Of a stretch of 64,000 bases of DNA, positions 1-64,000 are shown in pieces. A program made the translations under genes and the position numbers. How positions within the stretch are numbered: position 1 is the first letter of the stretch; the number at the start of each line of letters is the position of its first letter. Source of the stretch: Verrucomicrobiota bacterium JB024 (GTDB taxonomy: Bacteria; Verrucomicrobiota; Verrucomicrobiia; Opitutales; Cerasicoccaceae); the NCBI GenBank assembly GCA_030673825.1, contig JAUTCS010000083.1, positions 1 to 64,000 of the forward strand, in the 5' to 3' direction. The notes under the pieces are model-generated. The model saw only the letters and a list, made by a program, of their open reading frames with translations, ran no database searches and was not told where the DNA came from.

Positions 1-1
1 C

Positions 2-340
2 TTCCGGGTGGGGGAGAAGCGCATCGTCGTGAGTGCGCACCTCGTGCAGGACAACGACGCCAAGGTCTTCACCAACTGGAGTAGTGATCTCGACACCATC
101 CACCTCAATCACGGTGATCCCATGATGGAGCTAACCTTGGAGAAGGTGTCCCCTACCAGCGTGCAATCCGTTCGCCGCGTGGCTCTGGATGGTAGCAGTC
201 TGCCACTCACTCCGGAGACTGCGCCTGGGGGTGGCCTCCTCCTCAGGGTGCCCATCCGTGACGAGGAGGGTGGTGCCGCACGCGAGTGGTTTCGCGACAC
301 GGAAGTGCTCACCTTTTTCGTCGAAGTGAAACTGAAGTAA
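2..340 (+). CDS. C-terminal part of an unidentified protein (5' end outside window)
   Basis: The frame is open from the first bases and ends at a TAA at 338-340. A GTG at position 8 could start it, but the frame is already open upstream, so this is most likely the last ~112 residues of a longer gene. No motif is recognised. The strand and the 29-bp spacing to the next gene, which has a pilin-like N-terminus, suggest the two belong to one pilin-associated cassette, as is common in Verrucomicrobiota. That link is inference. Confidence 0.6.
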   Translation, partial: FRVGEKRIVVSAHLVQDNDAKVFTNWSSDLDTIHLNHGDPMMELTLEKVSPTSVQSVRRVALDGSSLPLTPETAPGGGLLLRVPIRDEEGGAAREWFRDTEVLTFFVEVKLK

Positions 341-369
341 GCCCGGCCTGCAGCACACTGCTCTTGTCC

Positions 370-3300
370 ATGATCCGTATGTCCCGCCCCACCATCTTTC
401 AGATCGCGACGTCGGCAGCCCCCCGTGGGTTCGCGTTACTCATCGCGATCACTCTGATGGCGTTTGTAGTGATGTTACTGGTGTCGATGACCTCATTAAT
501 ACGGATTGAGACGCAGGTGGCGACCAACAGCCAGCAGCTTTCCATGTCCAGGCAAAATGCGCTCATGGCGTTAAATATCGCTCTCGGCGAGTTGCAGAAA
601 TTGGCAGGCCCCGACCGTCGTACAACGGCTTCGGCCGACATCGTTACGACCGACCTTGTTGGCCTACCCGAGAAGCCGACGCTTCCGACGAGTGACGCTG
701 GCTACGAGTCAGAGATAGCAACATGGGAGGCGGATCTTGAAACATACTGGGCCACTCGCTCTGCCCATTGGACCGGGGTGTGGGGGCCGGACTCTGCTCC
801 TGGCGACATTTTTACCGCGACGCCAGAACCGGTTTTTCTCGGCTGGCTGGTCAGTGGCGCGGCCCGGCCAACCTTCTCGTCGGAGACGAGTGAGGCTGAT
901 TTCGGCAAAGTGACAGTGACGGCTGATGGTGATTCCTCTGCTGCATCGGCTAGCGATGAGGTTAGTGAGACAGAGTCTGCCGTGTGGGTCGGTGACCGCT
1001 CGGCCGTACTGCTGGTTGGTCCGGGCACCGTGGGCTCTTCGGCCCCGGTCTCCAGTCATGTGGCGGCGCCTTTAATCGATATTGAGATGCCGGCTTCCAG
1101 CGTGTCAGGGCAAACCGGTTCCTCTGACATTACGGTTGGTCGTTATGCTTTTTGGGTCGGAGACGAGGGGGTTAAGGCTCGCTTCAACCACATCGATCCC
1201 TATGCGAACGCGGGAGACGATCTGGCAGAAGATGAAGCCAGCTATCGGTTGCTTGCAGCCCAGCGCGCCGCAGCTGAGCTGCTTACGGGATTCGAATCGC
1301 TGGCACCCAACACGGGAACTCTGGAGCGGGTGGTCTCTACAGGAGATGCTTCCTTTATCACGGGTCTTGACGCGGCAATCGTCGGCGCGCGTTTCCACGA
1401 CGTGACTCCCTACTCATCCGGTGTGCTTGCTGATGCTCAGCGCGGAGGATTACGACAGGATCTCACCTATTACTTCGAACGCGGCATCACGCCGGAAGGC
1501 GACGCGCTGACGGGCGGCGGCACCGCTCTGCTTTCTTGCGACGGAGCCGATACAGTGCGACCGTCTCTCGGCCCGACTTGGGAACGTGCGGAATCCTTTT
1601 ATGACTTGGGGAATCAGTCCGGTCCCGTGAGGATGAGACCGGCTACCGCCACGCAGATGGGGATATCCCCTGTCATAACGCAATACCGAGTCTTCTTCAC
1701 GCTAGTGCGTGGTGTTGATGATGACAGTTTTGACGTACGTATTCAGATGGTCTTTGTCTTGGGCAACCCCTACACGGTCGCTATCCATGCGGATTCGCTG
1801 GAGTTCTATTTCCAGCGGATGTCCGACAGCGACACCAAGCGCAAAAACCTTTATTTTAAGATCGGGACGGAGAATATCTTTCGCGAGGACTTCAACAGGC
1901 TCATGAACCGTTTCGTCTTCCGCACGGGGGCGGTGGAGATCCCGCCGGGTGAGGCGAAAGTCTTCACGCTGACGGATGATGTTCCTCTGACCGTCACTGC
2001 GGACAACGAAGTCACTGGTTCGGACGTGATCGTGGAGATGACCGAGGGCTTCGAGCCACCATTTAACGCGCTGGTGGCGTCTGTTCATAAAAGTGAAGAC
2101 AATGATGCGACGGACTGCGAATGGAACTATGATACCCTGAACGCCTCTGGTTCGGCCGAGACCACTGGTGCGTATTACAACCATGTCGTGCTCCGGGATG
2201 GCGTGACTGGAAGCATCCTGCAACGTCAGGAACGCATGGGGGTCGGTACCCCGCCTCAGATTACCTATGACCTCTCCGATGGGGGCGACAGCTTTCCCGG
2301 CCCCACGTTTTCCAGAAAACTGAAAACGGTTATGGAAATGTCTTCTTCCAAAAACGCGCGTATCCATGCCGACTACAACCTGCGTGCTCAGTTGGTGGAG
2401 CATACCGTTCTCCATTATGCTGCCCAGCGTGGGTTTAATGAAAACCCTGTGGTCAACGGAGGCGTCATGACGGCCGACCCTACTGCCTTTAGTGCAGATG
2501 GTATTGACGAGGCGCGATGGGGCATGGCGCTCGACGACGCGCACGGCAAGACACTATTTGCGCCCTATGACTTGCCGCGGGACGGCACGGATGCCGCTCC
2601 GGTCTGGCTTTCTTTGGGGCAATTGAGTCATGCCGACCTTACCTGCTCGTCCGAATACGTGTCGGTTTCGAGCCAGCCGGGACGACTGCTCGGTAACGCC
2701 TGGGCCTCCCCGTATGTGCAGCGCCACCAGTGCAAGACGGATGCTTCTTGGTCCGGCAGCTTCGCGGTATCCGGTAATAATAACAGCGAAACCTACTATG
2801 ATCTTTCCTATCAGTTGAACGCCGCACTATGGGATTCTTGGTATTTTTCTACGATCCCGCAGACTGCTTCCTTCGAGCCCTCATACGAGACCGTGCTTCC
2901 CAACGGACGCCTCTGCTTTGTAACTGGCGGTACGACCACGCTAGCGCAGGCGCGCGATCCTTCGCAGGCGGCTGCACACCTATTGCTAGAAGGGGCCTTT
3001 AACGTGAACTCCACTAGCGTCGAAGCTTGGCGTGCGATACTGGGTGCTCTTCGCGGGCTAGATTTGCGCGACGATACGGAGCTGAGCGGCCCCTTCCCTC
3101 TATCCCTTCGGCAGCCCCTGGGCAGTGCGAATGCTGACGACGGTTCCGCGGACGACGCTTGGGCAGGATTCCGAAATCTCTCTGAGTCCGAGCTCGACGA
3201 GTTGTCTCGTCACATCGTGCGGCAGGTAAAGCTACGCGGCCCCTTCCTTTCCCTTGGGCACTTTATAAACCGCAAGCTGATCGCCTCGCCCTATGTGCCC

Positions 3301-3804
3301 GAGCCCGATGGAAGCGGTGATCGCGATGCCTCCGAAACAGCTGATACTGAACAGGGGTTACGCGGTGCATTGCAGGCGGCTATTGATACGGCAGGTGTGA
3401 ACGATGGCATCGCTTCCTCATTTTCGGATGTGACCACCCCGGCCGAAAAATTCAAGGTTGGCTATCAGGACTGGCGAGCTGGAGAGGGAGATGCTGCAAT
3501 GGGTATTCCCGGCTGGCTTTCCCAAGCCGACCTGCTCCAACCGCTCGGACCAGTTATAGCCTCGCGGTCGGATACGTTTGTCATCCGAGCCTATGGAGAA
3601 TCACTGAATCCGGTGACATCCCAAGTTGAGGGGAAGGCATGGTGCGAGGCCGTCGTACAGCGTTTTCCTGACTACATGGACACTACTGCTGATGCCTGGG
3701 CTTCTCCAGCATCTCTCTCTTCACAACAGGCAGAAAACGCGGTGAATTTTGGACGGCGGTTCCGGATCGTCTCCTTTCGCTGGCTCTCCCCTGACGACAT
3801 CTGA
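370..3804 (+). CDS. Large PilX-like / Verru_Chthon-cassette-A-like pilin-associated protein
   Basis: About 1144 residues. The N-terminus has a short basic stretch and then a hydrophobic helix (GFALLIAITLMAFVVMLL), as in type IV pilin and PilX-type proteins, followed by a conserved-looking helix ending in ALGELQKLAGPDRR. Long proteins with this start are frequent in Verrucomicrobiota and lie in pilin-like cassettes. The rest has no recognised catalytic domain and is probably extracytoplasmic. An ATG at 370 or 379 is preferred to the in-frame GTG at 286, because the latter overlaps the previous gene and puts 28 unlikely residues before the pilin-like segment. It probably acts in a type II/IV-pilus-like envelope assembly. 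The exact family name is not certain from sequence alone. Confidence 0.7.
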   Translation: MIRMSRPTIFQIATSAAPRGFALLIAITLMAFVVMLLVSMTSLIRIETQVATNSQQLSMSRQNALMALNIALGELQKLAGPDRRTTASADIVTTDLVGLPEKPTLPTSDAGYESEIATWEADLETYWATRSAHWTGVWGPDSAPGDIFTATPEPVFLGWLVSGAARPTFSSETSEADFGKVTVTADGDSSAASASDEVSETESAVWVGDRSAVLLVGPGTVGSSAPVSSHVAAPLIDIEMPASSVSGQTGSSDITVGRYAFWVGDEGVKARFNHIDPYANAGDDLAEDEASYRLLAAQRAAAELLTGFESLAPNTGTLERVVSTGDASFITGLDAAIVGARFHDVTPYSSGVLADAQRGGLRQDLTYYFERGITPEGDALTGGGTALLSCDGADTVRPSLGPTWERAESFYDLGNQSGPVRMRPATATQMGISPVITQYRVFFTLVRGVDDDSFDVRIQMVFVLGNPYTVAIHADSLEFYFQRMSDSDTKRKNLYFKIGTENIFREDFNRLMNRFVFRTGAVEIPPGEAKVFTLTDDVPLTVTADNEVTGSDVIVEMTEGFEPPFNALVASVHKSEDNDATDCEWNYDTLNASGSAETTGAYYNHVVLRDGVTGSILQRQERMGVGTPPQITYDLSDGGDSFPGPTFSRKLKTVMEMSSSKNARIHADYNLRAQLVEHTVLHYAAQRGFNENPVVNGGVMTADPTAFSADGIDEARWGMALDDAHGKTLFAPYDLPRDGTDAAPVWLSLGQLSHADLTCSSEYVSVSSQPGRLLGNAWASPYVQRHQCKTDASWSGSFAVSGNNNSETYYDLSYQLNAALWDSWYFSTIPQTASFEPSYETVLPNGRLCFVTGGTTTLAQARDPSQAAAHLLLEGAFNVNSTSVEAWRAILGALRGLDLRDDTELSGPFPLSLRQPLGSANADDGSADDAWAGFRNLSESELDELSRHIVRQVKLRGPFLSLGHFINRKLIASPYVPEPDGSGDRDASETADTEQGLRGALQAAIDTAGVNDGIASSFSDVTTPAEKFKVGYQDWRAGEGDAAMGIPGWLSQADLLQPLGPVIASRSDTFVIRAYGESLNPVTSQVEGKAWCEAVVQRFPDYMDTTADAWASPASLSSQQAENAVNFGRRFRIVSFRWLSPDDI

Positions 3805-3812
3805 GCTATTCG

Positions 3813-4505
3813 ATGAGAACGACACTTTTTATTATTTTCTGCCTGCTTCCACTTGTCACGCTATCCGCGGGAGGGGTATCGGGCCATGTCTCGAACGTTG
3901 AACTCTCGGCGGTCGCTTGGGAAAAATCGATTAGGTCTCTCAGCGTTGTGGGGGCGGAGAGAAGTATGGAGTGGATGGTCCCGGCATTCCGACGTTCGGC
4001 CGGTCTCACTTACTCCGGCAAACGTCGGGTCGAGTTCCTGCAGGCACCCCAGGGCCAAGGTGAGGAAAAACCGCACTTGGTTGCGGAAGTCGAACTACCC
4101 TACGGCGCACGGGAGGTGCTGCTCCTTTTTTTTCCACGTAGCGACGGGACTTACAAGGTGATCCCCCTTGCCAACGACAACACTGGAGACTACACCGAAG
4201 GCCATGCTCGCGTGTTTAATGCCTCCACCCGGATGCTTGCGGTGAAAGCTAACGAAGAGATGTTTTCTTTACCGCCCGGCAGCTCTCGTATCGTTCCCGG
4301 AGACGGTCGCAAGATAAAGATCAAGGCGGCTACTGAAATCGATGGTACATGGCGGCTGGCTGTGTCCAACCTGATTGAGCTTAGCCCGCAACAACGACGT
4401 AGCATCTTCCTCGTTGAGAGCGACGCAGCCTGCTTTGACGAAGTTACCGAGCACGGCGAGGTGCTGAAGCGTAGCCTCGTTAAGTTGGTCTCCGTCGAAG
4501 ATTAA
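3813..4505 (+). CDS. Small exported protein of unknown function
   Basis: A 230-residue protein whose first ~20 residues (MRTTLFIIFCLLPLVTLSAG) form a clear signal peptide with a small-residue cleavage region; no lipobox is seen. The mature part has no recognised motif. It starts 8 bp after the stop of the 1144-aa PilX-like gene on the same strand, so it is probably translated from the same mRNA and works with that envelope apparatus. The function is unknown. Confidence 0.65.
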   Translation: MRTTLFIIFCLLPLVTLSAGGVSGHVSNVELSAVAWEKSIRSLSVVGAERSMEWMVPAFRRSAGLTYSGKRRVEFLQAPQGQGEEKPHLVAEVELPYGAREVLLLFFPRSDGTYKVIPLANDNTGDYTEGHARVFNASTRMLAVKANEEMFSLPPGSSRIVPGDGRKIKIKAATEIDGTWRLAVSNLIELSPQQRRSIFLVESDAACFDEVTEHGEVLKRSLVKLVSVED

Positions 4506-4598
4506 GCAGTCCGGTCTCTTGGAAAACGAAGATCGATCCATTTCCCGCAACATCCATCTCATAGGTTTAAAAAATAACAAGCATCCTAATACGACCAA

Positions 4599-6104
4599 AT
4601 GAAGCAGGATAGTTCCCAACCAAACATTCTTCTAATTCTTACAGACCAGCAGCGTCTGAGTGCGCTGGGGGCGTATGGTGAGACCCCATGCAAGACCCCG
4701 CACCTGGACCGCTTGGCGGCGAGGAGTGCCCGTTTTGAGACGGCTTATACGACTTGCCCGGTTTGCAGCCCGGCCCGCGGGAGCGTGATGACCGGACAGT
4801 ATCCGCACGCGCACGGGATCACCTCTAACGTGCACGATCTTGGCTGTACCGTGCATGAGCTGACGGACCGCCCCGAGTTGCTCTCACGCCGACTACTGGC
4901 TGCGGGTTACGCATGTGGCTATACGGGCAAGTGGCACCTGGGTTGTGGATGGGATACAACCTTCGGAGCTAAAATTGATACCGGACTGCCGCACGACGTT
5001 GGGTTCGTGGGCCACAATTTCTGGGGGCATGGAGATGGTGGTCACAACTACCCAGAATATCAGGAGTACCTGCGTGACCATGGCTGGAAGCACGAAGTGG
5101 TCAACCCGATTGCCCAGGACCCCTGGTCGGGGCGATCTGGAGAGCTTACCGGTCCTGTCGAGTCCACCGTTCCTTATTATCTGGCGGAACACACGATCGG
5201 GCTGATGGATCAGTTCGCCCGTGAGTCGAAACCATTCTTCCTCTGGCATAACTTCTGGGGGCCGCATGAACCCTACTACCCGACCAGGGATTACATGGAC
5301 ATGTACCGCGATGTATCGATCCCGGAGTGGCCCAACTACCGATGGGTACCCTCGGATCGGTATGGACCTCAGTCGATTAAGCGTCATCCAATGGCAGAGC
5401 AATTGTACTGGGCTTACTGGGAGAATCAGATTCGGCATTACTACGCCTTCACCACGATGATTGATGACCAGATCGGGCGCATGCTGGCACATCTGGATCG
5501 TAGCGGACTGGCGGAAAACACGATCATCATCTTTTCCTCGGATCATGGTGAGACCCTAGGCAGTCATGGTGGACTGACCGATAAAGGTTGGCACCACTTT
5601 GAGGAAATTCAGCGCATTCCTCTCATCGTTTACGTGCCAGAGAAGTACCAGAAAAATGGCTTTAATCCTCGCGGAGTTTTTCAGCAATGGGCATCACTGG
5701 CCGATTTTTACCCGACCATACTCGATTATGCCGGGGTGGGCGAAGCCTCTATGGGCGGAGTTCACGGTCGCTCCTTGCGACCAGTATTGGAGGGGACGGA
5801 AACGACTCGAGAAGAGTTGGCTGCGGTGGAGTTTTTTGGTGTTAATGCGCTCGCGACCTCTATGATTACTCTGCGCCAAGGGGACTTGAAATACGGCTGG
5901 AACTGTACGAGTCAGGACGAGCTTTATGACTTGGGCAAGGACCCTTATGAGATGAACAACCTCATCGACGATTTTGAATACACGGAGAAGAAGCGGCAGC
6001 TGCAGTGCCAGATGGTGGCTTGGGCGGAGTCAAAAAAATGCGACCGGCGTATTTGTGAGTACTTGAAAGGAAGCTTTGGCAGCTCGGTGACGGTGCCGTG
6101 TTAA
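4599..6104 (+). CDS. Sulfatase (type I, formylglycine-dependent)
   Basis: A 501-residue arylsulfatase-family hydrolase that removes sulfate esters, probably from a sulfated glycan. It opens with the family motif NILLILTDQQR (metal-binding Asp). The CSPAR signature lies at about residues 56-60, where Cys56 is the residue converted to formylglycine. The downstream metal/active-site motif SSDHGETLGSHG and the C-terminal DLGKDPYEMNNL are typical. No signal peptide is present, so it appears cytoplasmic. It is followed 27 bp later by a second sulfatase, likely one operon. No sulfatase-maturing enzyme is in the window. Substrate unknown. Confidence 0.92.
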   Translation: MKQDSSQPNILLILTDQQRLSALGAYGETPCKTPHLDRLAARSARFETAYTTCPVCSPARGSVMTGQYPHAHGITSNVHDLGCTVHELTDRPELLSRRLLAAGYACGYTGKWHLGCGWDTTFGAKIDTGLPHDVGFVGHNFWGHGDGGHNYPEYQEYLRDHGWKHEVVNPIAQDPWSGRSGELTGPVESTVPYYLAEHTIGLMDQFARESKPFFLWHNFWGPHEPYYPTRDYMDMYRDVSIPEWPNYRWVPSDRYGPQSIKRHPMAEQLYWAYWENQIRHYYAFTTMIDDQIGRMLAHLDRSGLAENTIIIFSSDHGETLGSHGGLTDKGWHHFEEIQRIPLIVYVPEKYQKNGFNPRGVFQQWASLADFYPTILDYAGVGEASMGGVHGRSLRPVLEGTETTREELAAVEFFGVNALATSMITLRQGDLKYGWNCTSQDELYDLGKDPYEMNNLIDDFEYTEKKRQLQCQMVAWAESKKCDRRICEYLKGSFGSSVTVPC

Positions 6105-6131
6105 CGCTCTCAACGGAAAACGGAATATCCC

Positions 6132-7499
6132 ATGAAGCACCCTAATATTATCTTGTGCATGTGCGACCAGTTACGCTGGTGCGAAACGGGTTGCTATGGG
6201 CATCCTTCGATCCGCACACCCCATATTGATCGGTTGGCTGGCAATGGCGTGCGCTTTGAAACTGCCGTCAGCAACACGCCGCTGTGCATGCCCGCCCGAT
6301 CAACTGTATTGGCTGGTCAATACAGCCGTACGTGCACGGGGCGGCTGACGAACACCAACTGGAGCTTGGCTGATGGCGGCGGTGTCATGCCTTCTTGGCC
6401 AGAATCCGGGAGGACCGTGTTGCCGCAGGCTACGTTGCCGGAGTGTTTACAGGGGCAAGGTTATCGAACGATGGCCATTGGAAAGTGGCACATCGAGGCT
6501 TGGCCGGATAAAATCGGATTTGACCATTACGTGATTCCGGCCAACCAGCATGCTTATACGGCTCAACGATTCTGTGAGGACGGTGGCCCCGTTTTTTCAC
6601 CGGACGGATTCAGCGTGAACTACGAACGCCAGAGGGTAGAGGAGTTTTTGAATGCACAGCAGGGAGAGGAGCAGCCCTTTTTCCTCTATTATAATATTTC
6701 ACCTCCGCACATGCCCCTGGCTGATGCTCCCGAACGGTACACGCGCATGTATAATCGCGGAGATGTTGTCGTGCGACCGAATGTTGACCTATCCCGTCCA
6801 ATCGAAAATCAGCACAAGCGATTTCTGACCTATCTGTGGGATTACCGCTACTACCGGGATCATTTACCCTATACGGAGAATCTACCGGACGAGTTTGATC
6901 TGCTCGATTTGCATGCTATGTACATGGGGCTGACTAGCTGGGTGGATGACATGCTCGGTGCTGTCATGGCTGAGTTAACTCGTTGTGGATTGGCCGAGGA
7001 GACCATTGTGGTCTTTACTTCTGACCACGGCGATAATTTGGGATCTCATGGGCTCATGGGAAAAGGCTCGCTCAACGAAGAGTCTATTCGTGTTCCCATG
7101 GTTTTTGCCGGACCTGGCATAAAGACAGCAACGGTGAGCCAACAGATAGTGGGGCTCGTTGACTTGGCACCGACTTTACTGGAGCTGGCGGGAGCTCAAG
7201 CACCCGCTCACATGCAGGGCCGCAGCTTGGCGGCGTCGCTTTGCGGCAAGGAAGACGGAGAGTCTCCCCCGGTGTTTATCGAAACCGAGGCGCATGGTAT
7301 TGCCGTGCGTACCTTGGATAGCCTGTTGGCCTTGCCATGGGCCACCCCTCGGCACCTCGGTTCGCGCCCTCACCAGTTTTATCAATTGAAAGGTGATCCG
7401 TATGAATTACAGAACCGGTCGGAGCCTCTGGCCCCTGAGGCCGACAGGTTGGAAAAGCTGCTGCGGGATTATGACAAAAATACTCCGTGGCTGAGTTGA
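6132..7499 (+). CDS. Sulfatase (type I, formylglycine-dependent)
   Basis: A 455-residue sulfatase with NIILCMCDQLR at the N-terminus and CMPAR at about residues 52-56 (Cys52 is the formylglycine precursor). The motif TSDHGDNLGSHGL supplies later metal-site residues, and the C-terminal DPYELQN segment is typical. Like its upstream neighbour it lacks a signal peptide. The two sequences are clearly different subfamilies rather than a recent duplication. Together they suggest intracellular desulfation of imported sulfated sugars, which is inference from the missing export signals. No gene follows before the decayed island end. Confidence 0.92.
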   Translation: MKHPNIILCMCDQLRWCETGCYGHPSIRTPHIDRLAGNGVRFETAVSNTPLCMPARSTVLAGQYSRTCTGRLTNTNWSLADGGGVMPSWPESGRTVLPQATLPECLQGQGYRTMAIGKWHIEAWPDKIGFDHYVIPANQHAYTAQRFCEDGGPVFSPDGFSVNYERQRVEEFLNAQQGEEQPFFLYYNISPPHMPLADAPERYTRMYNRGDVVVRPNVDLSRPIENQHKRFLTYLWDYRYYRDHLPYTENLPDEFDLLDLHAMYMGLTSWVDDMLGAVMAELTRCGLAEETIVVFTSDHGDNLGSHGLMGKGSLNEESIRVPMVFAGPGIKTATVSQQIVGLVDLAPTLLELAGAQAPAHMQGRSLAASLCGKEDGESPPVFIETEAHGIAVRTLDSLLALPWATPRHLGSRPHQFYQLKGDPYELQNRSEPLAPEADRLEKLLRDYDKNTPWLS

Positions 7500-7618
7500 G
7501 ACACCGAACAGACGACGGAAAATATGCGTGATGTCCATACTCAGCGACGAATGTCGTTTTGATTTTGCGCGCCGATGATTCCTGTGGGGATATCCTGATT
7601 GTTGGCACGGTTATCAGC

Positions 7619-7854
7619 CTAAAATCTGCCGCAACAAACGGCTAGCCCGACATGGTCAAGCCAATACGTAACCAAGTCCAGCATGGTTTGGTAAAGTGGG
7701 ATGCGTCAACTCGCGTCGGTATTCACGTCATTCAGTCGGAGAAAGACCAATGCGGCAACCACCGCCGTGTGCTTGTTGCCGTCCAAAAAACACCAAAGCT
7801 CACCGATGAGAAATCTCCACCTGATCCGTGGTCAGAAGAAACTGGCTCGTTCAT
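7619..7854 (-). pseudogene. Decayed Doc (death-on-curing, Fic/Doc) toxin gene
   Basis: On the minus strand an ATG at 7854 overlaps the upstream antitoxin-like stop (ATGA). One frame reads FLLTTDQVEISHR then a stop; a second frame at about 7789 reads FLDGNKHTAVVAALVFL, which matches the Doc/Fic motif HxFxDGNKRTA, and continues to LYQTMLDLVTYWLDHVGLA. The His of the motif and roughly 50 residues between the two parts are missing, and there is a further in-frame stop before LYQTM. A deletion, a frameshift and stops therefore inactivate it. Doc toxins phosphorylate EF-Tu, but this copy cannot. Confidence 0.7.
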
Positions 7855-8039
7855 TGAGCCAGCTTACGGAAGAACTCGGGGTGTTCATCAAACACCGCCT
7901 CAGCGGCAGCCTATGCACGCTTGTCATCGGCATAACGCACCTTGTCCGAGAGCTCTTGACGGATGAACTCGGCCACCTTGCCCTGTTCCTGACGGGGCAG
8001 GCGCTTGTACACACCTCGGTGACTTTCCACGGAGTCCAT
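7851..8039 (-). pseudogene. Antitoxin-like gene upstream of the doc remnant, internal stop
   Basis: Minus-strand frame starting at an ATG at 8039: it reads MDSVESHRGVYKRLPRQEQG and on through VAEFIRQELSDKVRYADDK, meets a TAG, then resumes in the same frame as AEAVFDEHPEFFRKLAQ before a TGA. That stop overlaps the doc start as ATGA, the usual coupling of an antitoxin gene with its toxin gene. Position and coupling suggest an antitoxin; the sequence itself is not assigned to a named antitoxin family. The single internal stop marks it as a pseudogene unless it is read through. Confidence 0.55.
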
Positions 8040-8350
8040 ACTGGCTGTACTATCGGCAAATTCACCCCTTTTGGCAGGTCTTGTCGGCAATGCGGTCCTA
8101 AGCGATATACTTCTCGGTGGTTTATAGCGGCTTGTAAATCAGCCAAAATTAGGCTCCCATGCCGGAAGGGGCATATATCGACAGAACCGGATCAAGGAAG
8201 TTGACTTTCGACCTTCGAGATGAAGATATAAACATTCAGAAAGATTCAGCAGGAAAATACGTAAAAATCAGTCTAAAAGTTCTGAATTCCACTTCGCACT
8301 AAATACATATCTTGTTTATATTCAATATCTTGCGTGCAAAATGTAGAGAT

Positions 8351-8373
8351 TTCGAATCCCTCCCTCTCCGCCA
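8351..8373 (+). other. tRNA-Ser 3'-end fragment, probable attachment-site remnant
   Basis: These 23 bases read TTCGAATCCCTCCCTCTCCG plus CCA, which matches the T-loop, T-stem, acceptor strand and CCA end of a bacterial tRNA-Ser. The rest of a tRNA is not present upstream. Integrases commonly insert in such 3' ends and leave a duplicated copy at the far edge of an island. An integrase C-terminal remnant begins 20 bp downstream, supporting an attachment-site reading. Confidence 0.6.
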
Positions 8374-8393
8374 CTGACTTTGCAAGCGCCCCA

Positions 8394-8520
8394 GTTGGCG
8401 TGGACACGGTCACCGCTCAGTTGCAACTGCTTCTCGGGCACAAGACGCGCGACATGGCTGAGCGTTACACGATCAAGTCAGCTATCGACGTTGGCGGCGA
8501 ACTGGAGAAGCATGAACCGG
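8394..8520 (+). pseudogene. C-terminal remnant of a tyrosine recombinase (integrase)
   Basis: The frame reads VGVDTVTAQLQLLLGHK then TRDMAERYTIKSA. This matches the end of the catalytic domain of phage-type integrases: LLGH carries the conserved His, and the Tyr of AERYT is placed as the nucleophile. The N-terminal four fifths, including the first catalytic Arg, are absent. The fragment sits directly after the tRNA-Ser 3' fragment, so it is most likely what is left of the integrase of the element inserted there. Confidence 0.6.
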
Positions 8521-8654
8521 TCTTTCCCTCGGAATCGTGGACCGGTATAGGGACCGGTTTTCCAGTCCAAGGGGGTCTTTTGTGCTCACGTTCTAGCACG
8601 GATAATCACGAGATTGAAGATGCGCAAGTTATTGTTTCTGGCGTGGTTAGTCAC

Positions 8655-8682
8655 AAAAAAGCCTCTCCTGACGCGGAGAGGC
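8655..8682 (-). terminator. Rho-independent terminator after tRNA-Tyr
   Basis: Read on the minus strand: a perfect 8-bp stem GCCTCTCC / GGAGAGGC around a 6-base loop, followed by six T residues. It lies 13 bp beyond the 3' end of tRNA-Tyr on the same strand. Confidence 0.85.
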
Positions 8683-8694
8683 AAGAAAGAGAAA

Positions 8695-8782
<88 letters not shown>

Positions 8783-8947
8783 CTCGAAAGCGGCGATTTC
8801 CCGGTCGGGAAAAAACGAAGACAGTACCGGGAGCGGGGGCTTTGCCAAGTTTTTTTTTGAAAAGTTTGCCCGGAAAATGACAAAGCTGCCCGCAACGGGG
8901 CTGGGTTCTTGACTGAGGTGGGGGTGGGCGTTAAATCCTGAGGGAAT

Positions 8948-10285
8948 ATGAGTGGGTCAGCAGAGGGGTTCCCCGAGGGCGAAATACCAGCACGTTACAA
9001 GTTTTTCTCGCCCCAGGCGTGGCGGTGCTACGCGCTGTTTCTGCTGGGGGCGGCTCTCATCGGGGTGGCGGCGACCCTCTTTACCTGGCTGGAACACTGG
9101 TCCGGCAAGTACCTGGACTGGGCGAACGAGACCTCATGGGTGATCCCGTTCGTGACCGCGCCGCTGGGGCTGATGCTGATCATTTTCATTCGCGACCGCG
9201 TGTTCGACGGGACGCAGGGGACGGGCATCCCGCAGACCATCGCGGCGCTGAAGATGCCCGCTGGGCCGACGCGACGCTATCTGCTCTCGATTCGCATCGC
9301 CATCGGCAAGTTTTTCCTGACCGCGCTGGGGCTGTTTTGCGGGGCCTCGATCGGGCGCGAGGGGCCGACGGTGCAGATCGGCGCGAGCATTCTCAGCTCG
9401 ATCAGCCACCTGGCTAAGTTCCCCCGCCAGCTCGTCGAGCGGGGGCTGATCCTGGGCGGGGGCGCGGCGGGGATCGCCGCCTCCTTCAACGCGCCGGTGG
9501 CGGGTACGGTCTTTGCCTTCGAGGAGATCGGGCGTTCCTTTGAAAAGCACAACGCCAGCACGATCGTGCTGACGGTGGCGATTTCCTGTCAGGTGGTGTT
9601 GTGGTGCCTGGGCGGGTTTTATCTGTTTTACGGGGAGGTCGATACCGCGCTGGTGACGGTGACGGGGTGGGCGGCGCTGCTGCTGATTGCCGTGCTGTTG
9701 GGGGCGCTGGGCGGGCTTTTTGCCAAGTGTCTGCTGTTCCTGGCTGGCCGGTGCGTGAACCTCTGGGTGACGCATCCGTACCGGATGGCGGGGCTGCTGG
9801 GGTTGATCATCGGGCTGATCGGTCTGGCCTCGGGCGGGCTCAGCTACGGCAGCGGTTATGAGCACGCCAAACAAATCCTCATTGACGGGGAACAACTGCC
9901 GTGGTTTTATCCCTTTACCCGGATGCTGGCGACTTTCGCCACGCTCATGAGCGGGATACCTGGCGGGCTGTTCGACCCGACGCTTTCAGCGGGAGCGGGC
10001 TTTGGACAGCTGTTTGCCGATTGGTTCCCGACCGTGCCCCCGCAGGCGATTATCCTGTTGGCCATGGTATCGTTTTTCTCGGGCGTGGTGCAGAGTCCCA
10101 TCACCTCGGCTACCATTCTGGTCGAGATGACCAGTGCCTACGAAATGATTCTGCCGTTATTGATCGCCGCTATTATCGCTTACGAGTTCTCGCACATGAT
10201 CTGCCGCAATTCGCTTTACGAAGAAATATCCGAGACCTTCCTGAGGGTCTTCCGTGAACGCCACGGAAAGGAGATGGCGTCATAA
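8948..10285 (+). CDS. ClC-family chloride channel/antiporter, without CBS domains
   Basis: A 445-residue polytopic membrane protein. The three ClC selectivity-filter signatures are present: GTGIPQ at about 91-96, GREGPTV at about 136-142 with the gating Glu, and GGLFDPTLSAGAGFG near residue 350. It ends after the transmembrane domain, so there are no regulatory CBS domains. It probably moves chloride or fluoride-like anions as a homodimer. A second, longer ClC gene follows after a short gap on the same strand, suggesting co-transcription. Confidence 0.93.
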   Translation: MSGSAEGFPEGEIPARYKFFSPQAWRCYALFLLGAALIGVAATLFTWLEHWSGKYLDWANETSWVIPFVTAPLGLMLIIFIRDRVFDGTQGTGIPQTIAALKMPAGPTRRYLLSIRIAIGKFFLTALGLFCGASIGREGPTVQIGASILSSISHLAKFPRQLVERGLILGGGAAGIAASFNAPVAGTVFAFEEIGRSFEKHNASTIVLTVAISCQVVLWCLGGFYLFYGEVDTALVTVTGWAALLLIAVLLGALGGLFAKCLLFLAGRCVNLWVTHPYRMAGLLGLIIGLIGLASGGLSYGSGYEHAKQILIDGEQLPWFYPFTRMLATFATLMSGIPGGLFDPTLSAGAGFGQLFADWFPTVPPQAIILLAMVSFFSGVVQSPITSATILVEMTSAYEMILPLLIAAIIAYEFSHMICRNSLYEEISETFLRVFRERHGKEMAS

Positions 10286-10320
10286 AGGCCCCGTTCGGAC
10301 TTCATGGTTTTCCCGACTGG

Positions 10321-12099
10321 TTGCGCCGCAGGTTCTCGGACAATCAGCGCTTTTTGATCCTCTGCACGATCGCCGGCGTCCTGTGCGGTCTGGCGGCGGT
10401 CGGGTTTCACCTGGCGATCCACCACACCTTTGAGCTGGTTTGGCGTCTCTCCGAGATGACCGGACCGGTCTGGTTCTGGGTCGTGATGCCGTTGATGCCC
10501 GCTACTGGCGGGCTCGTTGTGGGGCTGTTCCTGTGGAAGGTCTCCCCGAGCGCCTCGGGCAGCGGTATCCCGCAGACCAAGGCCGCGTACTACAACGATT
10601 TCGGCCGCATCACCCTCAAGGACGGCTTTTTCCGGTTCCTGCTCGGGACAATCTTCATCGGGATGGGTAACGCACTCGGTCGCGAAGGCCCGACCGTGCA
10701 CATGTGCGCGGCCATTTCCTCGACGCTGGGCCGTTGGGCCGGGCTGGCCAAGGCCCGCGTGCAGGCCATGGTGCCGGTCGGGATGGGGGCGGGGATTGCC
10801 GCCGCCTTTAACGCTCCACTATCGGCCATCTTCTTTGTTTTTGAGGAACTGCTCTCGGACTTCAGCACCAAGGCTCTGGGCGGGATCGTCATCGCCGTGG
10901 TCGTGGCCGCGGCGGTCTCCCGCAGCATCCTCGGGGAGGACCCGGTCCTTCAGGTTGGACTGGCCGAGGACAATGTGCGCACCGCGTGGTGGATGCTCGT
11001 TTCGATCCCGCTGGGGGTGGCCTCGGGCTTCATCGGGTCGGGCTTCGTTACCACGCTGTTGAAGGCCCGCCAGATCAATGCCCAGTGCACAGGTCTCCCG
11101 GTGTGGCTCAAGCCCGCCATTGGTGGTCTCAGCATGGGGATCGTCGGCGTGATCGCTTTCGCCTTCACGGGGATTTTCGGTGATCCACAGACGGGGGTCT
11201 TCAGTATCGGTTACAACAGCTTGGACGCGGCCTTCGAGGGGCGGTTGGTGTTGGTCGTGCTGCTGGCACTGTTCATCTTCAAGTTTATCGCCGTCATCAT
11301 CAGCTACTCGGCCGGGGGCAGCGGCGGTCTGTTCTCCCCGACGCTCTTTCTGGGTGGCATGCTCGGGGGGATTTTCGGGGTGGGGCTGCTGGCCCTGCAC
11401 ACGCACCTGGACTGGTTCGGTGGCCTGCCGCGCAACGAGGACGTCGTCGGGGCCTGCGTGCTTCTGGGCATGGGCGCGATGTTCGCTTCAATCATCCGCT
11501 GCCCGATCACCTCGCTGGTCATCATCTTTGAGATGACGCGCAACTACTCCTTTATCCTGCCCCTGATCGCGGGCAACATGATCGCGTACTTCATTTCGGC
11601 CAAGCGGCGGACCATCCCGCTCTACGACGCGCTGCTGGTGCAGGACGGGGTCACGCTGCGCAAGATGCCCAGCTATCAGGGCATGCGCGACTACCAGAAC
11701 CTGCCGGTCAGCGCCATCATGACGCACGACTGCGTGTGTGTGGACGGTTCGCTCAACAGCGCCCAGAACCTCGAAAAGCTCGGTACGCGCAAGCACCACG
11801 GCTACCCGGTGATCAATGCCGAGGGGGCTCTGTGCGGCATGATCACACACCACGAAATGCTGGAGCACGTCGAGCATGGTCTGGATGACCCGCTGGCCAA
11901 GCTTGTGCTGGAGCAAAAGCTGGTGGCGGTCAACCCGGACACCTCGATCCGCGCCGTGGCCGCCCAGCTCATCAAAGAGGACGTCCTCCAGGTTCCGGTC
12001 GTCAGCCAGAAGGACAGTACAAAGCTGCTTGGCATCGTCACCCTGCACGACATCGCCCGTCAGCAGAACGCCGTCACCGAACAGGTCGGCCGCGAGTAG
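10321..12099 (+). CDS. ClC-family chloride channel/antiporter with C-terminal CBS pair
   Basis: 592 residues from the first possible TTG. Signatures are GSGIPQT (about 80-86), GREGPTV (about 120-126) and GGLFSPTLFLGGM. After the membrane domain two CBS motifs follow from about residue 465 (VSAIMTHDCVCVDG and LVAVNPDTSIRAVAAQL), which usually bind adenosine nucleotides and regulate the channel. The start is uncertain: no ATG lies in frame. The reading frame stays open upstream to about 10282, where an ATA sits 10 bases after an AGGAG, so the true start may be a rare ATA or the TTG at 10321. Confidence 0.9.
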   Translation: MRRRFSDNQRFLILCTIAGVLCGLAAVGFHLAIHHTFELVWRLSEMTGPVWFWVVMPLMPATGGLVVGLFLWKVSPSASGSGIPQTKAAYYNDFGRITLKDGFFRFLLGTIFIGMGNALGREGPTVHMCAAISSTLGRWAGLAKARVQAMVPVGMGAGIAAAFNAPLSAIFFVFEELLSDFSTKALGGIVIAVVVAAAVSRSILGEDPVLQVGLAEDNVRTAWWMLVSIPLGVASGFIGSGFVTTLLKARQINAQCTGLPVWLKPAIGGLSMGIVGVIAFAFTGIFGDPQTGVFSIGYNSLDAAFEGRLVLVVLLALFIFKFIAVIISYSAGGSGGLFSPTLFLGGMLGGIFGVGLLALHTHLDWFGGLPRNEDVVGACVLLGMGAMFASIIRCPITSLVIIFEMTRNYSFILPLIAGNMIAYFISAKRRTIPLYDALLVQDGVTLRKMPSYQGMRDYQNLPVSAIMTHDCVCVDGSLNSAQNLEKLGTRKHHGYPVINAEGALCGMITHHEMLEHVEHGLDDPLAKLVLEQKLVAVNPDTSIRAVAAQLIKEDVLQVPVVSQKDSTKLLGIVTLHDIARQQNAVTEQVGRE

Positions 12100-12121
12100 G
12101 GGAGGACAGCGTCCTGTACCT

Positions 12122-13393
12122 TTACGCTTCCCGCGCCTCGGGATAGACGGCGGCGACGGCTTCGTAATCTTCGTCGAGGGCGAGGGCCTGCTTGGCGCGC
12201 TTGAGCGCGAGCCGGGCATGGGCTTCGGCGATGGGCTTCATGTCCTCGTCCATCTCTGCCAGGGCGCGGAAGGCCTTCTGCAGGCGGATCATGACCTCGC
12301 GCATAGTGGCGCCGTCCCGGGCGATGCCGATAAAGGCGTCGTCAAAGAGTGCGTCGAGCCCGACGGCCGGAGCCTCCAGTCGGTCGTAGCGTTTGGCCTG
12401 ATCGGAGTCGGTCTTCTCCGTATCGTCCGGGTCGGTCTGGCTCCAGTGGTGCAGCAGGCGCACGAGTTGGCCGGTGATCTGGATGGCAGTGCCCGGGTCG
12501 TTGACGGCGGGAGAGAGCGCCCGGCTGGCGATCTCCGAGAGCACGACGAAGCCGAAGCGCGGGTCCTCGTCGAAGAGCCGCTGTCCGCCCAGGTGAAAAG
12601 CCCGTTCCAGCCGCGTGCGTTCCTTGTCGTCAAGCTCCTCCGGCCCGTCCGCAATTCGGGCTACCACTCGCTCCGGGGTGACGAACGCCCCCGGCAGCAC
12701 ATAGACGCGGACCTTCGCGTCCGCCTGCTCAGCCCATTTTTGCAGAAAGGCCCAGTCCACGTGCTGGAGGTAGCCGATGGGGGAGAGGCGGATTTCAGTG
12801 CCCTCGTCCGATTCCTCCGGGGTACGCGCCTGCCAGAGCCAGGAGCGCTGATGGCGTCCGATGGCGCGCAGGGTGGCGGCCTCGACTTTTTCCAGTGTCA
12901 TGCCCAGCCGCCCGAGCCGGGCGATCCGGTCCACCCAGCGGATGAAGGTCATGATGACGACCCAGAAGACGATCAGCGTCATCACGAGCAGGAAGAAGCG
13001 CCCCGAGCCGCTGTAAAAGCCGTTCATGAGCGCGAGCACGGCGATGACGGAAAACAGGAACGCCCCGATAAACGTGGAGAGCGCGTTCTGCGAAACGTCG
13101 TCCGCGATAATCAGCGGAAAAGTGCGGGGCGTGGCGGTCTTGCTGGCCGACGAGTAGGCCGAGACCATGGCCCCGACGGCGAACACGGCGATGGCCAGCA
13201 TGCCCGAGCTGAGGACCCCGAGCAGGATCTGGAGCGACTCGCGACTGATCTCTGGCACGTACTCACTGTCCACCCACTGGCCTAGCAGATAGGCCGTAGC
13301 CGTCCCGACGATGGAGACGATGCACATAATCAGCGGGCGGACCCAAAGAGCCTCGGCCAGCCGGTTGCGGATAAACTGTAGGGTGCTGAGCAT
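12122..13393 (-). CDS. DUF2254 family integral membrane protein
   Basis: A 423-residue protein with about four membrane helices in the first 160 residues (including LLGVLSSGMLAIAVFAVGAMV) and a long soluble C-terminal half. The segment VSAYSSASKTATPRTFPLI and the later ALSPAVNDPGTAIQ are hallmarks of DUF2254. The function of the family is unknown; it is found in inner membranes. It converges on the ClC pair with only 22 bp between the stops. Confidence 0.85.
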   Translation of the reverse strand: MLSTLQFIRNRLAEALWVRPLIMCIVSIVGTATAYLLGQWVDSEYVPEISRESLQILLGVLSSGMLAIAVFAVGAMVSAYSSASKTATPRTFPLIIADDVSQNALSTFIGAFLFSVIAVLALMNGFYSGSGRFFLLVMTLIVFWVVIMTFIRWVDRIARLGRLGMTLEKVEAATLRAIGRHQRSWLWQARTPEESDEGTEIRLSPIGYLQHVDWAFLQKWAEQADAKVRVYVLPGAFVTPERVVARIADGPEELDDKERTRLERAFHLGGQRLFDEDPRFGFVVLSEIASRALSPAVNDPGTAIQITGQLVRLLHHWSQTDPDDTEKTDSDQAKRYDRLEAPAVGLDALFDDAFIGIARDGATMREVMIRLQKAFRALAEMDEDMKPIAEAHARLALKRAKQALALDEDYEAVAAVYPEAREA

Positions 13394-13459
13394 GGGGACT
13401 TTACTAACAACTAGTCAGTTCCCCCCGTCCTGCAACCCGCAAGCGGTTCTTCTGCGCCA

Positions 13460-13491
13460 GAGGGGCCGTCGCCGTACGGGCGGAGCCCCTC
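13460..13491. repeat. GC-rich inverted repeat between divergent-direction genes
   Basis: Arms GAGGGGC (13460-13466) and GCCCCTC (13485-13491), with a further CCG/CGG pairing inside. It lies just beyond the stop of the SurA-like gene (minus strand). There is no T run, so it is at best a weak terminator. Confidence 0.4.
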
Positions 13492-13510
13492 ATTGCTGCT
13501 CCAGCCGGAG

Positions 13511-14575
13511 TCAGCTTTCGGTCTCGTTGGCGCCGAGCTGCATCTGCATGGTGCCGGGAGAGCTTTTCATGCCGCCGGCTTCTTTTAGGAAGTACTTGAT
13601 GTAGGCGTTTTTGCGGAGGCGCTCGATCCAGCGCTGCTGGGCCTGGCGGGCGAGCTGCGCGGTGATTTCCTGCTCGATCTCGCCGCGGACCTTTTCCAGT
13701 TCCTTGATCCCGGCGGAGCGTTTTTCCTTCACCTGAAGGATGTAAATGTAATCCCCGACCACGATGGGCTGGGAGTAGTTGCCCTCATCGAGGGCAAAGG
13801 CCTGGTCGGCCAGCTCGGGGATGAGGTCGGCGCGGCTGATCCAGCCCCAGTCGCCGCCGTCGTCGCGCTGATCGTCCTGGCTGTAGGTCTTGGCCAACTC
13901 GGCGAAGTCCTCGCCCGCGGCGAGCTTCTGCATGATCTCGTCGGCGGTCTGCTGGAGCAGATCGGGGTTTTCCCCGGCGATGGGCACGAGCATGATCATG
14001 CTCAGGTTGACGCCTTCTTCTTCGAAGTAGCGGCTCTTGTTCTTCTGGTAATACTCCTCGATCTTGCGGGGGCTGACGGCGGTCTGGGAGGGCAGGGACT
14101 GCATGCGCATGTAGGAGACGATGATGTCCTCCTTGAGGCTGTCGCGGAAGTCCATCTCGCTCTTACCCTGGTAGCGCAGGAACTCCAGGAAGGCCGAGCG
14201 GTCGCCGTTGAACTCCTTGGTCACGTAGTCGTCGAACTCCTTTTGCAGGTACGTGTCGGGGATGTGGGCGCCCTTGTCGTAAAAGTCGCGGATGATGAGG
14301 ATGCGGTCCACCAGGTTCTGGAGAATCTCGCGGGTGACGACAGCGATGTTCTTGTCGAACTCGAAGCGCGTGCGCGAGTTCATGCGGATCTGGGGAATCA
14401 GCGGGGTGACTTCCTTGCGCAGTTCCTCCAGCGTGATGATCTTATCCTCGACCTGGGCGGCGATCCCGTTGGTGAACTTGACGTCCCAGTCATTTTTGGG
14501 GGCCAATTGTGCGCGCAGCCCGCACGCCGTGGTCAGGAGCACGGCGCAGAGGGTGAAGGTGGAAAGTTTTACCAT
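13511..14575 (-). CDS. SurA-like periplasmic peptidyl-prolyl isomerase/chaperone
   Basis: 354 residues from an ATG at 14575, chosen because it directly precedes a signal peptide (MVKLSTFTLCAVLL) and the longer frame adds an unlikely leader. An N-terminal SurA-like helical domain (GIAAQVEDKIITLEELRKEV) is followed by one parvulin-type PPIC domain at roughly 170-290 (AGEDFAELAKTYSQD, GDWGWISRADLIPEL). SurA of E. coli has two parvulin domains; one is common elsewhere. It likely helps fold outer-membrane proteins. It lies just downstream of mfd on the same strand with a 30-bp gap. Confidence 0.88.
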   Translation of the reverse strand: MVKLSTFTLCAVLLTTACGLRAQLAPKNDWDVKFTNGIAAQVEDKIITLEELRKEVTPLIPQIRMNSRTRFEFDKNIAVVTREILQNLVDRILIIRDFYDKGAHIPDTYLQKEFDDYVTKEFNGDRSAFLEFLRYQGKSEMDFRDSLKEDIIVSYMRMQSLPSQTAVSPRKIEEYYQKNKSRYFEEEGVNLSMIMLVPIAGENPDLLQQTADEIMQKLAAGEDFAELAKTYSQDDQRDDGGDWGWISRADLIPELADQAFALDEGNYSQPIVVGDYIYILQVKEKRSAGIKELEKVRGEIEQEITAQLARQAQQRWIERLRKNAYIKYFLKEAGGMKSSPGTMQMQLGANETES

Positions 14576-14605
14576 GGGTGGATAAAAAAAATCGGGCCAC
14601 ACGCC

Positions 14606-17600
14606 TCAGGCGGACGTCTGGTTCGGGAGGGTTTTGAGGAAAGTCTGTATCTCGGTCAACTTAGCCAGCGGTTTTTTGGCGGTCAAGCGGGGAAACCGGT
14701 TGCCGATCTGGACATAGGCACCCTCGCGGGCGTTGGCCAGGCGGCATTTTAAGCGGTTACCTTCTGTTTCGACGAGGCTGATGCCATTTCGTTCAGCCAG
14801 GCAGCGAATTTCCGTCATTTTCAGCAGGCACTTGACCGGGTCGGGCCAGGGGCCGAAGCGGTCCTTCATCTCGGCGGCGGCCTCGGAGACCTGCTCCAGC
14901 GAGGAGGCCAGGGCCAGACGGCGGTAAAAATCGATGCGCAGGCGGGCCTCGCCGATGTACGGCACAGGGATAAAGGCCTCGACCACCTCGCCGCGCTGGT
15001 CGGAGAGCTCGTCGGCCTTGAGCGCCTGAAAGCGGTCCGGGGTCTCCTGCGTGGCCTCGCCCTCGCGGTACTCGCCCACCAGCACGAAGTCCAGTCGCAC
15101 ATTGGCCCGGATAAGGGCGGCGGTGCTGTCGCCCTTGAGCCGGGCCACGCTCTGGCGCAGCAGTTGGCAGTATAAATCGAACCCGACCCCCGCGATATGG
15201 CCGCTCTGCTGGGCCCCGAGGATGTTCCCGGCCCCGCGCAGCTCCAGGTCGCGCATGGCGATGCGGAACCCGGCCCCGAGCTGGTTAAACTGCCGGATCG
15301 CGCCCAGGCGTTTGCGGGCCACGTCGAGCAGCCGGGTGTGCCGGTGCAGAAGCAGGTAGGCGAAGGCCTGCCGGTTGAAGCGGCCCACGCGTCCGCGCAG
15401 TTGGTAGAGCTGGGACAACCCGAAACGGTCCGCCCCCTCGATGATGATCGTGTTGGAGTTGGGAATATCCAGGCCGGACTCGATGATGGTGGTGGACACG
15501 AGCACGTCGAATTCCCCGGCCACGAAGCGCGTCATGACCTTTTCCAACTGGCCCTGCTCCATCTGCCCGTGACCGACGCCGATGCGCAGGTCGGGCATCA
15601 TCTCCTGCAGGCGGTTGGCTACCACATCGATGGTGGTGACGCGGTTGTGCAGGTAAAAGACCTGTCCGCCCCGGCGCACCTCGAACTCGATGGCCTCCTT
15701 GACCAGCTTGGGGTCGTAGGCTTTGACAATGGTCTGGATGGGCAGACGGTCGCGCGGTGGAGTCTCGATCACGCTCATTTCCCGCGCCCCCACCAACGCG
15801 AAGTACAGGGTGCGCGGGATGGGGGTGGCGCTCATGCTGAGCACGTCGATGTGGTGGCGCATGAGCTTGAGCTTTTCCTTCTGACGCACGCCGAAGCGGT
15901 GCTCCTCGTCGATGATGAGCAGCCCCAGGTCGCGGAAGTGCACGGCCTTGCCGATGAGGCTGTGCGTGCCCACCACGATGTCGATGTCGCCCTGCTGGAG
16001 CTGGCGCTTGATCTCGGTCTGTTGCCGCCCGGTGCGGAAGCCGCTCAGCATCTCCACCGTGATCGGGTAGTCCGCGAAGCGCTCCTTGAAGTTGTTGAAC
16101 ATCTGCTGGCAAAGGACCGTCGTGGGGAGCATGACGGCGACCTGCTTGCCGTCGAGGACGGCCTTCATGGCGGCGCGCAGGGCCACCTCGGTCTTGCCGA
16201 AGCCCACGTCCCCGCAGATCAGCCGGTCCATGGGCTGGGGCTTTTCCATGTCGGCCTTGGTGGCGTTGATGGCGGTGAGCTGGTCGGGCGTCTCGCGGTA
16301 GGGGAAGGCGTCCTCGAAGCTGTGCTGCCAGGGCTGGTCCGAGGTAAAGGCGTGGCCAGGGCGCGAATTACGTTCGGCCTGGAGCGAAAGGAGCTGCGCG
16401 GCCAAATCGAGCGTGGCCCGTTCGGCGGCGCGACGGGTCTTGTCCCAGGCGTTGGTGCCGAGGCGTCCGAGCTTGGGGGAGGCTTTGGAGAGGCCGACGT
16501 AGCGGCTGAGCAGGTGGCTCTCGTGCAGGCGCACATGCAGGGTGATGCCCTCGTCGAACTCCAGCGAGATGACCTCCTCCTCCTTTTTGCCGGTGTCGAT
16601 GCGCTGGAGCCCGCGAAAGATACACACCCCGTGCTGGAGGTGGACGAGGTAGTCCCCGTCGGCCAGCTCGGAAAAGTCCAGCAACTGGTCCACCTGGTGG
16701 CGTTCGGGCAGCTTGCGGCGGCGGCGGCTGATGTAGAGGCGCTTGCGGCCCGCCACTTCGGACTCGGTGACATAGACGACGCGCTCGTCCGCGTCGGCGA
16801 GGCGGAAGCCCTCGGGCATGTTCCCGCTTAAAAAGTCCGGCTTGAGCTTCGCCGCGGCGGGCGTCTCGGCCAGGATCTCGCGCAGCCGCGATTCCTCGCC
16901 GTCGGTGCGGCAGACGAAGCGCACCCGGTGCCCGTCGGCCTGCCACGTCAGCAGCTGGCGCAGGAACTTCGCCCGCGACTCGTTCCCGGCCTCCAGCCGG
17001 ACGATCCCGAGCTTGTCGGTGTCGGCGAAGGTCCGGTAGCCCTCCATCGACTCGGACTCGACGGCGCGGGCGGGCGTCCCGGCGGGGAAGAGGCTCTGCG
17101 CGGTCTCCACATCGGTCAGGCCGATCCAGTGGTCGCCCTGGCCCTCGCGGCGCTTGATCACCGTCTGGAAACTGCGGCTGGGGGCGGCGATGTTTTCGGG
17201 GATCTGGAAAAGGTCGGAGTAGGCGGCCTCCAGCTTGTCGGGCTGGCGCAGGACCCAGCGGACGTTGGGCGGCAGGTAGTCCAGCACGGTGCCGCGCTTG
17301 GGGGTGTCGAGTCCGGCGTGGGCGGAGGCGATGGTCAGCCATGCCACCGGGTCTTCGGAACGCTGGGTGGTAGGGTCAAAGGTCCGGATGGATTCGATCT
17401 CGTCGCCGAAAAAATCGATCCGCAGCGGTGCCGGGGCGTTCAGCGGGTACACGTCGATCAAGCCGCCGCGCACGGCGAATTGGCCGGGCGTCTCGCAAAC
17501 CGCCTCCGAGTCGTAGCCCAGCTCCGCGCCCAACCGGTCAACCAGGCCGGTAAGGGAAACGCGTTGGCCGGGCCGGAGCTTGACTTCGCCCCTGGCCATG

Positions 17601-18034
17601 GACTTGGGGTCCGGGCAGGCCTGGAAGAGCGCCGCCGGAGTGGTGGCCAGCACGAGGGGCGGGTGAGGGGCGTCCGGTGGACCGTCCTGCTTTGCCGCGT
17701 TGCCGGATTTTTTCGCTGCCGCTGTTGCTTCGCGCAGGGCGGTGAGGGCGGCGATTACGTCGCAGCGCAGCTCGAAGGCGCGCGGGTCGTCATCCTCCAG
17801 ATCGCCCATGTCGGGCAGGCGCTCCAGCCGGGGCGCGGGCCGTCCGCTCCACCCGGCGAACAGCTCCAGCGCGTCGGTCCAGGTCTCGATGCCCTTCCAC
17901 TCGGGCGCGAGCAGGACGGTCACGGGGGCTGGCTCGCGCCCGAGGAACTCTTCGGTCAGGGCGGGCACGGCGGCATCCGCCGCGCCGGTGATGAGCAGTT
18001 TGTCAAAAGAATCGGGCAGGGAAACCGGCTTCAT
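14606..18034 (-). CDS. mfd: Transcription-repair coupling factor Mfd
   Basis: 1142 residues from an ATG at 18034. It removes RNA polymerase stalled at DNA lesions and recruits UvrA. Visible parts in order: a UvrB-homologous N-terminal region; a CarD-like polymerase-interaction domain (LADGDYLVHLQHGVCIFRGL); the translocase motor with Walker A GDVGFGKTE, motif II DEEHRFG and motif VI QLRGRVGRFNR; and a C-terminal TRCF domain (YIGEARLRIDFYRRLA). The length is typical. The start codon overlaps the TGA of the upstream deacetylase gene as ATGA, so translation is probably coupled. Confidence 0.97.
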   Translation of the reverse strand: MKPVSLPDSFDKLLITGAADAAVPALTEEFLGREPAPVTVLLAPEWKGIETWTDALELFAGWSGRPAPRLERLPDMGDLEDDDPRAFELRCDVIAALTALREATAAAKKSGNAAKQDGPPDAPHPPLVLATTPAALFQACPDPKSMARGEVKLRPGQRVSLTGLVDRLGAELGYDSEAVCETPGQFAVRGGLIDVYPLNAPAPLRIDFFGDEIESIRTFDPTTQRSEDPVAWLTIASAHAGLDTPKRGTVLDYLPPNVRWVLRQPDKLEAAYSDLFQIPENIAAPSRSFQTVIKRREGQGDHWIGLTDVETAQSLFPAGTPARAVESESMEGYRTFADTDKLGIVRLEAGNESRAKFLRQLLTWQADGHRVRFVCRTDGEESRLREILAETPAAAKLKPDFLSGNMPEGFRLADADERVVYVTESEVAGRKRLYISRRRRKLPERHQVDQLLDFSELADGDYLVHLQHGVCIFRGLQRIDTGKKEEEVISLEFDEGITLHVRLHESHLLSRYVGLSKASPKLGRLGTNAWDKTRRAAERATLDLAAQLLSLQAERNSRPGHAFTSDQPWQHSFEDAFPYRETPDQLTAINATKADMEKPQPMDRLICGDVGFGKTEVALRAAMKAVLDGKQVAVMLPTTVLCQQMFNNFKERFADYPITVEMLSGFRTGRQQTEIKRQLQQGDIDIVVGTHSLIGKAVHFRDLGLLIIDEEHRFGVRQKEKLKLMRHHIDVLSMSATPIPRTLYFALVGAREMSVIETPPRDRLPIQTIVKAYDPKLVKEAIEFEVRRGGQVFYLHNRVTTIDVVANRLQEMMPDLRIGVGHGQMEQGQLEKVMTRFVAGEFDVLVSTTIIESGLDIPNSNTIIIEGADRFGLSQLYQLRGRVGRFNRQAFAYLLLHRHTRLLDVARKRLGAIRQFNQLGAGFRIAMRDLELRGAGNILGAQQSGHIAGVGFDLYCQLLRQSVARLKGDSTAALIRANVRLDFVLVGEYREGEATQETPDRFQALKADELSDQRGEVVEAFIPVPYIGEARLRIDFYRRLALASSLEQVSEAAAEMKDRFGPWPDPVKCLLKMTEIRCLAERNGISLVETEGNRLKCRLANAREGAYVQIGNRFPRLTAKKPLAKLTEIQTFLKTLPNQTSA

Positions 18035-20034
18035 GAGTGCGGCGGGGCCGGAGGCAACGCGACGGGTTTGCCGTTGGAAAAGAGGGCGAGCCACTGCGGC
18101 TCTTCCCGGTTGAAGCTGATGCGGCCCTTTGTGTCGAGCACCACGACCAGCCGGTGAGGTCCGGCGGGCAGCTCGGGCGTGCGGGCATCCGTCAGCTCAA
18201 CCTCTTGTCCGTCCACGGCGGCGAAGATCACCGGCAGGCCCGCCTCGATGCGGACCGGCCCGGCCTGATCGAGCTCAAACTCCCCGGTGGCAACGATGTT
18301 GGCGGGCTGACGGGAGAAGGGCTTGACGGCCTCGCGCCAGGAAGTTTCCGGGCTGACCGTGATGATCCGGTCACGGGAAAAAATCTCCCGCTGTTCGGCG
18401 GTCGGCGTGCGCCACTGGCCCAGCGGCGTGGCGTTGAGGGGGGGGAGCGCGGCGTCGGGGGCGCTCAGGGCCGCCAACTGCGCCGGATCGATTTGCTCGG
18501 GCGCAATCGGCCCGGCCACCCGGAAGTCGTCGCGCGCGCCGGGCTGGAGCCCGGCGTTAGCGGGTTCACCTAGATAAACCGAGTAGAGGCGGCAGGCGTC
18601 TCCGTTCTGTACAAAATCGATCTCGGCCGCGGCGAACAGCTGCCCGTCGCGCAGGGCGGGGTCGTCGTTGAGGGGGGCGGCGGGGATAATGGAGACCGAG
18701 TCGGAATGGGGCGGTAGCGTATCCATCGCAACCCGATAAATCCCATTTTGATGCACGAGCGGGAGGCGTACGGTGACGAGGAAATCGTTCAGCGCGGCCT
18801 CGCTCTGATTGAGGACTACGATTCTCCAACCACCTTCCGGAAGCGGCGCCAGCGTGGCTTCGACGTCCGGGAATTTTCCGGCGGCGTGTTCACGCCCTTC
18901 GAATCCCGGCCCGTTGGTGGTGTAGTCTATCTTCCAGGGGGTGTGTTGGTGGGGCGGGTAGGGCAGGTCAACCAGCCAGGAACCGGACTCTTTGCCAGGA
19001 GTCACTTCCAGCGGCTCGCCGTCGAGGGCGACCGCTTTGGGTTCCGGGCCGTTCAGGCGCACGGTCAGTGGGATATCAGCTCCGGCTATATTCACGCGGG
19101 GGCGGGTGAGGGCATAGTGGCCCGGTTGGCCGGAAACAGGCTCGATCTCTGTCTGTATGGCCTGGAATCGGTATGCGCCGATGTCGGTCTGGTTGGCGTA
19201 CCAGAAATCATCCCTCCCGGTATATTCGGCGAGGAGCACCTTGAACTTCTCCAGTTCCTCGGGCGGTTGCCAGGGGTGGACGCCCACGCTGATGACGGGT
19301 GTCTTGGCCTGGTTCTCGGCGGCGTTGTCGAGGAGCTTTGCCATCTGCTCGCGGAACTTGTCCGCCTCGATCTTCTTGTCGCCGGGCACGACCTGGTGGC
19401 CGGTGGAGGCGTAGCCCTCGGGCAGGTCGGGGTTGTTCTGGACGAAGCTGCCGTAAACGTTGTGGTGGTAACCGCTGCGAACCCAGGCTTCGGTGATTCG
19501 CACCTGCGCGGCGGGCTCGGCGGAGTCCTTGAAGCGTCCGAAGGGAAAGGCGAAGGAGTTGATCGGGCGATCCGTGTCCGCCTCACGCTCGATGCGGTTG
19601 AAGAGGATTTCGTAAAAGAGGGTGTTGGCGTTGAGTGTGGGCAGGAATGGGTGATGGCTGGTGTGCCCGCCGACGCTGCACCCGTCCGTGCTCAGCTCCT
19701 GCGCGTACTCGGTCCCGGTCTCTCCGCCGGAGCCGTTCAGGTAAAAGCTGCCCTTGAGCCCGATCTCGGCCATGGCGGCGTGCATATTGAGGCTGTTGAG
19801 GTTGTTGTCATCCCAGCGGGTGGTGAAGGCCCAATCCTTGTCCCCGTACACGGGCGCGATCTCGATTTGCACCGGTTCACCCTCGACGACGAGCTCTTGC
19901 TCAAAGACCGGGACTCCGCCCACGCTCATCGACGAGGTGTCGAGATTAGTCACTTCAGCGGCGGCGGCCAGGGGTAGGATCAGCCCGAGGGCCGGGAGGA
20001 TCGGACGGGTGAGGGCGCAAAGGCGGAGGGTCAT
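18031..20034 (-). CDS. Exported polysaccharide-deacetylase-like protein
   Basis: 667 residues from an ATG at 20034 that begins a signal peptide (MTLRLCALTRPILPALGLIL, cleaved near AAAAEV). Residues about 65-180 resemble the NodB/CE4 fold: FTTRWDDNN at the usual TFDDG position, VGGHTSHHPFLP carrying the metal-binding His pair, and FAFPFGRF. The first Asp motif is unusual. A large C-terminal region of unknown fold follows, with repeated hydrophobic/Pro-rich beta-like stretches. It probably deacetylates a cell-wall or extracellular glycan. The four-base overlap with mfd is odd, since the two functions are unrelated. Confidence 0.75.
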   Translation of the reverse strand: MTLRLCALTRPILPALGLILPLAAAAEVTNLDTSSMSVGGVPVFEQELVVEGEPVQIEIAPVYGDKDWAFTTRWDDNNLNSLNMHAAMAEIGLKGSFYLNGSGGETGTEYAQELSTDGCSVGGHTSHHPFLPTLNANTLFYEILFNRIEREADTDRPINSFAFPFGRFKDSAEPAAQVRITEAWVRSGYHHNVYGSFVQNNPDLPEGYASTGHQVVPGDKKIEADKFREQMAKLLDNAAENQAKTPVISVGVHPWQPPEELEKFKVLLAEYTGRDDFWYANQTDIGAYRFQAIQTEIEPVSGQPGHYALTRPRVNIAGADIPLTVRLNGPEPKAVALDGEPLEVTPGKESGSWLVDLPYPPHQHTPWKIDYTTNGPGFEGREHAAGKFPDVEATLAPLPEGGWRIVVLNQSEAALNDFLVTVRLPLVHQNGIYRVAMDTLPPHSDSVSIIPAAPLNDDPALRDGQLFAAAEIDFVQNGDACRLYSVYLGEPANAGLQPGARDDFRVAGPIAPEQIDPAQLAALSAPDAALPPLNATPLGQWRTPTAEQREIFSRDRIITVSPETSWREAVKPFSRQPANIVATGEFELDQAGPVRIEAGLPVIFAAVDGQEVELTDARTPELPAGPHRLVVVLDTKGRISFNREEPQWLALFSNGKPVALPPAPPHS

Positions 20035-20160
20035 GGCTGGTAATCGATGGAGTTCAAGCATACGCGGGTCGCGGGCGACAACAAACCGCCCATGCTAACC
20101 GCCACCAGTCCGATGGCAAGCGCCCAGCGCGGGGGAACTTGGCCTGCGCCGTACCGCCGT

Positions 20161-20850
20161 TTATTCGCGCCCGAGTTTTTCCAGCGCCTCGCGGGCGGCA
20201 TTTTCCTCGGCGTCTTTTTTCGAGCGGCCCTGGCCCATCCCGCTGACTTTGCCGCCGATGCGCAGCTCCATGATAAAGGTTTTTGCGTGGTCGGGGCCCT
20301 CGCTGTGAACGAGCTCGTAGGCGATGGGCGTGTCCGGGCTGGTTCCCTGAATCAGCTCCTGCAGGCGGCCCTTGGGGTTGTCGTCGCTGAGCAGGTGCTC
20401 GGTCAGTGCCTGGAGGTCGCCGTACCAGGGCAGGACGACGCGCCGCGCCGTCTGGAAGTCGCTGTCGAGATACACCGCCGCCACCACGGCCTCAAGCGCA
20501 TCCTCCAGGCTGGAGGTGCGCTCGCGCCCACCCGCCTTTTCCTCCTGTTCGCTCAGGCGCAGAACACTTTCCAGGCCCAGCTTGCGGGCAATCCCGGCCA
20601 GGTACTCGCCCTTGGCCAGGGCGGAACGGGCCCGCGCCAGATGGCCTTCACGCTCGCCGGGGAAGAGCTTGAAAAGCTGCTCGGCCAGGATGAGTGCCAG
20701 CACCGAGTCCCCGAGGAACTCCAGCCGCTGGTTGTGCGTGCCGGTGCCCTCGGCCAGCAGGGAAGGGTGCGTCAGCGCACGCTCCAGCAGCTCGGCATTG
20801 CGGAAGGCATAGCCGATGCGGTCTTCGAAGGCGCGGAGGTCGTCGGGCAT
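20161..20850 (-). CDS. rnc: Ribonuclease III
   Basis: A 229-residue enzyme that cleaves double-stranded RNA in rRNA and mRNA processing. The signature QRLEFLGDSVLALILAEQLF holds the catalytic Glu and Asp, a second acidic cluster is in EDALEAVVAAVYLD, and a C-terminal double-stranded-RNA-binding domain runs from about residue 155 (NPKGRLQELIQG to SKKDAEENAAREALEKL). Normal length. It is followed upstream on the same strand by a small membrane protein and parA, possibly in one operon. Confidence 0.96.
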   Translation of the reverse strand: MPDDLRAFEDRIGYAFRNAELLERALTHPSLLAEGTGTHNQRLEFLGDSVLALILAEQLFKLFPGEREGHLARARSALAKGEYLAGIARKLGLESVLRLSEQEEKAGGRERTSSLEDALEAVVAAVYLDSDFQTARRVVLPWYGDLQALTEHLLSDDNPKGRLQELIQGTSPDTPIAYELVHSEGPDHAKTFIMELRIGGKVSGMGQGRSKKDAEENAAREALEKLGRE

Positions 20851-20859
20851 GGGAACTCG

Positions 20860-21174
20860 TTAATGTGCCATCTGTTTTTGGACGATAAGGATGATAATCA
20901 TCATGAAGGCAAGCAGTTGAAAAAAGACAGCAGCAATCTTAAAGGGAAGACGGACTTGGTGTGTAAAAACCACATAATTAACCAAATAGGCCGTGCAGAT
21001 CATATACACCGCGGCATAAATGTAGGCCCACGGATTGAGATGCTTAAAACCCTCTTTGCCAAAGACGGCGCAGAGGATTACCGCAACGACACTTAGGACT
21101 CTGAGTGAAATCCGGCAGATCCGGGCGAGTTCTTGCCAAACCGTGACGGCAGCCAGTTGGCCTTCCACCTTCAT
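20860..21174 (-). CDS. Small membrane protein of unknown function
   Basis: 104 residues from an ATG at 21174. Hydrophobic segments at about 25-40, 47-68 and 78-97 (ending LLAFMMIIILIVQKQMAH) predict three membrane helices. No family is recognised. It lies 8 bp after the parA stop and 9 bp before the rnc start on the same strand, so it is probably co-transcribed. The region is more AT-rich than its neighbours. Confidence 0.65.
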   Translation of the reverse strand: MKVEGQLAAVTVWQELARICRISLRVLSVVAVILCAVFGKEGFKHLNPWAYIYAAVYMICTAYLVNYVVFTHQVRLPFKIAAVFFQLLAFMMIIILIVQKQMAH

Positions 21175-21182
21175 CGTGTTTC

Positions 21183-21962
21183 CTACTTCAACTCGAAGCG
21201 CTTGATAAACTCCTTGGCGAACTTCTTGTAGGCGTGGGAACCGGCGCCGAGGCGCTCGTACTCGAAGATCGACTGACCGAAACTCGGAGCCTCGGAGAGG
21301 CGCACGGTGCGCGGGATGTAGGTGTCGAAGACCAGCTCGCCGAGGTGCTCTTTGACCTCCTGCACGACCTGGCGGGAGAGGTTGGTGCGCTTGTCGTACA
21401 TGGTCATGAGCACGCCGCCGACGGCCAGGCCCGGGTTGACCCCGGCGCTCTTGAGCTGCTCGACCACGTTCATGATCTGGCCCAGGCCCTCCATGGCGAG
21501 GTACTCGCACTGGAGCGCGACCAGCAGGTAGTCGGCGGCGGCCAGGCCGTTCATGGAGATCATGCCCAGGGCGGGCGGACAGTCCAGGATGATGGCACTG
21601 TACTTGCCGCTCTCGCGCAGGGGCTTCAACACGTCGCGCAGGCGCACGAGGTAGTCCTCCTGCTGCCCCAGCTCGATTTCGATCGCGGCCAGGTCCACCT
21701 CGGAGCCGATGAGGAAGAGGTTTTTCTGGCGGGTCTCGATGACGCGCTCCTCTGCCGCACCGTCACCGTGGAGAGCGCCGTAGAGGCTGGAGCCGGGCGT
21801 CTTCTCGAAGCCCAGGGCGCTGGTGGCGTTGGCCTGCGGGTCGAGGTCGATCAACAGGGTGGGGACTTTGCGGTCGGCCAGGGCCCAGCCGAGGTTGATG
21901 GCGGTGGTGGTCTTGCCGACTCCGCCTTTTTGGTTGGCGATGGAGAATACGGTGCAGCTCAT
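21183..21962 (-). CDS. parA: ParA/Soj-family chromosome-partitioning ATPase
   Basis: 259 residues. The deviant Walker A motif NQKGGVGKTTTAINLGWAL is at the N-terminus, Walker A' DLDPQANATSALG follows, and Walker B ILDCPPALGMISMNG is at about residue 122. It is a typical chromosomal Soj-type protein that positions origins or other cargo by ATP-dependent DNA binding. No parB lies next to it in the window; the neighbours are a small membrane protein and rnc. Confidence 0.93.
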   Translation of the reverse strand: MSCTVFSIANQKGGVGKTTTAINLGWALADRKVPTLLIDLDPQANATSALGFEKTPGSSLYGALHGDGAAEERVIETRQKNLFLIGSEVDLAAIEIELGQQEDYLVRLRDVLKPLRESGKYSAIILDCPPALGMISMNGLAAADYLLVALQCEYLAMEGLGQIMNVVEQLKSAGVNPGLAVGGVLMTMYDKRTNLSRQVVQEVKEHLGELVFDTYIPRTVRLSEAPSFGQSIFEYERLGAGSHAYKKFAKEFIKRFELK

Positions 21963-22146
21963 GTCTTGAGAGGGGGCGAAAAGTTATCCGGTCCCGCGCC
22001 GGAACCTGATGACAGCCCCCGGTGCGGGGTTGCTGGGCCAGACTCTTGCCGAAAGTCCCCCCTTGGCAAACATTTTGCTCGTTTGGGCGAAAAACCGCTT
22101 GAAAGGCGGGCCGGTTTGCGCAGACTACCGGACTTTGCCACCGAGA

Positions 22147-22221
22147 GGTGCGGTAGCCAAGTGGTAAGGCCGGAGTCTGCAAAACTCCTATACGGCGGTT
22201 CGATTCCGCCCCGCACCTCCA
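22147..22221 (+). tRNA. tRNA-Cys (anticodon GCA)
   Basis: A 75-nt tRNA. The acceptor GGTGCGG pairs with CCGCACC, the anticodon loop CTGCAAA carries GCA, the T-arm is GGCGG-TTCGATT-CCGCC, and the discriminator T with CCA is encoded. It is divergent from parA. Confidence 0.95.
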
Positions 22222-22234
22222 ATTTTTCCCTTCG

Positions 22235-22257
22235 CCGCGCTCAACCGCGGTTTTTTT
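22235..22257 (+). terminator. Probable Rho-independent terminator after tRNA-Cys
   Basis: Stem CCGCG / CGCGG with a 6-base loop followed by seven T residues, starting 13 bp after the tRNA 3' end. Confidence 0.65.
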
Positions 22258-22349
22258 GTGTCTGCCGGGTCTCGTGTCCGGCGGGGATGCTGGGAGCCAT
22301 TTTTGCAAAATCGCCTTGCCTGTGGCGGCTCTCGCGCAACCATAGAGCG

Positions 22350-22859
22350 ATGCCCAAAAGCCTGACCCGCCTTTTCCTGTGCTCGCTGTCGCTGGCCGCG
22401 CTGCTCTTTCTGCCCGCCTGCGACAAGGACTTGCCCGACCTGCCCACCTTTTATCTGGAGATGGGCAATGCGTACAACAGCCTCGACCAGAGCCAGGAGT
22501 TGAACTTCGCCAACAGCGGCCTGCACTACACGGTGTATAACAAGCCGCTCATCAATCCCTGGAACGTGCTCAACGTCGAACTCGTGCGTGTGGACAACGG
22601 CAAGCTCGCCCTGCGCTTTTACTTCGATGACGAGGGACAGCGGGAGCTCTACCGCAACTCTGTCACCAACATGGGGCGGATGATTATCACTGTGGTGGAT
22701 GGTCGACCGATCGGGGCGCGTCAGATTGACGGTCCCATGCAGGGCGGCGTCTTTTACACCTTCAGCGAGCTCACTGAGGAAGAGCTCATGGAGCTGGTGC
22801 CCAAAATGCAGGAGAGCGTGCGCGAGCTGAACCAGATGAAACGCGACAACGACCTATGA
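22350..22859 (+). CDS. Putative lipoprotein of unknown function
   Basis: 169 residues from an ATG at 22350; a longer open frame through the tRNA upstream is not credible. The signal sequence ends in a lipobox-like FLPAC, so Cys at about residue 25 may be lipidated. The mature part reads like a small beta-rich domain, with no named family recognised. Its TGA overlaps the ATG of the M23 peptidase gene (ATGA), so the two are translationally coupled and probably act together at the envelope. Confidence 0.7.
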   Translation: MPKSLTRLFLCSLSLAALLFLPACDKDLPDLPTFYLEMGNAYNSLDQSQELNFANSGLHYTVYNKPLINPWNVLNVELVRVDNGKLALRFYFDDEGQRELYRNSVTNMGRMIITVVDGRPIGARQIDGPMQGGVFYTFSELTEEELMELVPKMQESVRELNQMKRDNDL

Positions 22860-23902
22860 GCATACGCAGACGGCTGCATGCCGCTTGGTTGTTGCGGCTC
22901 GTGGCGCTCATTACGCCCGCCCTGCTGGGCGCGCAGGAGCCCGCCGCCACCCCGATTCCGGTTTACTGGCCCACGCCTAACGGCGAGTATTTCCAGACCG
23001 GGGACATTATGCCGCTGCTCCAGCCGACGGCCTCGGGCCGTCCTGAGAGTGGTTTGTACGGCTGCGTCCGCAACGGCGGCTCCCGCTTCCACGAGGGGGT
23101 CGATCTCAAACCGATTGGCAAAGACCGCAACGGCGAGCCGACCGACCCGGTGTATGCCGTCATGGAAGGCCGCGTCGCCTACGTCAACCGCGTGGCGGGC
23201 AACAGCAGCTACGGCCGCTATGTCGTGATCGAGCACACCCAGCTCGACGTGCCGGTCTACACCCTCTACGCGCACATGGCCGATGTCGATTCGGACATCC
23301 AGCCCGGCGTCAAGGTTGCCGCGGGCGAACGGCTTGGGCGCATGGGCCACTCCGCCGGGGGCTATGCCATCCCGCGCAGCCGCTCGCATGTGCACTTCGA
23401 GATCGGCCTGCGCGACTCGAACCGCTTCCAGGATTTTTATAACTACAAGCGCTACGGTGGCAAAAACCAGCACGGCAACTACAACGGCATGAATCTGACC
23501 GGGATGGACCCGATGCTATTCTTCGAGCGCGCCCGCACGGGCCGGCTCACCAGCATGCGTGAGCTCGTCCAGTCCCAACCCGTCGCCTTTACCCTGCAAA
23601 TTTCCACCCGCGAGGTGCCGGACTTTATTGCCCGGTATCCTGGGCTGCTGACCGCGCCTATCCCTCTGTCCGGTCTGACGGGCTGGGAGGTGGACTTTAC
23701 CTCCGAAGGCATGCCCACCCGCTGGACGCCCATGACCACGCAGGATGTGGAAACCCGCCGCGAGGGCGACATCGCCCTGGTCAATTATAACGCCGAGGCC
23801 CTCGAAAACAACTGCCGCAACACCCTTGTCATCAAAAACGGCAAGCCCACTCTCGGCTCCGGCCTCAAGGACAAGCTCCAGCTCATCTTCGGCTTCCGTT
23901 GA
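22856..23902 (+). CDS. Exported M23-family (LytM-like) metallopeptidase
   Basis: 348 residues with a signal peptide (cleavage near LLGAQ). The zinc-site motifs of peptidase M23 are present: HEGVDL (His and Asp) and HVHFE (HxH), about 100 residues apart, separated by a typical beta-hairpin core (VYAVMEGRVAYVN, YTLYAHMADV). It is therefore likely an active peptidoglycan endopeptidase. The C-terminal ~120 residues are a separate region with no recognised domain. Coupled by a 4-bp overlap to the upstream lipoprotein gene. Confidence 0.88.
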   Translation: MSIRRRLHAAWLLRLVALITPALLGAQEPAATPIPVYWPTPNGEYFQTGDIMPLLQPTASGRPESGLYGCVRNGGSRFHEGVDLKPIGKDRNGEPTDPVYAVMEGRVAYVNRVAGNSSYGRYVVIEHTQLDVPVYTLYAHMADVDSDIQPGVKVAAGERLGRMGHSAGGYAIPRSRSHVHFEIGLRDSNRFQDFYNYKRYGGKNQHGNYNGMNLTGMDPMLFFERARTGRLTSMRELVQSQPVAFTLQISTREVPDFIARYPGLLTAPIPLSGLTGWEVDFTSEGMPTRWTPMTTQDVETRREGDIALVNYNAEALENNCRNTLVIKNGKPTLGSGLKDKLQLIFGFR

Positions 23903-23913
23903 GCCTATTTCGA

Positions 23914-24010
23914 TTCACCGCAGAGGCGCAAAGACGCAGAGCGTATTCGGCAGCGTGCCGCGTCTATCCCTTTCTCACTTCGCGCTCCTTCGCGTGACTT
24001 CGCGGGCAAC
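23914..24010. repeat. Intergenic repeat of the GCAGAGGCGCAAAGACGCAGAG type
   Basis: The left arm (TTCACCGCAGAGGCGCAAAG then ACGCAGAG) and the right arm (GCGCTCCTTCGCGTGACTTC then GCGG) form an imperfect inverted repeat. Similar words recur between genes in many environmental bacterial genomes. It sits between the ends of two converging genes. Only one copy is in this window. Confidence 0.45.
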
Positions 24011-24049
24011 TCTTTAAAAGCCTGTTGGGGGGGGCGAAAGGCGATACCC

Positions 24050-24922
24050 TCAGCTTCCGCCGGTCAGGGCGAGGACTTCGTGGAAGGTCTTGCGGTCCTC
24101 GGCGGTGGTGCGCTCATCGAGGTCGAGGGTGCGGATCATCTCGTCGATGTTGAGGCGGTCGCGCAGGCGGGCGTCAACCAGCAGGCGATAGGCGAGGTCG
24201 GCGGTCTGGTACCAGTGGGATTCGAGCTGCTTGGCGATCTCGCACAGCTCATCGACGGTGATGTCGGAAAAATGGCAGACCCCCTTCAAATAGGCGCGTA
24301 CGGCGGAGCCTTTGTGAAACTGCTGGGGCGAGAAAAAGTGGGAGAGGATGGCGGCGATGGTGACGAGGGCGCGGGTGAGCTTGTTCGTACGGTCCTTGGG
24401 GGCACGGTGCCAGTACTGCTCGAACGCCTTTTCAAAGCCCGGCATGGCCAAAAACTGCGCGAAGTCCTCCTCGCGCTCGGACTCGGTCGGCAGGGCCTCT
24501 TCCTCGCCCTGGCCTGGCGGGGCCTTCGGGCGGCGCAGGAGCATGAACGGCAGCCCGCGCTGGGTGGGGGAGAGCCAGTCGCGGATCAGCGGGTGGCGGG
24601 CGGCGGCCTTTTCCAAGTCGTCGGGCAGGCAGCCGAGCATCCACGTGGCCAGAAGCTGGCGGGGCTTGCTGGTGGGGACGAGCTTCTCGATGCGGCGTGT
24701 CAGGTAGCGCTCCTCGTTGACGGTCGGAGCGGACTCCTCGTACAGCTCGATCAGCCGCCGGTCCTCGGGCTTGAGCGTCTCCAGGGATTGCCAGACGCCC
24801 CGCAACTTCGTCCAGTTTTCACGCACAACCTTCCCGGCGGTCTCCCAGCTCAGGCAGTAGGCCAGGCAGACAGACAGTCGCAGGGTCTCGGAGGAAAACT
24901 GAGGCGGCGGAACCTTCATCAT
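24050..24922 (-). CDS. Hypothetical protein
   Basis: About 290 residues, starting at the ATG at 24922 or 24919 (tandem MMKVPPPQF). It is probably soluble and mostly helical, with Arg/Glu-rich segments and a Pro/Gly/Glu-rich linker near the middle (RPKAPPGQGEEEALP). No signal peptide, membrane segment or known motif. GC content matches the core neighbours, so it is probably a resident gene. Function unknown. Confidence 0.6.
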   Translation of the reverse strand: MMKVPPPQFSSETLRLSVCLAYCLSWETAGKVVRENWTKLRGVWQSLETLKPEDRRLIELYEESAPTVNEERYLTRRIEKLVPTSKPRQLLATWMLGCLPDDLEKAAARHPLIRDWLSPTQRGLPFMLLRRPKAPPGQGEEEALPTESEREEDFAQFLAMPGFEKAFEQYWHRAPKDRTNKLTRALVTIAAILSHFFSPQQFHKGSAVRAYLKGVCHFSDITVDELCEIAKQLESHWYQTADLAYRLLVDARLRDRLNIDEMIRTLDLDERTTAEDRKTFHEVLALTGGS

Positions 24923-25083
24923 ACGAGACAGACCAGCAACAGCCAAAAAAGCCTCCGCGTCAATCTATCTTGGCACACGAAAGGCGGATTCATCCTCCTC
25001 CGCCCCCGCCATCAAGGCTTTACTCCCGCGCCGCCCCGCCTCATGATAAGCGTAGTTGTGGCAGAGTGTGCCGGATGGCCGAC

Positions 25084-25108
25084 ATTTAAATTATTGACAT
25101 GACCCCTT
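25084..25108 (-). repeat. 25-bp terminal inverted repeat, left copy
   Basis: This is the exact reverse complement of 25976-26000 (AAGGGGTCATGTCAATAATT plus TAAAT). A third, one-mismatch copy in the same orientation as the right one lies at 26150-26174, upstream of the RAYT gene. It marks the left edge of an AT-rich cassette. Confidence 0.85.
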
Positions 25109-25134
25109 GGCCCCCTTGACCCCTTGGCCCCCTC
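25101..25134 (+). repeat. 17-bp tandem duplication at the inverted-repeat edge
   Basis: GACCCCTTGGCCCCCTT (25101-25117) is followed directly by the same 17 bases with one change (25118-25134). The first copy includes the last bases of the left inverted repeat. Confidence 0.8.
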
Positions 25135-25304
25135 GCGGTAGAGAAAAATATATCAAAGATGGATGTGATGATTTTCCATGGGGTAGTGGAGCGGATCATG
25201 TAGGGCAGGTAGAGCAACTTAAGATAGCTATTCAAAGGGCTGAGGAGCGAGTTAAAGTCTTGTGTGGTTGTTCCTATGATGAGCGTATTGAAAAGAAAAA
25301 ATAA
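25107..25304 (+). CDS. Small ORF, possibly the tail of a larger (toxin-like) protein
   Basis: A 65-residue frame that starts at a TTG inside the tandem GACCCCTT repeat, so its first ~12 residues come from repeat DNA. The remainder (KYIKDGCDDFPWGSGADHVG, then EQLKIAIQRAEERVKVLCGC) looks like the C-terminal end of a larger protein rather than a complete one. Short tails of this style, followed by an AT-rich partner gene, are typical of displaced polymorphic-toxin/immunity modules, but no toxin family is recognised. It ends 11 bp before the next gene. Function unknown. Confidence 0.35.
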   Translation: MAPLTPWPPRGREKYIKDGCDDFPWGSGADHVGQVEQLKIAIQRAEERVKVLCGCSYDERIEKKK

Positions 25305-25315
25305 ATAGTAAGTTA

Positions 25316-25993
25316 ATGTGTTTCATGGAAAATGTATTGATACGTTTTATTAATGTGATTATTGATGATGTCAGTGCTGACCAGATTGATAGGTTCTGTC
25401 GCTTTGACATGGGTTATCCTGATTATATTAATCGATGGTCATGGATTGTGGAAAAAAGAGAAGTGCCCGATGAAGTTGATTTTGAAATTACAGAAGTAAT
25501 ATCTTCTCTCGGGCGCTATGACTGGTATGCTTGTCGAGATGATGAATGCATGGGGTTTAGGAGGCTTGTCTGTTTAGTCGGCTTGTACTATTATACACTT
25601 GGAAAGGTAGATGATACAGTTAGGCCGCTTAACTATATTTTAATGGATATATTGTTTAACTTTGAGTATGTGGATGATTGTGCGAAGGCTTTGCTGCGGG
25701 ATGCATTAGTTTATGCGCGTGATCGGCTAAGAGAGGTGCGGGAACCTGAGTTTCCTTTTGTAGCACTTGCACTTTTCGCTTTGTCATGTCGTATTGGCGA
25801 TTTGCTCGCGGGTGATAAATATCGACGTATGCTGATGCGTGATAACCATGCTGTGCGCTCTGATGAAAGTCTATGTTATTACTTCTACGACAATGAATTC
25901 ATAATAGGCCTGACGCCATATCGTCGTTGTGTGCCGTTATGGAGAGATACCTTAAAATGCTTACGGGAGAGGCCGAAGGGGTCATGTCAATAA
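25316..25993 (+). CDS. AT-rich hypothetical protein inside the inverted-repeat cassette
   Basis: 225 residues, or 222 from the ATG at 25325. Rich in Asp, Tyr, Arg and Leu and probably a helical soluble protein; no motif recognised. Base composition is much more AT-rich than the flanking genes, a sign of transfer. The last five codons (KGSCQ) and the stop lie inside the right inverted repeat, so the original C-terminus may have been replaced. Following a toxin-tail-like ORF, it could be an immunity protein; this is a guess from context. Confidence 0.55.
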   Translation: MCFMENVLIRFINVIIDDVSADQIDRFCRFDMGYPDYINRWSWIVEKREVPDEVDFEITEVISSLGRYDWYACRDDECMGFRRLVCLVGLYYYTLGKVDDTVRPLNYILMDILFNFEYVDDCAKALLRDALVYARDRLREVREPEFPFVALALFALSCRIGDLLAGDKYRRMLMRDNHAVRSDESLCYYFYDNEFIIGLTPYRRCVPLWRDTLKCLRERPKGSCQ

Positions 25994-26000
25994 TTTAAAT
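25976..26000 (+). repeat. 25-bp terminal inverted repeat, right copy
   Basis: Perfect reverse complement of 25084-25108. It is also the start of a 167-bp segment that is directly repeated at 26150-26316. Confidence 0.85.
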
Positions 26001-26036
26001 GTTGATTGCTGGCTGTTCGTCGGTTGAAGTGTGGGG

Positions 26037-26142
26037 ATGGCGAGGTCTGTACGGGTTCAGTTTGCGGGTGCGATTTCCCATGTGCTCAACCGTGGGAATT
26101 ACCGTAAGGATTTGTTCACGGTCGGGGAGAGTGGCGGGTGGT
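26037..26142 (+). pseudogene. Truncated 5' copy of the RAYT transposase gene
   Basis: Starts ATGGCGAGGTCTGTACGGGT, as does the intact gene at 26211, and matches its first ~106 bases (MARSVRVQFAGAISHVLNRG) with a few substitutions, one of which changes Tyr14 to Ser. It stops matching at 26142, and the frame soon ends. It is the left half of a tandem duplication with a 174-bp offset. Confidence 0.8.
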
Positions 26143-26149
26143 CAGGCCA

Positions 26150-26174
26150 AAGGGGTCAGGTCAATAATTTAAAT
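26150..26174 (+). repeat. Third copy of the RAYT-associated 25-bp repeat
   Basis: Identical to 25976-26000 except for one base (CAGGTC instead of CATGTC). It lies 36 bp upstream of the intact RAYT start codon, where such elements usually carry their recognition sequence. Confidence 0.8.
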
Positions 26175-26210
26175 GTTGATTACTGCCTGTTCGTAGGTTG
26201 AAGTGTGGGG

Positions 26211-27125
26211 ATGGCGAGGTCTGTACGGGTTGAGTTTGCGGGTGCGATTTACCATGTGCTCAACCGTGGGAATTACCGTAAGGATTTGTTCACGGTCGGG
26301 GAGAGTGGCGGGTGGTTTGTGCGGGCGCTGCAGGAGGCCAGTGAACAGTGCGGCTGGCGGGTCCATGCCTACGTGGTGATGAGCAACCACTACCACCTGG
26401 TGGTGGAGACGCCGGAGCCGAACTTGGTCGATGGGATGCACTGGCTGCAGACGACGTTCTCGAGCCGCTTCAACCGCTCGATGGGCGAGCGCGGGCATGT
26501 CTTTCAGGGGCGCTACAAGGCGCTGCTGGTGGCGCCGGGGGCGCCCTTTACCGGGGTGGTCAACTACGTGCACCTCAACCCCGTGCGGGCGGGGCTGTGC
26601 GCGGTGGAGGATTTGAGTGACTATGCCTTGGGTAGCTACGGCCGCTTTTTTCAGAAAAACCGCCCCGACTGGCTGGTGCGCCGGGAGTTCCTCGACCAGC
26701 TGCGCCTGCCCGACAGCCTGAAAGGGATGAACGCGTACGCCAAAATCCTGGCCCTGGCCGATGAGCGAGACCCCGCGAAGCGGGAGGCCCTGGACCGCGA
26801 GTATTGCCGGGGCTGGCTGATCGGTGACGCGGCGTACCGCAAGCACATCCTGGCGCGCATGAGCGGGCTCGAATTGCGGGGGAGCCATCGCGGCGAGGAT
26901 GTCCGCGCCCTCAAGGAGCACCGTTGGGAGCAGGCGCTCGCGGAACAACTCCGTCTGCACGAGAAATCGCCCGCGGACCTTGCCCGCGCCCCCAAGTCTG
27001 CCGACTGGAAGATCGCGATCGCCCGGCACATGCGCACCCACACCCGCGCCACCAATCCCTGGCTGGCAACAAAGCTTTCCATGGGTCACCCCTCGCGCGT
27101 CAGTAACTTGATCTACGAGCGCTGA
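26211..27125 (+). CDS. REP-associated tyrosine transposase (RAYT, TnpA_REP/IS200-like)
   Basis: 304 residues from the ATG at 26211. The Y1-transposase (HUH) fold is indicated by MSNHYHLVVETPEPNLV (His60 and His62 of the HUH motif) and by YVHLNPVRAGL near residue 119, whose Tyr is the likely nucleophile. A C-terminal helix-turn-helix-like region follows (ATNPWLATKLSMGHPSRVSN). RAYTs act on single-stranded DNA and recognise short palindromic repeats near their genes. The gene appears intact. Copies of its upstream 25-bp repeat flank the neighbouring AT-rich cassette. Confidence 0.93.
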   Translation: MARSVRVEFAGAIYHVLNRGNYRKDLFTVGESGGWFVRALQEASEQCGWRVHAYVVMSNHYHLVVETPEPNLVDGMHWLQTTFSSRFNRSMGERGHVFQGRYKALLVAPGAPFTGVVNYVHLNPVRAGLCAVEDLSDYALGSYGRFFQKNRPDWLVRREFLDQLRLPDSLKGMNAYAKILALADERDPAKREALDREYCRGWLIGDAAYRKHILARMSGLELRGSHRGEDVRALKEHRWEQALAEQLRLHEKSPADLARAPKSADWKIAIARHMRTHTRATNPWLATKLSMGHPSRVSNLIYER

Positions 27126-27232
27126 GAGGCAATCAGGGGTGAACTTCCGCCTTCGCCCTGACGCCTATGCCTCGATGGATGTCCGCCTATGCGGACATTG
27201 CACGCGGTGGCTGTTCATGGGCGCAGGCTCAC

Positions 27233-27487
27233 TCATGCGTCGATCTCGACATTGCCGACCGGTATGCTGCAGCAAAGCAGGATATTGCCGTCGTCAGGCA
27301 CACCGTCGTGTCCCTCGGGGTAGGCAACCTCGCCCGAGACCAACCGCTGCTGGCAGGCGGTGCAGTTCCCCATGCGGCAGCCGAAATCCAGGCTCAGCCC
27401 CTCGGCCTCGGCCAGTTCCAGCAGGTTGTCGTGCTCGCCGGTCCACACGGCGCTGACGCCGGACTTCAGAAACGTAACCGTTGCCAT
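27233..27487 (-). CDS. Plant-type [2Fe-2S] ferredoxin
   Basis: 84 residues. The cluster ligands follow the plant-type pattern CRMGNCTACQQRL (Cys37, Cys42, Cys45), with a fourth Cys in the motif ILLCCSIP near residue 72. The length and fold-defining residues (LLELAEAEGLSLDFGC) are normal for a small electron carrier. It lies upstream of meaB's 3' end on the same strand, separated by about 100 bp, so a link with MeaB is not established. Confidence 0.9.
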   Translation of the reverse strand: MATVTFLKSGVSAVWTGEHDNLLELAEAEGLSLDFGCRMGNCTACQQRLVSGEVAYPEGHDGVPDDGNILLCCSIPVGNVEIDA

Positions 27488-27584
27488 GCTGGGAACTTAC
27501 ACGGGTCGCGCGCTTTTGGCAAGTCCGGGACACGGCTTGTCCCGGGGCTGTTCCCCGGGGGGGAGGCGCGGCCTTTGGCCCGGC

Positions 27585-28724
27585 TTAGCCCTTTTGGAAA
27601 TACCGGCGCAGGAGGTCCTCGACGGAGGCGGCCACGCTGGTCTGCCCGGCGCGGATCTCGGCCTCCATCTGCGGCAGACGTTCCTTGATTACCGGGTCGC
27701 GGAAGAAGCGGCTCTTGAGCCCCTCTTCGATCAGGGCGTGCATCCACTCGATCTGCTGGCGCTGGCGGCGCTTGTCAAAGAAACCGCTTTCGCGGGTGCA
27801 GGCATAGAAACGCTCGATCGTGGCCCAGACCTCGTCGATTCCGAAACCGGTCTCCGCCGAGCAGATGCCCGCCGTCGGCTTCCAGCCCTCGGTGTGCGGC
27901 TGGAGGAAGCGCAGCACGCTGTGTAGCTCGGAGCGCTTGGCCTTGGCGCGGTCGATGTTGCTGCCGTCGGCCTTGTTGACAAAGATCGCGTCCGAGAGCT
28001 CGACCACACCTTTTTTGATGCCCTGGAGCTCGTCGCCCTGGCCCGAGAGCATGAGCAGGAGGAAAAAGTCCACCATGGAGCGGACGGTGACTTCGCTCTG
28101 GCCGACTCCGACCGTCTCGACCAGGATCACATCGAAGCCCGCGGCCTCGCACAGCACCATGGTCTCGCGGCTCTTGCGGGCGACCCCGCCGAGGGTGCCG
28201 CCGGAAGGGGAGGGGCGGATGAACGCGTCTGGATTGCGCGAAAGCAGTTCCATCCGGGTCTTGTCCCCCAGGACGCTCCCGCCGCTGATCGTGCTGCTGG
28301 GGTCCACCGCGAGCACGGCGACCTTTTTGCCCTGCTCGCAGAGCATCATGCCGAAGGCTTCGATAAAGGTGCTCTTGCCCACGCCGGGCACGCCGGTGAT
28401 GCCGATGCGGGCTGCGTTGCCGGCCTCGGGGATGAGGGCGTTGAGCACCTCCTGGGCGATCTCCTGATGGGCCGGGGCGTTACTCTCGATCAGGGTGATG
28501 GCGCGGGCCAGGATGGTGCGGTTTTTCTGGCGGATGCCCTCGATGTAGTCCTCGGCGGTGAGGACGCGACGCTTCTTGATCGGGGTGCGCATCTGGGTGT
28601 TGTGCACGGTCTGGCCGGGCATGCCGTCATGCCCGCCGGTGACGCCCTTCATCACTTCGGTCGTATAAATCTGTCCGTCAGCGCCCGCGGGCACCCATTC
28701 CGGTCGTTGCTTCTCTTCAGCCAT
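27585..28724 (-). CDS. meaB: MeaB/ArgK-family GTPase (methylmalonyl-CoA mutase chaperone)
   Basis: 379 residues. P-loop GVPGVGKSTF at about 116, the family-typical DPSSTISGGSVLGDKTRM, the switch motif VILVETVGVGQSEV and NKADG for guanine specificity are all present. MeaB loads and protects adenosylcobalamin in methylmalonyl-CoA mutase. The mutase subunits are not in this window. An N-terminal extension of ~50 residues (MAEEKQRPEWVPAG...) precedes the usual start region, as in several MeaB proteins. Confidence 0.94.
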   Translation of the reverse strand: MAEEKQRPEWVPAGADGQIYTTEVMKGVTGGHDGMPGQTVHNTQMRTPIKKRRVLTAEDYIEGIRQKNRTILARAITLIESNAPAHQEIAQEVLNALIPEAGNAARIGITGVPGVGKSTFIEAFGMMLCEQGKKVAVLAVDPSSTISGGSVLGDKTRMELLSRNPDAFIRPSPSGGTLGGVARKSRETMVLCEAAGFDVILVETVGVGQSEVTVRSMVDFFLLLMLSGQGDELQGIKKGVVELSDAIFVNKADGSNIDRAKAKRSELHSVLRFLQPHTEGWKPTAGICSAETGFGIDEVWATIERFYACTRESGFFDKRRQRQQIEWMHALIEEGLKSRFFRDPVIKERLPQMEAEIRAGQTSVAASVEDLLRRYFQKG

Positions 28725-28780
28725 GGAGCTGGCATTCTCTCAGCCTGTGCGGAGGCGTCAAACGCAATCCAACCCGCCCC

Positions 28781-28815
28781 CGCGATGAAGCGGCCCGCTT
28801 GAGCCGCCCATCGCG
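28781..28815. repeat. Intergenic hairpin, possible terminator of the GH78-like gene
   Basis: Outer arms CGCGATG (28781-28787) and CATCGCG (28809-28815), with an inner hairpin AAGCG/CGCTT. It lies 21 bp beyond the GH78-like stop on the minus strand. No T run follows, so termination is unproven. Confidence 0.4.
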
Positions 28816-28835
28816 TAAGCTTATAGTCAGTGGGG

Positions 28836-31184
28836 CTACAGCCGGTAGCTGTGCTTGCCCTTGACGGTGGCGGGCTTGCGGTCGGGAAGGGTGAGGGTGG
28901 CGCTGACGCCGCGCGGCAACTGAAGCTCGCCGGTAATGGCTTCGCCCTCCCGCTGCCAGCGCGAGAGGATTTCTCCCTTCGGGCTGGGGATGCGGACCTC
29001 CGCGCTCTCGCCTTCGAAGACGGGGGCGACGGTCACTTTTTCCCAGCCGGGGGCGGCTTGGCGAACCCCGCCGAGGATCTGCATGAGGTGGAACAGCGGG
29101 TGTGCCGACCAGGCGTGCGAGAAGCTCTCCGCCCCGACGACGGGGGCGAAGTTTTCCCAAGTCGTGCCCTGGGCGACCATCGGGGTCCAGCGGCGGCGGA
29201 TGTCAGCCAGCACCTCGGCCCCGTAGCCACGCTCGGCCATGACGGTGAAGATGTACGTGATCCAGTAGGCGGAGGGCTGGATGTCGGTCTTGAGCTCGCC
29301 GCGCAGGTAGGGCAGCAGGCGTTTTTTGATCATGACCTTTTCACTCTTGGGAGCGAGTCCGGTCATCAGTGCCAGTGTCTGCGAATGCACGGAGGTGGAC
29401 GGGTCGATTTTGCGCTTTTCGGTATAGCCGTCGCGCATGAGGCCGTTTTTATCGATCAGCTTGCCCAGACTGGTGCGCAGTTCCTTGGCCCAGCGGCGGC
29501 AGACGGCGGCCTGTTTCTTGTCCCCGGCGGCGGTGTAGAGTTGGGTCAGTCGATCGAGCGCGTGGAGCAGCCACAGGCTGTAAACGCTGGAGAAGCCCTC
29601 CCGGCGGATGCCCGTCCAGTCCAGGAACAGCCAGTGGCGTTTGTCATAGCCGAGCATGCCGGTTTTCGCGTCGGTCCACGCGCGGAAGTACTCCAGCGCG
29701 CGCAGGAGCGTGTCCTGATGGGCGAGGAAGGGCTCCAGCGAGCCGGTCTGGCAGTAGTAGTCCCACAGGGTGAGCATCCAGATCAGCGTAAAGTCCGGCA
29801 ACACGCAGCCGTGAGCCATGGTCGGGGCGTGCCCATAGGTGACGCCCGAAGGCGTGGTCTGCGTAGCGATCTGCTTGATCCCGCGGCGGAACAGCCGCGT
29901 CTCCCCGTCGAGGTGAAAGGTGTTCCAGGCCTGCACCCGGGCGTCGCCCCACCACTGCGCCTGTTCGCGCCAGGGGGTGTCCACGTAGGCGTCCATACTG
30001 CACACGCGCTGAGTCCAGGCGCAGGTTTCCCAGATGGCGTTGAGCGACTCATCGGAACTGCGGAAGAAGCCGTTGCGCCTGAGTGGGTAAAAGCACGTGC
30101 GCAGGGAGGGTGTCACGCGCAGCTCGCCGGAGTTACCCCGAACGAGCAGGATCATGTACCGGAAGCCGAAGGGATGGTAAAAGGCATGCCGGTTACTGCC
30201 CTTGCGGCAGGTGAGCCGGTGGCTGAAACCCATCCGGCAGTGCGCCTCGGTCGTGTAGTCCGGGGAGAGCGTGTCGGGTGCGATCGTCTCGTAATGGTGT
30301 GTCTCGACGATCTCCCCGCCGCTGGCTCCTTCGACCTCCAGGATGACGCTGCCGATGTGAAGCTTACCCAGGTCAATGAGCACGCTACGCCAGCCGTTTT
30401 TCGGAGCTTTCTTGAAGGGAATCGCCTCGACGGGGGCAGAGTAGGGCTGGTGGGCGAGCCCCTCGCTGAAGTGCGTGACGGTGATATTACGCGTGGTCAG
30501 AAAGTCCGGCGCGTTCGTGCCGCTGGCTTCGCCAATAACCTTGCCGGGTCGGATTTCGCACTCCTCCAACATGGCGAGCCCGCGCGGCTCGATCGAGTGC
30601 CACGGCGGCGTGTTCCAGGCGCGGGCCTCGTTGCGCGTAGGCCAGGCGCTGTCGTCGTAGTTTGGCTTCATCCAGTCGGGGTCCTCCTCGCGCAGGTCGA
30701 TCACCTCCTGGCTGAAAAGCTGGAGACTGGTCGGGACCATTTCCTTGCGGATGCTGTCCTGGCGGCGCGATTTCCAGCGTTCGTGCGTCACGACGACTGT
30801 CTTGCCCCACTTCGCAGCGATGAGCAGCCCCGCGAAGCCCTGCGTGAGGTACTGGAAATTGCTGTAGTTAGGGGTGTGCCCGCGCACGGCGATCAGGTTT
30901 TTCCCTTTTTTTAGCCACGCGCTGACATCGACCTCGTCATAGGGCCAGCTCTTTTGAAAGCCCCGGGCCGGGCCGCGGCAGACATACTCGCCGTTGATGT
31001 AGAGCTGATAGGACTGGTCCGCCGTGATGTACAGTGGCGCCTTTTTCGGCACAGCCGGGAGCGTGAAGGTTTCACGGAAAAGGGCATAGCCGTTGGTGGT
31101 ATCCCAGTTCATCTTTTCCGCCCAGATCCACTGGGCTTGCTTGATGACGGCGGGGACATCGGGGTCGATCTGCGGGAGTTTCAT
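28836..31184 (-). CDS. Glycoside hydrolase family 78-like (alpha-L-rhamnosidase-like)
   Basis: 782 residues. An N-terminal beta-sandwich with a carbohydrate-binding look (ADQSYQLYINGEYVCRGPAR) is followed by a second beta domain and an (alpha/alpha)6 barrel starting near residue 390. The catalytic-region motif DTPWREQAQWWGDARV corresponds to the DxxxRxExxxxGD signature of GH78. A C-terminal beta domain closes the protein. There is no signal peptide, so it probably acts on imported oligosaccharides. It is divergent from an AraC regulator 83 bp away, which likely controls it. Other GH-C6-barrel activities cannot be excluded. Confidence 0.82.
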   Translation of the reverse strand: MKLPQIDPDVPAVIKQAQWIWAEKMNWDTTNGYALFRETFTLPAVPKKAPLYITADQSYQLYINGEYVCRGPARGFQKSWPYDEVDVSAWLKKGKNLIAVRGHTPNYSNFQYLTQGFAGLLIAAKWGKTVVVTHERWKSRRQDSIRKEMVPTSLQLFSQEVIDLREEDPDWMKPNYDDSAWPTRNEARAWNTPPWHSIEPRGLAMLEECEIRPGKVIGEASGTNAPDFLTTRNITVTHFSEGLAHQPYSAPVEAIPFKKAPKNGWRSVLIDLGKLHIGSVILEVEGASGGEIVETHHYETIAPDTLSPDYTTEAHCRMGFSHRLTCRKGSNRHAFYHPFGFRYMILLVRGNSGELRVTPSLRTCFYPLRRNGFFRSSDESLNAIWETCAWTQRVCSMDAYVDTPWREQAQWWGDARVQAWNTFHLDGETRLFRRGIKQIATQTTPSGVTYGHAPTMAHGCVLPDFTLIWMLTLWDYYCQTGSLEPFLAHQDTLLRALEYFRAWTDAKTGMLGYDKRHWLFLDWTGIRREGFSSVYSLWLLHALDRLTQLYTAAGDKKQAAVCRRWAKELRTSLGKLIDKNGLMRDGYTEKRKIDPSTSVHSQTLALMTGLAPKSEKVMIKKRLLPYLRGELKTDIQPSAYWITYIFTVMAERGYGAEVLADIRRRWTPMVAQGTTWENFAPVVGAESFSHAWSAHPLFHLMQILGGVRQAAPGWEKVTVAPVFEGESAEVRIPSPKGEILSRWQREGEAITGELQLPRGVSATLTLPDRKPATVKGKHSYRL

Positions 31185-31267
31185 GGGAATGAATTATATA
31201 AGATGTGCTCGAAAAGTGTTACCGATTTTTCCGTTTAAAAGTTCTCAAAAATTGACATTATTTCCGT

Positions 31268-32173
31268 GTGTCACTGAAGCTCCATCTGCGCGAAAACGAA
31301 CTCGGACACCTCGAAATCTCCCCGGATACGTGGTTTTACATGAACCACATCCGGTGGCAGGGACCGGCGGCGGTCCACGATCACAACTATGTCGAGCTGG
31401 CTTTCGTCCTCGGGGGAAGCTCCCGGCATACCACCGTGCGCGGGGACTCCGTCTGTACCCGCGGCGATGTCCTGCTGATCCCGCGCGGAGCCTGGCATGG
31501 GTACAGCCGTTGCCGCCGCTTCGAGCTGGTCAACTGCCTGTTCTCGCCAGCACTGCTGGAAAACGAGCTAGCCTGGCTGCGGACGGAGCCGCCCTTTGCC
31601 GAACTGGCCGGGTGGGCGGACAGTTTCGACGGGGTGGATATCCACTTGTTGCGGTTGCCCCCCCGGAGCCTGCCGCAACTGCGCCAGCGCCTCGAAGCCC
31701 TGAACGTTGCCTACCTGCACGGTGGTTCGCGTATGGAACTGCTCGGTCTGCTGCTGCTGGTGCTCGATACGTTGCGTACAGCCACGCGGCCCCGTTCGGA
31801 GGAGCACCCCGATATCGCCGAGCGGCATCCCTCTGTGCAGGCCGCGCTCAACCTGCTCCACCGCGAGTACGCCCAGGAGTGGACCCTGGATAAATTAGCC
31901 GCCCGTCTGCGCCTCAACAGTAGTTACCTCGTCCGCCTGTTCGGCGCCCACCTGGGCCAACCGCCGATGAAGTACCTGGCGAAGCTTCGCGCCCACCGCG
32001 CGGCGACCCTCCTCGTGACCACCCGCTTGCGCGTCGGCGAGATCGGCGTGCGCGTGGGCTGGCCCGAGCCCAAGCTCTTCGCCCGCCAGTTCCAGCAGCG
32101 TTTCGGCCTGAGCGCCAGCGAGTACCGCCGCAAGCTCCTCAGCCCCTTTTCACCAGGTCCACCCGCTCCATGA
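31268..32173 (+). CDS. AraC-family transcriptional regulator
   Basis: 301 residues from a GTG. An N-terminal cupin-like sensor (AAVHDHNYVELAFVLGGSSR, GDVLLIPRGAWHGY) is followed by the two helix-turn-helix motifs of AraC proteins in the last ~100 residues (WTLDKLAARLRLNSSYLVRL and VGEIGVRVGWPEPKLFARQF). It is transcribed away from the GH78-like gene and probably responds to a sugar to activate it. The start codon is uncertain within a few residues. Confidence 0.92.
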   Translation: MSLKLHLRENELGHLEISPDTWFYMNHIRWQGPAAVHDHNYVELAFVLGGSSRHTTVRGDSVCTRGDVLLIPRGAWHGYSRCRRFELVNCLFSPALLENELAWLRTEPPFAELAGWADSFDGVDIHLLRLPPRSLPQLRQRLEALNVAYLHGGSRMELLGLLLLVLDTLRTATRPRSEEHPDIAERHPSVQAALNLLHREYAQEWTLDKLAARLRLNSSYLVRLFGAHLGQPPMKYLAKLRAHRAATLLVTTRLRVGEIGVRVGWPEPKLFARQFQQRFGLSASEYRRKLLSPFSPGPPAP

Positions 32174-32348
32174 GGATATGCCCCCGGCATTCCAGCAGAC
32201 ATGCGGGGTCGGGGCCCGTTGTGAAAAAAATGAACTTTCGCGTCTTTTTCCCGCTTGACGCTTCCGCTCTCACCCCTACCATCTGCCGTTTTCCTTGATG
32301 CGGGTTTGGCCATTCGGCGATCCCCGGACAAGGTTTCATATTGGTTAC

Positions 32349-32423
<75 letters not shown>

Positions 32424-32483
32424 ATGAAAATCAACACTTTACGTTGTATTTGAGCGAGTTACGGAACTGAAGCCGGCGAGGCC

Positions 32484-32558
32484 GAGTCTCATCCAGTCTC
32501 AATAAATTTCACCCAGTCTCGAAAAACCCCCTGATTTTGGGCAACTTTTTGGGCAACT
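32484..32558 (+). repeat. Phased short direct repeats beside tRNA-Lys (possible integrase arm sites)
   Basis: AGTCTC occurs at 32485, 32495 and 32515, i.e. 10 and 20 bp apart; the last two are within CCAGTCTC. TTTGGGCAACT occurs at 32536 and 32548. Integrase arm-binding sites are often arranged like this next to a tRNA attachment site, but no integrase gene is adjacent. Functional assignment is inference. Confidence 0.4.
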
Positions 32559-32618
32559 ATTTTTGAGCTTTTCAGCCCCCTGTTGGGTAAATAGTTCTAT
32601 CGGGACTAACTCCGTTCC

Positions 32619-33104
32619 ATGAGTGCTGCCCCGAAATACGACCCGAACAACGAAATCTTCGTCCGGCGTGAGGATTTTGACCAGGTATTCTCCAAGGCCA
32701 TCCCGAAGGCGACTTTTCACCGCTGGGCAGGGGAGGGTAAGGTCGTCAAGGCTAGGGACCTGGACGGTTGGTATCTCCTGAATAAGACCCTCGTGCATCA
32801 GGGCATGGAGCCGGTGGATGTGGGCGAATTTCGCAAGGAACGTCAGTCAGTGCCTCAGGGCCTCAAAAACAGCCAGTTGCTCTATATTGCGGTTTTGCAG
32901 TCCGACGCACGTTTCGCTATTGTGTCTCCCCCTCGCTTTCCCCTCCCCAGTACCCTTACCCCGGAGGAGGTCGAGAAAATCCACACCCTGAGGACCGAGC
33001 ACGAGAAATTGATCGCCCTTTACGACGAGCCCGCCGAGCGCTCGATCTACCGACACGGCTTCCTGGATGCTTTGGAAGCGGCTGCAATGGTGGATGGGGA
33101 GTAA
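32619..33104 (+). CDS. Hypothetical protein at the island edge, possible DNA-binding N-terminus
   Basis: 161 residues. Residues 14-50 (FVRREDFDQVFSKAIPKATF, then HRWAGEGKVVKARD) resemble the winged helix-turn-helix of excisionase or AlpA-like proteins, where a site for a helix pair is followed by a Gly-Lys-Val strand. The C-terminal part is helical (PEEVEKIHTLRTEHEKL). It is the first gene after tRNA-Lys. The function is not established; an excisionase or element regulator is possible. Confidence 0.5.
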   Translation: MSAAPKYDPNNEIFVRREDFDQVFSKAIPKATFHRWAGEGKVVKARDLDGWYLLNKTLVHQGMEPVDVGEFRKERQSVPQGLKNSQLLYIAVLQSDARFAIVSPPRFPLPSTLTPEEVEKIHTLRTEHEKLIALYDEPAERSIYRHGFLDALEAAAMVDGE

Positions 33105-33348
33105 GTTCGGTCGGCCCTCTGTGGATGCAGTGTTGCCCTGACCGTGTTCACGTAAGCTGGCCAGGTGAAAAATAAGCCAGACGGTTGTGTTTTGTTATCA
33201 GCGCTATATCTCCACACGCTGTCTCAATTTGCGGTTGTTGACAAATAAATGATGTCTTGCTGTTCGAAAGTATAATTCTTGGAATTTGGAAAATACGGTT
33301 CAAGCATGCGCTTTCTCGCATCGGAGTCTTGAAAAATAGTGTCTATTC

Positions 33349-34365
33349 GTGAGTAATCAAAGGCCAACTCAGCGTGACATCGCAAAAGCTGTCGGTGTAA
33401 CTCAGGCAACGGTTTCACTTGCTTTGGGAAACCATCCTCGCGTATCGGATAAATTGCGCCAGAAAATCCAGCAGATTGCTGATTCCCTGGGCTACCGGCC
33501 AGATCCATACTTGGCTGGTTTGTCCGCGTATAAGCGCACGATTCGCGAGCCGAATTTCCAGGCTACGTTGGCCTGGGTCACGAACTTCTCCCCGAAGAAC
33601 AGTTGGCGTGCGGTTTCGACATTCCAGCATTATTATGACGGGGCTCAACGCCGTGCGGCCGAGTTGGGTTACCAGTTGGAGTCGCATGACTTGGCTGTCT
33701 CCGGAATGTCTTCGAAGCGACTTGAGGGAATTCTCCGCTCCAAGAATATTCCAGGCGTATTACTCGCTCCTCAGCAAAAGCATAATACGCGCCTGGAGCT
33801 TTCCCTAAAACATCTGTCAGCTGTTACCTTTGGCTATTCATTGAGCGCTCCTAGATTACACACGGTTACCAGTCATCATTATCGTTCCATGGAAACGATA
33901 TGGGATAATCTGGTGAGGCTTGGTTACAAACGTCCCTCACTGGTGATCGAATACAGCAATGAAAAACGCGCGGATAATATCCCTTCGTCGTGTTTTTTTA
34001 ATATACAGCGAACCTTGTCTAAAAAGCAGTATGTTCCCGCATTGATCGAGCCCAGCCTCACCCCTGAGCGATTTTTGAAGTGGTACAAGCAATACCAGCC
34101 AGATGTTATCATTTCCTTGTGGGAGATGGTTTATCCATGGCTAGTCAATGTCGGTATCAAAGTGCCGGAAGATGTTGGTCTGGTCTTACTATCCGTGCGA
34201 GAGCAGGACGGCATTTTTTCTGGAATATGGGAGAATCCGTCTTTGATCGGTGCCAGAGCGGTCGAGTTTCTGATTGAACTCATTCACCGACGTGAGAGCG
34301 GGATACCTTCCATTCCCTCTTACCTCATGGTTGAAGGGACTTGGCTGGATGGAACAACGGTCTGA
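33349..34365 (+). CDS. LacI-family transcriptional regulator
   Basis: 338 residues from a GTG. The N-terminal LacI helix-turn-helix is unmistakable (TQRDIAKAVGVTQATVSLAL, then NHPRVSDKLRQKI and the hinge LGYRPDPYLAGL). The rest is a periplasmic-binding-protein-like sensor domain, somewhat shortened. It lies upstream of the GH50-like/pseudopilin/PEP-CTERM/GH2/transporter cluster on the same strand, and likely represses it until a sugar is bound. Confidence 0.92.
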   Translation: MSNQRPTQRDIAKAVGVTQATVSLALGNHPRVSDKLRQKIQQIADSLGYRPDPYLAGLSAYKRTIREPNFQATLAWVTNFSPKNSWRAVSTFQHYYDGAQRRAAELGYQLESHDLAVSGMSSKRLEGILRSKNIPGVLLAPQQKHNTRLELSLKHLSAVTFGYSLSAPRLHTVTSHHYRSMETIWDNLVRLGYKRPSLVIEYSNEKRADNIPSSCFFNIQRTLSKKQYVPALIEPSLTPERFLKWYKQYQPDVIISLWEMVYPWLVNVGIKVPEDVGLVLLSVREQDGIFSGIWENPSLIGARAVEFLIELIHRRESGIPSIPSYLMVEGTWLDGTTV

Positions 34366-34574
34366 TTGGCCGGGATGAATTGGAGTGAGCTTAAAACCGG
34401 AGATATTTTGGTCATCCGGTTATCAGAATAACATTAATTCTACTCGTGTCCGATTTTTCACAAGCGTAGAAATCGTCACGTATTTCACATACCCAATTCA
34501 ACTCCGTCCTCTTTGCTTGAGCCGCTTGGATATTGCGGGCCTGCTCATGCGCGGGGGATGTGTTTCGGCGGCGG

Positions 34575-36749
34575 ATGAAAATAAAAAAAACACTTATTGG
34601 TTTATTCGTGATCGTGCTCTTAGGCGCGGTTGTAGCATGGGTTCTGGGAGTGGACTTACTTCGATCAGCGGACGCTACATGTGCCCTCATGGCATCTCCG
34701 GACCAGGCAGCGCTGACACCACAGGGGCAGGCTGTCTGTGACCAGTTGCACCTGAGCAATATGCATCCTGTTGCCTTGGCCAATGCGGATGTTACGCAGC
34801 TGAAGGATGGGGGGGACTATGCCGTGCGCATAGACTTTGACGGGAATGCTGGTATGGCTCAGGCTGTGTACGAGTTTCCGTTTCCAGTAACCGCTGCTGC
34901 TTTATCCCTCAAATACAGGAAAACGTCTAAATCCCGCGCGTATGTGGAGTTCCGGTTCGAGGATGCGTCTCACTCTGGAGATGGAGGTATCGTTAATGTA
35001 GAAATCGGCTCATTAAAGACTTGGTTACCATTTTTGGTGACTGGCGTTGAGGAGGAGCTATACATCCCGCTCTATCGTGGAAGTGTTATTCCCGAAGAGT
35101 CGCTTGGGCTTGTGTGTATGCGAGGAAAGCCTGGCGCAATGTTTAACCCCGATGGAAACATGCGCTTGACCGTCTTGGCCAAGGATTTTGAAGGAACCCT
35201 TAGCCTGGAATTGGGCAATATTCTATTGGAGGGAATTTCGCCTCAGGAGCATATATCAAAAGGAAACTTCTTTCCTTTTGTGGACAAATATGGCCAGTAC
35301 ATGCACTCCGACTGGCCGGGGAAAGTTCATAGTGATGCACAGTTGCGCGAAGACGCTACCCAAGACGATACCTATTTGTCATCTTTCGATAATTCCGCAG
35401 AAAGCTGGGATCAGTATGGCGGGTGGGAAGGCGGCCCTCAGCTTGATGCGACAGGAAAATTCAGGACCGTGAAGATCAACGGTAAGTGGTGGCTGGTCGA
35501 TCCAGATGGACGTTTGTTTTGGTCGCACGGCGTAGCGGGAGTGCAGCTTGGTTCCGAGGTGACGCCGATTACAGATCGTGAACATTACTTCTCTGAGCTG
35601 GAGGACACGAATGGCGCGGAGTTTCTCAAGGCAGGGAAATGGATAGGGGTACCGGGTTATTATAAAGGCTACGACACATACATGACGTACAACTTTAATG
35701 CCGCAAACCTTGCGCGTAAGTATGGTAACGCCTGGTATAACCACTACATCGATATGCAGGGGAGGAGGTTGAGCGCGTGGCGACTCAATACGCTGGGAGC
35801 ATTTTCTTATACGGACCCGTTCAAAATCCCCTCATTGTCAATTGTCTCGTCGGGGAAGGCTCCACGTATCGCGGGCAGTAAGGGGCATTGGCGGCAGTTT
35901 CCCGATCCCTATTCAGCGGGATTCCCGGAAGCCATCCGCGAAAGTCTGAATGCCTATAAACCCGATGCGTATCGGATCGGATTCTTTCTCGATAATGAGG
36001 AGCATTGGGGAGGCGAATACGAACTGGCACTGGCGGCTCTGAAATCTCCCGCACCGCAGCCTGCCAAAAAGCATGTCGTTGAGCGTCTCACTGATAAGTA
36101 TGAGTCAATTGCCAAGTTGAATCAGGCGTGGCAGAGTGACTATTCCGACTGGAATGCACTATTAGGGGAGACTGAGGTCCCGCATTTTAGCGCTCAGGTG
36201 CGTGAAGATTTGAGACAAATCAACGACGATATTATTCACCAGTATTTTCGGGTTTTCAGGGAGGAAATCGACCGTGCTTTTCCGGGGACGCTCATGTTCA
36301 CGGCACGTTTTGCAGGTGTGCCCCATGAGCGCATCCTGCGTATCGCTGCCCAGTACTGCGATGGGTTTGTGTTCAACCTTTACGTCGATTCTCTGCTTGG
36401 TCTTGCTCTTCCGGAAGGCATCGATAAGCCCGTTATCGTAGGGGAGTTCCATTTCGGGGCGCTTGATAGTGGCCTCATGCATGCGGGATTGGTCCGCACA
36501 CGCAACCAGCTGGAGCGTGCGGAGGCCTACACCAGATTTGTGCAAAGCGGATTGAATAATCCCTACGTGGTCGGGACGCACTGGTTTCAGTATTGGGATG
36601 AGCCCGTGGCCGGGCGTCCGGATGGGGAAAACTATCAGATCGGACTGGTCAGCGTAGCGGATCGGCCGTACGAAGAACTCGTCAAGGCCGTCAACGGGGT
36701 TGGTCGCCGTATGTATACCGAACGATATGGAGAGGCCCGTGAAGAGTGA
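34575..36749 (+). CDS. Membrane-anchored GH50-like (beta-agarase-type) glycoside hydrolase
   Basis: 724 residues from an ATG at 34575 that begins an N-terminal hydrophobic anchor or signal (KTLIGLFVIVLLGAVVAW). A beta-sandwich region precedes a TIM-barrel. Near residue 474 the motif FFLDNEEHWGG fits the GH50 acid/base Glu, and GEFHFGALDSG near 623 fits the nucleophile Glu; THWFQYWDEP and PDGENYQIGLVSV close the barrel in GH50 style. GH50 enzymes cleave beta-1,4 bonds in agarose. The true substrate may differ, since no other agar-specific gene is visible. The stop lies 23 bp inside the next gene. Confidence 0.75.
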   Translation: MKIKKTLIGLFVIVLLGAVVAWVLGVDLLRSADATCALMASPDQAALTPQGQAVCDQLHLSNMHPVALANADVTQLKDGGDYAVRIDFDGNAGMAQAVYEFPFPVTAAALSLKYRKTSKSRAYVEFRFEDASHSGDGGIVNVEIGSLKTWLPFLVTGVEEELYIPLYRGSVIPEESLGLVCMRGKPGAMFNPDGNMRLTVLAKDFEGTLSLELGNILLEGISPQEHISKGNFFPFVDKYGQYMHSDWPGKVHSDAQLREDATQDDTYLSSFDNSAESWDQYGGWEGGPQLDATGKFRTVKINGKWWLVDPDGRLFWSHGVAGVQLGSEVTPITDREHYFSELEDTNGAEFLKAGKWIGVPGYYKGYDTYMTYNFNAANLARKYGNAWYNHYIDMQGRRLSAWRLNTLGAFSYTDPFKIPSLSIVSSGKAPRIAGSKGHWRQFPDPYSAGFPEAIRESLNAYKPDAYRIGFFLDNEEHWGGEYELALAALKSPAPQPAKKHVVERLTDKYESIAKLNQAWQSDYSDWNALLGETEVPHFSAQVREDLRQINDDIIHQYFRVFREEIDRAFPGTLMFTARFAGVPHERILRIAAQYCDGFVFNLYVDSLLGLALPEGIDKPVIVGEFHFGALDSGLMHAGLVRTRNQLERAEAYTRFVQSGLNNPYVVGTHWFQYWDEPVAGRPDGENYQIGLVSVADRPYEELVKAVNGVGRRMYTERYGEAREE

Positions 36750-37485
36750 CGTCTCAGTTAAGTTTTTGTGCCACAGACGGGAGTTACCTAGTCTGGGCTT
36801 CTCATTGATTGAGCTGTTGGTCTCGATTGCCGTTATCGCCGTTTTAATGGTCATCATCATCGCGGTCTCTGGCCAGGTTGTTGAATCTGCCCGCAGCTCG
36901 AAATGCGCGGGCAATCTCCGACAAATCGGGACCGCCTTCCTCTTGTATGCCAACGACCACAACGGGTACTTGCCGCCTCAGGTTGGTGGTCAACCCGAAG
37001 GGGGAAGCACGTGGTGGCACGCGAGCGGGACTTGGTACACGAACCTGTTGGTGAAGGGAGGCTATCTGCCTGATGTTGGGTGGATCAGTGAAAACTGGGG
37101 AAATTCTGACGCCGGTTACTGGCGCTGTCCTTCTGTGCCGGATGAGTATCTGGAGTGCGGAGGCGGATATGGCGCGAACTACAAGTTGATAAACTGGTGG
37201 GGGCAAGGGTATCAGCATGGCGCTTCGCTAATTACCCTCAGAAATCCCGGTCGCATATGGCTGATCGGTGACGCGATTCGCAAAACAGAAATTCCCACCA
37301 CTGACATCATGTGCACGTGCCCTCTGGATAACCCAAACCGTACGGATATCGGTCTGCCCGACGGGCGGCACAACGGTCATTGTAATATCGCCTTTGCCGA
37401 TGGTCACGTGGAATCGATTTCGGCCGAGTCGATCTATGATGGCACCGAGGATGTCTTTGGGGCCGGGGACAACTACGGTCTTTAG
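36727..37485 (+). CDS. H-X9-DG pseudopilin (prepilin-type signal)
   Basis: 252 residues. The prepilin signal LGFSLIELLVSIAVIAVLMV has the conserved Gly-Phe cleavage site and Glu at +5, followed by the usual helix and Cys-Ala-xx-Leu-Arg-Gln motif (CAGNLRQIGTAFLLYAND). The C-terminus has the H-X9-DG signature (HNGHCNIAFADGHVES). It overlaps the end of the GH50-like gene by 23 bp and is followed by a PEP-CTERM gene. Type II secretion-type processing and export are expected. Its role in glycan use is unknown. Confidence 0.88.
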   Translation: MERPVKSDVSVKFLCHRRELPSLGFSLIELLVSIAVIAVLMVIIIAVSGQVVESARSSKCAGNLRQIGTAFLLYANDHNGYLPPQVGGQPEGGSTWWHASGTWYTNLLVKGGYLPDVGWISENWGNSDAGYWRCPSVPDEYLECGGGYGANYKLINWWGQGYQHGASLITLRNPGRIWLIGDAIRKTEIPTTDIMCTCPLDNPNRTDIGLPDGRHNGHCNIAFADGHVESISAESIYDGTEDVFGAGDNYGL

Positions 37486-37521
37486 TTGGATTTTTCTACT
37501 AACCATAACTCGTAATATAAA

Positions 37522-38370
37522 ATGAATACACTCGCATCAACGATCTTGTCATTAGCAATGACTGCCTCAACCCAGGCCGTGACTACGCTGTTTGTCGATG
37601 ACTTCAGCGCAGATACATCATCGGAGTACGCCACGGGCGGCTATGTCGGATGGGGAAGTGCGGGCAGCCTCTCTATCTCAGGAAATGGAAGCGCCACCTT
37701 CACCACACCGGAAAATGGCTTTAGCTATTTTGGCTTTGGCCGTTCACTTGGCTACGATGTCCTGACGACAGAGGGAGATGTTCTGACGGTATCAGTCACA
37801 TTTTCACTCAGCGGCATTTCCTCGACAGACGGCATCATCGCACTGTATGCGTCCAACAGTAGTGACGCGACGACCTCCGAGTCGCCTTATCCATCAACAA
37901 GCCAAGCGGTCGGCACGTCTATTCTTCCTTCCGGTGGAGCCAATTCGCTACGCGTGCTAGGCGATACCGGCAGTGTCAGTGGTATCCTGAATACCTGGTC
38001 GGGAGACATCGTGTATGGGGATAAAACATCGCTTACGGCGCTTGAGGCTTATACCTCCTATACCTTGACGATGATCGTGACCCGTTTGTCCGGAGACAGT
38101 TACTCGGTCAGTGTCAGCTTGAACGGGACAGAGCTTACGGATAGCAGCATTACCGTTTCTGCCTTGGACTCGATTAGCGAGGTTGGCCTTCGCTATTATG
38201 CCGTTAACAACACAGACTATAGCGACTTTACGATGAGCATCACTGAGTTCTCCGCAACAACGACGTCGAACATTCCTGAGCCAAACGAGGCTACGTTCAT
38301 GCTTGGAGGTGCAATGCTGTTTATGCTGTTACTGCTGCGCCGTTCCAACGTGCGGTTATCGACCCGGTAG
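37522..38370 (+). CDS. PEP-CTERM sorting-domain protein
   Basis: 282 residues with a signal peptide (MNTLASTILSLAMTASTQAV) and a C-terminal PEP-CTERM signal: IPEPNEATF, a hydrophobic helix (MLGGAMLFMLLLLRR), then basic residues. The middle is Ser/Thr/Gly-rich and beta-strand-like, possibly a concanavalin-type lectin fold, with no catalytic motif. Such proteins are processed by an exosortase and usually attached to the outer surface or an exopolysaccharide. The exosortase is not in the window. Confidence 0.87.
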   Translation: MNTLASTILSLAMTASTQAVTTLFVDDFSADTSSEYATGGYVGWGSAGSLSISGNGSATFTTPENGFSYFGFGRSLGYDVLTTEGDVLTVSVTFSLSGISSTDGIIALYASNSSDATTSESPYPSTSQAVGTSILPSGGANSLRVLGDTGSVSGILNTWSGDIVYGDKTSLTALEAYTSYTLTMIVTRLSGDSYSVSVSLNGTELTDSSITVSALDSISEVGLRYYAVNNTDYSDFTMSITEFSATTTSNIPEPNEATFMLGGAMLFMLLLLRRSNVRLSTR

Positions 38371-38460
38371 AAGACAAACGCGATTTCTCTTTTAGTGCGG
38401 TTCCCCTCCAGAGTCGATGGCGGGGAGGTGAGAGTTTATGTCGAAAAATAGGGAGTATTC

Positions 38461-40206
38461 ATGTGTATATCAAGTAAAGATGATACAGGCTTTGGCGTTG
38501 TTTCGCTGGACGGGTTATGGGATTTCGCATTTCTGGGAGATACGGACGAACAGAGCGCACTTGAGCATCTCCCTGAGCAATGGCGTAAGACCTACGTCCC
38601 TTCTGCATTCGACGCATCGGTCGAAACGCCGGGTAAGCGAGGGATGGCGATGTATCGTAAGACTTTGATCATCCCGAAGGGACATCCTGCTGAACTCTAT
38701 TTTGGGGCTTTGTCAATTTGGAGCCGTGTTTATTTGGACGGGGAGCTGCTTCGTGAGAATGCCTGTGGCTACGAACCGCTGCATATCTATGTGCCAGAGG
38801 CTAAATACGAGCGGCGGGAGTTACTCGTACTCGTTGATAATCGATTCGACTTTGAGCGAGTGCCGATGCATGAGGAGCACTTCGATTTCTACCAATATGG
38901 AGGCATCCTGCGTGAGGTGAAGCTGCGCCTCCTGAAGGCCGGAGATCCCTGGATCAAGGCCATACGAGTAACGCCTACCGATCTCTATGAGGCGGGGAAA
39001 ATCCATGTCGATATTGATATCGCATACACTGGTACGGGGCAGAAACTACGATGGGAGTACGCTTTTGATAACCGTGCTTCTTCGGCCTTACCCGAAGAAG
39101 CCGTGGAGATGGATTCGACGGGAGCCCACATGGCGCTGCTTGTTCCTGACCCGCAGACGTGGAGTCCTGACGCGCCCCACCTTCATCAGCTCGACGTGCT
39201 TATGCGGGGAGAGAACGGGAAAGTCGTTGACCGCCGCTCGGTACGTTTTGGTCTGCGTCAAGTCAAGGCGCACGGGGGGAAACTTTGGCTCAACGGCGAG
39301 CCGCTTATTCTAAAAGGTGTAAACCGGCATGAATGGCATCCGAACTTCGGTCCCTGCACCCCCGTCGCTCAGATGGTTTCTGACGTGCAACTCATGAAGG
39401 ACATGGGGTGCAATTTTGTTCGCGGTTCACATTACGCACAGGACCAGCGTTTTCTGGATGTGTGTGACGAGCTCGGAATGCTTGTTTGGGAAGAGAACCT
39501 TGGGTGGGGGCAGAGAGAGTTTACACTTACTTGTGAAAAGTTCATTAATGATCACCGGCAATCGCTAAAGGCGATGGTTTACGAGAGCTATAATCATCCG
39601 TGCGTTATCTGCTGGGGGTTCCTGAACGAAGCCGGAAGTGATGCTGAGTATGCCCGTCCGGTTTTTGAAGATAGTGTGTCTGTCTTACGGCAGATCGACC
39701 CCAGCCGTCTTATTACTTTTGCATCCATGTATGCCTTTAGCGACCGGTATTTTGATTTAGTCGATTTCATTAGTATAAACACGTATCCGGGGTGGTACGG
39801 ATGTGAGGACGAGCCTGACCCACTTTCGTTGATCAAACCGCAGATTGAACGCATCTCGTCTTCTGTGGATGAGCGTGGATTCGCAGAAAAACCCCTTGTG
39901 ATTTCAGAGATTGGAGTGGAAGGGTTGTATGGGTGGAGGGATACGCACAACGATTTCTTCACCGAGGATTTTCAAGCCCGCTATCTTCAGGCCGCTATAA
40001 GGTCTGTACTCGGAAACACACGCTACAGTGGGATCGTATTATGGCACTTTAGTGATGTGAGGACTTACGGGGGCGGGCGTTCGTTAATGCGGCCGCGTGC
40101 GTTCAATAACAAAGGTGTGCTGGATGAGTATCGCCGTCCCAAGCAGGCCTACGAAACCGTCAAAATGTGTTTTTCGGAAGGCCCAATTGAGCCAAGCAGG
40201 CAGTAA
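38461..40206 (+). CDS. Glycoside hydrolase family 2 (beta-galactosidase/glucuronidase type)
   Basis: 581 residues, intracellular (no signal peptide). The domain order is the GH2 one: sugar-binding jelly roll (SLDGLWDFAF, FGALSIWSRVYLDG), immunoglobulin-like domain and TIM barrel. The acid/base Glu is in CWGFLNEAGS (about residue 390) and the nucleophile Glu in VISEIGVEG (about 483); the substrate-loop motif LKGVNRHEWHP is conserved. The length is short for a beta-galactosidase and closer to beta-glucuronidase. It lies between a PEP-CTERM gene and a sugar symporter gene and probably acts on the transported oligosaccharide. Confidence 0.9.
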   Translation: MCISSKDDTGFGVVSLDGLWDFAFLGDTDEQSALEHLPEQWRKTYVPSAFDASVETPGKRGMAMYRKTLIIPKGHPAELYFGALSIWSRVYLDGELLRENACGYEPLHIYVPEAKYERRELLVLVDNRFDFERVPMHEEHFDFYQYGGILREVKLRLLKAGDPWIKAIRVTPTDLYEAGKIHVDIDIAYTGTGQKLRWEYAFDNRASSALPEEAVEMDSTGAHMALLVPDPQTWSPDAPHLHQLDVLMRGENGKVVDRRSVRFGLRQVKAHGGKLWLNGEPLILKGVNRHEWHPNFGPCTPVAQMVSDVQLMKDMGCNFVRGSHYAQDQRFLDVCDELGMLVWEENLGWGQREFTLTCEKFINDHRQSLKAMVYESYNHPCVICWGFLNEAGSDAEYARPVFEDSVSVLRQIDPSRLITFASMYAFSDRYFDLVDFISINTYPGWYGCEDEPDPLSLIKPQIERISSSVDERGFAEKPLVISEIGVEGLYGWRDTHNDFFTEDFQARYLQAAIRSVLGNTRYSGIVLWHFSDVRTYGGGRSLMRPRAFNNKGVLDEYRRPKQAYETVKMCFSEGPIEPSRQ

Positions 40207-40269
40207 TTCAATGGCAGGCATTTGCGTGGAAGGCTCTTGGCGAAAAGGGTGCTGTACAGAATTCGTTTC

Positions 40270-41688
40270 ATGAAATCTAACGATCAAAAGATGTTGATAG
40301 AGGGGCAGCCTTCTCGTGCCAGGTTTTGGCAGATACTGGCGTTCTCGGGTAATGATACGGCGACAAACGCCAGCCTTGTTCTTGTCTCGACTTTCTTTGT
40401 CGTGATGCTGACGGACAATTTGCTGCTGTCGGGTTTGGTTGCCGGGCTGATTTTGACTTTTGCGAGGCTTTTTGATGGAGTGACCGATCCGCTCATCGGC
40501 ATGTGGCTGGATAACACTGTGACTCGATGGGGGAAGTTTCGACCCTTTCTGCTCGGTGGGTCCATCATGATAAATATTGGCATGCTGTTTATCTTTGGAG
40601 GCTTCGTCAGGTTTTCAAATCCGACCCTCCAATATGCCTGGATTATCGTATGGTATGCCGTTTACATTATTGGTTACACTGCCCAATCCGCCTGCACAAA
40701 ATCTGCTCAGGTTCAGTTGACGAGTGACACACGACAGCGATCCTTGCTGGCTTTTCTGACATCGATAATCGACGCCTTCTATTGGAACGGTTTTTTGGCT
40801 GTATCCGTGAATTATGTTGCTGGTTTTCCTGGCGGATTAACGAATCCCACGGGGTATCGTCATATTGTTCTGCTCGCTATCGCAGTGAATATCCTGCTGA
40901 CGTTCTTCGCTCTTCTTTCCTTGAGGGAGCATGATCGTCCCGAGTTTTATTCTCGGCAAAGACGGCCTGCTGATCGAGTACGAGTTGGCACTCTCATCGA
41001 TTTGATTAGCCGCAACCATGCGCTCCAGGCATTGATCGCTGCCGCCGCAACGAACAAGCTCGCCTGGGTTTTGCAGGGAGCGGCGGCGGTTTACTTTTAT
41101 GTCTATACCGTCCAGAATCTGAAGACTCAGGCAACCGTATCTCTACTGGCGTTGCCAGCTATGTTTGTGGGGAATTTTGTGGGCATGTGGATCGCCCGTC
41201 GAACCGATCGGAAAACCTCGTTTTTAGCTGGAACCTGGGCAGCGATTTTATTGGGAGGTCTCGTGATTATTGTCCGGCCATTTGACGTCGAACGGCTCTG
41301 GCTTTTCTTGCTGTTAATCTCATTAGTAAACGCAGCAAACGGCATCACCGCCATGAACATCATTCCAATGATTGCCGACGTTGCCGATTATGATCATTGG
41401 AAAAATGGACGTTTCGTTCCGGGATTAGTTGGGACAACTTTTGGCCTAGTCGATAAGCTGGTTTCTTCCGCCTCGGGCTTACTCATCGGCGGGCTATTGA
41501 CCGCGATTGGCTACCAAACCGGGATGGAATGGAGCCCGGTCATCTACTGGGCATTTTTGCTCGTTATGCTAGGCGTTCCAGTGGCCGGACACTTGATTTC
41601 AGTCATCGCCATGCGCTGGTATCCGATCAATGGCTTACTCTACGCGAAAATCCAGAATGACCTGGATCCACAACGTGTGCTGCGTTGA
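40270..41688 (+). CDS. GPH-family sugar:cation symporter (MFS)
   Basis: 472 residues from an ATG at 40270, with about 12 membrane helices. The N-terminal ARLFDGVTDPLIGMWLDNTV and RWGKFRPFLLGGS are the glycoside-pentoside-hexuronide signature, and ADVADYDHWKNGRFVPGL in the middle is typical of the family. It takes up a glycoside by cation symport. It follows the GH2 gene by 63 bp on the same strand, so the GH2 enzyme probably works on its cargo. Confidence 0.9.
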   Translation: MKSNDQKMLIEGQPSRARFWQILAFSGNDTATNASLVLVSTFFVVMLTDNLLLSGLVAGLILTFARLFDGVTDPLIGMWLDNTVTRWGKFRPFLLGGSIMINIGMLFIFGGFVRFSNPTLQYAWIIVWYAVYIIGYTAQSACTKSAQVQLTSDTRQRSLLAFLTSIIDAFYWNGFLAVSVNYVAGFPGGLTNPTGYRHIVLLAIAVNILLTFFALLSLREHDRPEFYSRQRRPADRVRVGTLIDLISRNHALQALIAAAATNKLAWVLQGAAAVYFYVYTVQNLKTQATVSLLALPAMFVGNFVGMWIARRTDRKTSFLAGTWAAILLGGLVIIVRPFDVERLWLFLLLISLVNAANGITAMNIIPMIADVADYDHWKNGRFVPGLVGTTFGLVDKLVSSASGLLIGGLLTAIGYQTGMEWSPVIYWAFLLVMLGVPVAGHLISVIAMRWYPINGLLYAKIQNDLDPQRVLR

Positions 41689-42110
41689 AGGACCAGCTTT
41701 GGTGGCCTCTGGGAGCAGCCTCCATGCGGTACGTTGTGGGAGGCGGGGGTTCTCACAAGTGACAACCATGGTTGACGCTTTGATCTTCGCGGAGGGCGGA
41801 TTGTCGGCTGACCTGCCGACGCAAACTGTACCGCATTGGAGAGTTGGTCTGAGCGGTTTAGAGGGGCTGCCACTTGTTGCAATGGTGAGTTTAAAGGGCT
41901 GCTGTGTGCGTGATTCGCAGATTGCAGTGCTGGGCTTGGCCTAATCTAAACTACTACCGAGATTTCTAGGCATTGCCGTAGTGGGTCGTATTCCGATGAT
42001 CTCAGTGGTGGTGCGATCTCCCTGTTACAAAAACTCCCGTGGCCCCCTCTGCTTATGAGAACGCATTGGCTCTATTGCTTTAAGCTATGGGCTTTCGTTG
42101 GCTACATGTC
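41689..42110. other. 422-bp intergenic region, no convincing gene
   Basis: Between the symporter stop and the convergent GntR-type gene. It holds the 41756-41807 repeat; short open frames here lack a start context or family resemblance. No clear promoter or terminator beyond a short GTCGG/CCGAC hairpin just after the repeat. Confidence 0.6.
41756..41807 (+). repeat. Intergenic repeat with TGACAACCATGGTT core, copy 1
   Basis: About 52 bp (CAAGTGACAACCATGGTTGA, then CGCTTTGATCTTCGCGGAGG, then GCGGATTGTCGG) repeated in the same orientation at 48624-48677 with a few changes. The centre GACAACCATGGTT is nearly self-complementary. The two copies enclose the GntR/GH/PEP-CTERM/pseudopilin/GH4 module. 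Confidence 0.7.
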
Positions 42111-43220
42111 TCAGTCGTAGTCGGCTGGGGCTCCTTCTTGTTTTTGGGGGGGGTGCCAATCAAGGGTCAAGGAAAGGCGCCCATGGGTCATCTCAGATTT
42201 GAGTTCGGGGCGGATAAGCCATTTTTCGATTGAGCCGCTTTCGATGGTTTTTTCCAGAAGTTGGAGAGCAGCTTTGCAGGCGATCGATATATCTCGGGTA
42301 CAGTGGTTAAGCTCGTTGCGCACCGATGGGGATACGTAATCGGCCGAGCCATAGATGGCGACGGGGTATTTTTCCAGGTCTAGCCGGCGTTCCTCGTAGA
42401 GCTTGATCAATCCGTGGGCGATGTTGGCATGCACGATGAGCCCGAAGGGGGACGGGTTCTCTTCGAGGATGCGCTTGATCTCGAGTTCCGGCTCATTGAC
42501 CTGGTCCCGAACCAGACGCGTCCTGGGTCGCTGCCCAGTCTCTTCACATGCCCGGCGGTAGCCTTCGTCGAGCGCGTGGCTGTAGTGGAGGTGGAACGGC
42601 TCTGTCAAAAAAAACAGGGGCAGGTCTGGGTAATGTTTCAGCATCGCCCGCGAAATCAGGTACATGGCTTCTTTATCATCAAAGGCTACATTAGCGGTGT
42701 TCAGTGTTAAGGGGTATGTGCCCATGACGACGGTCGGGAAACCTTTGCTGCGAAGGAATTCCACATAAACATCTTCGACGAAATGCTCCAGCAGGACACC
42801 GCGCACATTACTGGCCCGGAGAGCTGGATGCAGAGTCCCCCTGGCGACATCTTGAGCTGTCAGTACCGCGATAGCCAGATGCCGCCCCTGCTCCGACAGG
42901 ATATTGTCGAGAATCTCCAGTTCGATTTCCTGGTACCGGTTCGGCCTGGGGCTGCTCGCGATCTTCGCGTGGACGATGACGTTTTTATTGTTTGCGGATT
43001 GCTGGGGGATTTTGAGCGGACAGACAAATGTCCCGCGCCCATGGATCCTCGCGATCAGGCCCTCTTTTTCCAAAATCCCCAGCGCCTGGCGCAGGGTGAG
43101 TAGGCTCGCCCCAAATTTCTTGGCGAGGTCGTTCTGGGGCGGGAGCTGTGAGCCCGCCTTTAGGGCTCCGTCCTGAATCTGTTTTCGGAGCGCGCGCTGA
43201 ATCTTATCGTATTTGGGCAT
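42111..43220 (-). CDS. GntR-family regulator with LacI-type sensor domain
   Basis: 369 residues from an ATG at 43220; a longer frame to 43367 adds a leader unlike regulators. The winged helix-turn-helix is GntR-type (KYDKIQRALRKQIQDGALKA, LPPQNDLAKKFGASLLTLRQ, GRGTFV). From about residue 85 the protein is a periplasmic-binding-protein-like domain, as in AraR-type sugar regulators (EIELEILDNILSEQGRHLAI). It is divergent from the GH-A hydrolase gene and probably controls it. The 250-bp intergenic stretch is AT-rich and may contain both promoters. Confidence 0.9.
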   Translation of the reverse strand: MPKYDKIQRALRKQIQDGALKAGSQLPPQNDLAKKFGASLLTLRQALGILEKEGLIARIHGRGTFVCPLKIPQQSANNKNVIVHAKIASSPRPNRYQEIELEILDNILSEQGRHLAIAVLTAQDVARGTLHPALRASNVRGVLLEHFVEDVYVEFLRSKGFPTVVMGTYPLTLNTANVAFDDKEAMYLISRAMLKHYPDLPLFFLTEPFHLHYSHALDEGYRRACEETGQRPRTRLVRDQVNEPELEIKRILEENPSPFGLIVHANIAHGLIKLYEERRLDLEKYPVAIYGSADYVSPSVRNELNHCTRDISIACKAALQLLEKTIESGSIEKWLIRPELKSEMTHGRLSLTLDWHPPQKQEGAPADYD

Positions 43221-43475
43221 AGATGCTTGGGGCAGGAATGGCATTGATGAACGGCTTTCAACTTTTTGTCGAGTTTCAGCTAAATGAATGTCTATCCCTG
43301 TGTTAAAATTTGGGATATATCGACGAGTAAATGCTAGAGATATATATCTTAAAAATTGATTTGTCAATGATTCAATTTTATTGACTGTCGCCTTTTATAT
43401 ATTCAGTAATTGGCCATTATCTGATTGCCCAACTGCAAATGGCCGGTGTTTATCGTCGTGAAAATTTGGTTCGAA

Positions 43476-45044
43476 ATGAATTATAAATCTATAAAAGTAT
43501 ATATCTCTTTGCTCTGCGCCCCCCGCTCGTTATGGATGATGTTGACCATCCTTTTACTCTGCTCATTGACGCGGGTTTCAGCGGGAGAGCTGCCGGAGTT
43601 GGATCTGAACGCCGCCGGGGTGAAAAACTACAAAATGGGAGTGGCCACGCATTTTGCCCGCAAGGTGGACTGGATGCGCCCGTGGGAACCGAGCGTCCTT
43701 ATTCCTCAAATCGCTGAGCTGGGTGTCGGCTGGATACGGGATGAAATCATGTGGTACCGGGTGGAGACGAAAAAGGGAGAATACCAAGTCCCCGCCCAAA
43801 CCTTGGAGTGGCTGGAACTCGCCAATGCCCACGGCCTCAAAGTGGTTGCCTGTTTTGCCGGAGAGAACCCGCTGTACGACGATCACTTTGACCCCGAGGC
43901 CTACGCGAAGGCGGCGGCGTGGCTGGCCCAGGAGCTGAAAGGCAAGGTGCACGCTATCGAGATTCTCAACGAGCCCATGAGCTACTATGCCGCCTATTAC
44001 GGCGAAGGCGGCATGCGGGGCGGCAACTGGTGGGGGCTGGATGACGCCGGGGATGTTTACCCCTGGGTCCGCCGCTATGTGCGGCTGCTGAATGCTTCGG
44101 CGGAGGCGATTAAGACCTCGAACTCGGATATGCCTGTGATTGGGTTGGGGGCGATCACTCCGATTAATTTTCACATGCTGCAACTGGGCATCTCGCCCCA
44201 GGTGGACGGGATTACTATTCATCCCTACAGCTTTAGGACGCCGCCGGAGGTTATTCCGTGGAAGCCGACCCCGGAGTTTCGGCAGAGGCATGGCTTCGCC
44301 GTCGCCGACAGTGACAGCACCTTTGCCTCCATGATCGATCGCTACCATGAATTCTCTGCGCAGCACGGCGGCCCTGCTCAACTTTGGCTGACCGAATGGG
44401 GGTATACGACCTTCCGTGAGGGCGCGACTGGCAAGGATTATTTATACTCCGGATTCAGTGAAGAGGCTCAAGCCAAGTACACCCTGAGGCGGTTCATGGA
44501 ATGCCTGGCGCTGAACATTGAGCTCAGCATCCAGTATGCGTTCATGGATGACCAGCACGAGGGCGGGCAACTGAACTGCGAAAGCGGCTTTGGGCTCATC
44601 CGGGCGGACCATTCCCGCAAGCCCGCCTTCGAGGTGGTGCAGCGCCTGGCCCGCACGACGGTTGACTACATCCCGGACGATAGCCTGGGGGTAGTCGTTC
44701 GTCCTTTTTCCGACCGCAGTGAGGACCGCCCCTTGAGCTGGGAGGGCGCTCCGTTGCCGGCACTGCAGGACATCCGTCATTATCAGTTTCTCGATGCCGA
44801 GGGGCAGTCCGTCATCGCCATTTGGTCCAGCGAGCGCTTGAGCGACCTTAACGTGCGCGCAACCGACATTCACATCTCGGGCGTATCTCCAGGCGTCCGC
44901 GTAGAGGCCTACGATCTGTATACGGGCCAGGCGATGGCTCTATCGGGTGTCCAGCAAGATGGCGACCACGTGGTTTTATCCGCCTTTCCGGTTCCGCCCT
45001 ATCCGGTGCTTATCACCCTCAAAGAAATGCCCGCCGAAGACTGA
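43476..45044 (+). CDS. Exported clan GH-A glycoside hydrolase (GH5/GH39-like)
   Basis: About 522 residues from an ATG at 43476, with a hydrophobic signal (MMLTILLLCSLTRVSAG); an ATG at 43536 is also possible and would place the start directly at the signal. The TIM barrel has the GH-A pair: acid/base Glu in AIEILNEPMSYY (about residue 166) and nucleophile Glu in LWLTEWGYT (about 307). A C-terminal beta domain ends the protein. GH5 or GH39 cannot be separated by eye. The enzyme is probably periplasmic or surface-acting, supplying substrate for the cytoplasmic enzymes. Confidence 0.82.
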   Translation: MNYKSIKVYISLLCAPRSLWMMLTILLLCSLTRVSAGELPELDLNAAGVKNYKMGVATHFARKVDWMRPWEPSVLIPQIAELGVGWIRDEIMWYRVETKKGEYQVPAQTLEWLELANAHGLKVVACFAGENPLYDDHFDPEAYAKAAAWLAQELKGKVHAIEILNEPMSYYAAYYGEGGMRGGNWWGLDDAGDVYPWVRRYVRLLNASAEAIKTSNSDMPVIGLGAITPINFHMLQLGISPQVDGITIHPYSFRTPPEVIPWKPTPEFRQRHGFAVADSDSTFASMIDRYHEFSAQHGGPAQLWLTEWGYTTFREGATGKDYLYSGFSEEAQAKYTLRRFMECLALNIELSIQYAFMDDQHEGGQLNCESGFGLIRADHSRKPAFEVVQRLARTTVDYIPDDSLGVVVRPFSDRSEDRPLSWEGAPLPALQDIRHYQFLDAEGQSVIAIWSSERLSDLNVRATDIHISGVSPGVRVEAYDLYTGQAMALSGVQQDGDHVVLSAFPVPPYPVLITLKEMPAED

Positions 45045-45088
45045 AGATGATTTTCAAGACCCAGAATCTCTAACCCTGCAATATCACT

Positions 45089-45895
45089 ATGAAAATACTC
45101 CACTCCATCTATATCGCCGGGCTTTTCGCCCTCCTCCCGTCCACTTCCCAAGCCGTCGTGATCACCGAGGATTTTAACAGCGGCTACCCTGGCACAGCGG
45201 AAGGCGGATGGGCCAGAGGCTGGATCGAAACTGAAGGCAGCGGGACCAGTCTGTCTGCGACAATCAGCAGCGCGGAACCTCTGGGGGCGGGTAATTACCT
45301 GACGGTTTCCACCACGGCAACCGGCAGCAACAGCGCAACGGTGAACCGCGCCTTTGATTCGAGCACGGGGCTGAATCCGGCCGATAGCTATGAGATCTCG
45401 TACGAAATCCGTCTTGATTCTGCGATGACGAGCGGGCAGCAGTTGCTGATTTATGCGGCGACCGGGCCCAGTTCGACGACCAGTTCGTTTGTTAGCTGGT
45501 CAATTGTTGGAGACGCCACCGCGGGCTGGCTCCTGAACAACGGCAACAAGGCCGGAGGCGTAACCTCGCAGGTCAGCACCGGCGTATCCATGGTGCAAGA
45601 TGTTGTGTACTCATTTACCGTGACGGTAAACCCGACCGAAAAAACCTGGAGTGTCAGTATCGCCAGCACCGCGGGTAATTATTCCAGCGAGGACACGTAC
45701 GGATTCCGTACCGCCTCGGAAACTGTGATGGAGTCGCCGGCATTGTCGTTTGGTGCAAAACCCGGAAGCGGTAACTCGCTCGATTTTTCCATCGACTCGA
45801 TTGCCATTTCCCAAATCCCGGAAGGCGCGCACATGGGCCTGCTCATGGCTATCCTGGCATTGGGCTGGTTGGTTCGCCGCCGCCTGGTGCGCTAG
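45089..45895 (+). CDS. PEP-CTERM-type sorting-domain protein
   Basis: 268 residues with a signal peptide (MKILHSIYIAGLFALLPSTS) and a C-terminal sorting signal (IPEGAHMGLL, helix, then RRRLVR); the motif is PEG instead of PEP. The middle is beta-rich and Ser/Thr/Gly-rich with a jelly-roll-like pattern (YEISYEIRLDSAMTS, VYSFTVTVNPTEKTWSVSIA), like concanavalin-type binding domains. No catalytic residues seen. It lies between the exported hydrolase and a pseudopilin gene. Confidence 0.8.
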   Translation: MKILHSIYIAGLFALLPSTSQAVVITEDFNSGYPGTAEGGWARGWIETEGSGTSLSATISSAEPLGAGNYLTVSTTATGSNSATVNRAFDSSTGLNPADSYEISYEIRLDSAMTSGQQLLIYAATGPSSTTSSFVSWSIVGDATAGWLLNNGNKAGGVTSQVSTGVSMVQDVVYSFTVTVNPTEKTWSVSIASTAGNYSSEDTYGFRTASETVMESPALSFGAKPGSGNSLDFSIDSIAISQIPEGAHMGLLMAILALGWLVRRRLVR

Positions 45896-45902
45896 CTCGG
45901 AC

Positions 45903-46637
45903 ATGCCACTCGTCCGTACCATGACGACTAAACACAGAGCGTTTTCGCTGGTGGAGCTGCTTACCGTCATCGCCATCATCGCGGTGCTGGCGGCAATTCT
46001 GATCCCCGTCGTGCGCCACGTGCGAGTAACCGCCCATTCGGCCAGTTGCCTCGCGAATCTCAGGCAACTGGCGATGGCCGGCATCGCTTATGGTAATGAG
46101 AACGGGGGGTATCTTCCGGGGTATCACTGGGACCAGCCCGGCTCCGGCTATCCCTATGGCAAGCGGGGCGGCCTGGCCGATCACTTGGGGTTGATCCGCG
46201 CGGTGGGTGGCTATGATACGGTTATGACATGTCCTGCCGCGCAGGCCGAATGGCCTGTAAACTACCGCTATTATGCCTTTAACCGCACCTATGCTATCAA
46301 TGGCTATATGCGGAGTTTTGCCAGCGACGAGACGGTCCTGTACACCGATCCCGTACGCTTTGGTGAGATCAGCGATCCGTCGAAGACAATGTTCTTTATC
46401 GACTCGCCCCATCAAATTCACAACGGCGACAAGGGATGGTTTCACGACCACTGCCTGCCCACACAGAAATGGGATTCCAGGCTGATCGAGGCGAAAAATC
46501 TCTTGCGCAACGAAACCTCCTACATCCACGGGGGTAGCATTAATCTGGCCTATGTGGACGGACACGTCGAGTCCCTCCCTCAAGACGAGATGCTATTGCT
46601 CATGGAGCGGGATGTTTTCTGGAAGGGAAAACCCTGA
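45903..46637 (+). CDS. H-X9-DG pseudopilin (prepilin-type signal)
   Basis: 244 residues from the ATG at 45903; 45921 is also possible. The prepilin signal RAFSLVELLTVIAIIAVLAA has Phe +1 and Glu +5 but Ala instead of Gly before the cleavage site, a variation seen in this family. It is followed by CLANLRQLAMAGIAYGNENG. The C-terminal H-X9-DG motif is HGGSINLAYVDGHVESL. It begins 8 bp after the PEP-CTERM stop, so they are probably in one operon. Confidence 0.87.
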   Translation: MPLVRTMTTKHRAFSLVELLTVIAIIAVLAAILIPVVRHVRVTAHSASCLANLRQLAMAGIAYGNENGGYLPGYHWDQPGSGYPYGKRGGLADHLGLIRAVGGYDTVMTCPAAQAEWPVNYRYYAFNRTYAINGYMRSFASDETVLYTDPVRFGEISDPSKTMFFIDSPHQIHNGDKGWFHDHCLPTQKWDSRLIEAKNLLRNETSYIHGGSINLAYVDGHVESLPQDEMLLLMERDVFWKGKP

Positions 46638-46714
46638 GACCGCGGGCCGGGCGGTCAGATGTAGCAGACATAGTATTATTACTTTTTAACCGATAATATT
46701 TTACAGGAAGCATT

Positions 46715-48169
46715 ATGAAACAAGCACGCACCCCATCCATGGGGAAACCTAAAATTGTCATCATCGGAGCTGGCAGCCTTTTCTTCGGTCGCCAAGCGAT
46801 TTGGGCGGTGTCCCAGCTGCCCGGATTCCAGAACTGCACCCTGAGCCTGGTCGATACCGATCCGGTTAATCTGAACCGGCTTGACCAACTGGCCAGGCTG
46901 GCGATCAACTCGGAGGGGGTGACGGTGGAAAGCTTCGACAACTACGAGGATGCCCTGCCGGGAGCCGATTTTGTCGTCCTGAGTTTTTCGAAGAAGAACG
47001 CTTACTATCGCCGCATCGAATGTGAGGTTGGCGCCAAATACGGCATTCGCTCTTGTTCGGGAGACACCATCGGGCCGGCGGGAATTTTTCACACGCTGCG
47101 TGAGTTCCCGGCGATTCTGGATATCGCCCACACGATGGAGGAACTGTGCCCCGATGCCTGGCTGATTAATTACGTGAACCCCGCCGCCACCATGGGAATC
47201 GGGTTGATGCGCCACTCGCGCATCAAGAGCTTTGCCCTGTGTGACACGCATCACATGCCGATGAAGAAAGAGGGCTACCTGAAGTTGATCGGCGAGAGTG
47301 ATACCAGCCTCGATGGGCTCGACATGCGCATCGCCGGGGTTAACCACTTCACATGGATGCTCAAGGCCGAGCTGAACGGTCGCGATATCCTGCCGGCCAT
47401 CCGCGAAGCTTTCCGCCGTGGCGCGGCGGGGGAAGAAGACGCCGGCTATGCCAAGAATCGCTTCAACAATGCCATCACCGCCCAGTTGACGGACCTCTTT
47501 GGGTGCGTGCCCACCTGCACCGGCCATACAAAAGAATACCTGCCCTTTTACCAGGGGCGTGCGGCGATTCAGGAAAAAATCCCGCCCTTGGCCGTGTTTG
47601 ACTGTGACGAGCGCGAGCGTTGGACGGCCACGATGTGGCAGGAAATCGATGACTACATTTCGGGGAAGAAACCCATCTCTGAATTTCACGAGAGCGTGAA
47701 GTCTGACCATGCGACCGACATCATTCATTCCATGGTCGTTCAGGATGGGCGCACGTACTTCATCAACCGCAGCAATACGGACTGCGTGGAGGATGGCGGC
47801 CGAGCCGTGGAAAATCTCCCGGCAGACGCATATTTAGAAATGGAATGCCAGTTGGGGCCAGATGGGCCTCGTCCGTTCAAAGCCGGTGCGTTCCCGCTGG
47901 GCTTGCGCAGTCTCCAATACCACATCCTGGATATCCACGAACTGACCATCGAAGCGATCATGAAAGAAGACCGGGAACTGCTCGTTCGGGCGCTTTCCAT
48001 CGATCCGCTGGTCAACTCAATCGCTACGGCTCGCGTGTTGATCGACGAGCTTTACCAGCGCGAGAGAGAAGCTCTGCCCGAATGGGTAGGACCGCAGACT
48101 CCGGTGTCCTCAACGGACCAATCCCCCGAGGACCGACAGGTCGAGCTTGTGGACGTGAAGAACTACTGA
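46715..48169 (+). CDS. Glycoside hydrolase family 4 (NAD-, metal-dependent)
   Basis: 484 residues. The Rossmann nucleotide-binding start is KIVIIGAGSLFFGRQ. Later motifs are the GH4 ones: NYVNPAATMG, the metal ligands Cys and His in FALCDTHHMP and AGVNHFTWML. GH4 enzymes oxidise C3, eliminate and rehydrate, so they hydrolyse both alpha- and beta-linked galactosides, glucosides or glucuronides. There is no signal peptide. It follows the pseudopilin after 77 bp and probably completes cytoplasmic breakdown in this module. The specificity cannot be assigned. Confidence 0.9.
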   Translation: MKQARTPSMGKPKIVIIGAGSLFFGRQAIWAVSQLPGFQNCTLSLVDTDPVNLNRLDQLARLAINSEGVTVESFDNYEDALPGADFVVLSFSKKNAYYRRIECEVGAKYGIRSCSGDTIGPAGIFHTLREFPAILDIAHTMEELCPDAWLINYVNPAATMGIGLMRHSRIKSFALCDTHHMPMKKEGYLKLIGESDTSLDGLDMRIAGVNHFTWMLKAELNGRDILPAIREAFRRGAAGEEDAGYAKNRFNNAITAQLTDLFGCVPTCTGHTKEYLPFYQGRAAIQEKIPPLAVFDCDERERWTATMWQEIDDYISGKKPISEFHESVKSDHATDIIHSMVVQDGRTYFINRSNTDCVEDGGRAVENLPADAYLEMECQLGPDGPRPFKAGAFPLGLRSLQYHILDIHELTIEAIMKEDRELLVRALSIDPLVNSIATARVLIDELYQREREALPEWVGPQTPVSSTDQSPEDRQVELVDVKNY

Positions 48170-48259
48170 CTGCCAGCGGCGAAAATCCAATTTGTTTCAG
48201 ATTGTCTTGTTGATCCTTTAGGAACGATTGTTCGTTGGCTTCCGCTAACTGAAAAGTCC

Positions 48260-48291
48260 TCCTTGTTGCGCCTATATGTGGCGCGCAAGGA
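48260..48291 (+). terminator. Possible terminator after the GH4 module
   Basis: Stem TCCTTG / CAAGGA continued by GCGCC / GGCGC around a 7-base loop, with small internal bulges, 90 bp after the GH4 stop. Only a weak run of four T follows a few bases later. Confidence 0.5.
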
Positions 48292-48623
48292 AGGGCGCTT
48301 TTCTGTAAATGTAAATCATGGTTTACGCGATGGGACCCCTGTCTATCTCTCGGTTCGGGCCGAGGGTTTTATAGGCCACTTCTATTAACTTCGCTGCTAT
48401 CTGGGCAGGCAGAGATACATTGTTATGCGCGTAAAGAGTGGCAGTGAGCAGAGTAATCTTTTCGATATTTTAAGCACGCTTAGAGTGCTTCGCATCGCAC
48501 GAGCAGTCTGGATCGGCCTGCTGTGGTCGGCTGTGATGCGTTTCGTCCGCAGCTTGAGGAACACTTATTATCGACGCCAGTTTTATCGATGCTCCCAAGC
48601 AGCGCAACCGCCGCCCCCCCCCT

Positions 48624-48677
48624 CAAGTGACAACCATGGTTGACACTTTGATCTTCTCGGCGGGGGCGGATTGTCGG
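48624..48677 (+). repeat. Intergenic repeat with TGACAACCATGGTT core, copy 2
   Basis: Direct copy of 41756-41807: it starts CAAGTGACAACCATGGTTGA and ends GGCGGATTGTCGG. It marks the end of the GH4 module and the start of the sigma/kinase/primase segment. Confidence 0.7.
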
Positions 48678-48764
48678 TTTTTAGGGTGTTTTTTCGTGGA
48701 CCACGGGAAATAACCGCGTAGAGATAAGTGTGTTGTTCGTATGTTTTGTTAGCCCCTGGCAGGT

Positions 48765-49484
48765 ATGAGTAGCACGCACAGTTTGGATATCCCCGAGACG
48801 ACCCGCACGACGGTCGATATCCTGCTTGGCCCGGAGAATGTTCGACGTCAAGCCCGTGTCGCCGAGATAGCCGCGGTCTATCAGCCGGTTTTGAAAGGGG
48901 TGGCCGCCTTCTTCATGCTCAAGCATGCGGATAATGGCGAGGGCCTGTCGGAGGTGGAGGACCTGGCTGGCAATGAAGTCCTGCTGATGCTGGACCCCGG
49001 GTGTGGTTATTTCTCGACATACGACCCGACCCGCGGACGGCTGAGGCATTGGATCAAGAGCAGGATTCGCCGCCATGTGCTCGACTACCGGCGCAAGCGC
49101 AGGAGGGTGGTGGCGTCCGAATTGGACGAGGAGAAGTTGCCGGCTGAGGCGCAAATCGATCAATGCATCGATGAGCTTGAGATGAACGAAGTCTTTCGTT
49201 TGGCTATGCACCTGACCGCGGAGCACTATGCTGAGAAGGGGCAGTCCGAGCGTTTCGAGATCTATAAGGAGCTGAAGTCCGGGGCGCCTCGTTCGCCCAG
49301 CGTACAGGCCATGAGCGAGTGGGAAATGCGCTCGCTCAAGAGCGAAGTGGCCTCCTACATCCGCCAGCAGGCTCTCTGGCAAGCGGCCTTGAGGGTGTCC
49401 GACAGCCCGGAGGATGTTTACGAGCTGGCGGGGGCCGTCTGGGACCGGGCCCGAAACCGAAAAACACTGGACCTGGATTTCTAG
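48765..49484 (+). CDS. ECF-type sigma-70 factor paired with a Ser/Thr kinase
   Basis: 239 residues. Residues 75-110 (FSTYDPTRGRLRHWIKSRIR, then RHVLDYRRKRRR) match sigma region 2 of the planctomycete/verrucomicrobial ECF type. The last third (RFEIYKELKSGAPRSPSV, then MSEWEMRSLKSEVASYIRQ) fits region 4, although its helix-turn-helix is not strongly conserved. It ends 5 bp before a membrane kinase gene on the same strand. Such sigma factors are commonly controlled by the neighbouring kinase. Target promoters are unknown. The hydrophilic N-terminus has no signal. Confidence 0.75.
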   Translation: MSSTHSLDIPETTRTTVDILLGPENVRRQARVAEIAAVYQPVLKGVAAFFMLKHADNGEGLSEVEDLAGNEVLLMLDPGCGYFSTYDPTRGRLRHWIKSRIRRHVLDYRRKRRRVVASELDEEKLPAEAQIDQCIDELEMNEVFRLAMHLTAEHYAEKGQSERFEIYKELKSGAPRSPSVQAMSEWEMRSLKSEVASYIRQQALWQAALRVSDSPEDVYELAGAVWDRARNRKTLDLDF

Positions 49485-49489
49485 GCGCG

Positions 49490-50968
49490 ATGGACTTCTC
49501 CGACGACGAGTTGAAAGGCCTGATCGAAGGAGAGGGTGGCGCCTTCGACCCCGGGGAGGTCATCGGCAACAACTACGAGGTGCTGGAGTTTGTCAAGGAG
49601 GGGGCGGACGCGGAGGTGTACCGCGTCAGGAACTTGACCGACGGCCAGGAGTATGCGGCCAAAGTGCCGAAGAACGCGAATGCCTACGGGCAGTTCGAGC
49701 ATGAGATCGAGTTGTACAACATTCTCAGCAAGCATAAAACCTCGGAGCACCTGGCGCGTATCCATCCCTCGATCGACCATCATGGCTGCCCGGTCTTCAT
49801 TATGGAGTTTTTGCATGGACATACGTTGGCCGAGGAAGTGAAAAGCGGGAAGGCCCTGCGCCCCCGATACATCGTCAGGATTATCAAAGACATTCTCAGT
49901 GGATTGGCCGAGTTGCACCGTGCAGGAATTATCCACTGCGACGTCAATCCGAATAATATCATGCTGACGCGGCACGGGGCCGTGTTGTTTGACCTGAGTG
50001 CCGGGGTCCTGTACGATAAAGTCGATACGCGTACGCCCAGGCGTGGGACCAAGGGCTACATGCCGCCCGATGAGCACCTTTCCTATGCCTGGGATATTTA
50101 TTCAGTCGGTGTGATCTACTACCAGTTGTTGCTGGGGGACTATCCGGCCTGGACCCGTCCTATTGGTGGGGTGAATGAGACGACTAAGTCGCTGTCGATT
50201 CCGGAAAAGTTCGGGCGCTACCTGGGGGCGCGTCCAATTGTGGAAAAGGCCTTGAGGCTCGACCCTGAGCAGCGTTACCGCGATGCCCAACAAATGCTCG
50301 CGCAAATGCGAAATCCGGTTCACAGCCAGCGGTTGTTCGCGGGGATGAATATTTTTAAGCGACGCCATCCTTTGTCGTTTTACGTCCTGGCGGGGCTGAG
50401 CACGGTAGTCATCGCGGTGGTTCTCATCGGGTCCCGTTGGTCTGCTGAGCGGACCGAGGACCTCCGGCAAACGTATTCACTGAACCTGTCGGAGCTGGAC
50501 CATGGCTTGGCGGGGTGCTTCCTGTCTTGGGAGGCTTGGGGCCTGAAAAAAGAGATTCAAGTGCAGCAAAGCGCCTTGGACTCTCCGGAGGGAGCCATTG
50601 TGAAGATCGACGAAGTGTTGCTGCGTCTGGACGATGACGGAAAAAACGAGTATACGCTCACGCTTGAATTTACGTCGCTCGCCAATGGTGAGGCAGAGTC
50701 CGTGGAATTTCCGCTGGAGTGGTCTGAGGCGAAAGGCGGCTATTGCCTGAATCAGAAACATGCCAAGGTGGTGAAGGGCGTGACTTCGAGGACACGTGTA
50801 CTCATCAAGCTGAAGCGCCACCGATCCATCGTGTGGGATAAGAAATACAGTACACCAGGGCGGCTATTTCAGGAGCTTCAGCCTGCACCGGATGGGTGGA
50901 TGCACCTGGAGGACGATGGGATGACCTTCCGCCTGAGGATCGGCGGAGCCTACCTGTCATCGCACTGA
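49490..50968 (+). CDS. Membrane Ser/Thr protein kinase with C-terminal exported domain
   Basis: 492 residues. The kinase domain has Lys58 in YAAKVPK, the loop HCDVNPNN (149-156; Cys where HRD has Arg, but Asp151 and Asn156 kept) and DLS (168-170) instead of DFG. The glycine loop is degenerate (KEGADAEVY). A membrane helix lies at about 292-312 and is followed by a ~180-residue outside domain of unknown fold. The catalytic Asp residues remain, so activity is possible but atypical. Operon with the sigma factor; it probably controls it. Confidence 0.87.
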   Translation: MDFSDDELKGLIEGEGGAFDPGEVIGNNYEVLEFVKEGADAEVYRVRNLTDGQEYAAKVPKNANAYGQFEHEIELYNILSKHKTSEHLARIHPSIDHHGCPVFIMEFLHGHTLAEEVKSGKALRPRYIVRIIKDILSGLAELHRAGIIHCDVNPNNIMLTRHGAVLFDLSAGVLYDKVDTRTPRRGTKGYMPPDEHLSYAWDIYSVGVIYYQLLLGDYPAWTRPIGGVNETTKSLSIPEKFGRYLGARPIVEKALRLDPEQRYRDAQQMLAQMRNPVHSQRLFAGMNIFKRRHPLSFYVLAGLSTVVIAVVLIGSRWSAERTEDLRQTYSLNLSELDHGLAGCFLSWEAWGLKKEIQVQQSALDSPEGAIVKIDEVLLRLDDDGKNEYTLTLEFTSLANGEAESVEFPLEWSEAKGGYCLNQKHAKVVKGVTSRTRVLIKLKRHRSIVWDKKYSTPGRLFQELQPAPDGWMHLEDDGMTFRLRIGGAYLSSH

Positions 50969-51200
50969 ATTTTCCCTTTCGGATCGGACGTTGGTCGATG
51001 AGGCCATTGCTGTGTTTGTGCCACTGGTAATGGGGTATGTAGAGGGGTGGGCTGTCTCTGCTCTTTGAGATGAGGGAGCGGCTGCGCCCGTCGTGAAAAC
51101 TTTTTTCAAAAAAAATCCCTCAGGGTGGGGGAGCTCATGCGTAACGGGTATGAAGGGTCGAAATGGTTTTGGCCCGTAATGCCTAAGAGAAAGTTAAGTT

Positions 51201-53186
51201 ATGAGTAAGAACACGCAAATACAATGGTGCGATAGCACCGTTAACCCGATCATGGGTTGTGCAGGATGCGAGCTGTTCCCGAAGGCGGCTTTCATCCTTA
51301 CCAAAATCGACGAGGCCGTCAGCGCCAAATGTGGCGACTGGGTTAAAGGCCAAGCGAAGAAATCCTACGAAACGCTGATCAGTGATGCCTATGCGGCGAT
51401 CGCCGAGCCCAGTGAATACCACAATAATGAGGTTACGACGAGTAACCTGTATCATCTACGGGAAAAGTTCGTGGATGCGGTCAAGAAAGACTATGGCGAA
51501 GATTGCGCTGAAGCGGCCAGGCGCGTGCTCGAGGAGCAGGTGACCTGTTATGCGGCCAAGTGGCACCTTCGACGGGGCTATTCCCTCGTGAATCCTACCC
51601 GCAAAACGAACAAGGGATTCGCGCCGACCTTCGAACAGCCGATGCAATTCGGGGGAAAAGTCCGTGAAGCGGCGGAACTGTCCGACTTGCTTGGGCAGAG
51701 CCATCCCAAGGAACCCTGGAAAGACGGCCTCGCCCGTATGATCTTCGTCAGCGACATGGGCGATGCCTTCAGTGATCAGAAGGACTTCGAATTCCTCGAA
51801 AAGGACGTGATCCTGGCGATCAAAAGCGAGCTCGGGCAAAAGCACCTCTGGCTGTGGGTGACCAAGCAGCCTCACCGCATGGCAGAGTTCGCGGAGCATA
51901 TCGGTGGCTTCCCGGACAATGTCTGTGTGATGACCACGCTGACGAGCGCGGTTGCCGTTAACCAGAAGCGGTTGCGCGACATCAAGACGGTCAAGGCCAC
52001 GATGCGAGGCTTGAGCATCGAGCCCCTGTGGGGCGAAATCAAGCCCGAGGAACTCGATCTGGACCGGATTGACTGGGTGATCGTCTGCGGTGAGAGCGGT
52101 GCCAGCAAGTACGCGCATCCCTTTCATGTCGAATGGGCGCAGACGCTACATGCGCACTGCAAGGACAAGGGAGTTGCTTTCTTCCTAAAACAACTCGGCA
52201 GTAACCCGCAGCAAAATGGCATGGCACTCAAGCTTAAGGATGCCCATGGCGGCGACTGGAGCGAGTGGGGGGAATCCCTGCACGTCCGTGAGTTCCCCCA
52301 GGTCTTTCACGATTTCCGCAAGGAGGAGTTGGAGGCTCTGAGGGAAACGCAGGTATCTCTTCCCCGCCGCAATGAGGCGACTCGGCGTACCGAAGGGGGA
52401 CCGTTGACAAAGGCCAAGGCGGTTGATCTGAAGCCGCTCGATGAAACGGAACGCTCCCGCCTGACCGAGTTGGAGGAAATCATCCGCTCCGGGATTTCGG
52501 CTTACAATGCGATGGGTAAGGCCCTTCAGGAAATTCGTGATCAGAAACTCTACCGGGGCAAATACAGCTCCTTTGTTGAGTACTGTACCGAGTGTATTGG
52601 TTTCTCACGGCAGTATGCCTACATGCTGGCAAAGGCCGCGGACACGCATGACCGGGTTACGCCGCTTCTGGAAGCGAAGGGAATCAAACCTATTGATCGC
52701 GAGCGCCACCTGCGTGAACTCGGTAGAATCAAGGATGAGGGGGACCTCAAAGAGGTGATCGATGTGGTCGCCCAGTGCATGGGCGACAAGGAGCAAGAAG
52801 TGACCTATGTGGTGATCCATGAGGCTGTTGAGGCGAAGATCAAGCCTGCTGTCCCAGTCGATGAAGAGGCCGTGGAGGCGTATCCTGATTCATCGGATGA
52901 TATCGCGGGGTTCAACGGGCTTGCTCAAAAAGCTGCCACTCCCATCGCTACGCCTTCTGCCAATGGTAACCCCTCTGGAAACGGCTCCCCTAAATTTCCC
53001 CTCACAGGTCGAGCGGGATTCAAGCAAAGCTTAAAGCAGGTCGAAGGGGAACGCAGTGGAGAATCATCGCAGGAGCCCCTGGTTGCCCGTCTGAGAGAGG
53101 CCCTGGTCCATGTCGAGCGCGGCGAGGTGCTCCAGGCCTACAAGATACTGGAGGAGATTCTGCAACACAGACCGACCGAAGCCTGA
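51201..53186 (+). CDS. DUF5131 (phage Gp37/Gp68-like) protein fused to a plasmid-type HTH region
   Basis: 661 residues. The N-terminal ~380 residues match DUF5131: IQWCDSTVNPIMGCAGC, MIFVSDMGDAFSD, LWVTKQPHRM, MRGLSIEPLWGEI, WVIVCGESGA and FFLKQLGSNP. The family usually has GCxxxxxGCxxCYAE in one stretch; here Cys20/Cys23 are followed ~92 residues later by TCYAAK (Cys116), indicating an insertion. From about residue 395 a different region begins, with LYRGKYSSFVEYCTECIGFS and RQYAYMLAKAA, resembling DUF3102-like plasmid regulators. It may bind an iron-sulfur cluster. Such genes are typical of phages and plasmids. Confidence 0.72.
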   Translation: MSKNTQIQWCDSTVNPIMGCAGCELFPKAAFILTKIDEAVSAKCGDWVKGQAKKSYETLISDAYAAIAEPSEYHNNEVTTSNLYHLREKFVDAVKKDYGEDCAEAARRVLEEQVTCYAAKWHLRRGYSLVNPTRKTNKGFAPTFEQPMQFGGKVREAAELSDLLGQSHPKEPWKDGLARMIFVSDMGDAFSDQKDFEFLEKDVILAIKSELGQKHLWLWVTKQPHRMAEFAEHIGGFPDNVCVMTTLTSAVAVNQKRLRDIKTVKATMRGLSIEPLWGEIKPEELDLDRIDWVIVCGESGASKYAHPFHVEWAQTLHAHCKDKGVAFFLKQLGSNPQQNGMALKLKDAHGGDWSEWGESLHVREFPQVFHDFRKEELEALRETQVSLPRRNEATRRTEGGPLTKAKAVDLKPLDETERSRLTELEEIIRSGISAYNAMGKALQEIRDQKLYRGKYSSFVEYCTECIGFSRQYAYMLAKAADTHDRVTPLLEAKGIKPIDRERHLRELGRIKDEGDLKEVIDVVAQCMGDKEQEVTYVVIHEAVEAKIKPAVPVDEEAVEAYPDSSDDIAGFNGLAQKAATPIATPSANGNPSGNGSPKFPLTGRAGFKQSLKQVEGERSGESSQEPLVARLREALVHVERGEVLQAYKILEEILQHRPTEA

Positions 53187-53287
53187 GCCGTTGTGCTTTG
53201 CTGAAGCCAAGACAATAACGTATGCCCACCTGGTACGCTTACGTGCTGGGTGGGCTAATTTGTTGGGCGGATCTGAAACGCTTCCGG

Positions 53288-53483
53288 GTCCCCTGGTGTC
53301 CCCTGTCCCCTTGTCCCCCGATGATTTTACTTTTACTTTTTTCTTCTTACCTCTCTGCCTGGTTGGTCGTCGCTCCCTCCCCTGTACTTGTCTTGTATTT
53401 TTTTCTGGTAATGGAAATATATGAGGGGACGAGGGGACAATTGCCTTCAAGGCTAGTATTTATTGAGTGTGAAGCGTGTCCCC
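53288..53483. repeat. Cluster of GTCCCC motifs (iteron-like)
   Basis: GTCCCC occurs at 53288, 53298, 53305, 53313 and 53478, and its complement GGGGAC at 53425 and 53433. The first four are 7-10 bp apart. Seven copies in under 200 bp beside a primase gene resemble a replication-protein binding array, though the motif is short. Confidence 0.5.
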
Positions 53484-53592
53484 TTGCTTTATGCCAAGCG
53501 AGGACCATCAGGGGGCGGGGGCATTTAATAATTCGTAGTTTTGGCTACTTTTTGTATTGACAAAATGAATACGCATGTATTGATTAAAACCA

Positions 53593-53669
53593 ATGCTAGG
53601 AATAGCATGACCTGCTGAATGTTTTTGGGGCCTTTGGTTTTAGCCCCGCCCGATTTTTCTCTCAGCAGG
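53593..53669 (+). repeat. Two stem-loops upstream of the primase gene
   Basis: ATGCTA-GGAA-TAGCAT (53593-53608) forms a small stem with a GGAA tetraloop. It is followed by CCTGCTGA (53611-53618) pairing with TCAGCAGG (53662-53669), which encloses a GGGGC/GCCCC stem. Confidence 0.65.
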
Positions 53670-53678
53670 ATTTATTTA

Positions 53679-53706
53679 CCCCATCCGGGGCAACCCTCGG
53701 ATGGGG
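53679..53706 (+). promoter_or_regulatory. Strong hairpin covering the ribosome-binding region of the primase gene
   Basis: CCCCATCCG (53679-53687) pairs with CGGATGGGG (53698-53706); an inner GGG/CCC adds three pairs with one bulged T, leaving loop CAA. The 3' arm ends 7 bases before the ATG, so the only G-rich ribosome-binding candidate (GGATGGGG) is sequestered. No other Shine-Dalgarno sequence lies between it and the start. Translational control is inferred. Confidence 0.6.
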
Positions 53707-53713
53707 ATTTAAA

Positions 53714-56005
53714 ATGAAAAATCCAGTTACTTCTCATAAAATCGAAATCGGCGCGGCCACGAACCATACGGCGCAGCGCAGTATGAGAAAGATCGACCTC
53801 GGAGATGCCTTGGAGCAGATCCGTAGTGGTCGAGATTATGAGGGGCACGATTTACAGCCCAAAATACAGGCGATCCGTGATCTGAAGGACGGCGACGAGG
53901 AAAGGAGGCGACTCAAGGGGCAGCTTCCCGTCCTTGTTTTCAGCGGATTCAGTTCTAGCAACTCCCGTGAGGAGCTTGAGGCCCAGCCCAATGGGATCAT
54001 TTGCGTCGACATCGACAAGATACCTCAGGGCGAAATCGATACGGTGAGGCAGCGTCTTGTGGCCGATGAACACACGCTTGCCTGTTTCCTGAGCCCGTCG
54101 GGTAATGGCTTTAAAGTTATTCACCGCATCCCCGATCCTTCCGCCTCTTGGAGTGATAACTTCAAGCAGGTTGAGGGTTATTACCGGCAGGTGCATCAAC
54201 TTGAGATCGACTCCTCCTGCAAGAACGCGAACCGTTTATGCTACTACAGCTACGACCCCGACATCTACATCAATTGGGAGGCGCTGCGTTTACCGAGTGT
54301 CGACCTCACGCCCGATCAGCCCCCTGTCACGATTAACAAAAATGCGGAAACCACCTTTTATCAGGCAGCGGAGAGGGCTCACGCGCTGCTGGAGATTACG
54401 CCGGAACAGGTGGGGGAACACGCCGAGTGGATTCGTTTTTGTGGAGCCGTCTCCAACTACCTTCAGGGCAATGGCCACACGGCGGAACAGGCCCTCGAAA
54501 TCCTTACCAGGAAATGGGGGACAGAGGAGGACCGGCAGCAACTGAAAGCCCTCGTTAAAGACCGTCGGGATACGCCACTTGTGGCCGCGGAAGCGCTCGT
54601 GCGCAGCTCCAATCCTGAGGCCTGGTCCTCTTATCAAAGACGTTACCTGGACACGTGGCCCCACTGGAAAGGCTACGTCTACGATTCCGTATCGGATGAA
54701 CTGGTCGACGTAAAAAGCTTCGTGGGAAGGACGCGTAAAGCCTTCGATCTGAAATATACCAACGATAAGCCTGAGGTAAGAAAAGACGACTCCCCGGTCA
54801 AAGTCTCACCCAGCCTCTATACGATTGAGCGTTGCCCGGAGACTGCGGGCAGAGAGTACGCCCCGGCTGAAGCACGCCCTGTCTTTGTCCATGAGAACGG
54901 AGAGCGCCTGCTGAATCTGTATCGGCCTGTCCAGTACACGAAGGGTGCTTCTGCGGACCGGGTTGAGGCTGCCCGTGAGTTGCTTGCCGGACACATCCAC
55001 CATCTGTTTACGGATGAACAGGAGGCGGCCCTATTACTCGATTACCTGGCCTGGTGTACGCAAAACCCAGGAGTGCTCAAGTCGTGGATGATCATCCTCT
55101 ACGGTGTGCAGGGAGACGGTAAGAGCTGGTTTCGTGAGCTGATGGAGGCTGCCCTCGGGGAGGCTAACGTCGGCGTTTTGCAGTCGAGTAACCTTGAGGA
55201 CCAGTTTGCCTCACCCGCTTACGGCAAATGCCTGACGTTCATCGAGGAGCTGAAGTTGGACAACGTGCGCAAGTACGACACCCTGGAGCGCTTGAAAAGC
55301 CTGATCGGCAACCGTCGCGTCAGCTTGCGTGAGATGCGTAGAGCCCCTCGTGAGGTCAGGGCCACTGCGAACTACCTCGCGGCCACCAACCACTCCGACA
55401 GCTTGCCGGTCTCGGACAACGAAAGGCGTTTTTGCGTGCTCACCAGTCAGTGGGTGGATCGTAAGCACGAGTTACGCGAATGGGTTCACCAGCACCCGGA
55501 CTATTATCCGACCCTTTACCGAATGGTCCGGGAGGAACCCGAAGCGCTTCGTCAGGCGCTTTTGGAGCACCCCGTCAGTCAAGCCTTTCTGGAGACCTAC
55601 GAAGCTCCCAGAACCCGTGGGACGATCCGCATGATTGAAGAGGCAATTCCCTCCGGTGTCGTTGAACTGCGCGAATGGATCGAGGAGTGGGATGGTCCGT
55701 GGATAAATCAACACTTCGTCGTGCTCAGGGTCTTAAAGAAAAAACATGCGGATGAGTCAGACCGGGATACGTGTTTCGGGACAGGGAAACTCCAGAACAT
55801 GCCCCCGGATAAAAAGCTGCGGGAATACCTGAGCCAGTTAGGATATACCAAGCACGAGAAGCGTTCGATACGGTTGAAGGGGGACGGGAGCCGCAAGCTC
55901 AACGTCACCATCTACCTGAAGCCGGAAGTGGATACCGATGCAGCCTTCGCTGCGTACAGGGACCAGACGATATTCCAACCCAAGCCGGTAACGGAGACGG
56001 CTTAG
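53714..56005 (+). CDS. Mobile-element primase-helicase (BT4734-like N-terminus plus SF3-type helicase)
   Basis: 763 residues. The N-terminal ~190 residues resemble the BT4734/VirE-N fold (LPVLVFSGFSSSNSREELEA, GIICVDIDKIPQGEI, LACFLSPSGNGFKVIHRI), common in primase-like proteins of mobile elements. A PriCT-like helical region follows (EWIRFCGAVSNYLQGNGHTA). The C-terminal half is a D5-type helicase: Walker A YGVQGDGKSW (about 460), acidic FIEELK as Walker B, and AATNHSDSLPVSDNERRF as motif C/arginine finger. It probably initiates and unwinds replication of the element. No integrase or relaxase is nearby. Confidence 0.82.
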   Translation: MKNPVTSHKIEIGAATNHTAQRSMRKIDLGDALEQIRSGRDYEGHDLQPKIQAIRDLKDGDEERRRLKGQLPVLVFSGFSSSNSREELEAQPNGIICVDIDKIPQGEIDTVRQRLVADEHTLACFLSPSGNGFKVIHRIPDPSASWSDNFKQVEGYYRQVHQLEIDSSCKNANRLCYYSYDPDIYINWEALRLPSVDLTPDQPPVTINKNAETTFYQAAERAHALLEITPEQVGEHAEWIRFCGAVSNYLQGNGHTAEQALEILTRKWGTEEDRQQLKALVKDRRDTPLVAAEALVRSSNPEAWSSYQRRYLDTWPHWKGYVYDSVSDELVDVKSFVGRTRKAFDLKYTNDKPEVRKDDSPVKVSPSLYTIERCPETAGREYAPAEARPVFVHENGERLLNLYRPVQYTKGASADRVEAARELLAGHIHHLFTDEQEAALLLDYLAWCTQNPGVLKSWMIILYGVQGDGKSWFRELMEAALGEANVGVLQSSNLEDQFASPAYGKCLTFIEELKLDNVRKYDTLERLKSLIGNRRVSLREMRRAPREVRATANYLAATNHSDSLPVSDNERRFCVLTSQWVDRKHELREWVHQHPDYYPTLYRMVREEPEALRQALLEHPVSQAFLETYEAPRTRGTIRMIEEAIPSGVVELREWIEEWDGPWINQHFVVLRVLKKKHADESDRDTCFGTGKLQNMPPDKKLREYLSQLGYTKHEKRSIRLKGDGSRKLNVTIYLKPEVDTDAAFAAYRDQTIFQPKPVTETA

Positions 56006-56420
56006 CATGAACCCGTATCTACATATTCAGACCGTTAGGCACTGGCTCGTCCAAAGGGACCGGGGCAGGTTTCGCCCGCGCCCACTTCGGCGTCACTGGT
56101 AACCATGGTTGTCAGTTTCGCCGTGAAGTGGGTTGGTGTGTCTTAGCTTTTAAGTCACCCGCAAGGACCTTTATTTGGATGGCAGCTAAATCCAGAGGAT
56201 CCGGACGCGCCGGGCTGGTTGAATTTCAGTTTTCCGCTATCTCCAGAATTCAACATCGTGGCGCCAAGGAACTGGTTTTCGACATTTATTCCCTCGCCCC
56301 GAACACCTACGCTGCTACACCAAGGCCTGTGCCACCCCGCGTTTGTGGGCAGGGCTTACCATTTTTCGAGTAGCCCGGATTGTTTGAGTATAATGCAAAT
56401 AAAACCATTGCTATATGCTA
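56006..56420. other. 415-bp intergenic region, no convincing gene
   Basis: Between the primase stop and the convergent AraC gene. It contains the inverted repeat at 56081-56132. The 81- and 89-residue frames overlapping here show no family resemblance and are in different frames of the same bases, so they are not called. Confidence 0.55.
56081..56132. repeat. 52-bp imperfect palindrome sharing the AACCATGGTTGTCA core, copy 3
   Basis: CCCACTTCGGCG at the left pairs with CGCCGTGAAGTGGG at the right around AACCATGGTT. The bases AACCATGGTTGTCA (56101-56114) are the exact reverse complement of the core at 41760 and 48628. It lies 75 bp after the primase stop and may also act as a terminator for it. 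Confidence 0.65.
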
Positions 56421-57398
56421 TCAGCTTGCGTGTGTCAGTCGCCAAGTGCCGGGCGTCATCCCGGTGGCTCGTCGGAATGCACGGATGAAATAAGCCGCGC
56501 CAGAGTAACCGCACATGGTTGCCACAATGTCGATCTTACTTGAGCTATTTTCCAGAAAGCGCTTGGCTTGCCGAATCCGGCGTTCCTGCAGGATTTCGTT
56601 GAAGCTCTTTCCGGCGAACTGACGGCATAGCACGGAAATGCGGCTCGGATGGAGCTGGAGTGACTGTGAGGCGCTTTCTCTGTTGATCGGGCGGTGATAG
56701 TTTTCCTGAATGTAGCGGTCTATAATAATCCAACTAGAGTTGGCCTTGCAACGGGGAACCTGAGTGCTGCTTGATAGTTGTATCCAGTTCCTGATCAGTT
56801 CGAAAAGTGTAAGCGCGAGGTGACGGCCAATGTGTGTATTGGATTGCCAACCGGGAAAGCTGAGGCTGGGTGGCAATTGTCGGCTGATGCGCATTGATGT
56901 GGCTTTGGGGGTCGTCCAGTGCGAGACTTCTTGGAGTGCTTCAAGTGTTCTCTGTACCGCATATGGTCGCTCATCTATCCAGTGGCACCAGTTTGGCGTG
57001 GGGGCTGCGGTGCTCTTGTTCGGGTCGTATCTCACTTCGATAAAGCGGGTATAGGCGTCGTGAAACATCACACCCATATACTGGCATTGGGTAGAGAATA
57101 TTTCGTAGTCATGGCTATCGGGCGGGCAAAACCAGATGTCACCTCTTTTGAGGGAAGCCTGTTTTAACTGAGACTGACGCAGGTACACGAATTGATGCTC
57201 GCCTTCCAGCAGCAGGTGAAGCCTCGGCATTTGCATGCAGCGCCAACCATGCCCGGTCTTGGTCCTGTGTGTTGGTAAGGAAGCATCAGGTAGGAACAGC
57301 TCACCAGCTTCATTCGCGATATCGAAGCCCGAAAGACAATTGTAAATGTACTGCAACGATACGTTGTGTTGCTGTGGGGTGTAGGTCTTGAGGATCAC
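56421..57398 (-). CDS. AraC-family transcriptional regulator
   Basis: 325 residues. The N-terminal part is a cupin-like sensor (LHLLLEGEHQFVYLRQSQLK, GDIWFCPPDSHDYEIF). The AraC double helix-turn-helix is at the C-terminus (RPINRESASQSLQLHPSRIS and IDIVATMCGYSGAAYFIRAF RR). It is divergent from the pseudopilin/GH42-like/PEP-CTERM/sialidase cluster starting at 57665, so it probably activates it. The 266-bp region between is AT-rich and should hold both promoters. Confidence 0.92.
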   Translation of the reverse strand: MILKTYTPQQHNVSLQYIYNCLSGFDIANEAGELFLPDASLPTHRTKTGHGWRCMQMPRLHLLLEGEHQFVYLRQSQLKQASLKRGDIWFCPPDSHDYEIFSTQCQYMGVMFHDAYTRFIEVRYDPNKSTAAPTPNWCHWIDERPYAVQRTLEALQEVSHWTTPKATSMRISRQLPPSLSFPGWQSNTHIGRHLALTLFELIRNWIQLSSSTQVPRCKANSSWIIIDRYIQENYHRPINRESASQSLQLHPSRISVLCRQFAGKSFNEILQERRIRQAKRFLENSSSKIDIVATMCGYSGAAYFIRAFRRATGMTPGTWRLTHAS

Positions 57399-57664
57399 AA
57401 CAATAGTATAATTGTGAGATTAAGGATGACAACGGGGGCTATGGTGTCGGCAATTCAGGGGATGATCGCCTCGGCTCCTGACTGAATATGGATAAATACA
57501 CGAATGATCTCAAGATATTTGGTGCAATAAATCTTCTTGGTAAAGCTTTAAGCAGTCGGGGTCATTCTAGGTAAAAAGAAAACGAAAGTGAAATAAATGA
57601 TACCTATTTCCCGTAGATTTATCCTGGGCGCTTTGATATATTGGTCCCATCCCCGTTGCCTCTT

Positions 57665-58408
57665 ATGCATACAGATTCCTATACTCAGCCCTGCCTTCGC
57701 GTGAAATCTGCGCGACTTCCCTGCTCAAAGATACCTGCGTTTAGTTTGATCGAGCTTTTGACCGTCATCGCGATAATCGGTGTCCTTGCAGCCATACTCG
57801 TTCCGATTGTCGGAAGCGTTAAGGCCTCCGTACGCAGCACCCAATGCGCAAGACGACTCAGTCAGATCGGTTCGGCAATTTATCTCTATACGAGTGACAA
57901 CAACGGCTATTTCCCCGACGTAATGGTTCGGTCCGAGGCCAACACTTACTGGCACCAGTGGTGGCGGGAAATCGGCCCGTACATCAACACGAGCGTCAAG
58001 GAGGATCAGTATTCTTACGAAGATCTTCAGTGTCCGGAGGTAACTGAGCTGGCGATTGAGTCACTGCCATCGAGCTCCAGGCCGGAGAGACTCCCCAACT
58101 ATGGGCTTAATGCAAAATTGAGCCGCTATCAGGATAATGTGAACAATGCTCCCGCGGGGACGCGTGTGCGAGTCCTTGATGTGGTTAATCCCGCTCGCAC
58201 CCTGCTTGTTGGCGATGTGGGGGTCGGAGGCACCTCGACGGTGCCCGGAATGGATGTGAACAGCGTGACCAATCAAGGAGACAAGCATCCTGGCGGATCC
58301 AATCTGCTCTGGGTCGATGGCCACGTAAGCGTCTGGAAGGATGTCAACCGCTTAAGGGAAGCGCCTTATGCTCCGGGCAGTACCGAGGATGTCTGGAACC
58401 CGTATTGA
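57665..58408 (+). CDS. H-X9-DG pseudopilin (prepilin-type signal)
   Basis: 247 residues from an ATG at 57665 (a GTG at 57641 is also in frame). The signal PAFSLIELLTVIAIIGVLAA has Phe +1 and Glu +5, with Ala in place of Gly before cleavage. It is followed by CARRLSQIGSAIYLYTSDNN. The C-terminal H-X9-DG motif is HPGGSNLLWVDGHVSVW. It is first in its cluster and ends 5 bp before the GH42-like gene. Confidence 0.87.
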   Translation: MHTDSYTQPCLRVKSARLPCSKIPAFSLIELLTVIAIIGVLAAILVPIVGSVKASVRSTQCARRLSQIGSAIYLYTSDNNGYFPDVMVRSEANTYWHQWWREIGPYINTSVKEDQYSYEDLQCPEVTELAIESLPSSSRPERLPNYGLNAKLSRYQDNVNNAPAGTRVRVLDVVNPARTLLVGDVGVGGTSTVPGMDVNSVTNQGDKHPGGSNLLWVDGHVSVWKDVNRLREAPYAPGSTEDVWNPY

Positions 58409-58413
58409 ATGAA

Positions 58414-61131
58414 ATGCACGTGATGAAAAATTCCTTTAAAATGACACTCATTCTGTGTGCCTTCACGTTGTCTGTGCTTCAGTCCGTCGGGGCGGAGGAA
58501 TCGGGTGGGCCCTATGGTGGTTTTGGTCCGATCAGTAGCCGCGAGCTTTCCTCGGTGCCCTGGGCTCATCGTTATGGTGAGGGGATATTGATCGAGCTGG
58601 GAGACAGCGGCTCTATCACTGATCCGCGGCATCCCGATAACCAGTTGAGCCTTCTGCTGACTAACCGCACGAGTTCCTCTGTTACAGTTTATCCGAGTCT
58701 GAAGCTAATTATGCCCTCTCAGGCCGGACCGAACGGCAAGGATGAGGTATGGGAGGTATTTGATGGACAACCATTGACCCTCAAGGCCGGTACGACTGTC
58801 GCGCAAACAATCCCTGTAAAATTGACACGACAAGGTGTGCTGCGTGCCCTCGCTGCACGGGGTGACTACACACTGGCGGGAATGCGGATCGTGATCGAAG
58901 TCCGTGACGAACAGGGGGCTGTACTCCCGGCGATTTCCGATAGCGGGCATTTTTGCGTGGCTCCGTTGGGGGATGCTCCCGCCCTTCCGCAGGCGGCTAT
59001 TGTTCAGCATGAGGGTATTCCCATGCTGGAGATCAACGGAGTGACCTATCCCGGGAATTTTGGCTATGTGGGATGGAGCTGGCACCCTTCACGCCAGGGC
59101 GTGAAGGACTTCGCCATGACTGGCCGTCACATCTACGAGATCGTATTTCAGCCCTGGAGCATCTTCAAGGACGGTCAGCTGGATCCGAACCTGTTCGAAT
59201 ATAAGATGAATCAGATGGTGGCTTCCATTGTGGGGCGCGACCCGCAGGCGTTGATTATGGTGCGCTGGTGGATGTACGTTCCTAAGGATTGGCAGCAGTT
59301 TCATCCCGACGAAGTTGTAGTCTATGACGATGGGTCTAAAAACCTTCGAATGCCCGCCGGATTGGATAACCAGGCAAGCTACTGTTCGCCGCTTTGGCGT
59401 GACCAGTTCACAACAATTGTCCGTGAGGGTGTCAGGCGTTTGATCAAGAGTCCGTACGCTGACCGTATCTTCGCGTTGCGCGTGGGTTACGGCAATTGCG
59501 GCGAGTGGAACGGCTTCGGGTATCAGGGACGCAAGTTCGGTGATTTTTCGATACACGGGCGAGAGGCCTATGTGAAATGGTTGCAGGAAAAGTACACCGA
59601 TATCGAGCGCCTGAACGCCGCCTGGAATTCCGACTTGCAGGACTGGTCCGAAGTCGAGGTGCCCGGCACGGCTGAGCGCATGGAGGTGGATTTTGGCGTG
59701 ATGCGCGATCCTGCCGTGGCTGGAAACTACAGCGACTATTACCGCTTTTGGAGTGATTACACGGTGTCGCTCATCGAGTATTTCGGGCGGATTGTGAAAG
59801 AGGAGTCCTCGGGGAAGCTACTATACTCGACCTTTTACGGATACTTTCTGCACCACCTGACAGCCTCGCCTTACCATAGTCTGGATTCCGGGCACTATGC
59901 GATGACACGCCTGTTGCGATCACCAGTCATAGACATGATCGGCAGTCCGCACAATTACCTCGATCGCGAGAAGAACATATCGCAGGGCATTGCGTTGGAC
60001 TCGGTCAAGGCGCACGGAAAGCTCTTTATCGTCGAGGACGACATGACTACGCATGAGTCCACCGACTGGCCGCACCGTAAAGATGTCTTTGCCAGTACGC
60101 CCGAGGACTCGATTGCCTGGCACTGGCGTAATTACAGCCGTATCTTGACATGGGGGGTCGCTGGCTACTGGTACGACTTTTCCCGTGACTGGTTCACCTC
60201 GCCTGAGCTGATCGAGATGGCGCGGCGTATTCAGGACGTAAATGATTTTGCCCGCACGGTACCGAACGACAGCGTTGCGCAGGTAGCCGTCATGCTCGAC
60301 GAGCCGAGCATCTTCGACCTGAGCCTGGACAGTGCAAACTACGGCAAGTCCCTGTATAAAACCGTCGCCTATCAGCTAGACCAGGCAGGCGCCCCCTGGG
60401 ATTGCTTCCTGACCAGCGATATCGACAGGGTTGTTGCTCAGGACCGTTACCGTGTGCTGATATTCATGAACCAGTTGCGGCAGTCCCGCCAGGTGCAGGT
60501 GGCGTTGCAGAACTTCAAGGGGGCGGTTGTCTGGGTTTACGGAGCCGGAGCGATCTCTGAGCGAGGGTTGAGCGAAGTGAGTGAGTGGATCGGGATGCGT
60601 ATACGCTACGAGCCTGATTCGAGCGCCTACCATTTGATGACGGATGGCACCCCTATTGCAGAGCCGGAAGACACGCCAGTGACGCCGTTGGCCGTGATCG
60701 ACGATGATCAAGCGACGATCCTTGCCCGACATGCCACCGGTGAGCCTGGTTTCGGTTACAAGCCTCGCATAGGCGGAGGGGACACGTACTTTACCGGCAT
60801 CCCCTGGCTGAACTCCTGGATGCTGGCCCCGGTCTATGAACGGGCGGGAGTGTATCACTACATTAAAAGCGGAAGGGTCAATCTTTACGCCAGTAAGTCA
60901 TTCCTAGGGCTTTGGTCACACTCGCTCAGTGGGCCAGTCACGATCAGCCTGCCGGAGGTGGCGGAGGTGGTGGTCGATCTGTGGACGGGCGAAGTTATCG
61001 GCCGCAATATATCCGAGTGGACCGTCGATGCGTCGGTATCATCCAGCTCCAATTCCGGCCAGCCTCTGGCCCGGCTTTACTACTATGGCCCGGTGATGGA
61101 CCCGATGCCTCCCGTCCAGTCCACCGATTGA
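58414..61131 (+). CDS. Exported GH42-like glycoside hydrolase
   Basis: 905 residues from an ATG at 58414 (58423 also possible), with a signal peptide (KMTLILCAFTLSVLQSVGA). An N-terminal beta domain leads to a TIM barrel: GYVGWSWHPS, VRWWMYVPKDWQ, then GNCGEWNGFGY with a likely acid/base Glu, and LFIVEDDMTTH where the nucleophile is expected. A flavodoxin-like domain (VAVMLDEPSIFDLS, YRVLIFMNQLRQ) and a beta domain follow, as in GH42 beta-galactosidases. The match is distant, and the substrate is unknown. Confidence 0.68.
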   Translation: MHVMKNSFKMTLILCAFTLSVLQSVGAEESGGPYGGFGPISSRELSSVPWAHRYGEGILIELGDSGSITDPRHPDNQLSLLLTNRTSSSVTVYPSLKLIMPSQAGPNGKDEVWEVFDGQPLTLKAGTTVAQTIPVKLTRQGVLRALAARGDYTLAGMRIVIEVRDEQGAVLPAISDSGHFCVAPLGDAPALPQAAIVQHEGIPMLEINGVTYPGNFGYVGWSWHPSRQGVKDFAMTGRHIYEIVFQPWSIFKDGQLDPNLFEYKMNQMVASIVGRDPQALIMVRWWMYVPKDWQQFHPDEVVVYDDGSKNLRMPAGLDNQASYCSPLWRDQFTTIVREGVRRLIKSPYADRIFALRVGYGNCGEWNGFGYQGRKFGDFSIHGREAYVKWLQEKYTDIERLNAAWNSDLQDWSEVEVPGTAERMEVDFGVMRDPAVAGNYSDYYRFWSDYTVSLIEYFGRIVKEESSGKLLYSTFYGYFLHHLTASPYHSLDSGHYAMTRLLRSPVIDMIGSPHNYLDREKNISQGIALDSVKAHGKLFIVEDDMTTHESTDWPHRKDVFASTPEDSIAWHWRNYSRILTWGVAGYWYDFSRDWFTSPELIEMARRIQDVNDFARTVPNDSVAQVAVMLDEPSIFDLSLDSANYGKSLYKTVAYQLDQAGAPWDCFLTSDIDRVVAQDRYRVLIFMNQLRQSRQVQVALQNFKGAVVWVYGAGAISERGLSEVSEWIGMRIRYEPDSSAYHLMTDGTPIAEPEDTPVTPLAVIDDDQATILARHATGEPGFGYKPRIGGGDTYFTGIPWLNSWMLAPVYERAGVYHYIKSGRVNLYASKSFLGLWSHSLSGPVTISLPEVAEVVVDLWTGEVIGRNISEWTVDASVSSSSNSGQPLARLYYYGPVMDPMPPVQSTD

Positions 61132-61174
61132 GAGGCCAACCTTTTTCCAGACTAAACCCTAACCCCAATAATCC

Positions 61175-61975
61175 ATGAACAATATGCACAAAATGATCGT
61201 GTCTCTGGCCCTCGGGTGTTCGCTGATGGCTGCCGCCTCAAGCACTCAGGCCAGCCTGGTTGCAATGTGGGACTTTAATGGCGGTTCGCTCACGGATAGT
61301 GTCGGTGGCGTCCAGCTAACCATTCAGACGGGATATCCGGTGGACAGTGCCGCGACCCGGGTGGAAAATGGCCAGCTGATCATCGCCCGTCGTGAGGCTG
61401 TTTATACCACGGACTCCAGTGTCCTGCTGTCGGGAGACTTTACCCTGTGGCTGACCATGTCCTCGTCATCCATCGCCACAAATAATATATTCTTCGGCTA
61501 TGGAACGAGCACGGTCGGTACGGATAACCTGATGCCGAGCTTCAATGACATCGGCTATGCGGCCTATTTTACGGGTGCCGATACCGCACCGATCAATGCT
61601 CAGTACAAGGGTGACCTGGCGACTGTGACAGTTGGAGAGACCGCGTCTGTGAGTGAGAACGAAACCTTCGCGCTGGCGTTGGTGTATGATTCCTCCACGG
61701 GCGAATTGAGCATCGTGCTTAACGGAGTGGAGGTTTCGGCCACGACGAATGTGGCGAACACTCTCGATTCACTGACCATGTTTGCGGTCGGATTCCTGCG
61801 CTTCGATGCGGCTTCAATATATGACAATATGACTGTGGACGAGATACGTATCTACGACAGCGCGCTGTCGGCCGCCGAGATCGCCGCTATTCCTGAATCA
61901 TCTTCAATGGCCGCGCTTTTGGCTGTGCTTGCGATGGGGGCCGTACTAGCCGCCCGCCGTCGTCTCAAAAAGTAA
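61175..61975 (+). CDS. PEP-CTERM protein with LamG-like lectin domain
   Basis: 266 residues with a signal peptide (KMIVSLALGCSLMAAASSTQ) and a PEP-CTERM-type tail (IPESSSMAALLAVLAMGAVL then AARRRLKK). The middle (MWDFNGGSLTDSVGG, DFTLWLTMSSSSIATN, DEIRIYDSALSAAEIAAIPE) is the concanavalin/LamG fold and probably binds a glycan. Genes of this form lie beside hydrolases and may anchor or guide them. It starts 43 bp after the GH42-like gene. The next gene is its paralog. Confidence 0.88.
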   Translation: MNNMHKMIVSLALGCSLMAAASSTQASLVAMWDFNGGSLTDSVGGVQLTIQTGYPVDSAATRVENGQLIIARREAVYTTDSSVLLSGDFTLWLTMSSSSIATNNIFFGYGTSTVGTDNLMPSFNDIGYAAYFTGADTAPINAQYKGDLATVTVGETASVSENETFALALVYDSSTGELSIVLNGVEVSATTNVANTLDSLTMFAVGFLRFDAASIYDNMTVDEIRIYDSALSAAEIAAIPESSSMAALLAVLAMGAVLAARRRLKK

Positions 61976-61994
61976 ATACTGAGATAGACAACAG

Positions 61995-62717
61995 ATGGGC
62001 TTTACGGGATTTATTCTGCTGGCCGTTGGGTTAGCTGCGGCGAAGCCTGCACCGGAACCGGATGCAAATCTGGTTGCGGTGTGGAGCTTCGGCAGCTCGG
62101 GCTTGCAAAGCGATTTTGGCAGCGTGAGCCTGCTAGCGACTGTTCCACAAAGGGTAGAACTTCGTGACGGGACACTGGTGCTTCACCATAATGCCTCGGT
62201 CTTAACCAACGCGGCGGATGTGATGCCGAGTGGCGACTATACCCTGTGGCTCAGGATGAAGACTAGCCGCGTCGTCAACGGGCAAATGTTTGCCGGTTAT
62301 GTGCGCGGCGTTGATTCTTCTGTCAGCGGGGGACGTCCTCTTATGGCACAGGGATGGGACAATATCGTGCATACGGCGCTCTTTGTTCGGGATGGAAGTT
62401 CACCCGTTAAGACACAGTTTCGAACGGGTAAAATCTTCGGTGAAATCAAATCCTCGAACGCCGTTTCCCCGGACGAGTACTTTGAGCTCGCCTTGGTCTT
62501 TAACAAAAAGGCAGGCCGTGGGATTCGCGTTATGCTCAACGGCGTTGAGCACGTTTATGACAAACTGACAGATGCTCCCATTGCAGAGCCAAATGCGCTG
62601 GCGTTTGGTTTTCTACGTTATCCCGGTGTGTCTGTCCACGACACAATGACGATCGACGAGATCCGTCTTTATCGCGTGGCCGTGTCGCCAGAAGTCCTCG
62701 CAAGCCTTTCAAGGTAA
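61995..62717 (+). CDS. LamG-like protein, paralog of the upstream gene without sorting tail
   Basis: 240 residues with a short N-terminal hydrophobic signal (MGFTGFILLAVGLAAAKPAP). The domain clearly matches its neighbour (VAVWSFGSSGL, SGDYTLWLRMKTS, DEIRLYRVAVSPEVLASL), but the protein ends where the neighbour's PEP-CTERM signal would begin. A tandem duplication followed by loss of the anchor is the simplest reading, giving one anchored and one freely secreted or periplasmic lectin-like protein. It starts 19 bp after the upstream stop. Confidence 0.75.
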   Translation: MGFTGFILLAVGLAAAKPAPEPDANLVAVWSFGSSGLQSDFGSVSLLATVPQRVELRDGTLVLHHNASVLTNAADVMPSGDYTLWLRMKTSRVVNGQMFAGYVRGVDSSVSGGRPLMAQGWDNIVHTALFVRDGSSPVKTQFRTGKIFGEIKSSNAVSPDEYFELALVFNKKAGRGIRVMLNGVEHVYDKLTDAPIAEPNALAFGFLRYPGVSVHDTMTIDEIRLYRVAVSPEVLASLSR

Positions 62718-62739
62718 AGCACCTCCACACTCGATTCAT

Positions 62740-63885
62740 ATGAATACTGTATTGAACTCTCGGGGCAGCGTGCCGGAAGGCCTGGGCGGGAGCCATCCTG
62801 TCGGACTTTGCAAATTCACCGTCTGCCGCGACGACTCGATTTATGAGGCTTGGCCAGATGTGGCCATTGCCAGGGGAGAGCGTCTTGTCTGCGTCTTTAA
62901 TGAGTGTACACACCATGCCAACCGTGAGTATACGCGGATCGTGAGTGTGCTTTCCGATGACCGCGGCCGTACCTGGAGCTCAAAGATCCCGGTGACCGAG
63001 CCAATGACCAAGCAGAAGGAGTCCGATCCACACTGGAACTGCCCGCGTATCACTGCGATGGCGGACGGGAGTCTGGTCGTGATCGTCGATCTCGTCGGTG
63101 GCGCGAACGAGGGCAACTCACCGGAGTCGATCCAGAGTAACTGGTTGTATCGCAGTTTTGACCGTGGCGAGACTTGGACTGGTCCCTGCCGGACACCAGC
63201 GATTGGAATTGTTCCTGACCGGCTCGTTGTCCTGCAACACGGTAAACATCGCGGGCGCTGGATTCTTTCGTCACACCGGTTCATCACTCTGGAGGAAGGC
63301 GCCCAGTGTTGGATGCAGCGGCTCTGGTATTCTGACGACCAGGGAAAAAGCTGGTCGGCGCCCGTGACGATCGCCCGTTCAGACCAATACAAACTTTGCG
63401 AAGGCTGCATTCTCGAATTGTCGGACGGAGCCCTGGTCTGCTTCCTGCGTGAGAATTCCTTCACGGGAATGGATGCGTTCAAGGCGATTAGTCGCGATGG
63501 CGGTGAGACCTGGGATGGGCTGTACCGGCTGCCGACGCCGGGTTGCCACCGCCCCGTGGCCGGGTTGCTAAAGAGCGGAAAAGTAATGATCACTTACCGC
63601 TACCTGCCCGGAGGCAAAGGAGGCTGGGGCGTGTGGACTCAGAATCTGTTTGCTCTGCTGACAGACGAGGCTGGATGCCTAGAAACAGACCGAAACCAGA
63701 CCGCCACGCGTGTCTTACCGATTGACTACGATCGAAGCCAAAAGGCCGACACCGGCTACTCCGGCTGGGTCCAGTTTCCCGACGGAGAGATTTATATCGT
63801 CAACTACATCCTGGATGATGCACCGCTTGCTTACATCCGGGGCTATTCACTGTATGAGGACGCTTTCGTGGTAGAGGCAGACTGA
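62740..63885 (+). CDS. Sialidase-like BNR/Asp-box protein
   Basis: 381 residues. Four Asp-box motifs are visible: SDDRGRTWSS, SFDRGETWTG, SDDQGKSWSA and SRDGGETWDG, as in six-bladed beta-propeller exo-sialidases. There is no signal peptide. The conserved Arg triad and nucleophile Tyr cannot be placed with certainty by eye. The next gene encodes a sialate-lyase-like protein, which supports a role in releasing or processing sialic acid. Related Asp-box proteins can have other substrates. Confidence 0.78.
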   Translation: MNTVLNSRGSVPEGLGGSHPVGLCKFTVCRDDSIYEAWPDVAIARGERLVCVFNECTHHANREYTRIVSVLSDDRGRTWSSKIPVTEPMTKQKESDPHWNCPRITAMADGSLVVIVDLVGGANEGNSPESIQSNWLYRSFDRGETWTGPCRTPAIGIVPDRLVVLQHGKHRGRWILSSHRFITLEEGAQCWMQRLWYSDDQGKSWSAPVTIARSDQYKLCEGCILELSDGALVCFLRENSFTGMDAFKAISRDGGETWDGLYRLPTPGCHRPVAGLLKSGKVMITYRYLPGGKGGWGVWTQNLFALLTDEAGCLETDRNQTATRVLPIDYDRSQKADTGYSGWVQFPDGEIYIVNYILDDAPLAYIRGYSLYEDAFVVEAD

Positions 63886-63913
63886 TCGCACTTAAAACCA
63901 TAACACGACACAG

Positions 63914-64000
63914 ATGAAGAGTTCATATCGCTATACCGGGCTGGTCGCAGCCCCATTTACTCCTTTCAACGACGATCTGTCTTTAAACACGGATGTGATC
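63914..64000 (+). CDS. nanA: N-acetylneuraminate lyase/DapA-family protein, truncated by window end
   Basis: Only the first 29 residues are present (MKSSYRYTGLVAAPFTPFND, then DLSLNTDVI). The start LVAAPFTPFxxDxSLNxDVI is characteristic of N-acetylneuraminate lyase in the DHDPS/NAL superfamily. It cleaves sialic acid to N-acetylmannosamine and pyruvate. It begins 28 bp after the sialidase-like gene, on the same strand. The assignment to NAL rather than DapA rests on this short stretch and on the neighbour. Confidence 0.65.
   Translation, partial: MKSSYRYTGLVAAPFTPFNDDLSLNTDVI

Follow-up and report, generated by a model that had tools for sequence, protein, structure and literature searches.

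Recurring modules of a regulator, an H-X9-DG pseudopilin, carbohydrate enzymes and a PEP-CTERM-like protein in a Verrucomicrobiota genome

How do Verrucomicrobiota-type bacteria, which are major polysaccharide degraders, move large glycans and enzymes across the outer membrane without a SusCD pair? The question is raised by a stretch of 64,000 nucleotides from Verrucomicrobiota bacterium JB024 (hereafter 'the window'), in which a first-pass annotation had noted three gene clusters, each with a regulator, a pseudopilin carrying an H-X9-DG motif, a PEP-CTERM-type protein and at least two glycoside hydrolases. HMM searches and inspection of the sequence confirm that every cluster carries a regulator, an H-X9-DG pseudopilin, a PEP-CTERM-like protein and carbohydrate enzymes. 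The number of hydrolases was claimed correctly for modules A and B. In module C the second enzyme is a BNR/Asp-box protein, which is only a putative hydrolase.

Anatomy of the three modules

Module A (33.3-41.7 kb) lies entirely on the plus strand. It opens with a LacI-family regulator (33349-34365; PF00356, E=2e-13), which is followed by a GH50 beta-agarase-like enzyme with an N-terminal membrane or signal segment (34575-36749), the pseudopilin (36727-37485; above cut-off for PF07596, PF07963, TIGR04294 and TIGR02532), a PEP-CTERM protein (37522-38370; signal peptide, IPEP motif, transmembrane helix and basic tail evident in its sequence), a GH2 enzyme (38461-40206; PF02836, E=1e-39) and an MFS_2 (GPH-type) sugar transporter (40222-41688; PF13347, E=2.7e-55). 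The GH50-like enzyme yields zero matches in a Pfam search, and a PDB sequence search matches it to the beta-agarases 5z6p, 6xj9 and 4bq2 (E<=3.2e-71). The start of the pseudopilin gene overlaps the end of this enzyme gene. The GH2 enzyme is probably cytoplasmic, since no signal peptide is seen. Elsewhere in the window (28836-32173), a GH78 alpha-L-rhamnosidase and a divergent AraC regulator form a glycan locus that has no pseudopilin or PEP-CTERM gene.

Module B (42.1-48.2 kb) is headed by a GntR-family regulator (42111-43367, minus strand; PF00392, E=1.3e-18) that is divergent from a plus-strand operon. The first product of this operon is a secreted GH39-like (PslG-like) enzyme (43446-45044), which matches PslG (4zn2, E=2.4e-11) in a PDB sequence search and gives zero matches in a Pfam search. 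Next come a PEP-CTERM-like protein of the IPEG variant, recognized by its sequence architecture (45089-45895), and, beginning 7 bp past that gene, the pseudopilin (45903-46637; PF07963 and TIGR02532 above cut-off, literal HX9DG), which also matches pseudopilin profile A1 (E=8e-59). A cytoplasmic GH4 enzyme (46715-48169; PF02056, E=3.5e-38) ends the module. The region between modules B and C (48681-56005) is an unrelated island encoding small sigma-like, Ser/Thr kinase-like, DUF5131 and primase/helicase-like proteins, and is possibly a mobile element.

In module C (56.4-63.9 kb), a divergent AraC-family regulator (56421-57398, minus strand; PF12833, E=1.6e-17) stands before a plus-strand operon whose first gene encodes the pseudopilin (57665-58408; PF07596, TIGR04294 and TIGR02532 above cut-off). 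This gene is followed by those for a secreted GH42-like enzyme (58414-61131; PF02449, E=2.9e-9), a PEP-CTERM-like LamG protein of the IPES variant (61175-61975; PF13385, E=2.8e-10, tail evident in the sequence), a LamG-like secreted protein without a C-terminal tail (61995-62717; PF13385, E=4e-4, under the curated cut-off) and the BNR/Asp-box protein of sialidase-like fold, which has no signal peptide (62740-63885; PF13088, E=1.4e-16). The module runs on past the window end with an aldolase of the N-acetylneuraminate lyase/DapA superfamily (L036:1914-2852), 28 bp behind this last gene, that scores under the equivalog cut-offs. Together, the aldolase and the BNR protein hint that the substrate of module C is an acidic sugar. 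A fourth module is found just past the window end (L036:5709-9575; about 67.7-71.6 kb on the same contig, C83), with genes for an H-X9-DG pseudopilin, a PEP-CTERM-like (IPES) protein, a 383-aa protein and a LacI regulator, such that four modules fall within about 40 kb. The gaps between structural genes of the modules are short, ranging from overlap to about 90 bp. Operator palindromes were sought at the regulators of the window, and none rises above shuffled sequences.

The PEP-CTERM-like proteins of all three modules have the expected architecture of a signal peptide, a PEP-like motif, a transmembrane helix and a basic C-terminal tail. A true PEP (in IPEP) occurs only in module A, with PEG in module B and PES in module C. 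Among 24 such proteins only P-E is invariant, and the third residue varies among P, S, A and G. The curated PEP-CTERM HMMs (Pfam/NCBIfam, a very short model) match none of these three proteins at E<=0.001, and several relatives adjoining other pseudopilins score above the curated cut-off. The genome holds three matches to the exosortase family PF09721 (E from 6e-39 to 4e-21). An AF2 model of the module A protein (pLDDT 63) has the Emp46p carbohydrate-recognition domain as its best VIA match (Z 14.8, rmsd 3.2 over 200 residues), and the fold matches are L-type lectins, with enzymes of the same superfamily also listed. The earlier description of a sorted surface lectin is therefore reasonable for this protein, given a predicted L-type lectin fold of modest confidence, and the model suggests that it likely binds sugar. 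No close homologue of it was found in 10 genomes of the family, and by sequence comparison it appears to evolve fast.

A diverse family of pseudopilins

All three window pseudopilins carry the literal H-X9-DG motif, as first noted. The prepilin cleavage/methylation model TIGR02532 scores 22.3, 25.7 and 20.2 bits for A, B and C (cut-off 16.3), and the C-terminal model TIGR04294 scores 22.7 bits for A and 22.2 for C (cut-off 19). Despite its literal motif, the module B protein has no TIGR04294 match at E<=0.001. Each lies far under the cut-off of the GspG equivalog TIGR01710 (19.7, 19.7 and 28.3 bits for A, B and C versus 88.85), a model on which the genome's own GspG scores 117. The Verru_Chthon cassette proteins C and D (TIGR02599 and TIGR02596) likewise do not describe the module A protein (25.4 versus 256.5 bits and 23.5 versus 70 bits), nor does this cassette describe the module C protein (23.4 versus 70 bits).

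The window pseudopilins are 26-30% identical, in agreement with the first-pass view that the modules are not one recent duplication. An origin by recent duplication is ruled out by the 20-31% identity among these highly diverse paralogues in general. A search profile built from 29 pseudopilins finds 71 matches in this genome (G000), 38 in a genome of the same genus (G001) and 44 in one of the same family (G004). Several of the G001 matches (C1 1617574, 1646380, 1808611, 2843315 and 1200678) cross one in-frame stop codon, which means either that the profile overruns the gene end or that some copies are decaying.

One way to read such a family is that each pseudopilin is a membrane-anchored binding or enzymatic domain of the periplasm or surface, for which the prepilin signal is merely an anchor. 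The expansion to about 70 copies is consistent with this, as is the naming history: DUF1559 was earlier called a solute-binding family, and PF07596 bears the name SBP_bac_10 (PMC2754498). In the alignment, the C-terminal H-x9-DG motif is also far better conserved than the remaining globular part. However, Glu5 and the prepilin motif are retained in nearly all copies, as fibre packing predicts. Moreover, the AF2 model of the module C pseudopilin (pLDDT 76) has a long N-terminal helix and a small globular domain that superpose on type IV pilins, with PilA4 as the best VIA match (Z 5.8, rmsd 3.5, 120 residues aligned) and modest scores throughout (Z 3.6-5.8). Foldseek returns no match to this model at E<=0.001. 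We consider the anchored-domain reading improbable.

Association, conservation and spread

If the modules are functional units, their parts should recur together beyond expectation. Loci were picked by a pseudopilin match alone (H-X9-DG or profile), genes were called by a custom script, and the regulator HMM calls and the PEP-CTERM pattern used for neighborhood counts were likewise scripted. The genomes comprise the window's own, the same-genus G001, the same-family G004 (one contig), G005, G008, G030 from another family of the order, and G032 from a third family, whose short contigs led to its exclusion from pooled counts. Base rates were estimated in G001 from a systematic sample of 20 tiles of 20 kb, in which 13 of 329 genes are regulators and 5 of 329 are PEP-CTERM genes, and other genomes may differ; from these, about 22% and 9% of loci are expected to have one within three genes. 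Pooled over six genomes of the order, a LacI, GntR or AraC regulator lies within three genes of 45 of the 68 sampled pseudopilins, and a PEP-CTERM gene within three genes of 43, counts that are not fully independent in that some loci in related genomes are orthologous. Excluding the window's genus, both values are 16/27.

By genome, the corresponding fractions for regulator and PEP-CTERM are 19/29 and 18/29 (own genome), 10/12 and 9/12 (G001), 5/10 and 3/10 (G004), 6/7 and 4/7 (G005), 1/4 and 4/4 (G008), 4/6 and 5/6 (G030), and, outside the pool, 1/6 and 1/6 (G032). Chance pairing, which the first-pass annotation had named as fatal to its own idea, fails as an explanation, as evident by these counts and by the shift tests below.

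A related alternative is hitch-hiking, in which pseudopilin and PEP-CTERM genes, being abundant, simply sit in the same variable, enzyme-rich islands as regulators and have no joint function. The families are indeed large, as the genome holds 60 LacI genes (57 in G001, 35 in G004) and 74 permissive PEP-CTERM matches (62 in G001, 122 in G004) beside its 71 pseudopilins. However, the association with LacI survives local shifts of 15-120 kb in two genomes. In G001, LacI genes lie within 5 kb of 16 of 29 full pseudopilins (rotation mean 3.6, local shift mean 5.6; p=2e-4 for both), and in G004 within 5 kb of 8 of 25 (rotation mean 1.4, local 1.5; p=2e-4 for both). In six cases in G001, a LacI gene and a pseudopilin are direct divergent neighbors whose matches lie 102-175 bp apart. 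For PEP-CTERM genes within 2.5 kb, the count is 6/29 in G001 (mean 1.3, p=0.002; local p=2e-4) and 1/25, which is not significant, for Pfam-defined genes in G004. Neighbor frequencies also decay with gene distance from the pseudopilin, counter to hitch-hiking: 15%, 10%, 9% and then about 5% for PEP-CTERM genes, and 18%, 12% and then 5-10% for regulators.

Enzymes follow the same trend. A secreted protein of at least 450 aa occurs within three genes at 48 of 74 pseudopilin loci versus 84 of 307 (p=4e-9), and heparinase-type lyases lie within 5 kb of 9 of 29 pseudopilins in G001 (mean 1.6, p=1e-4). Pfam tallies for 133 neighbors and 133 control genes give LacI 8 versus 2, along with 6 AraC, 5 sulfatase, 3 BNR, 3 MFS_2 and 2 GH4 neighbors, none of which are among the 25 commonest families of the control. 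Large neighbors include GH42, GH36-like, GH71, heparinase-type, CBM9, LamG and beta-helix proteins. Carbohydrate enzymes are frequent everywhere in these genomes, and their excess near pseudopilins is therefore less clear-cut than that of regulators and PEP-CTERM genes; 4 of 10 random large genes also encode such proteins, a point in favor of hitch-hiking.

Comparisons between genera argue in the other direction. L035 and L141 have seven genes in common, including LacI, pilin and PEP-CTERM genes, at 57-71% identity, while in L043 and L170 an ABC transporter, pilin, LacI and PEP-CTERM gene recur in different orders. Module C shares AraC (45%), pilin (51%) and GH42 (36%) with L144. At L033 and L148, only the pilin (67%) and the PEP-CTERM protein (58%) are common, and so this pair has been kept while all other neighbors differ. 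Such conservation is predicted by a functional unit and not by hitch-hiking.

In a set of 115 genomes from across the phylum, 53 have TIGR04294 matches, and some families show large expansions. In other families of the phylum, a regulator stands within three genes of 8/10 pseudopilins in G044, 5/6 in G058 and 6/12 in G040, often directly adjacent, versus 10% of non-pilin control genes in G040. These modules adjoin very large enzymes with GH2, GH42, LamG or beta-helix domains. No PEP-CTERM gene was detected in the modules of these three genomes (families f33 and f38 among them), a finding that, with the non-significant G004 result, rules out PEP-CTERM as an essential part. In several families the core thus consists of regulator, pseudopilin and enzyme; PEP-CTERM, without which this core recurs elsewhere, is a component added within the window's order.

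Regulator coupling is not universal to H-X9-DG pseudopilins. It is not enriched at 80 distant loci drawn from several phyla (Verrucomicrobia, Planctomycetes, Armatimonadetes and others, hence PVC and beyond), a result that would also suit hitch-hiking, and it is seen at 0/16 pseudopilins of G116, a genome of a distant family. There the genes occur singly or in arrays, including tandem arrays of five without a regulator (L200, L202). Arrays without a regulator are noted for family f49. Some pseudopilins stand with neither regulator nor enzyme. Considering the evidence from shifts, distance and conservation, we judge hitch-hiking to be very improbable.

Secretion machinery and relation to known systems

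SusD (PF07980) is absent from all three genomes searched (0/3), including that of the window, and the Bacteroides positive control was found; the SusD part of the earlier remark that no SusC/D pair is visible is thereby upheld. The genome does hold one complete type II secretion system (T2SS) operon (L181:5240-17828), recognized by gene order and homology, with genes for GspG, further pilins, GspK, L, M, D, E and F. This operon is conserved in G001, and PilB/PilT-type ATPases of type IV pili are encoded elsewhere in the genome. Directly before gspG, a PEP-CTERM gene is present in G000, G001 and G008 (L181:5240-17828, L187:2029-14664 and L194), and in two of these genomes it is preceded by a shared secreted protein of 368-371 aa. 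The T2SS operons of G004 and G005 have no PEP-CTERM gene. In a separate arrangement without enzymes, L031:6597-11372 (G000:C150) has a pseudopilin and a PEP-CTERM gene alongside genes for a PilT-type ATPase and a 'choice-of-anchor M' protein, and PilT, pseudopilin and PEP-CTERM genes recur together at G001:C1:1279563-1284313.

The explanation we favor, to which we give about an even chance of being correct, is that these are sugar-switched modules in which the pseudopilin is an induced, module-specific subunit of a shared T2SS that exports the enzyme and the lectin-like protein. The local LacI, GntR or AraC regulator would sense a sugar and switch on a short operon. Its products would be a large enzyme for export, cytoplasmic enzymes or a transporter of the inner membrane, a single H-X9-DG pseudopilin of highly diverged sequence and, within the window's order, a single exosortase-type surface protein whose fold is lectin-like. 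The induced pseudopilin, having kept the prepilin cleavage motif and Glu5, would be processed by the common prepilin peptidase and join the pseudopilus of the shared machine. Its diverged C-terminal domain might then recruit or orient the co-encoded enzyme and lectin-like protein so that they cross the outer membrane, and the sorted protein may stay on the surface, holding enzyme and polysaccharide at the cell.

Both machines are present in the genome, and we infer that the pseudopilin enters the T2SS and not a type IV pilus. Counting against this explanation are the T2SS operons of G004 and G005 that lack a PEP-CTERM gene, the non-significant pilin/PEP-CTERM association in G004, the pseudopilins that stand apart from regulators or enzymes, and the window's lack of operator palindromes above shuffled sequences. 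The main rival develops the earlier glycan-capture idea: a type IV pilus-like fibre, made of the pseudopilins or decorated by them, would bind polysaccharide and draw it to the outer membrane or across it, with PEP-CTERM lectins as co-receptors. The type IV pilin-like fold of the module C model, the PilB/PilT-type ATPases, the PilT gene beside one pilin/PEP-CTERM pair (L031) and the predicted lectin-like fold of the sorted protein are consistent with such a fibre, as is a pilin-like protein in the glycan-handling locus MUL2 of Akkermansia (PMC13174399). However, the window modules have no assembly genes of their own, their pseudopilins travel with large exported enzymes, and paralogues of 20-31% identity do not make a filament of one pseudopilin obvious. 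We regard a fibre as unlikely. Of the capture idea, the recurrence of modules beyond chance stands and the essential role of PEP-CTERM does not, while secretion by a T2SS fits the anatomy at least equally well.

If the T2SS explanation is extended, several families of the phylum would share a SusD-free scheme in which dozens of sugar-induced, interchangeable pseudopilins re-program one secretion machine to export only the enzymes that fit the polysaccharide present, with exosortase-anchored lectins added in one lineage. We advance this broader scheme tentatively, as somewhat short of an even prospect. The regulator, pseudopilin and enzyme unit, found in at least four families, offers a marker for locating glycan loci, hints at what the roughly 40-70 uncharacterized pseudopilins of each genome may do, and connects exosortase sorting with type II secretion.

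Neither the general module nor the link to PEP-CTERM was found described in the literature. The closest case is Verruconatronum alginivorum, also of the Opitutales, where a PulG-like pseudopilin lies among polysaccharide-lyase and transporter genes in an alginate operon (pgaptmp_000046-60) whose proteins are up on alginate (one replicate per treatment). That genome has 67 homologues of this pseudopilin, and the authors propose the T2SS as the export route of the lyases (PMC13274419). As in the window, a pseudopilin sits among polysaccharide-degradation genes, and the case lends published support to the T2SS explanation. The account differs in that its relevant section concerns one alginate operon and gives no genome-wide rule of regulator, pseudopilin and enzyme, and a term search finds no mention of PEP-CTERM or exosortase (PMC13274419).

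The module pseudopilins resemble GspG/H/I/J/K of T2SSs in their prepilin cleavage motif, Glu5, N-terminal helix and small globular domain. They differ in falling far under the GspG cut-off, in lying away from the T2SS operon beside local regulators, in numbering dozens of copies and in carrying a C-terminal H-x9-DG motif. MYXO-CTERM and GlyGly-CTERM surface proteins, which depend on T2SS (PMC11980579) and likewise lend the T2SS explanation support, have a C-terminal tripartite sorting tag as do the window proteins, whereas the window tag is PE-P/S/A/G, the candidate sorting enzymes are exosortases rather than myxosortase or rhombosortase, and we infer the dependence on T2SS. Akkermansia MUL2 is alike by description, being a glycan-use locus of the Verrucomicrobiota with a pilin-like protein, but it is a single conserved four-gene locus with PilM and MUL2A, and the passage describing it includes no local sugar regulator, enzymes or PEP-CTERM (PMC13174399).

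Like the modules, the SusC/D polysaccharide utilization loci of Bacteroidota are substrate-specific and locally regulated, and they encode both exported and inner enzymes along with a transporter and a protein that binds glycan at the surface. In contrast to these loci, the modules lack SusD (in three genomes), use LacI, GntR and AraC regulators, and place a pseudopilin and an exosortase-type protein where the SusCD pair stands. The modules can be viewed as substrate-specific glycan loci of a known kind that possibly employ a new secretion logic.
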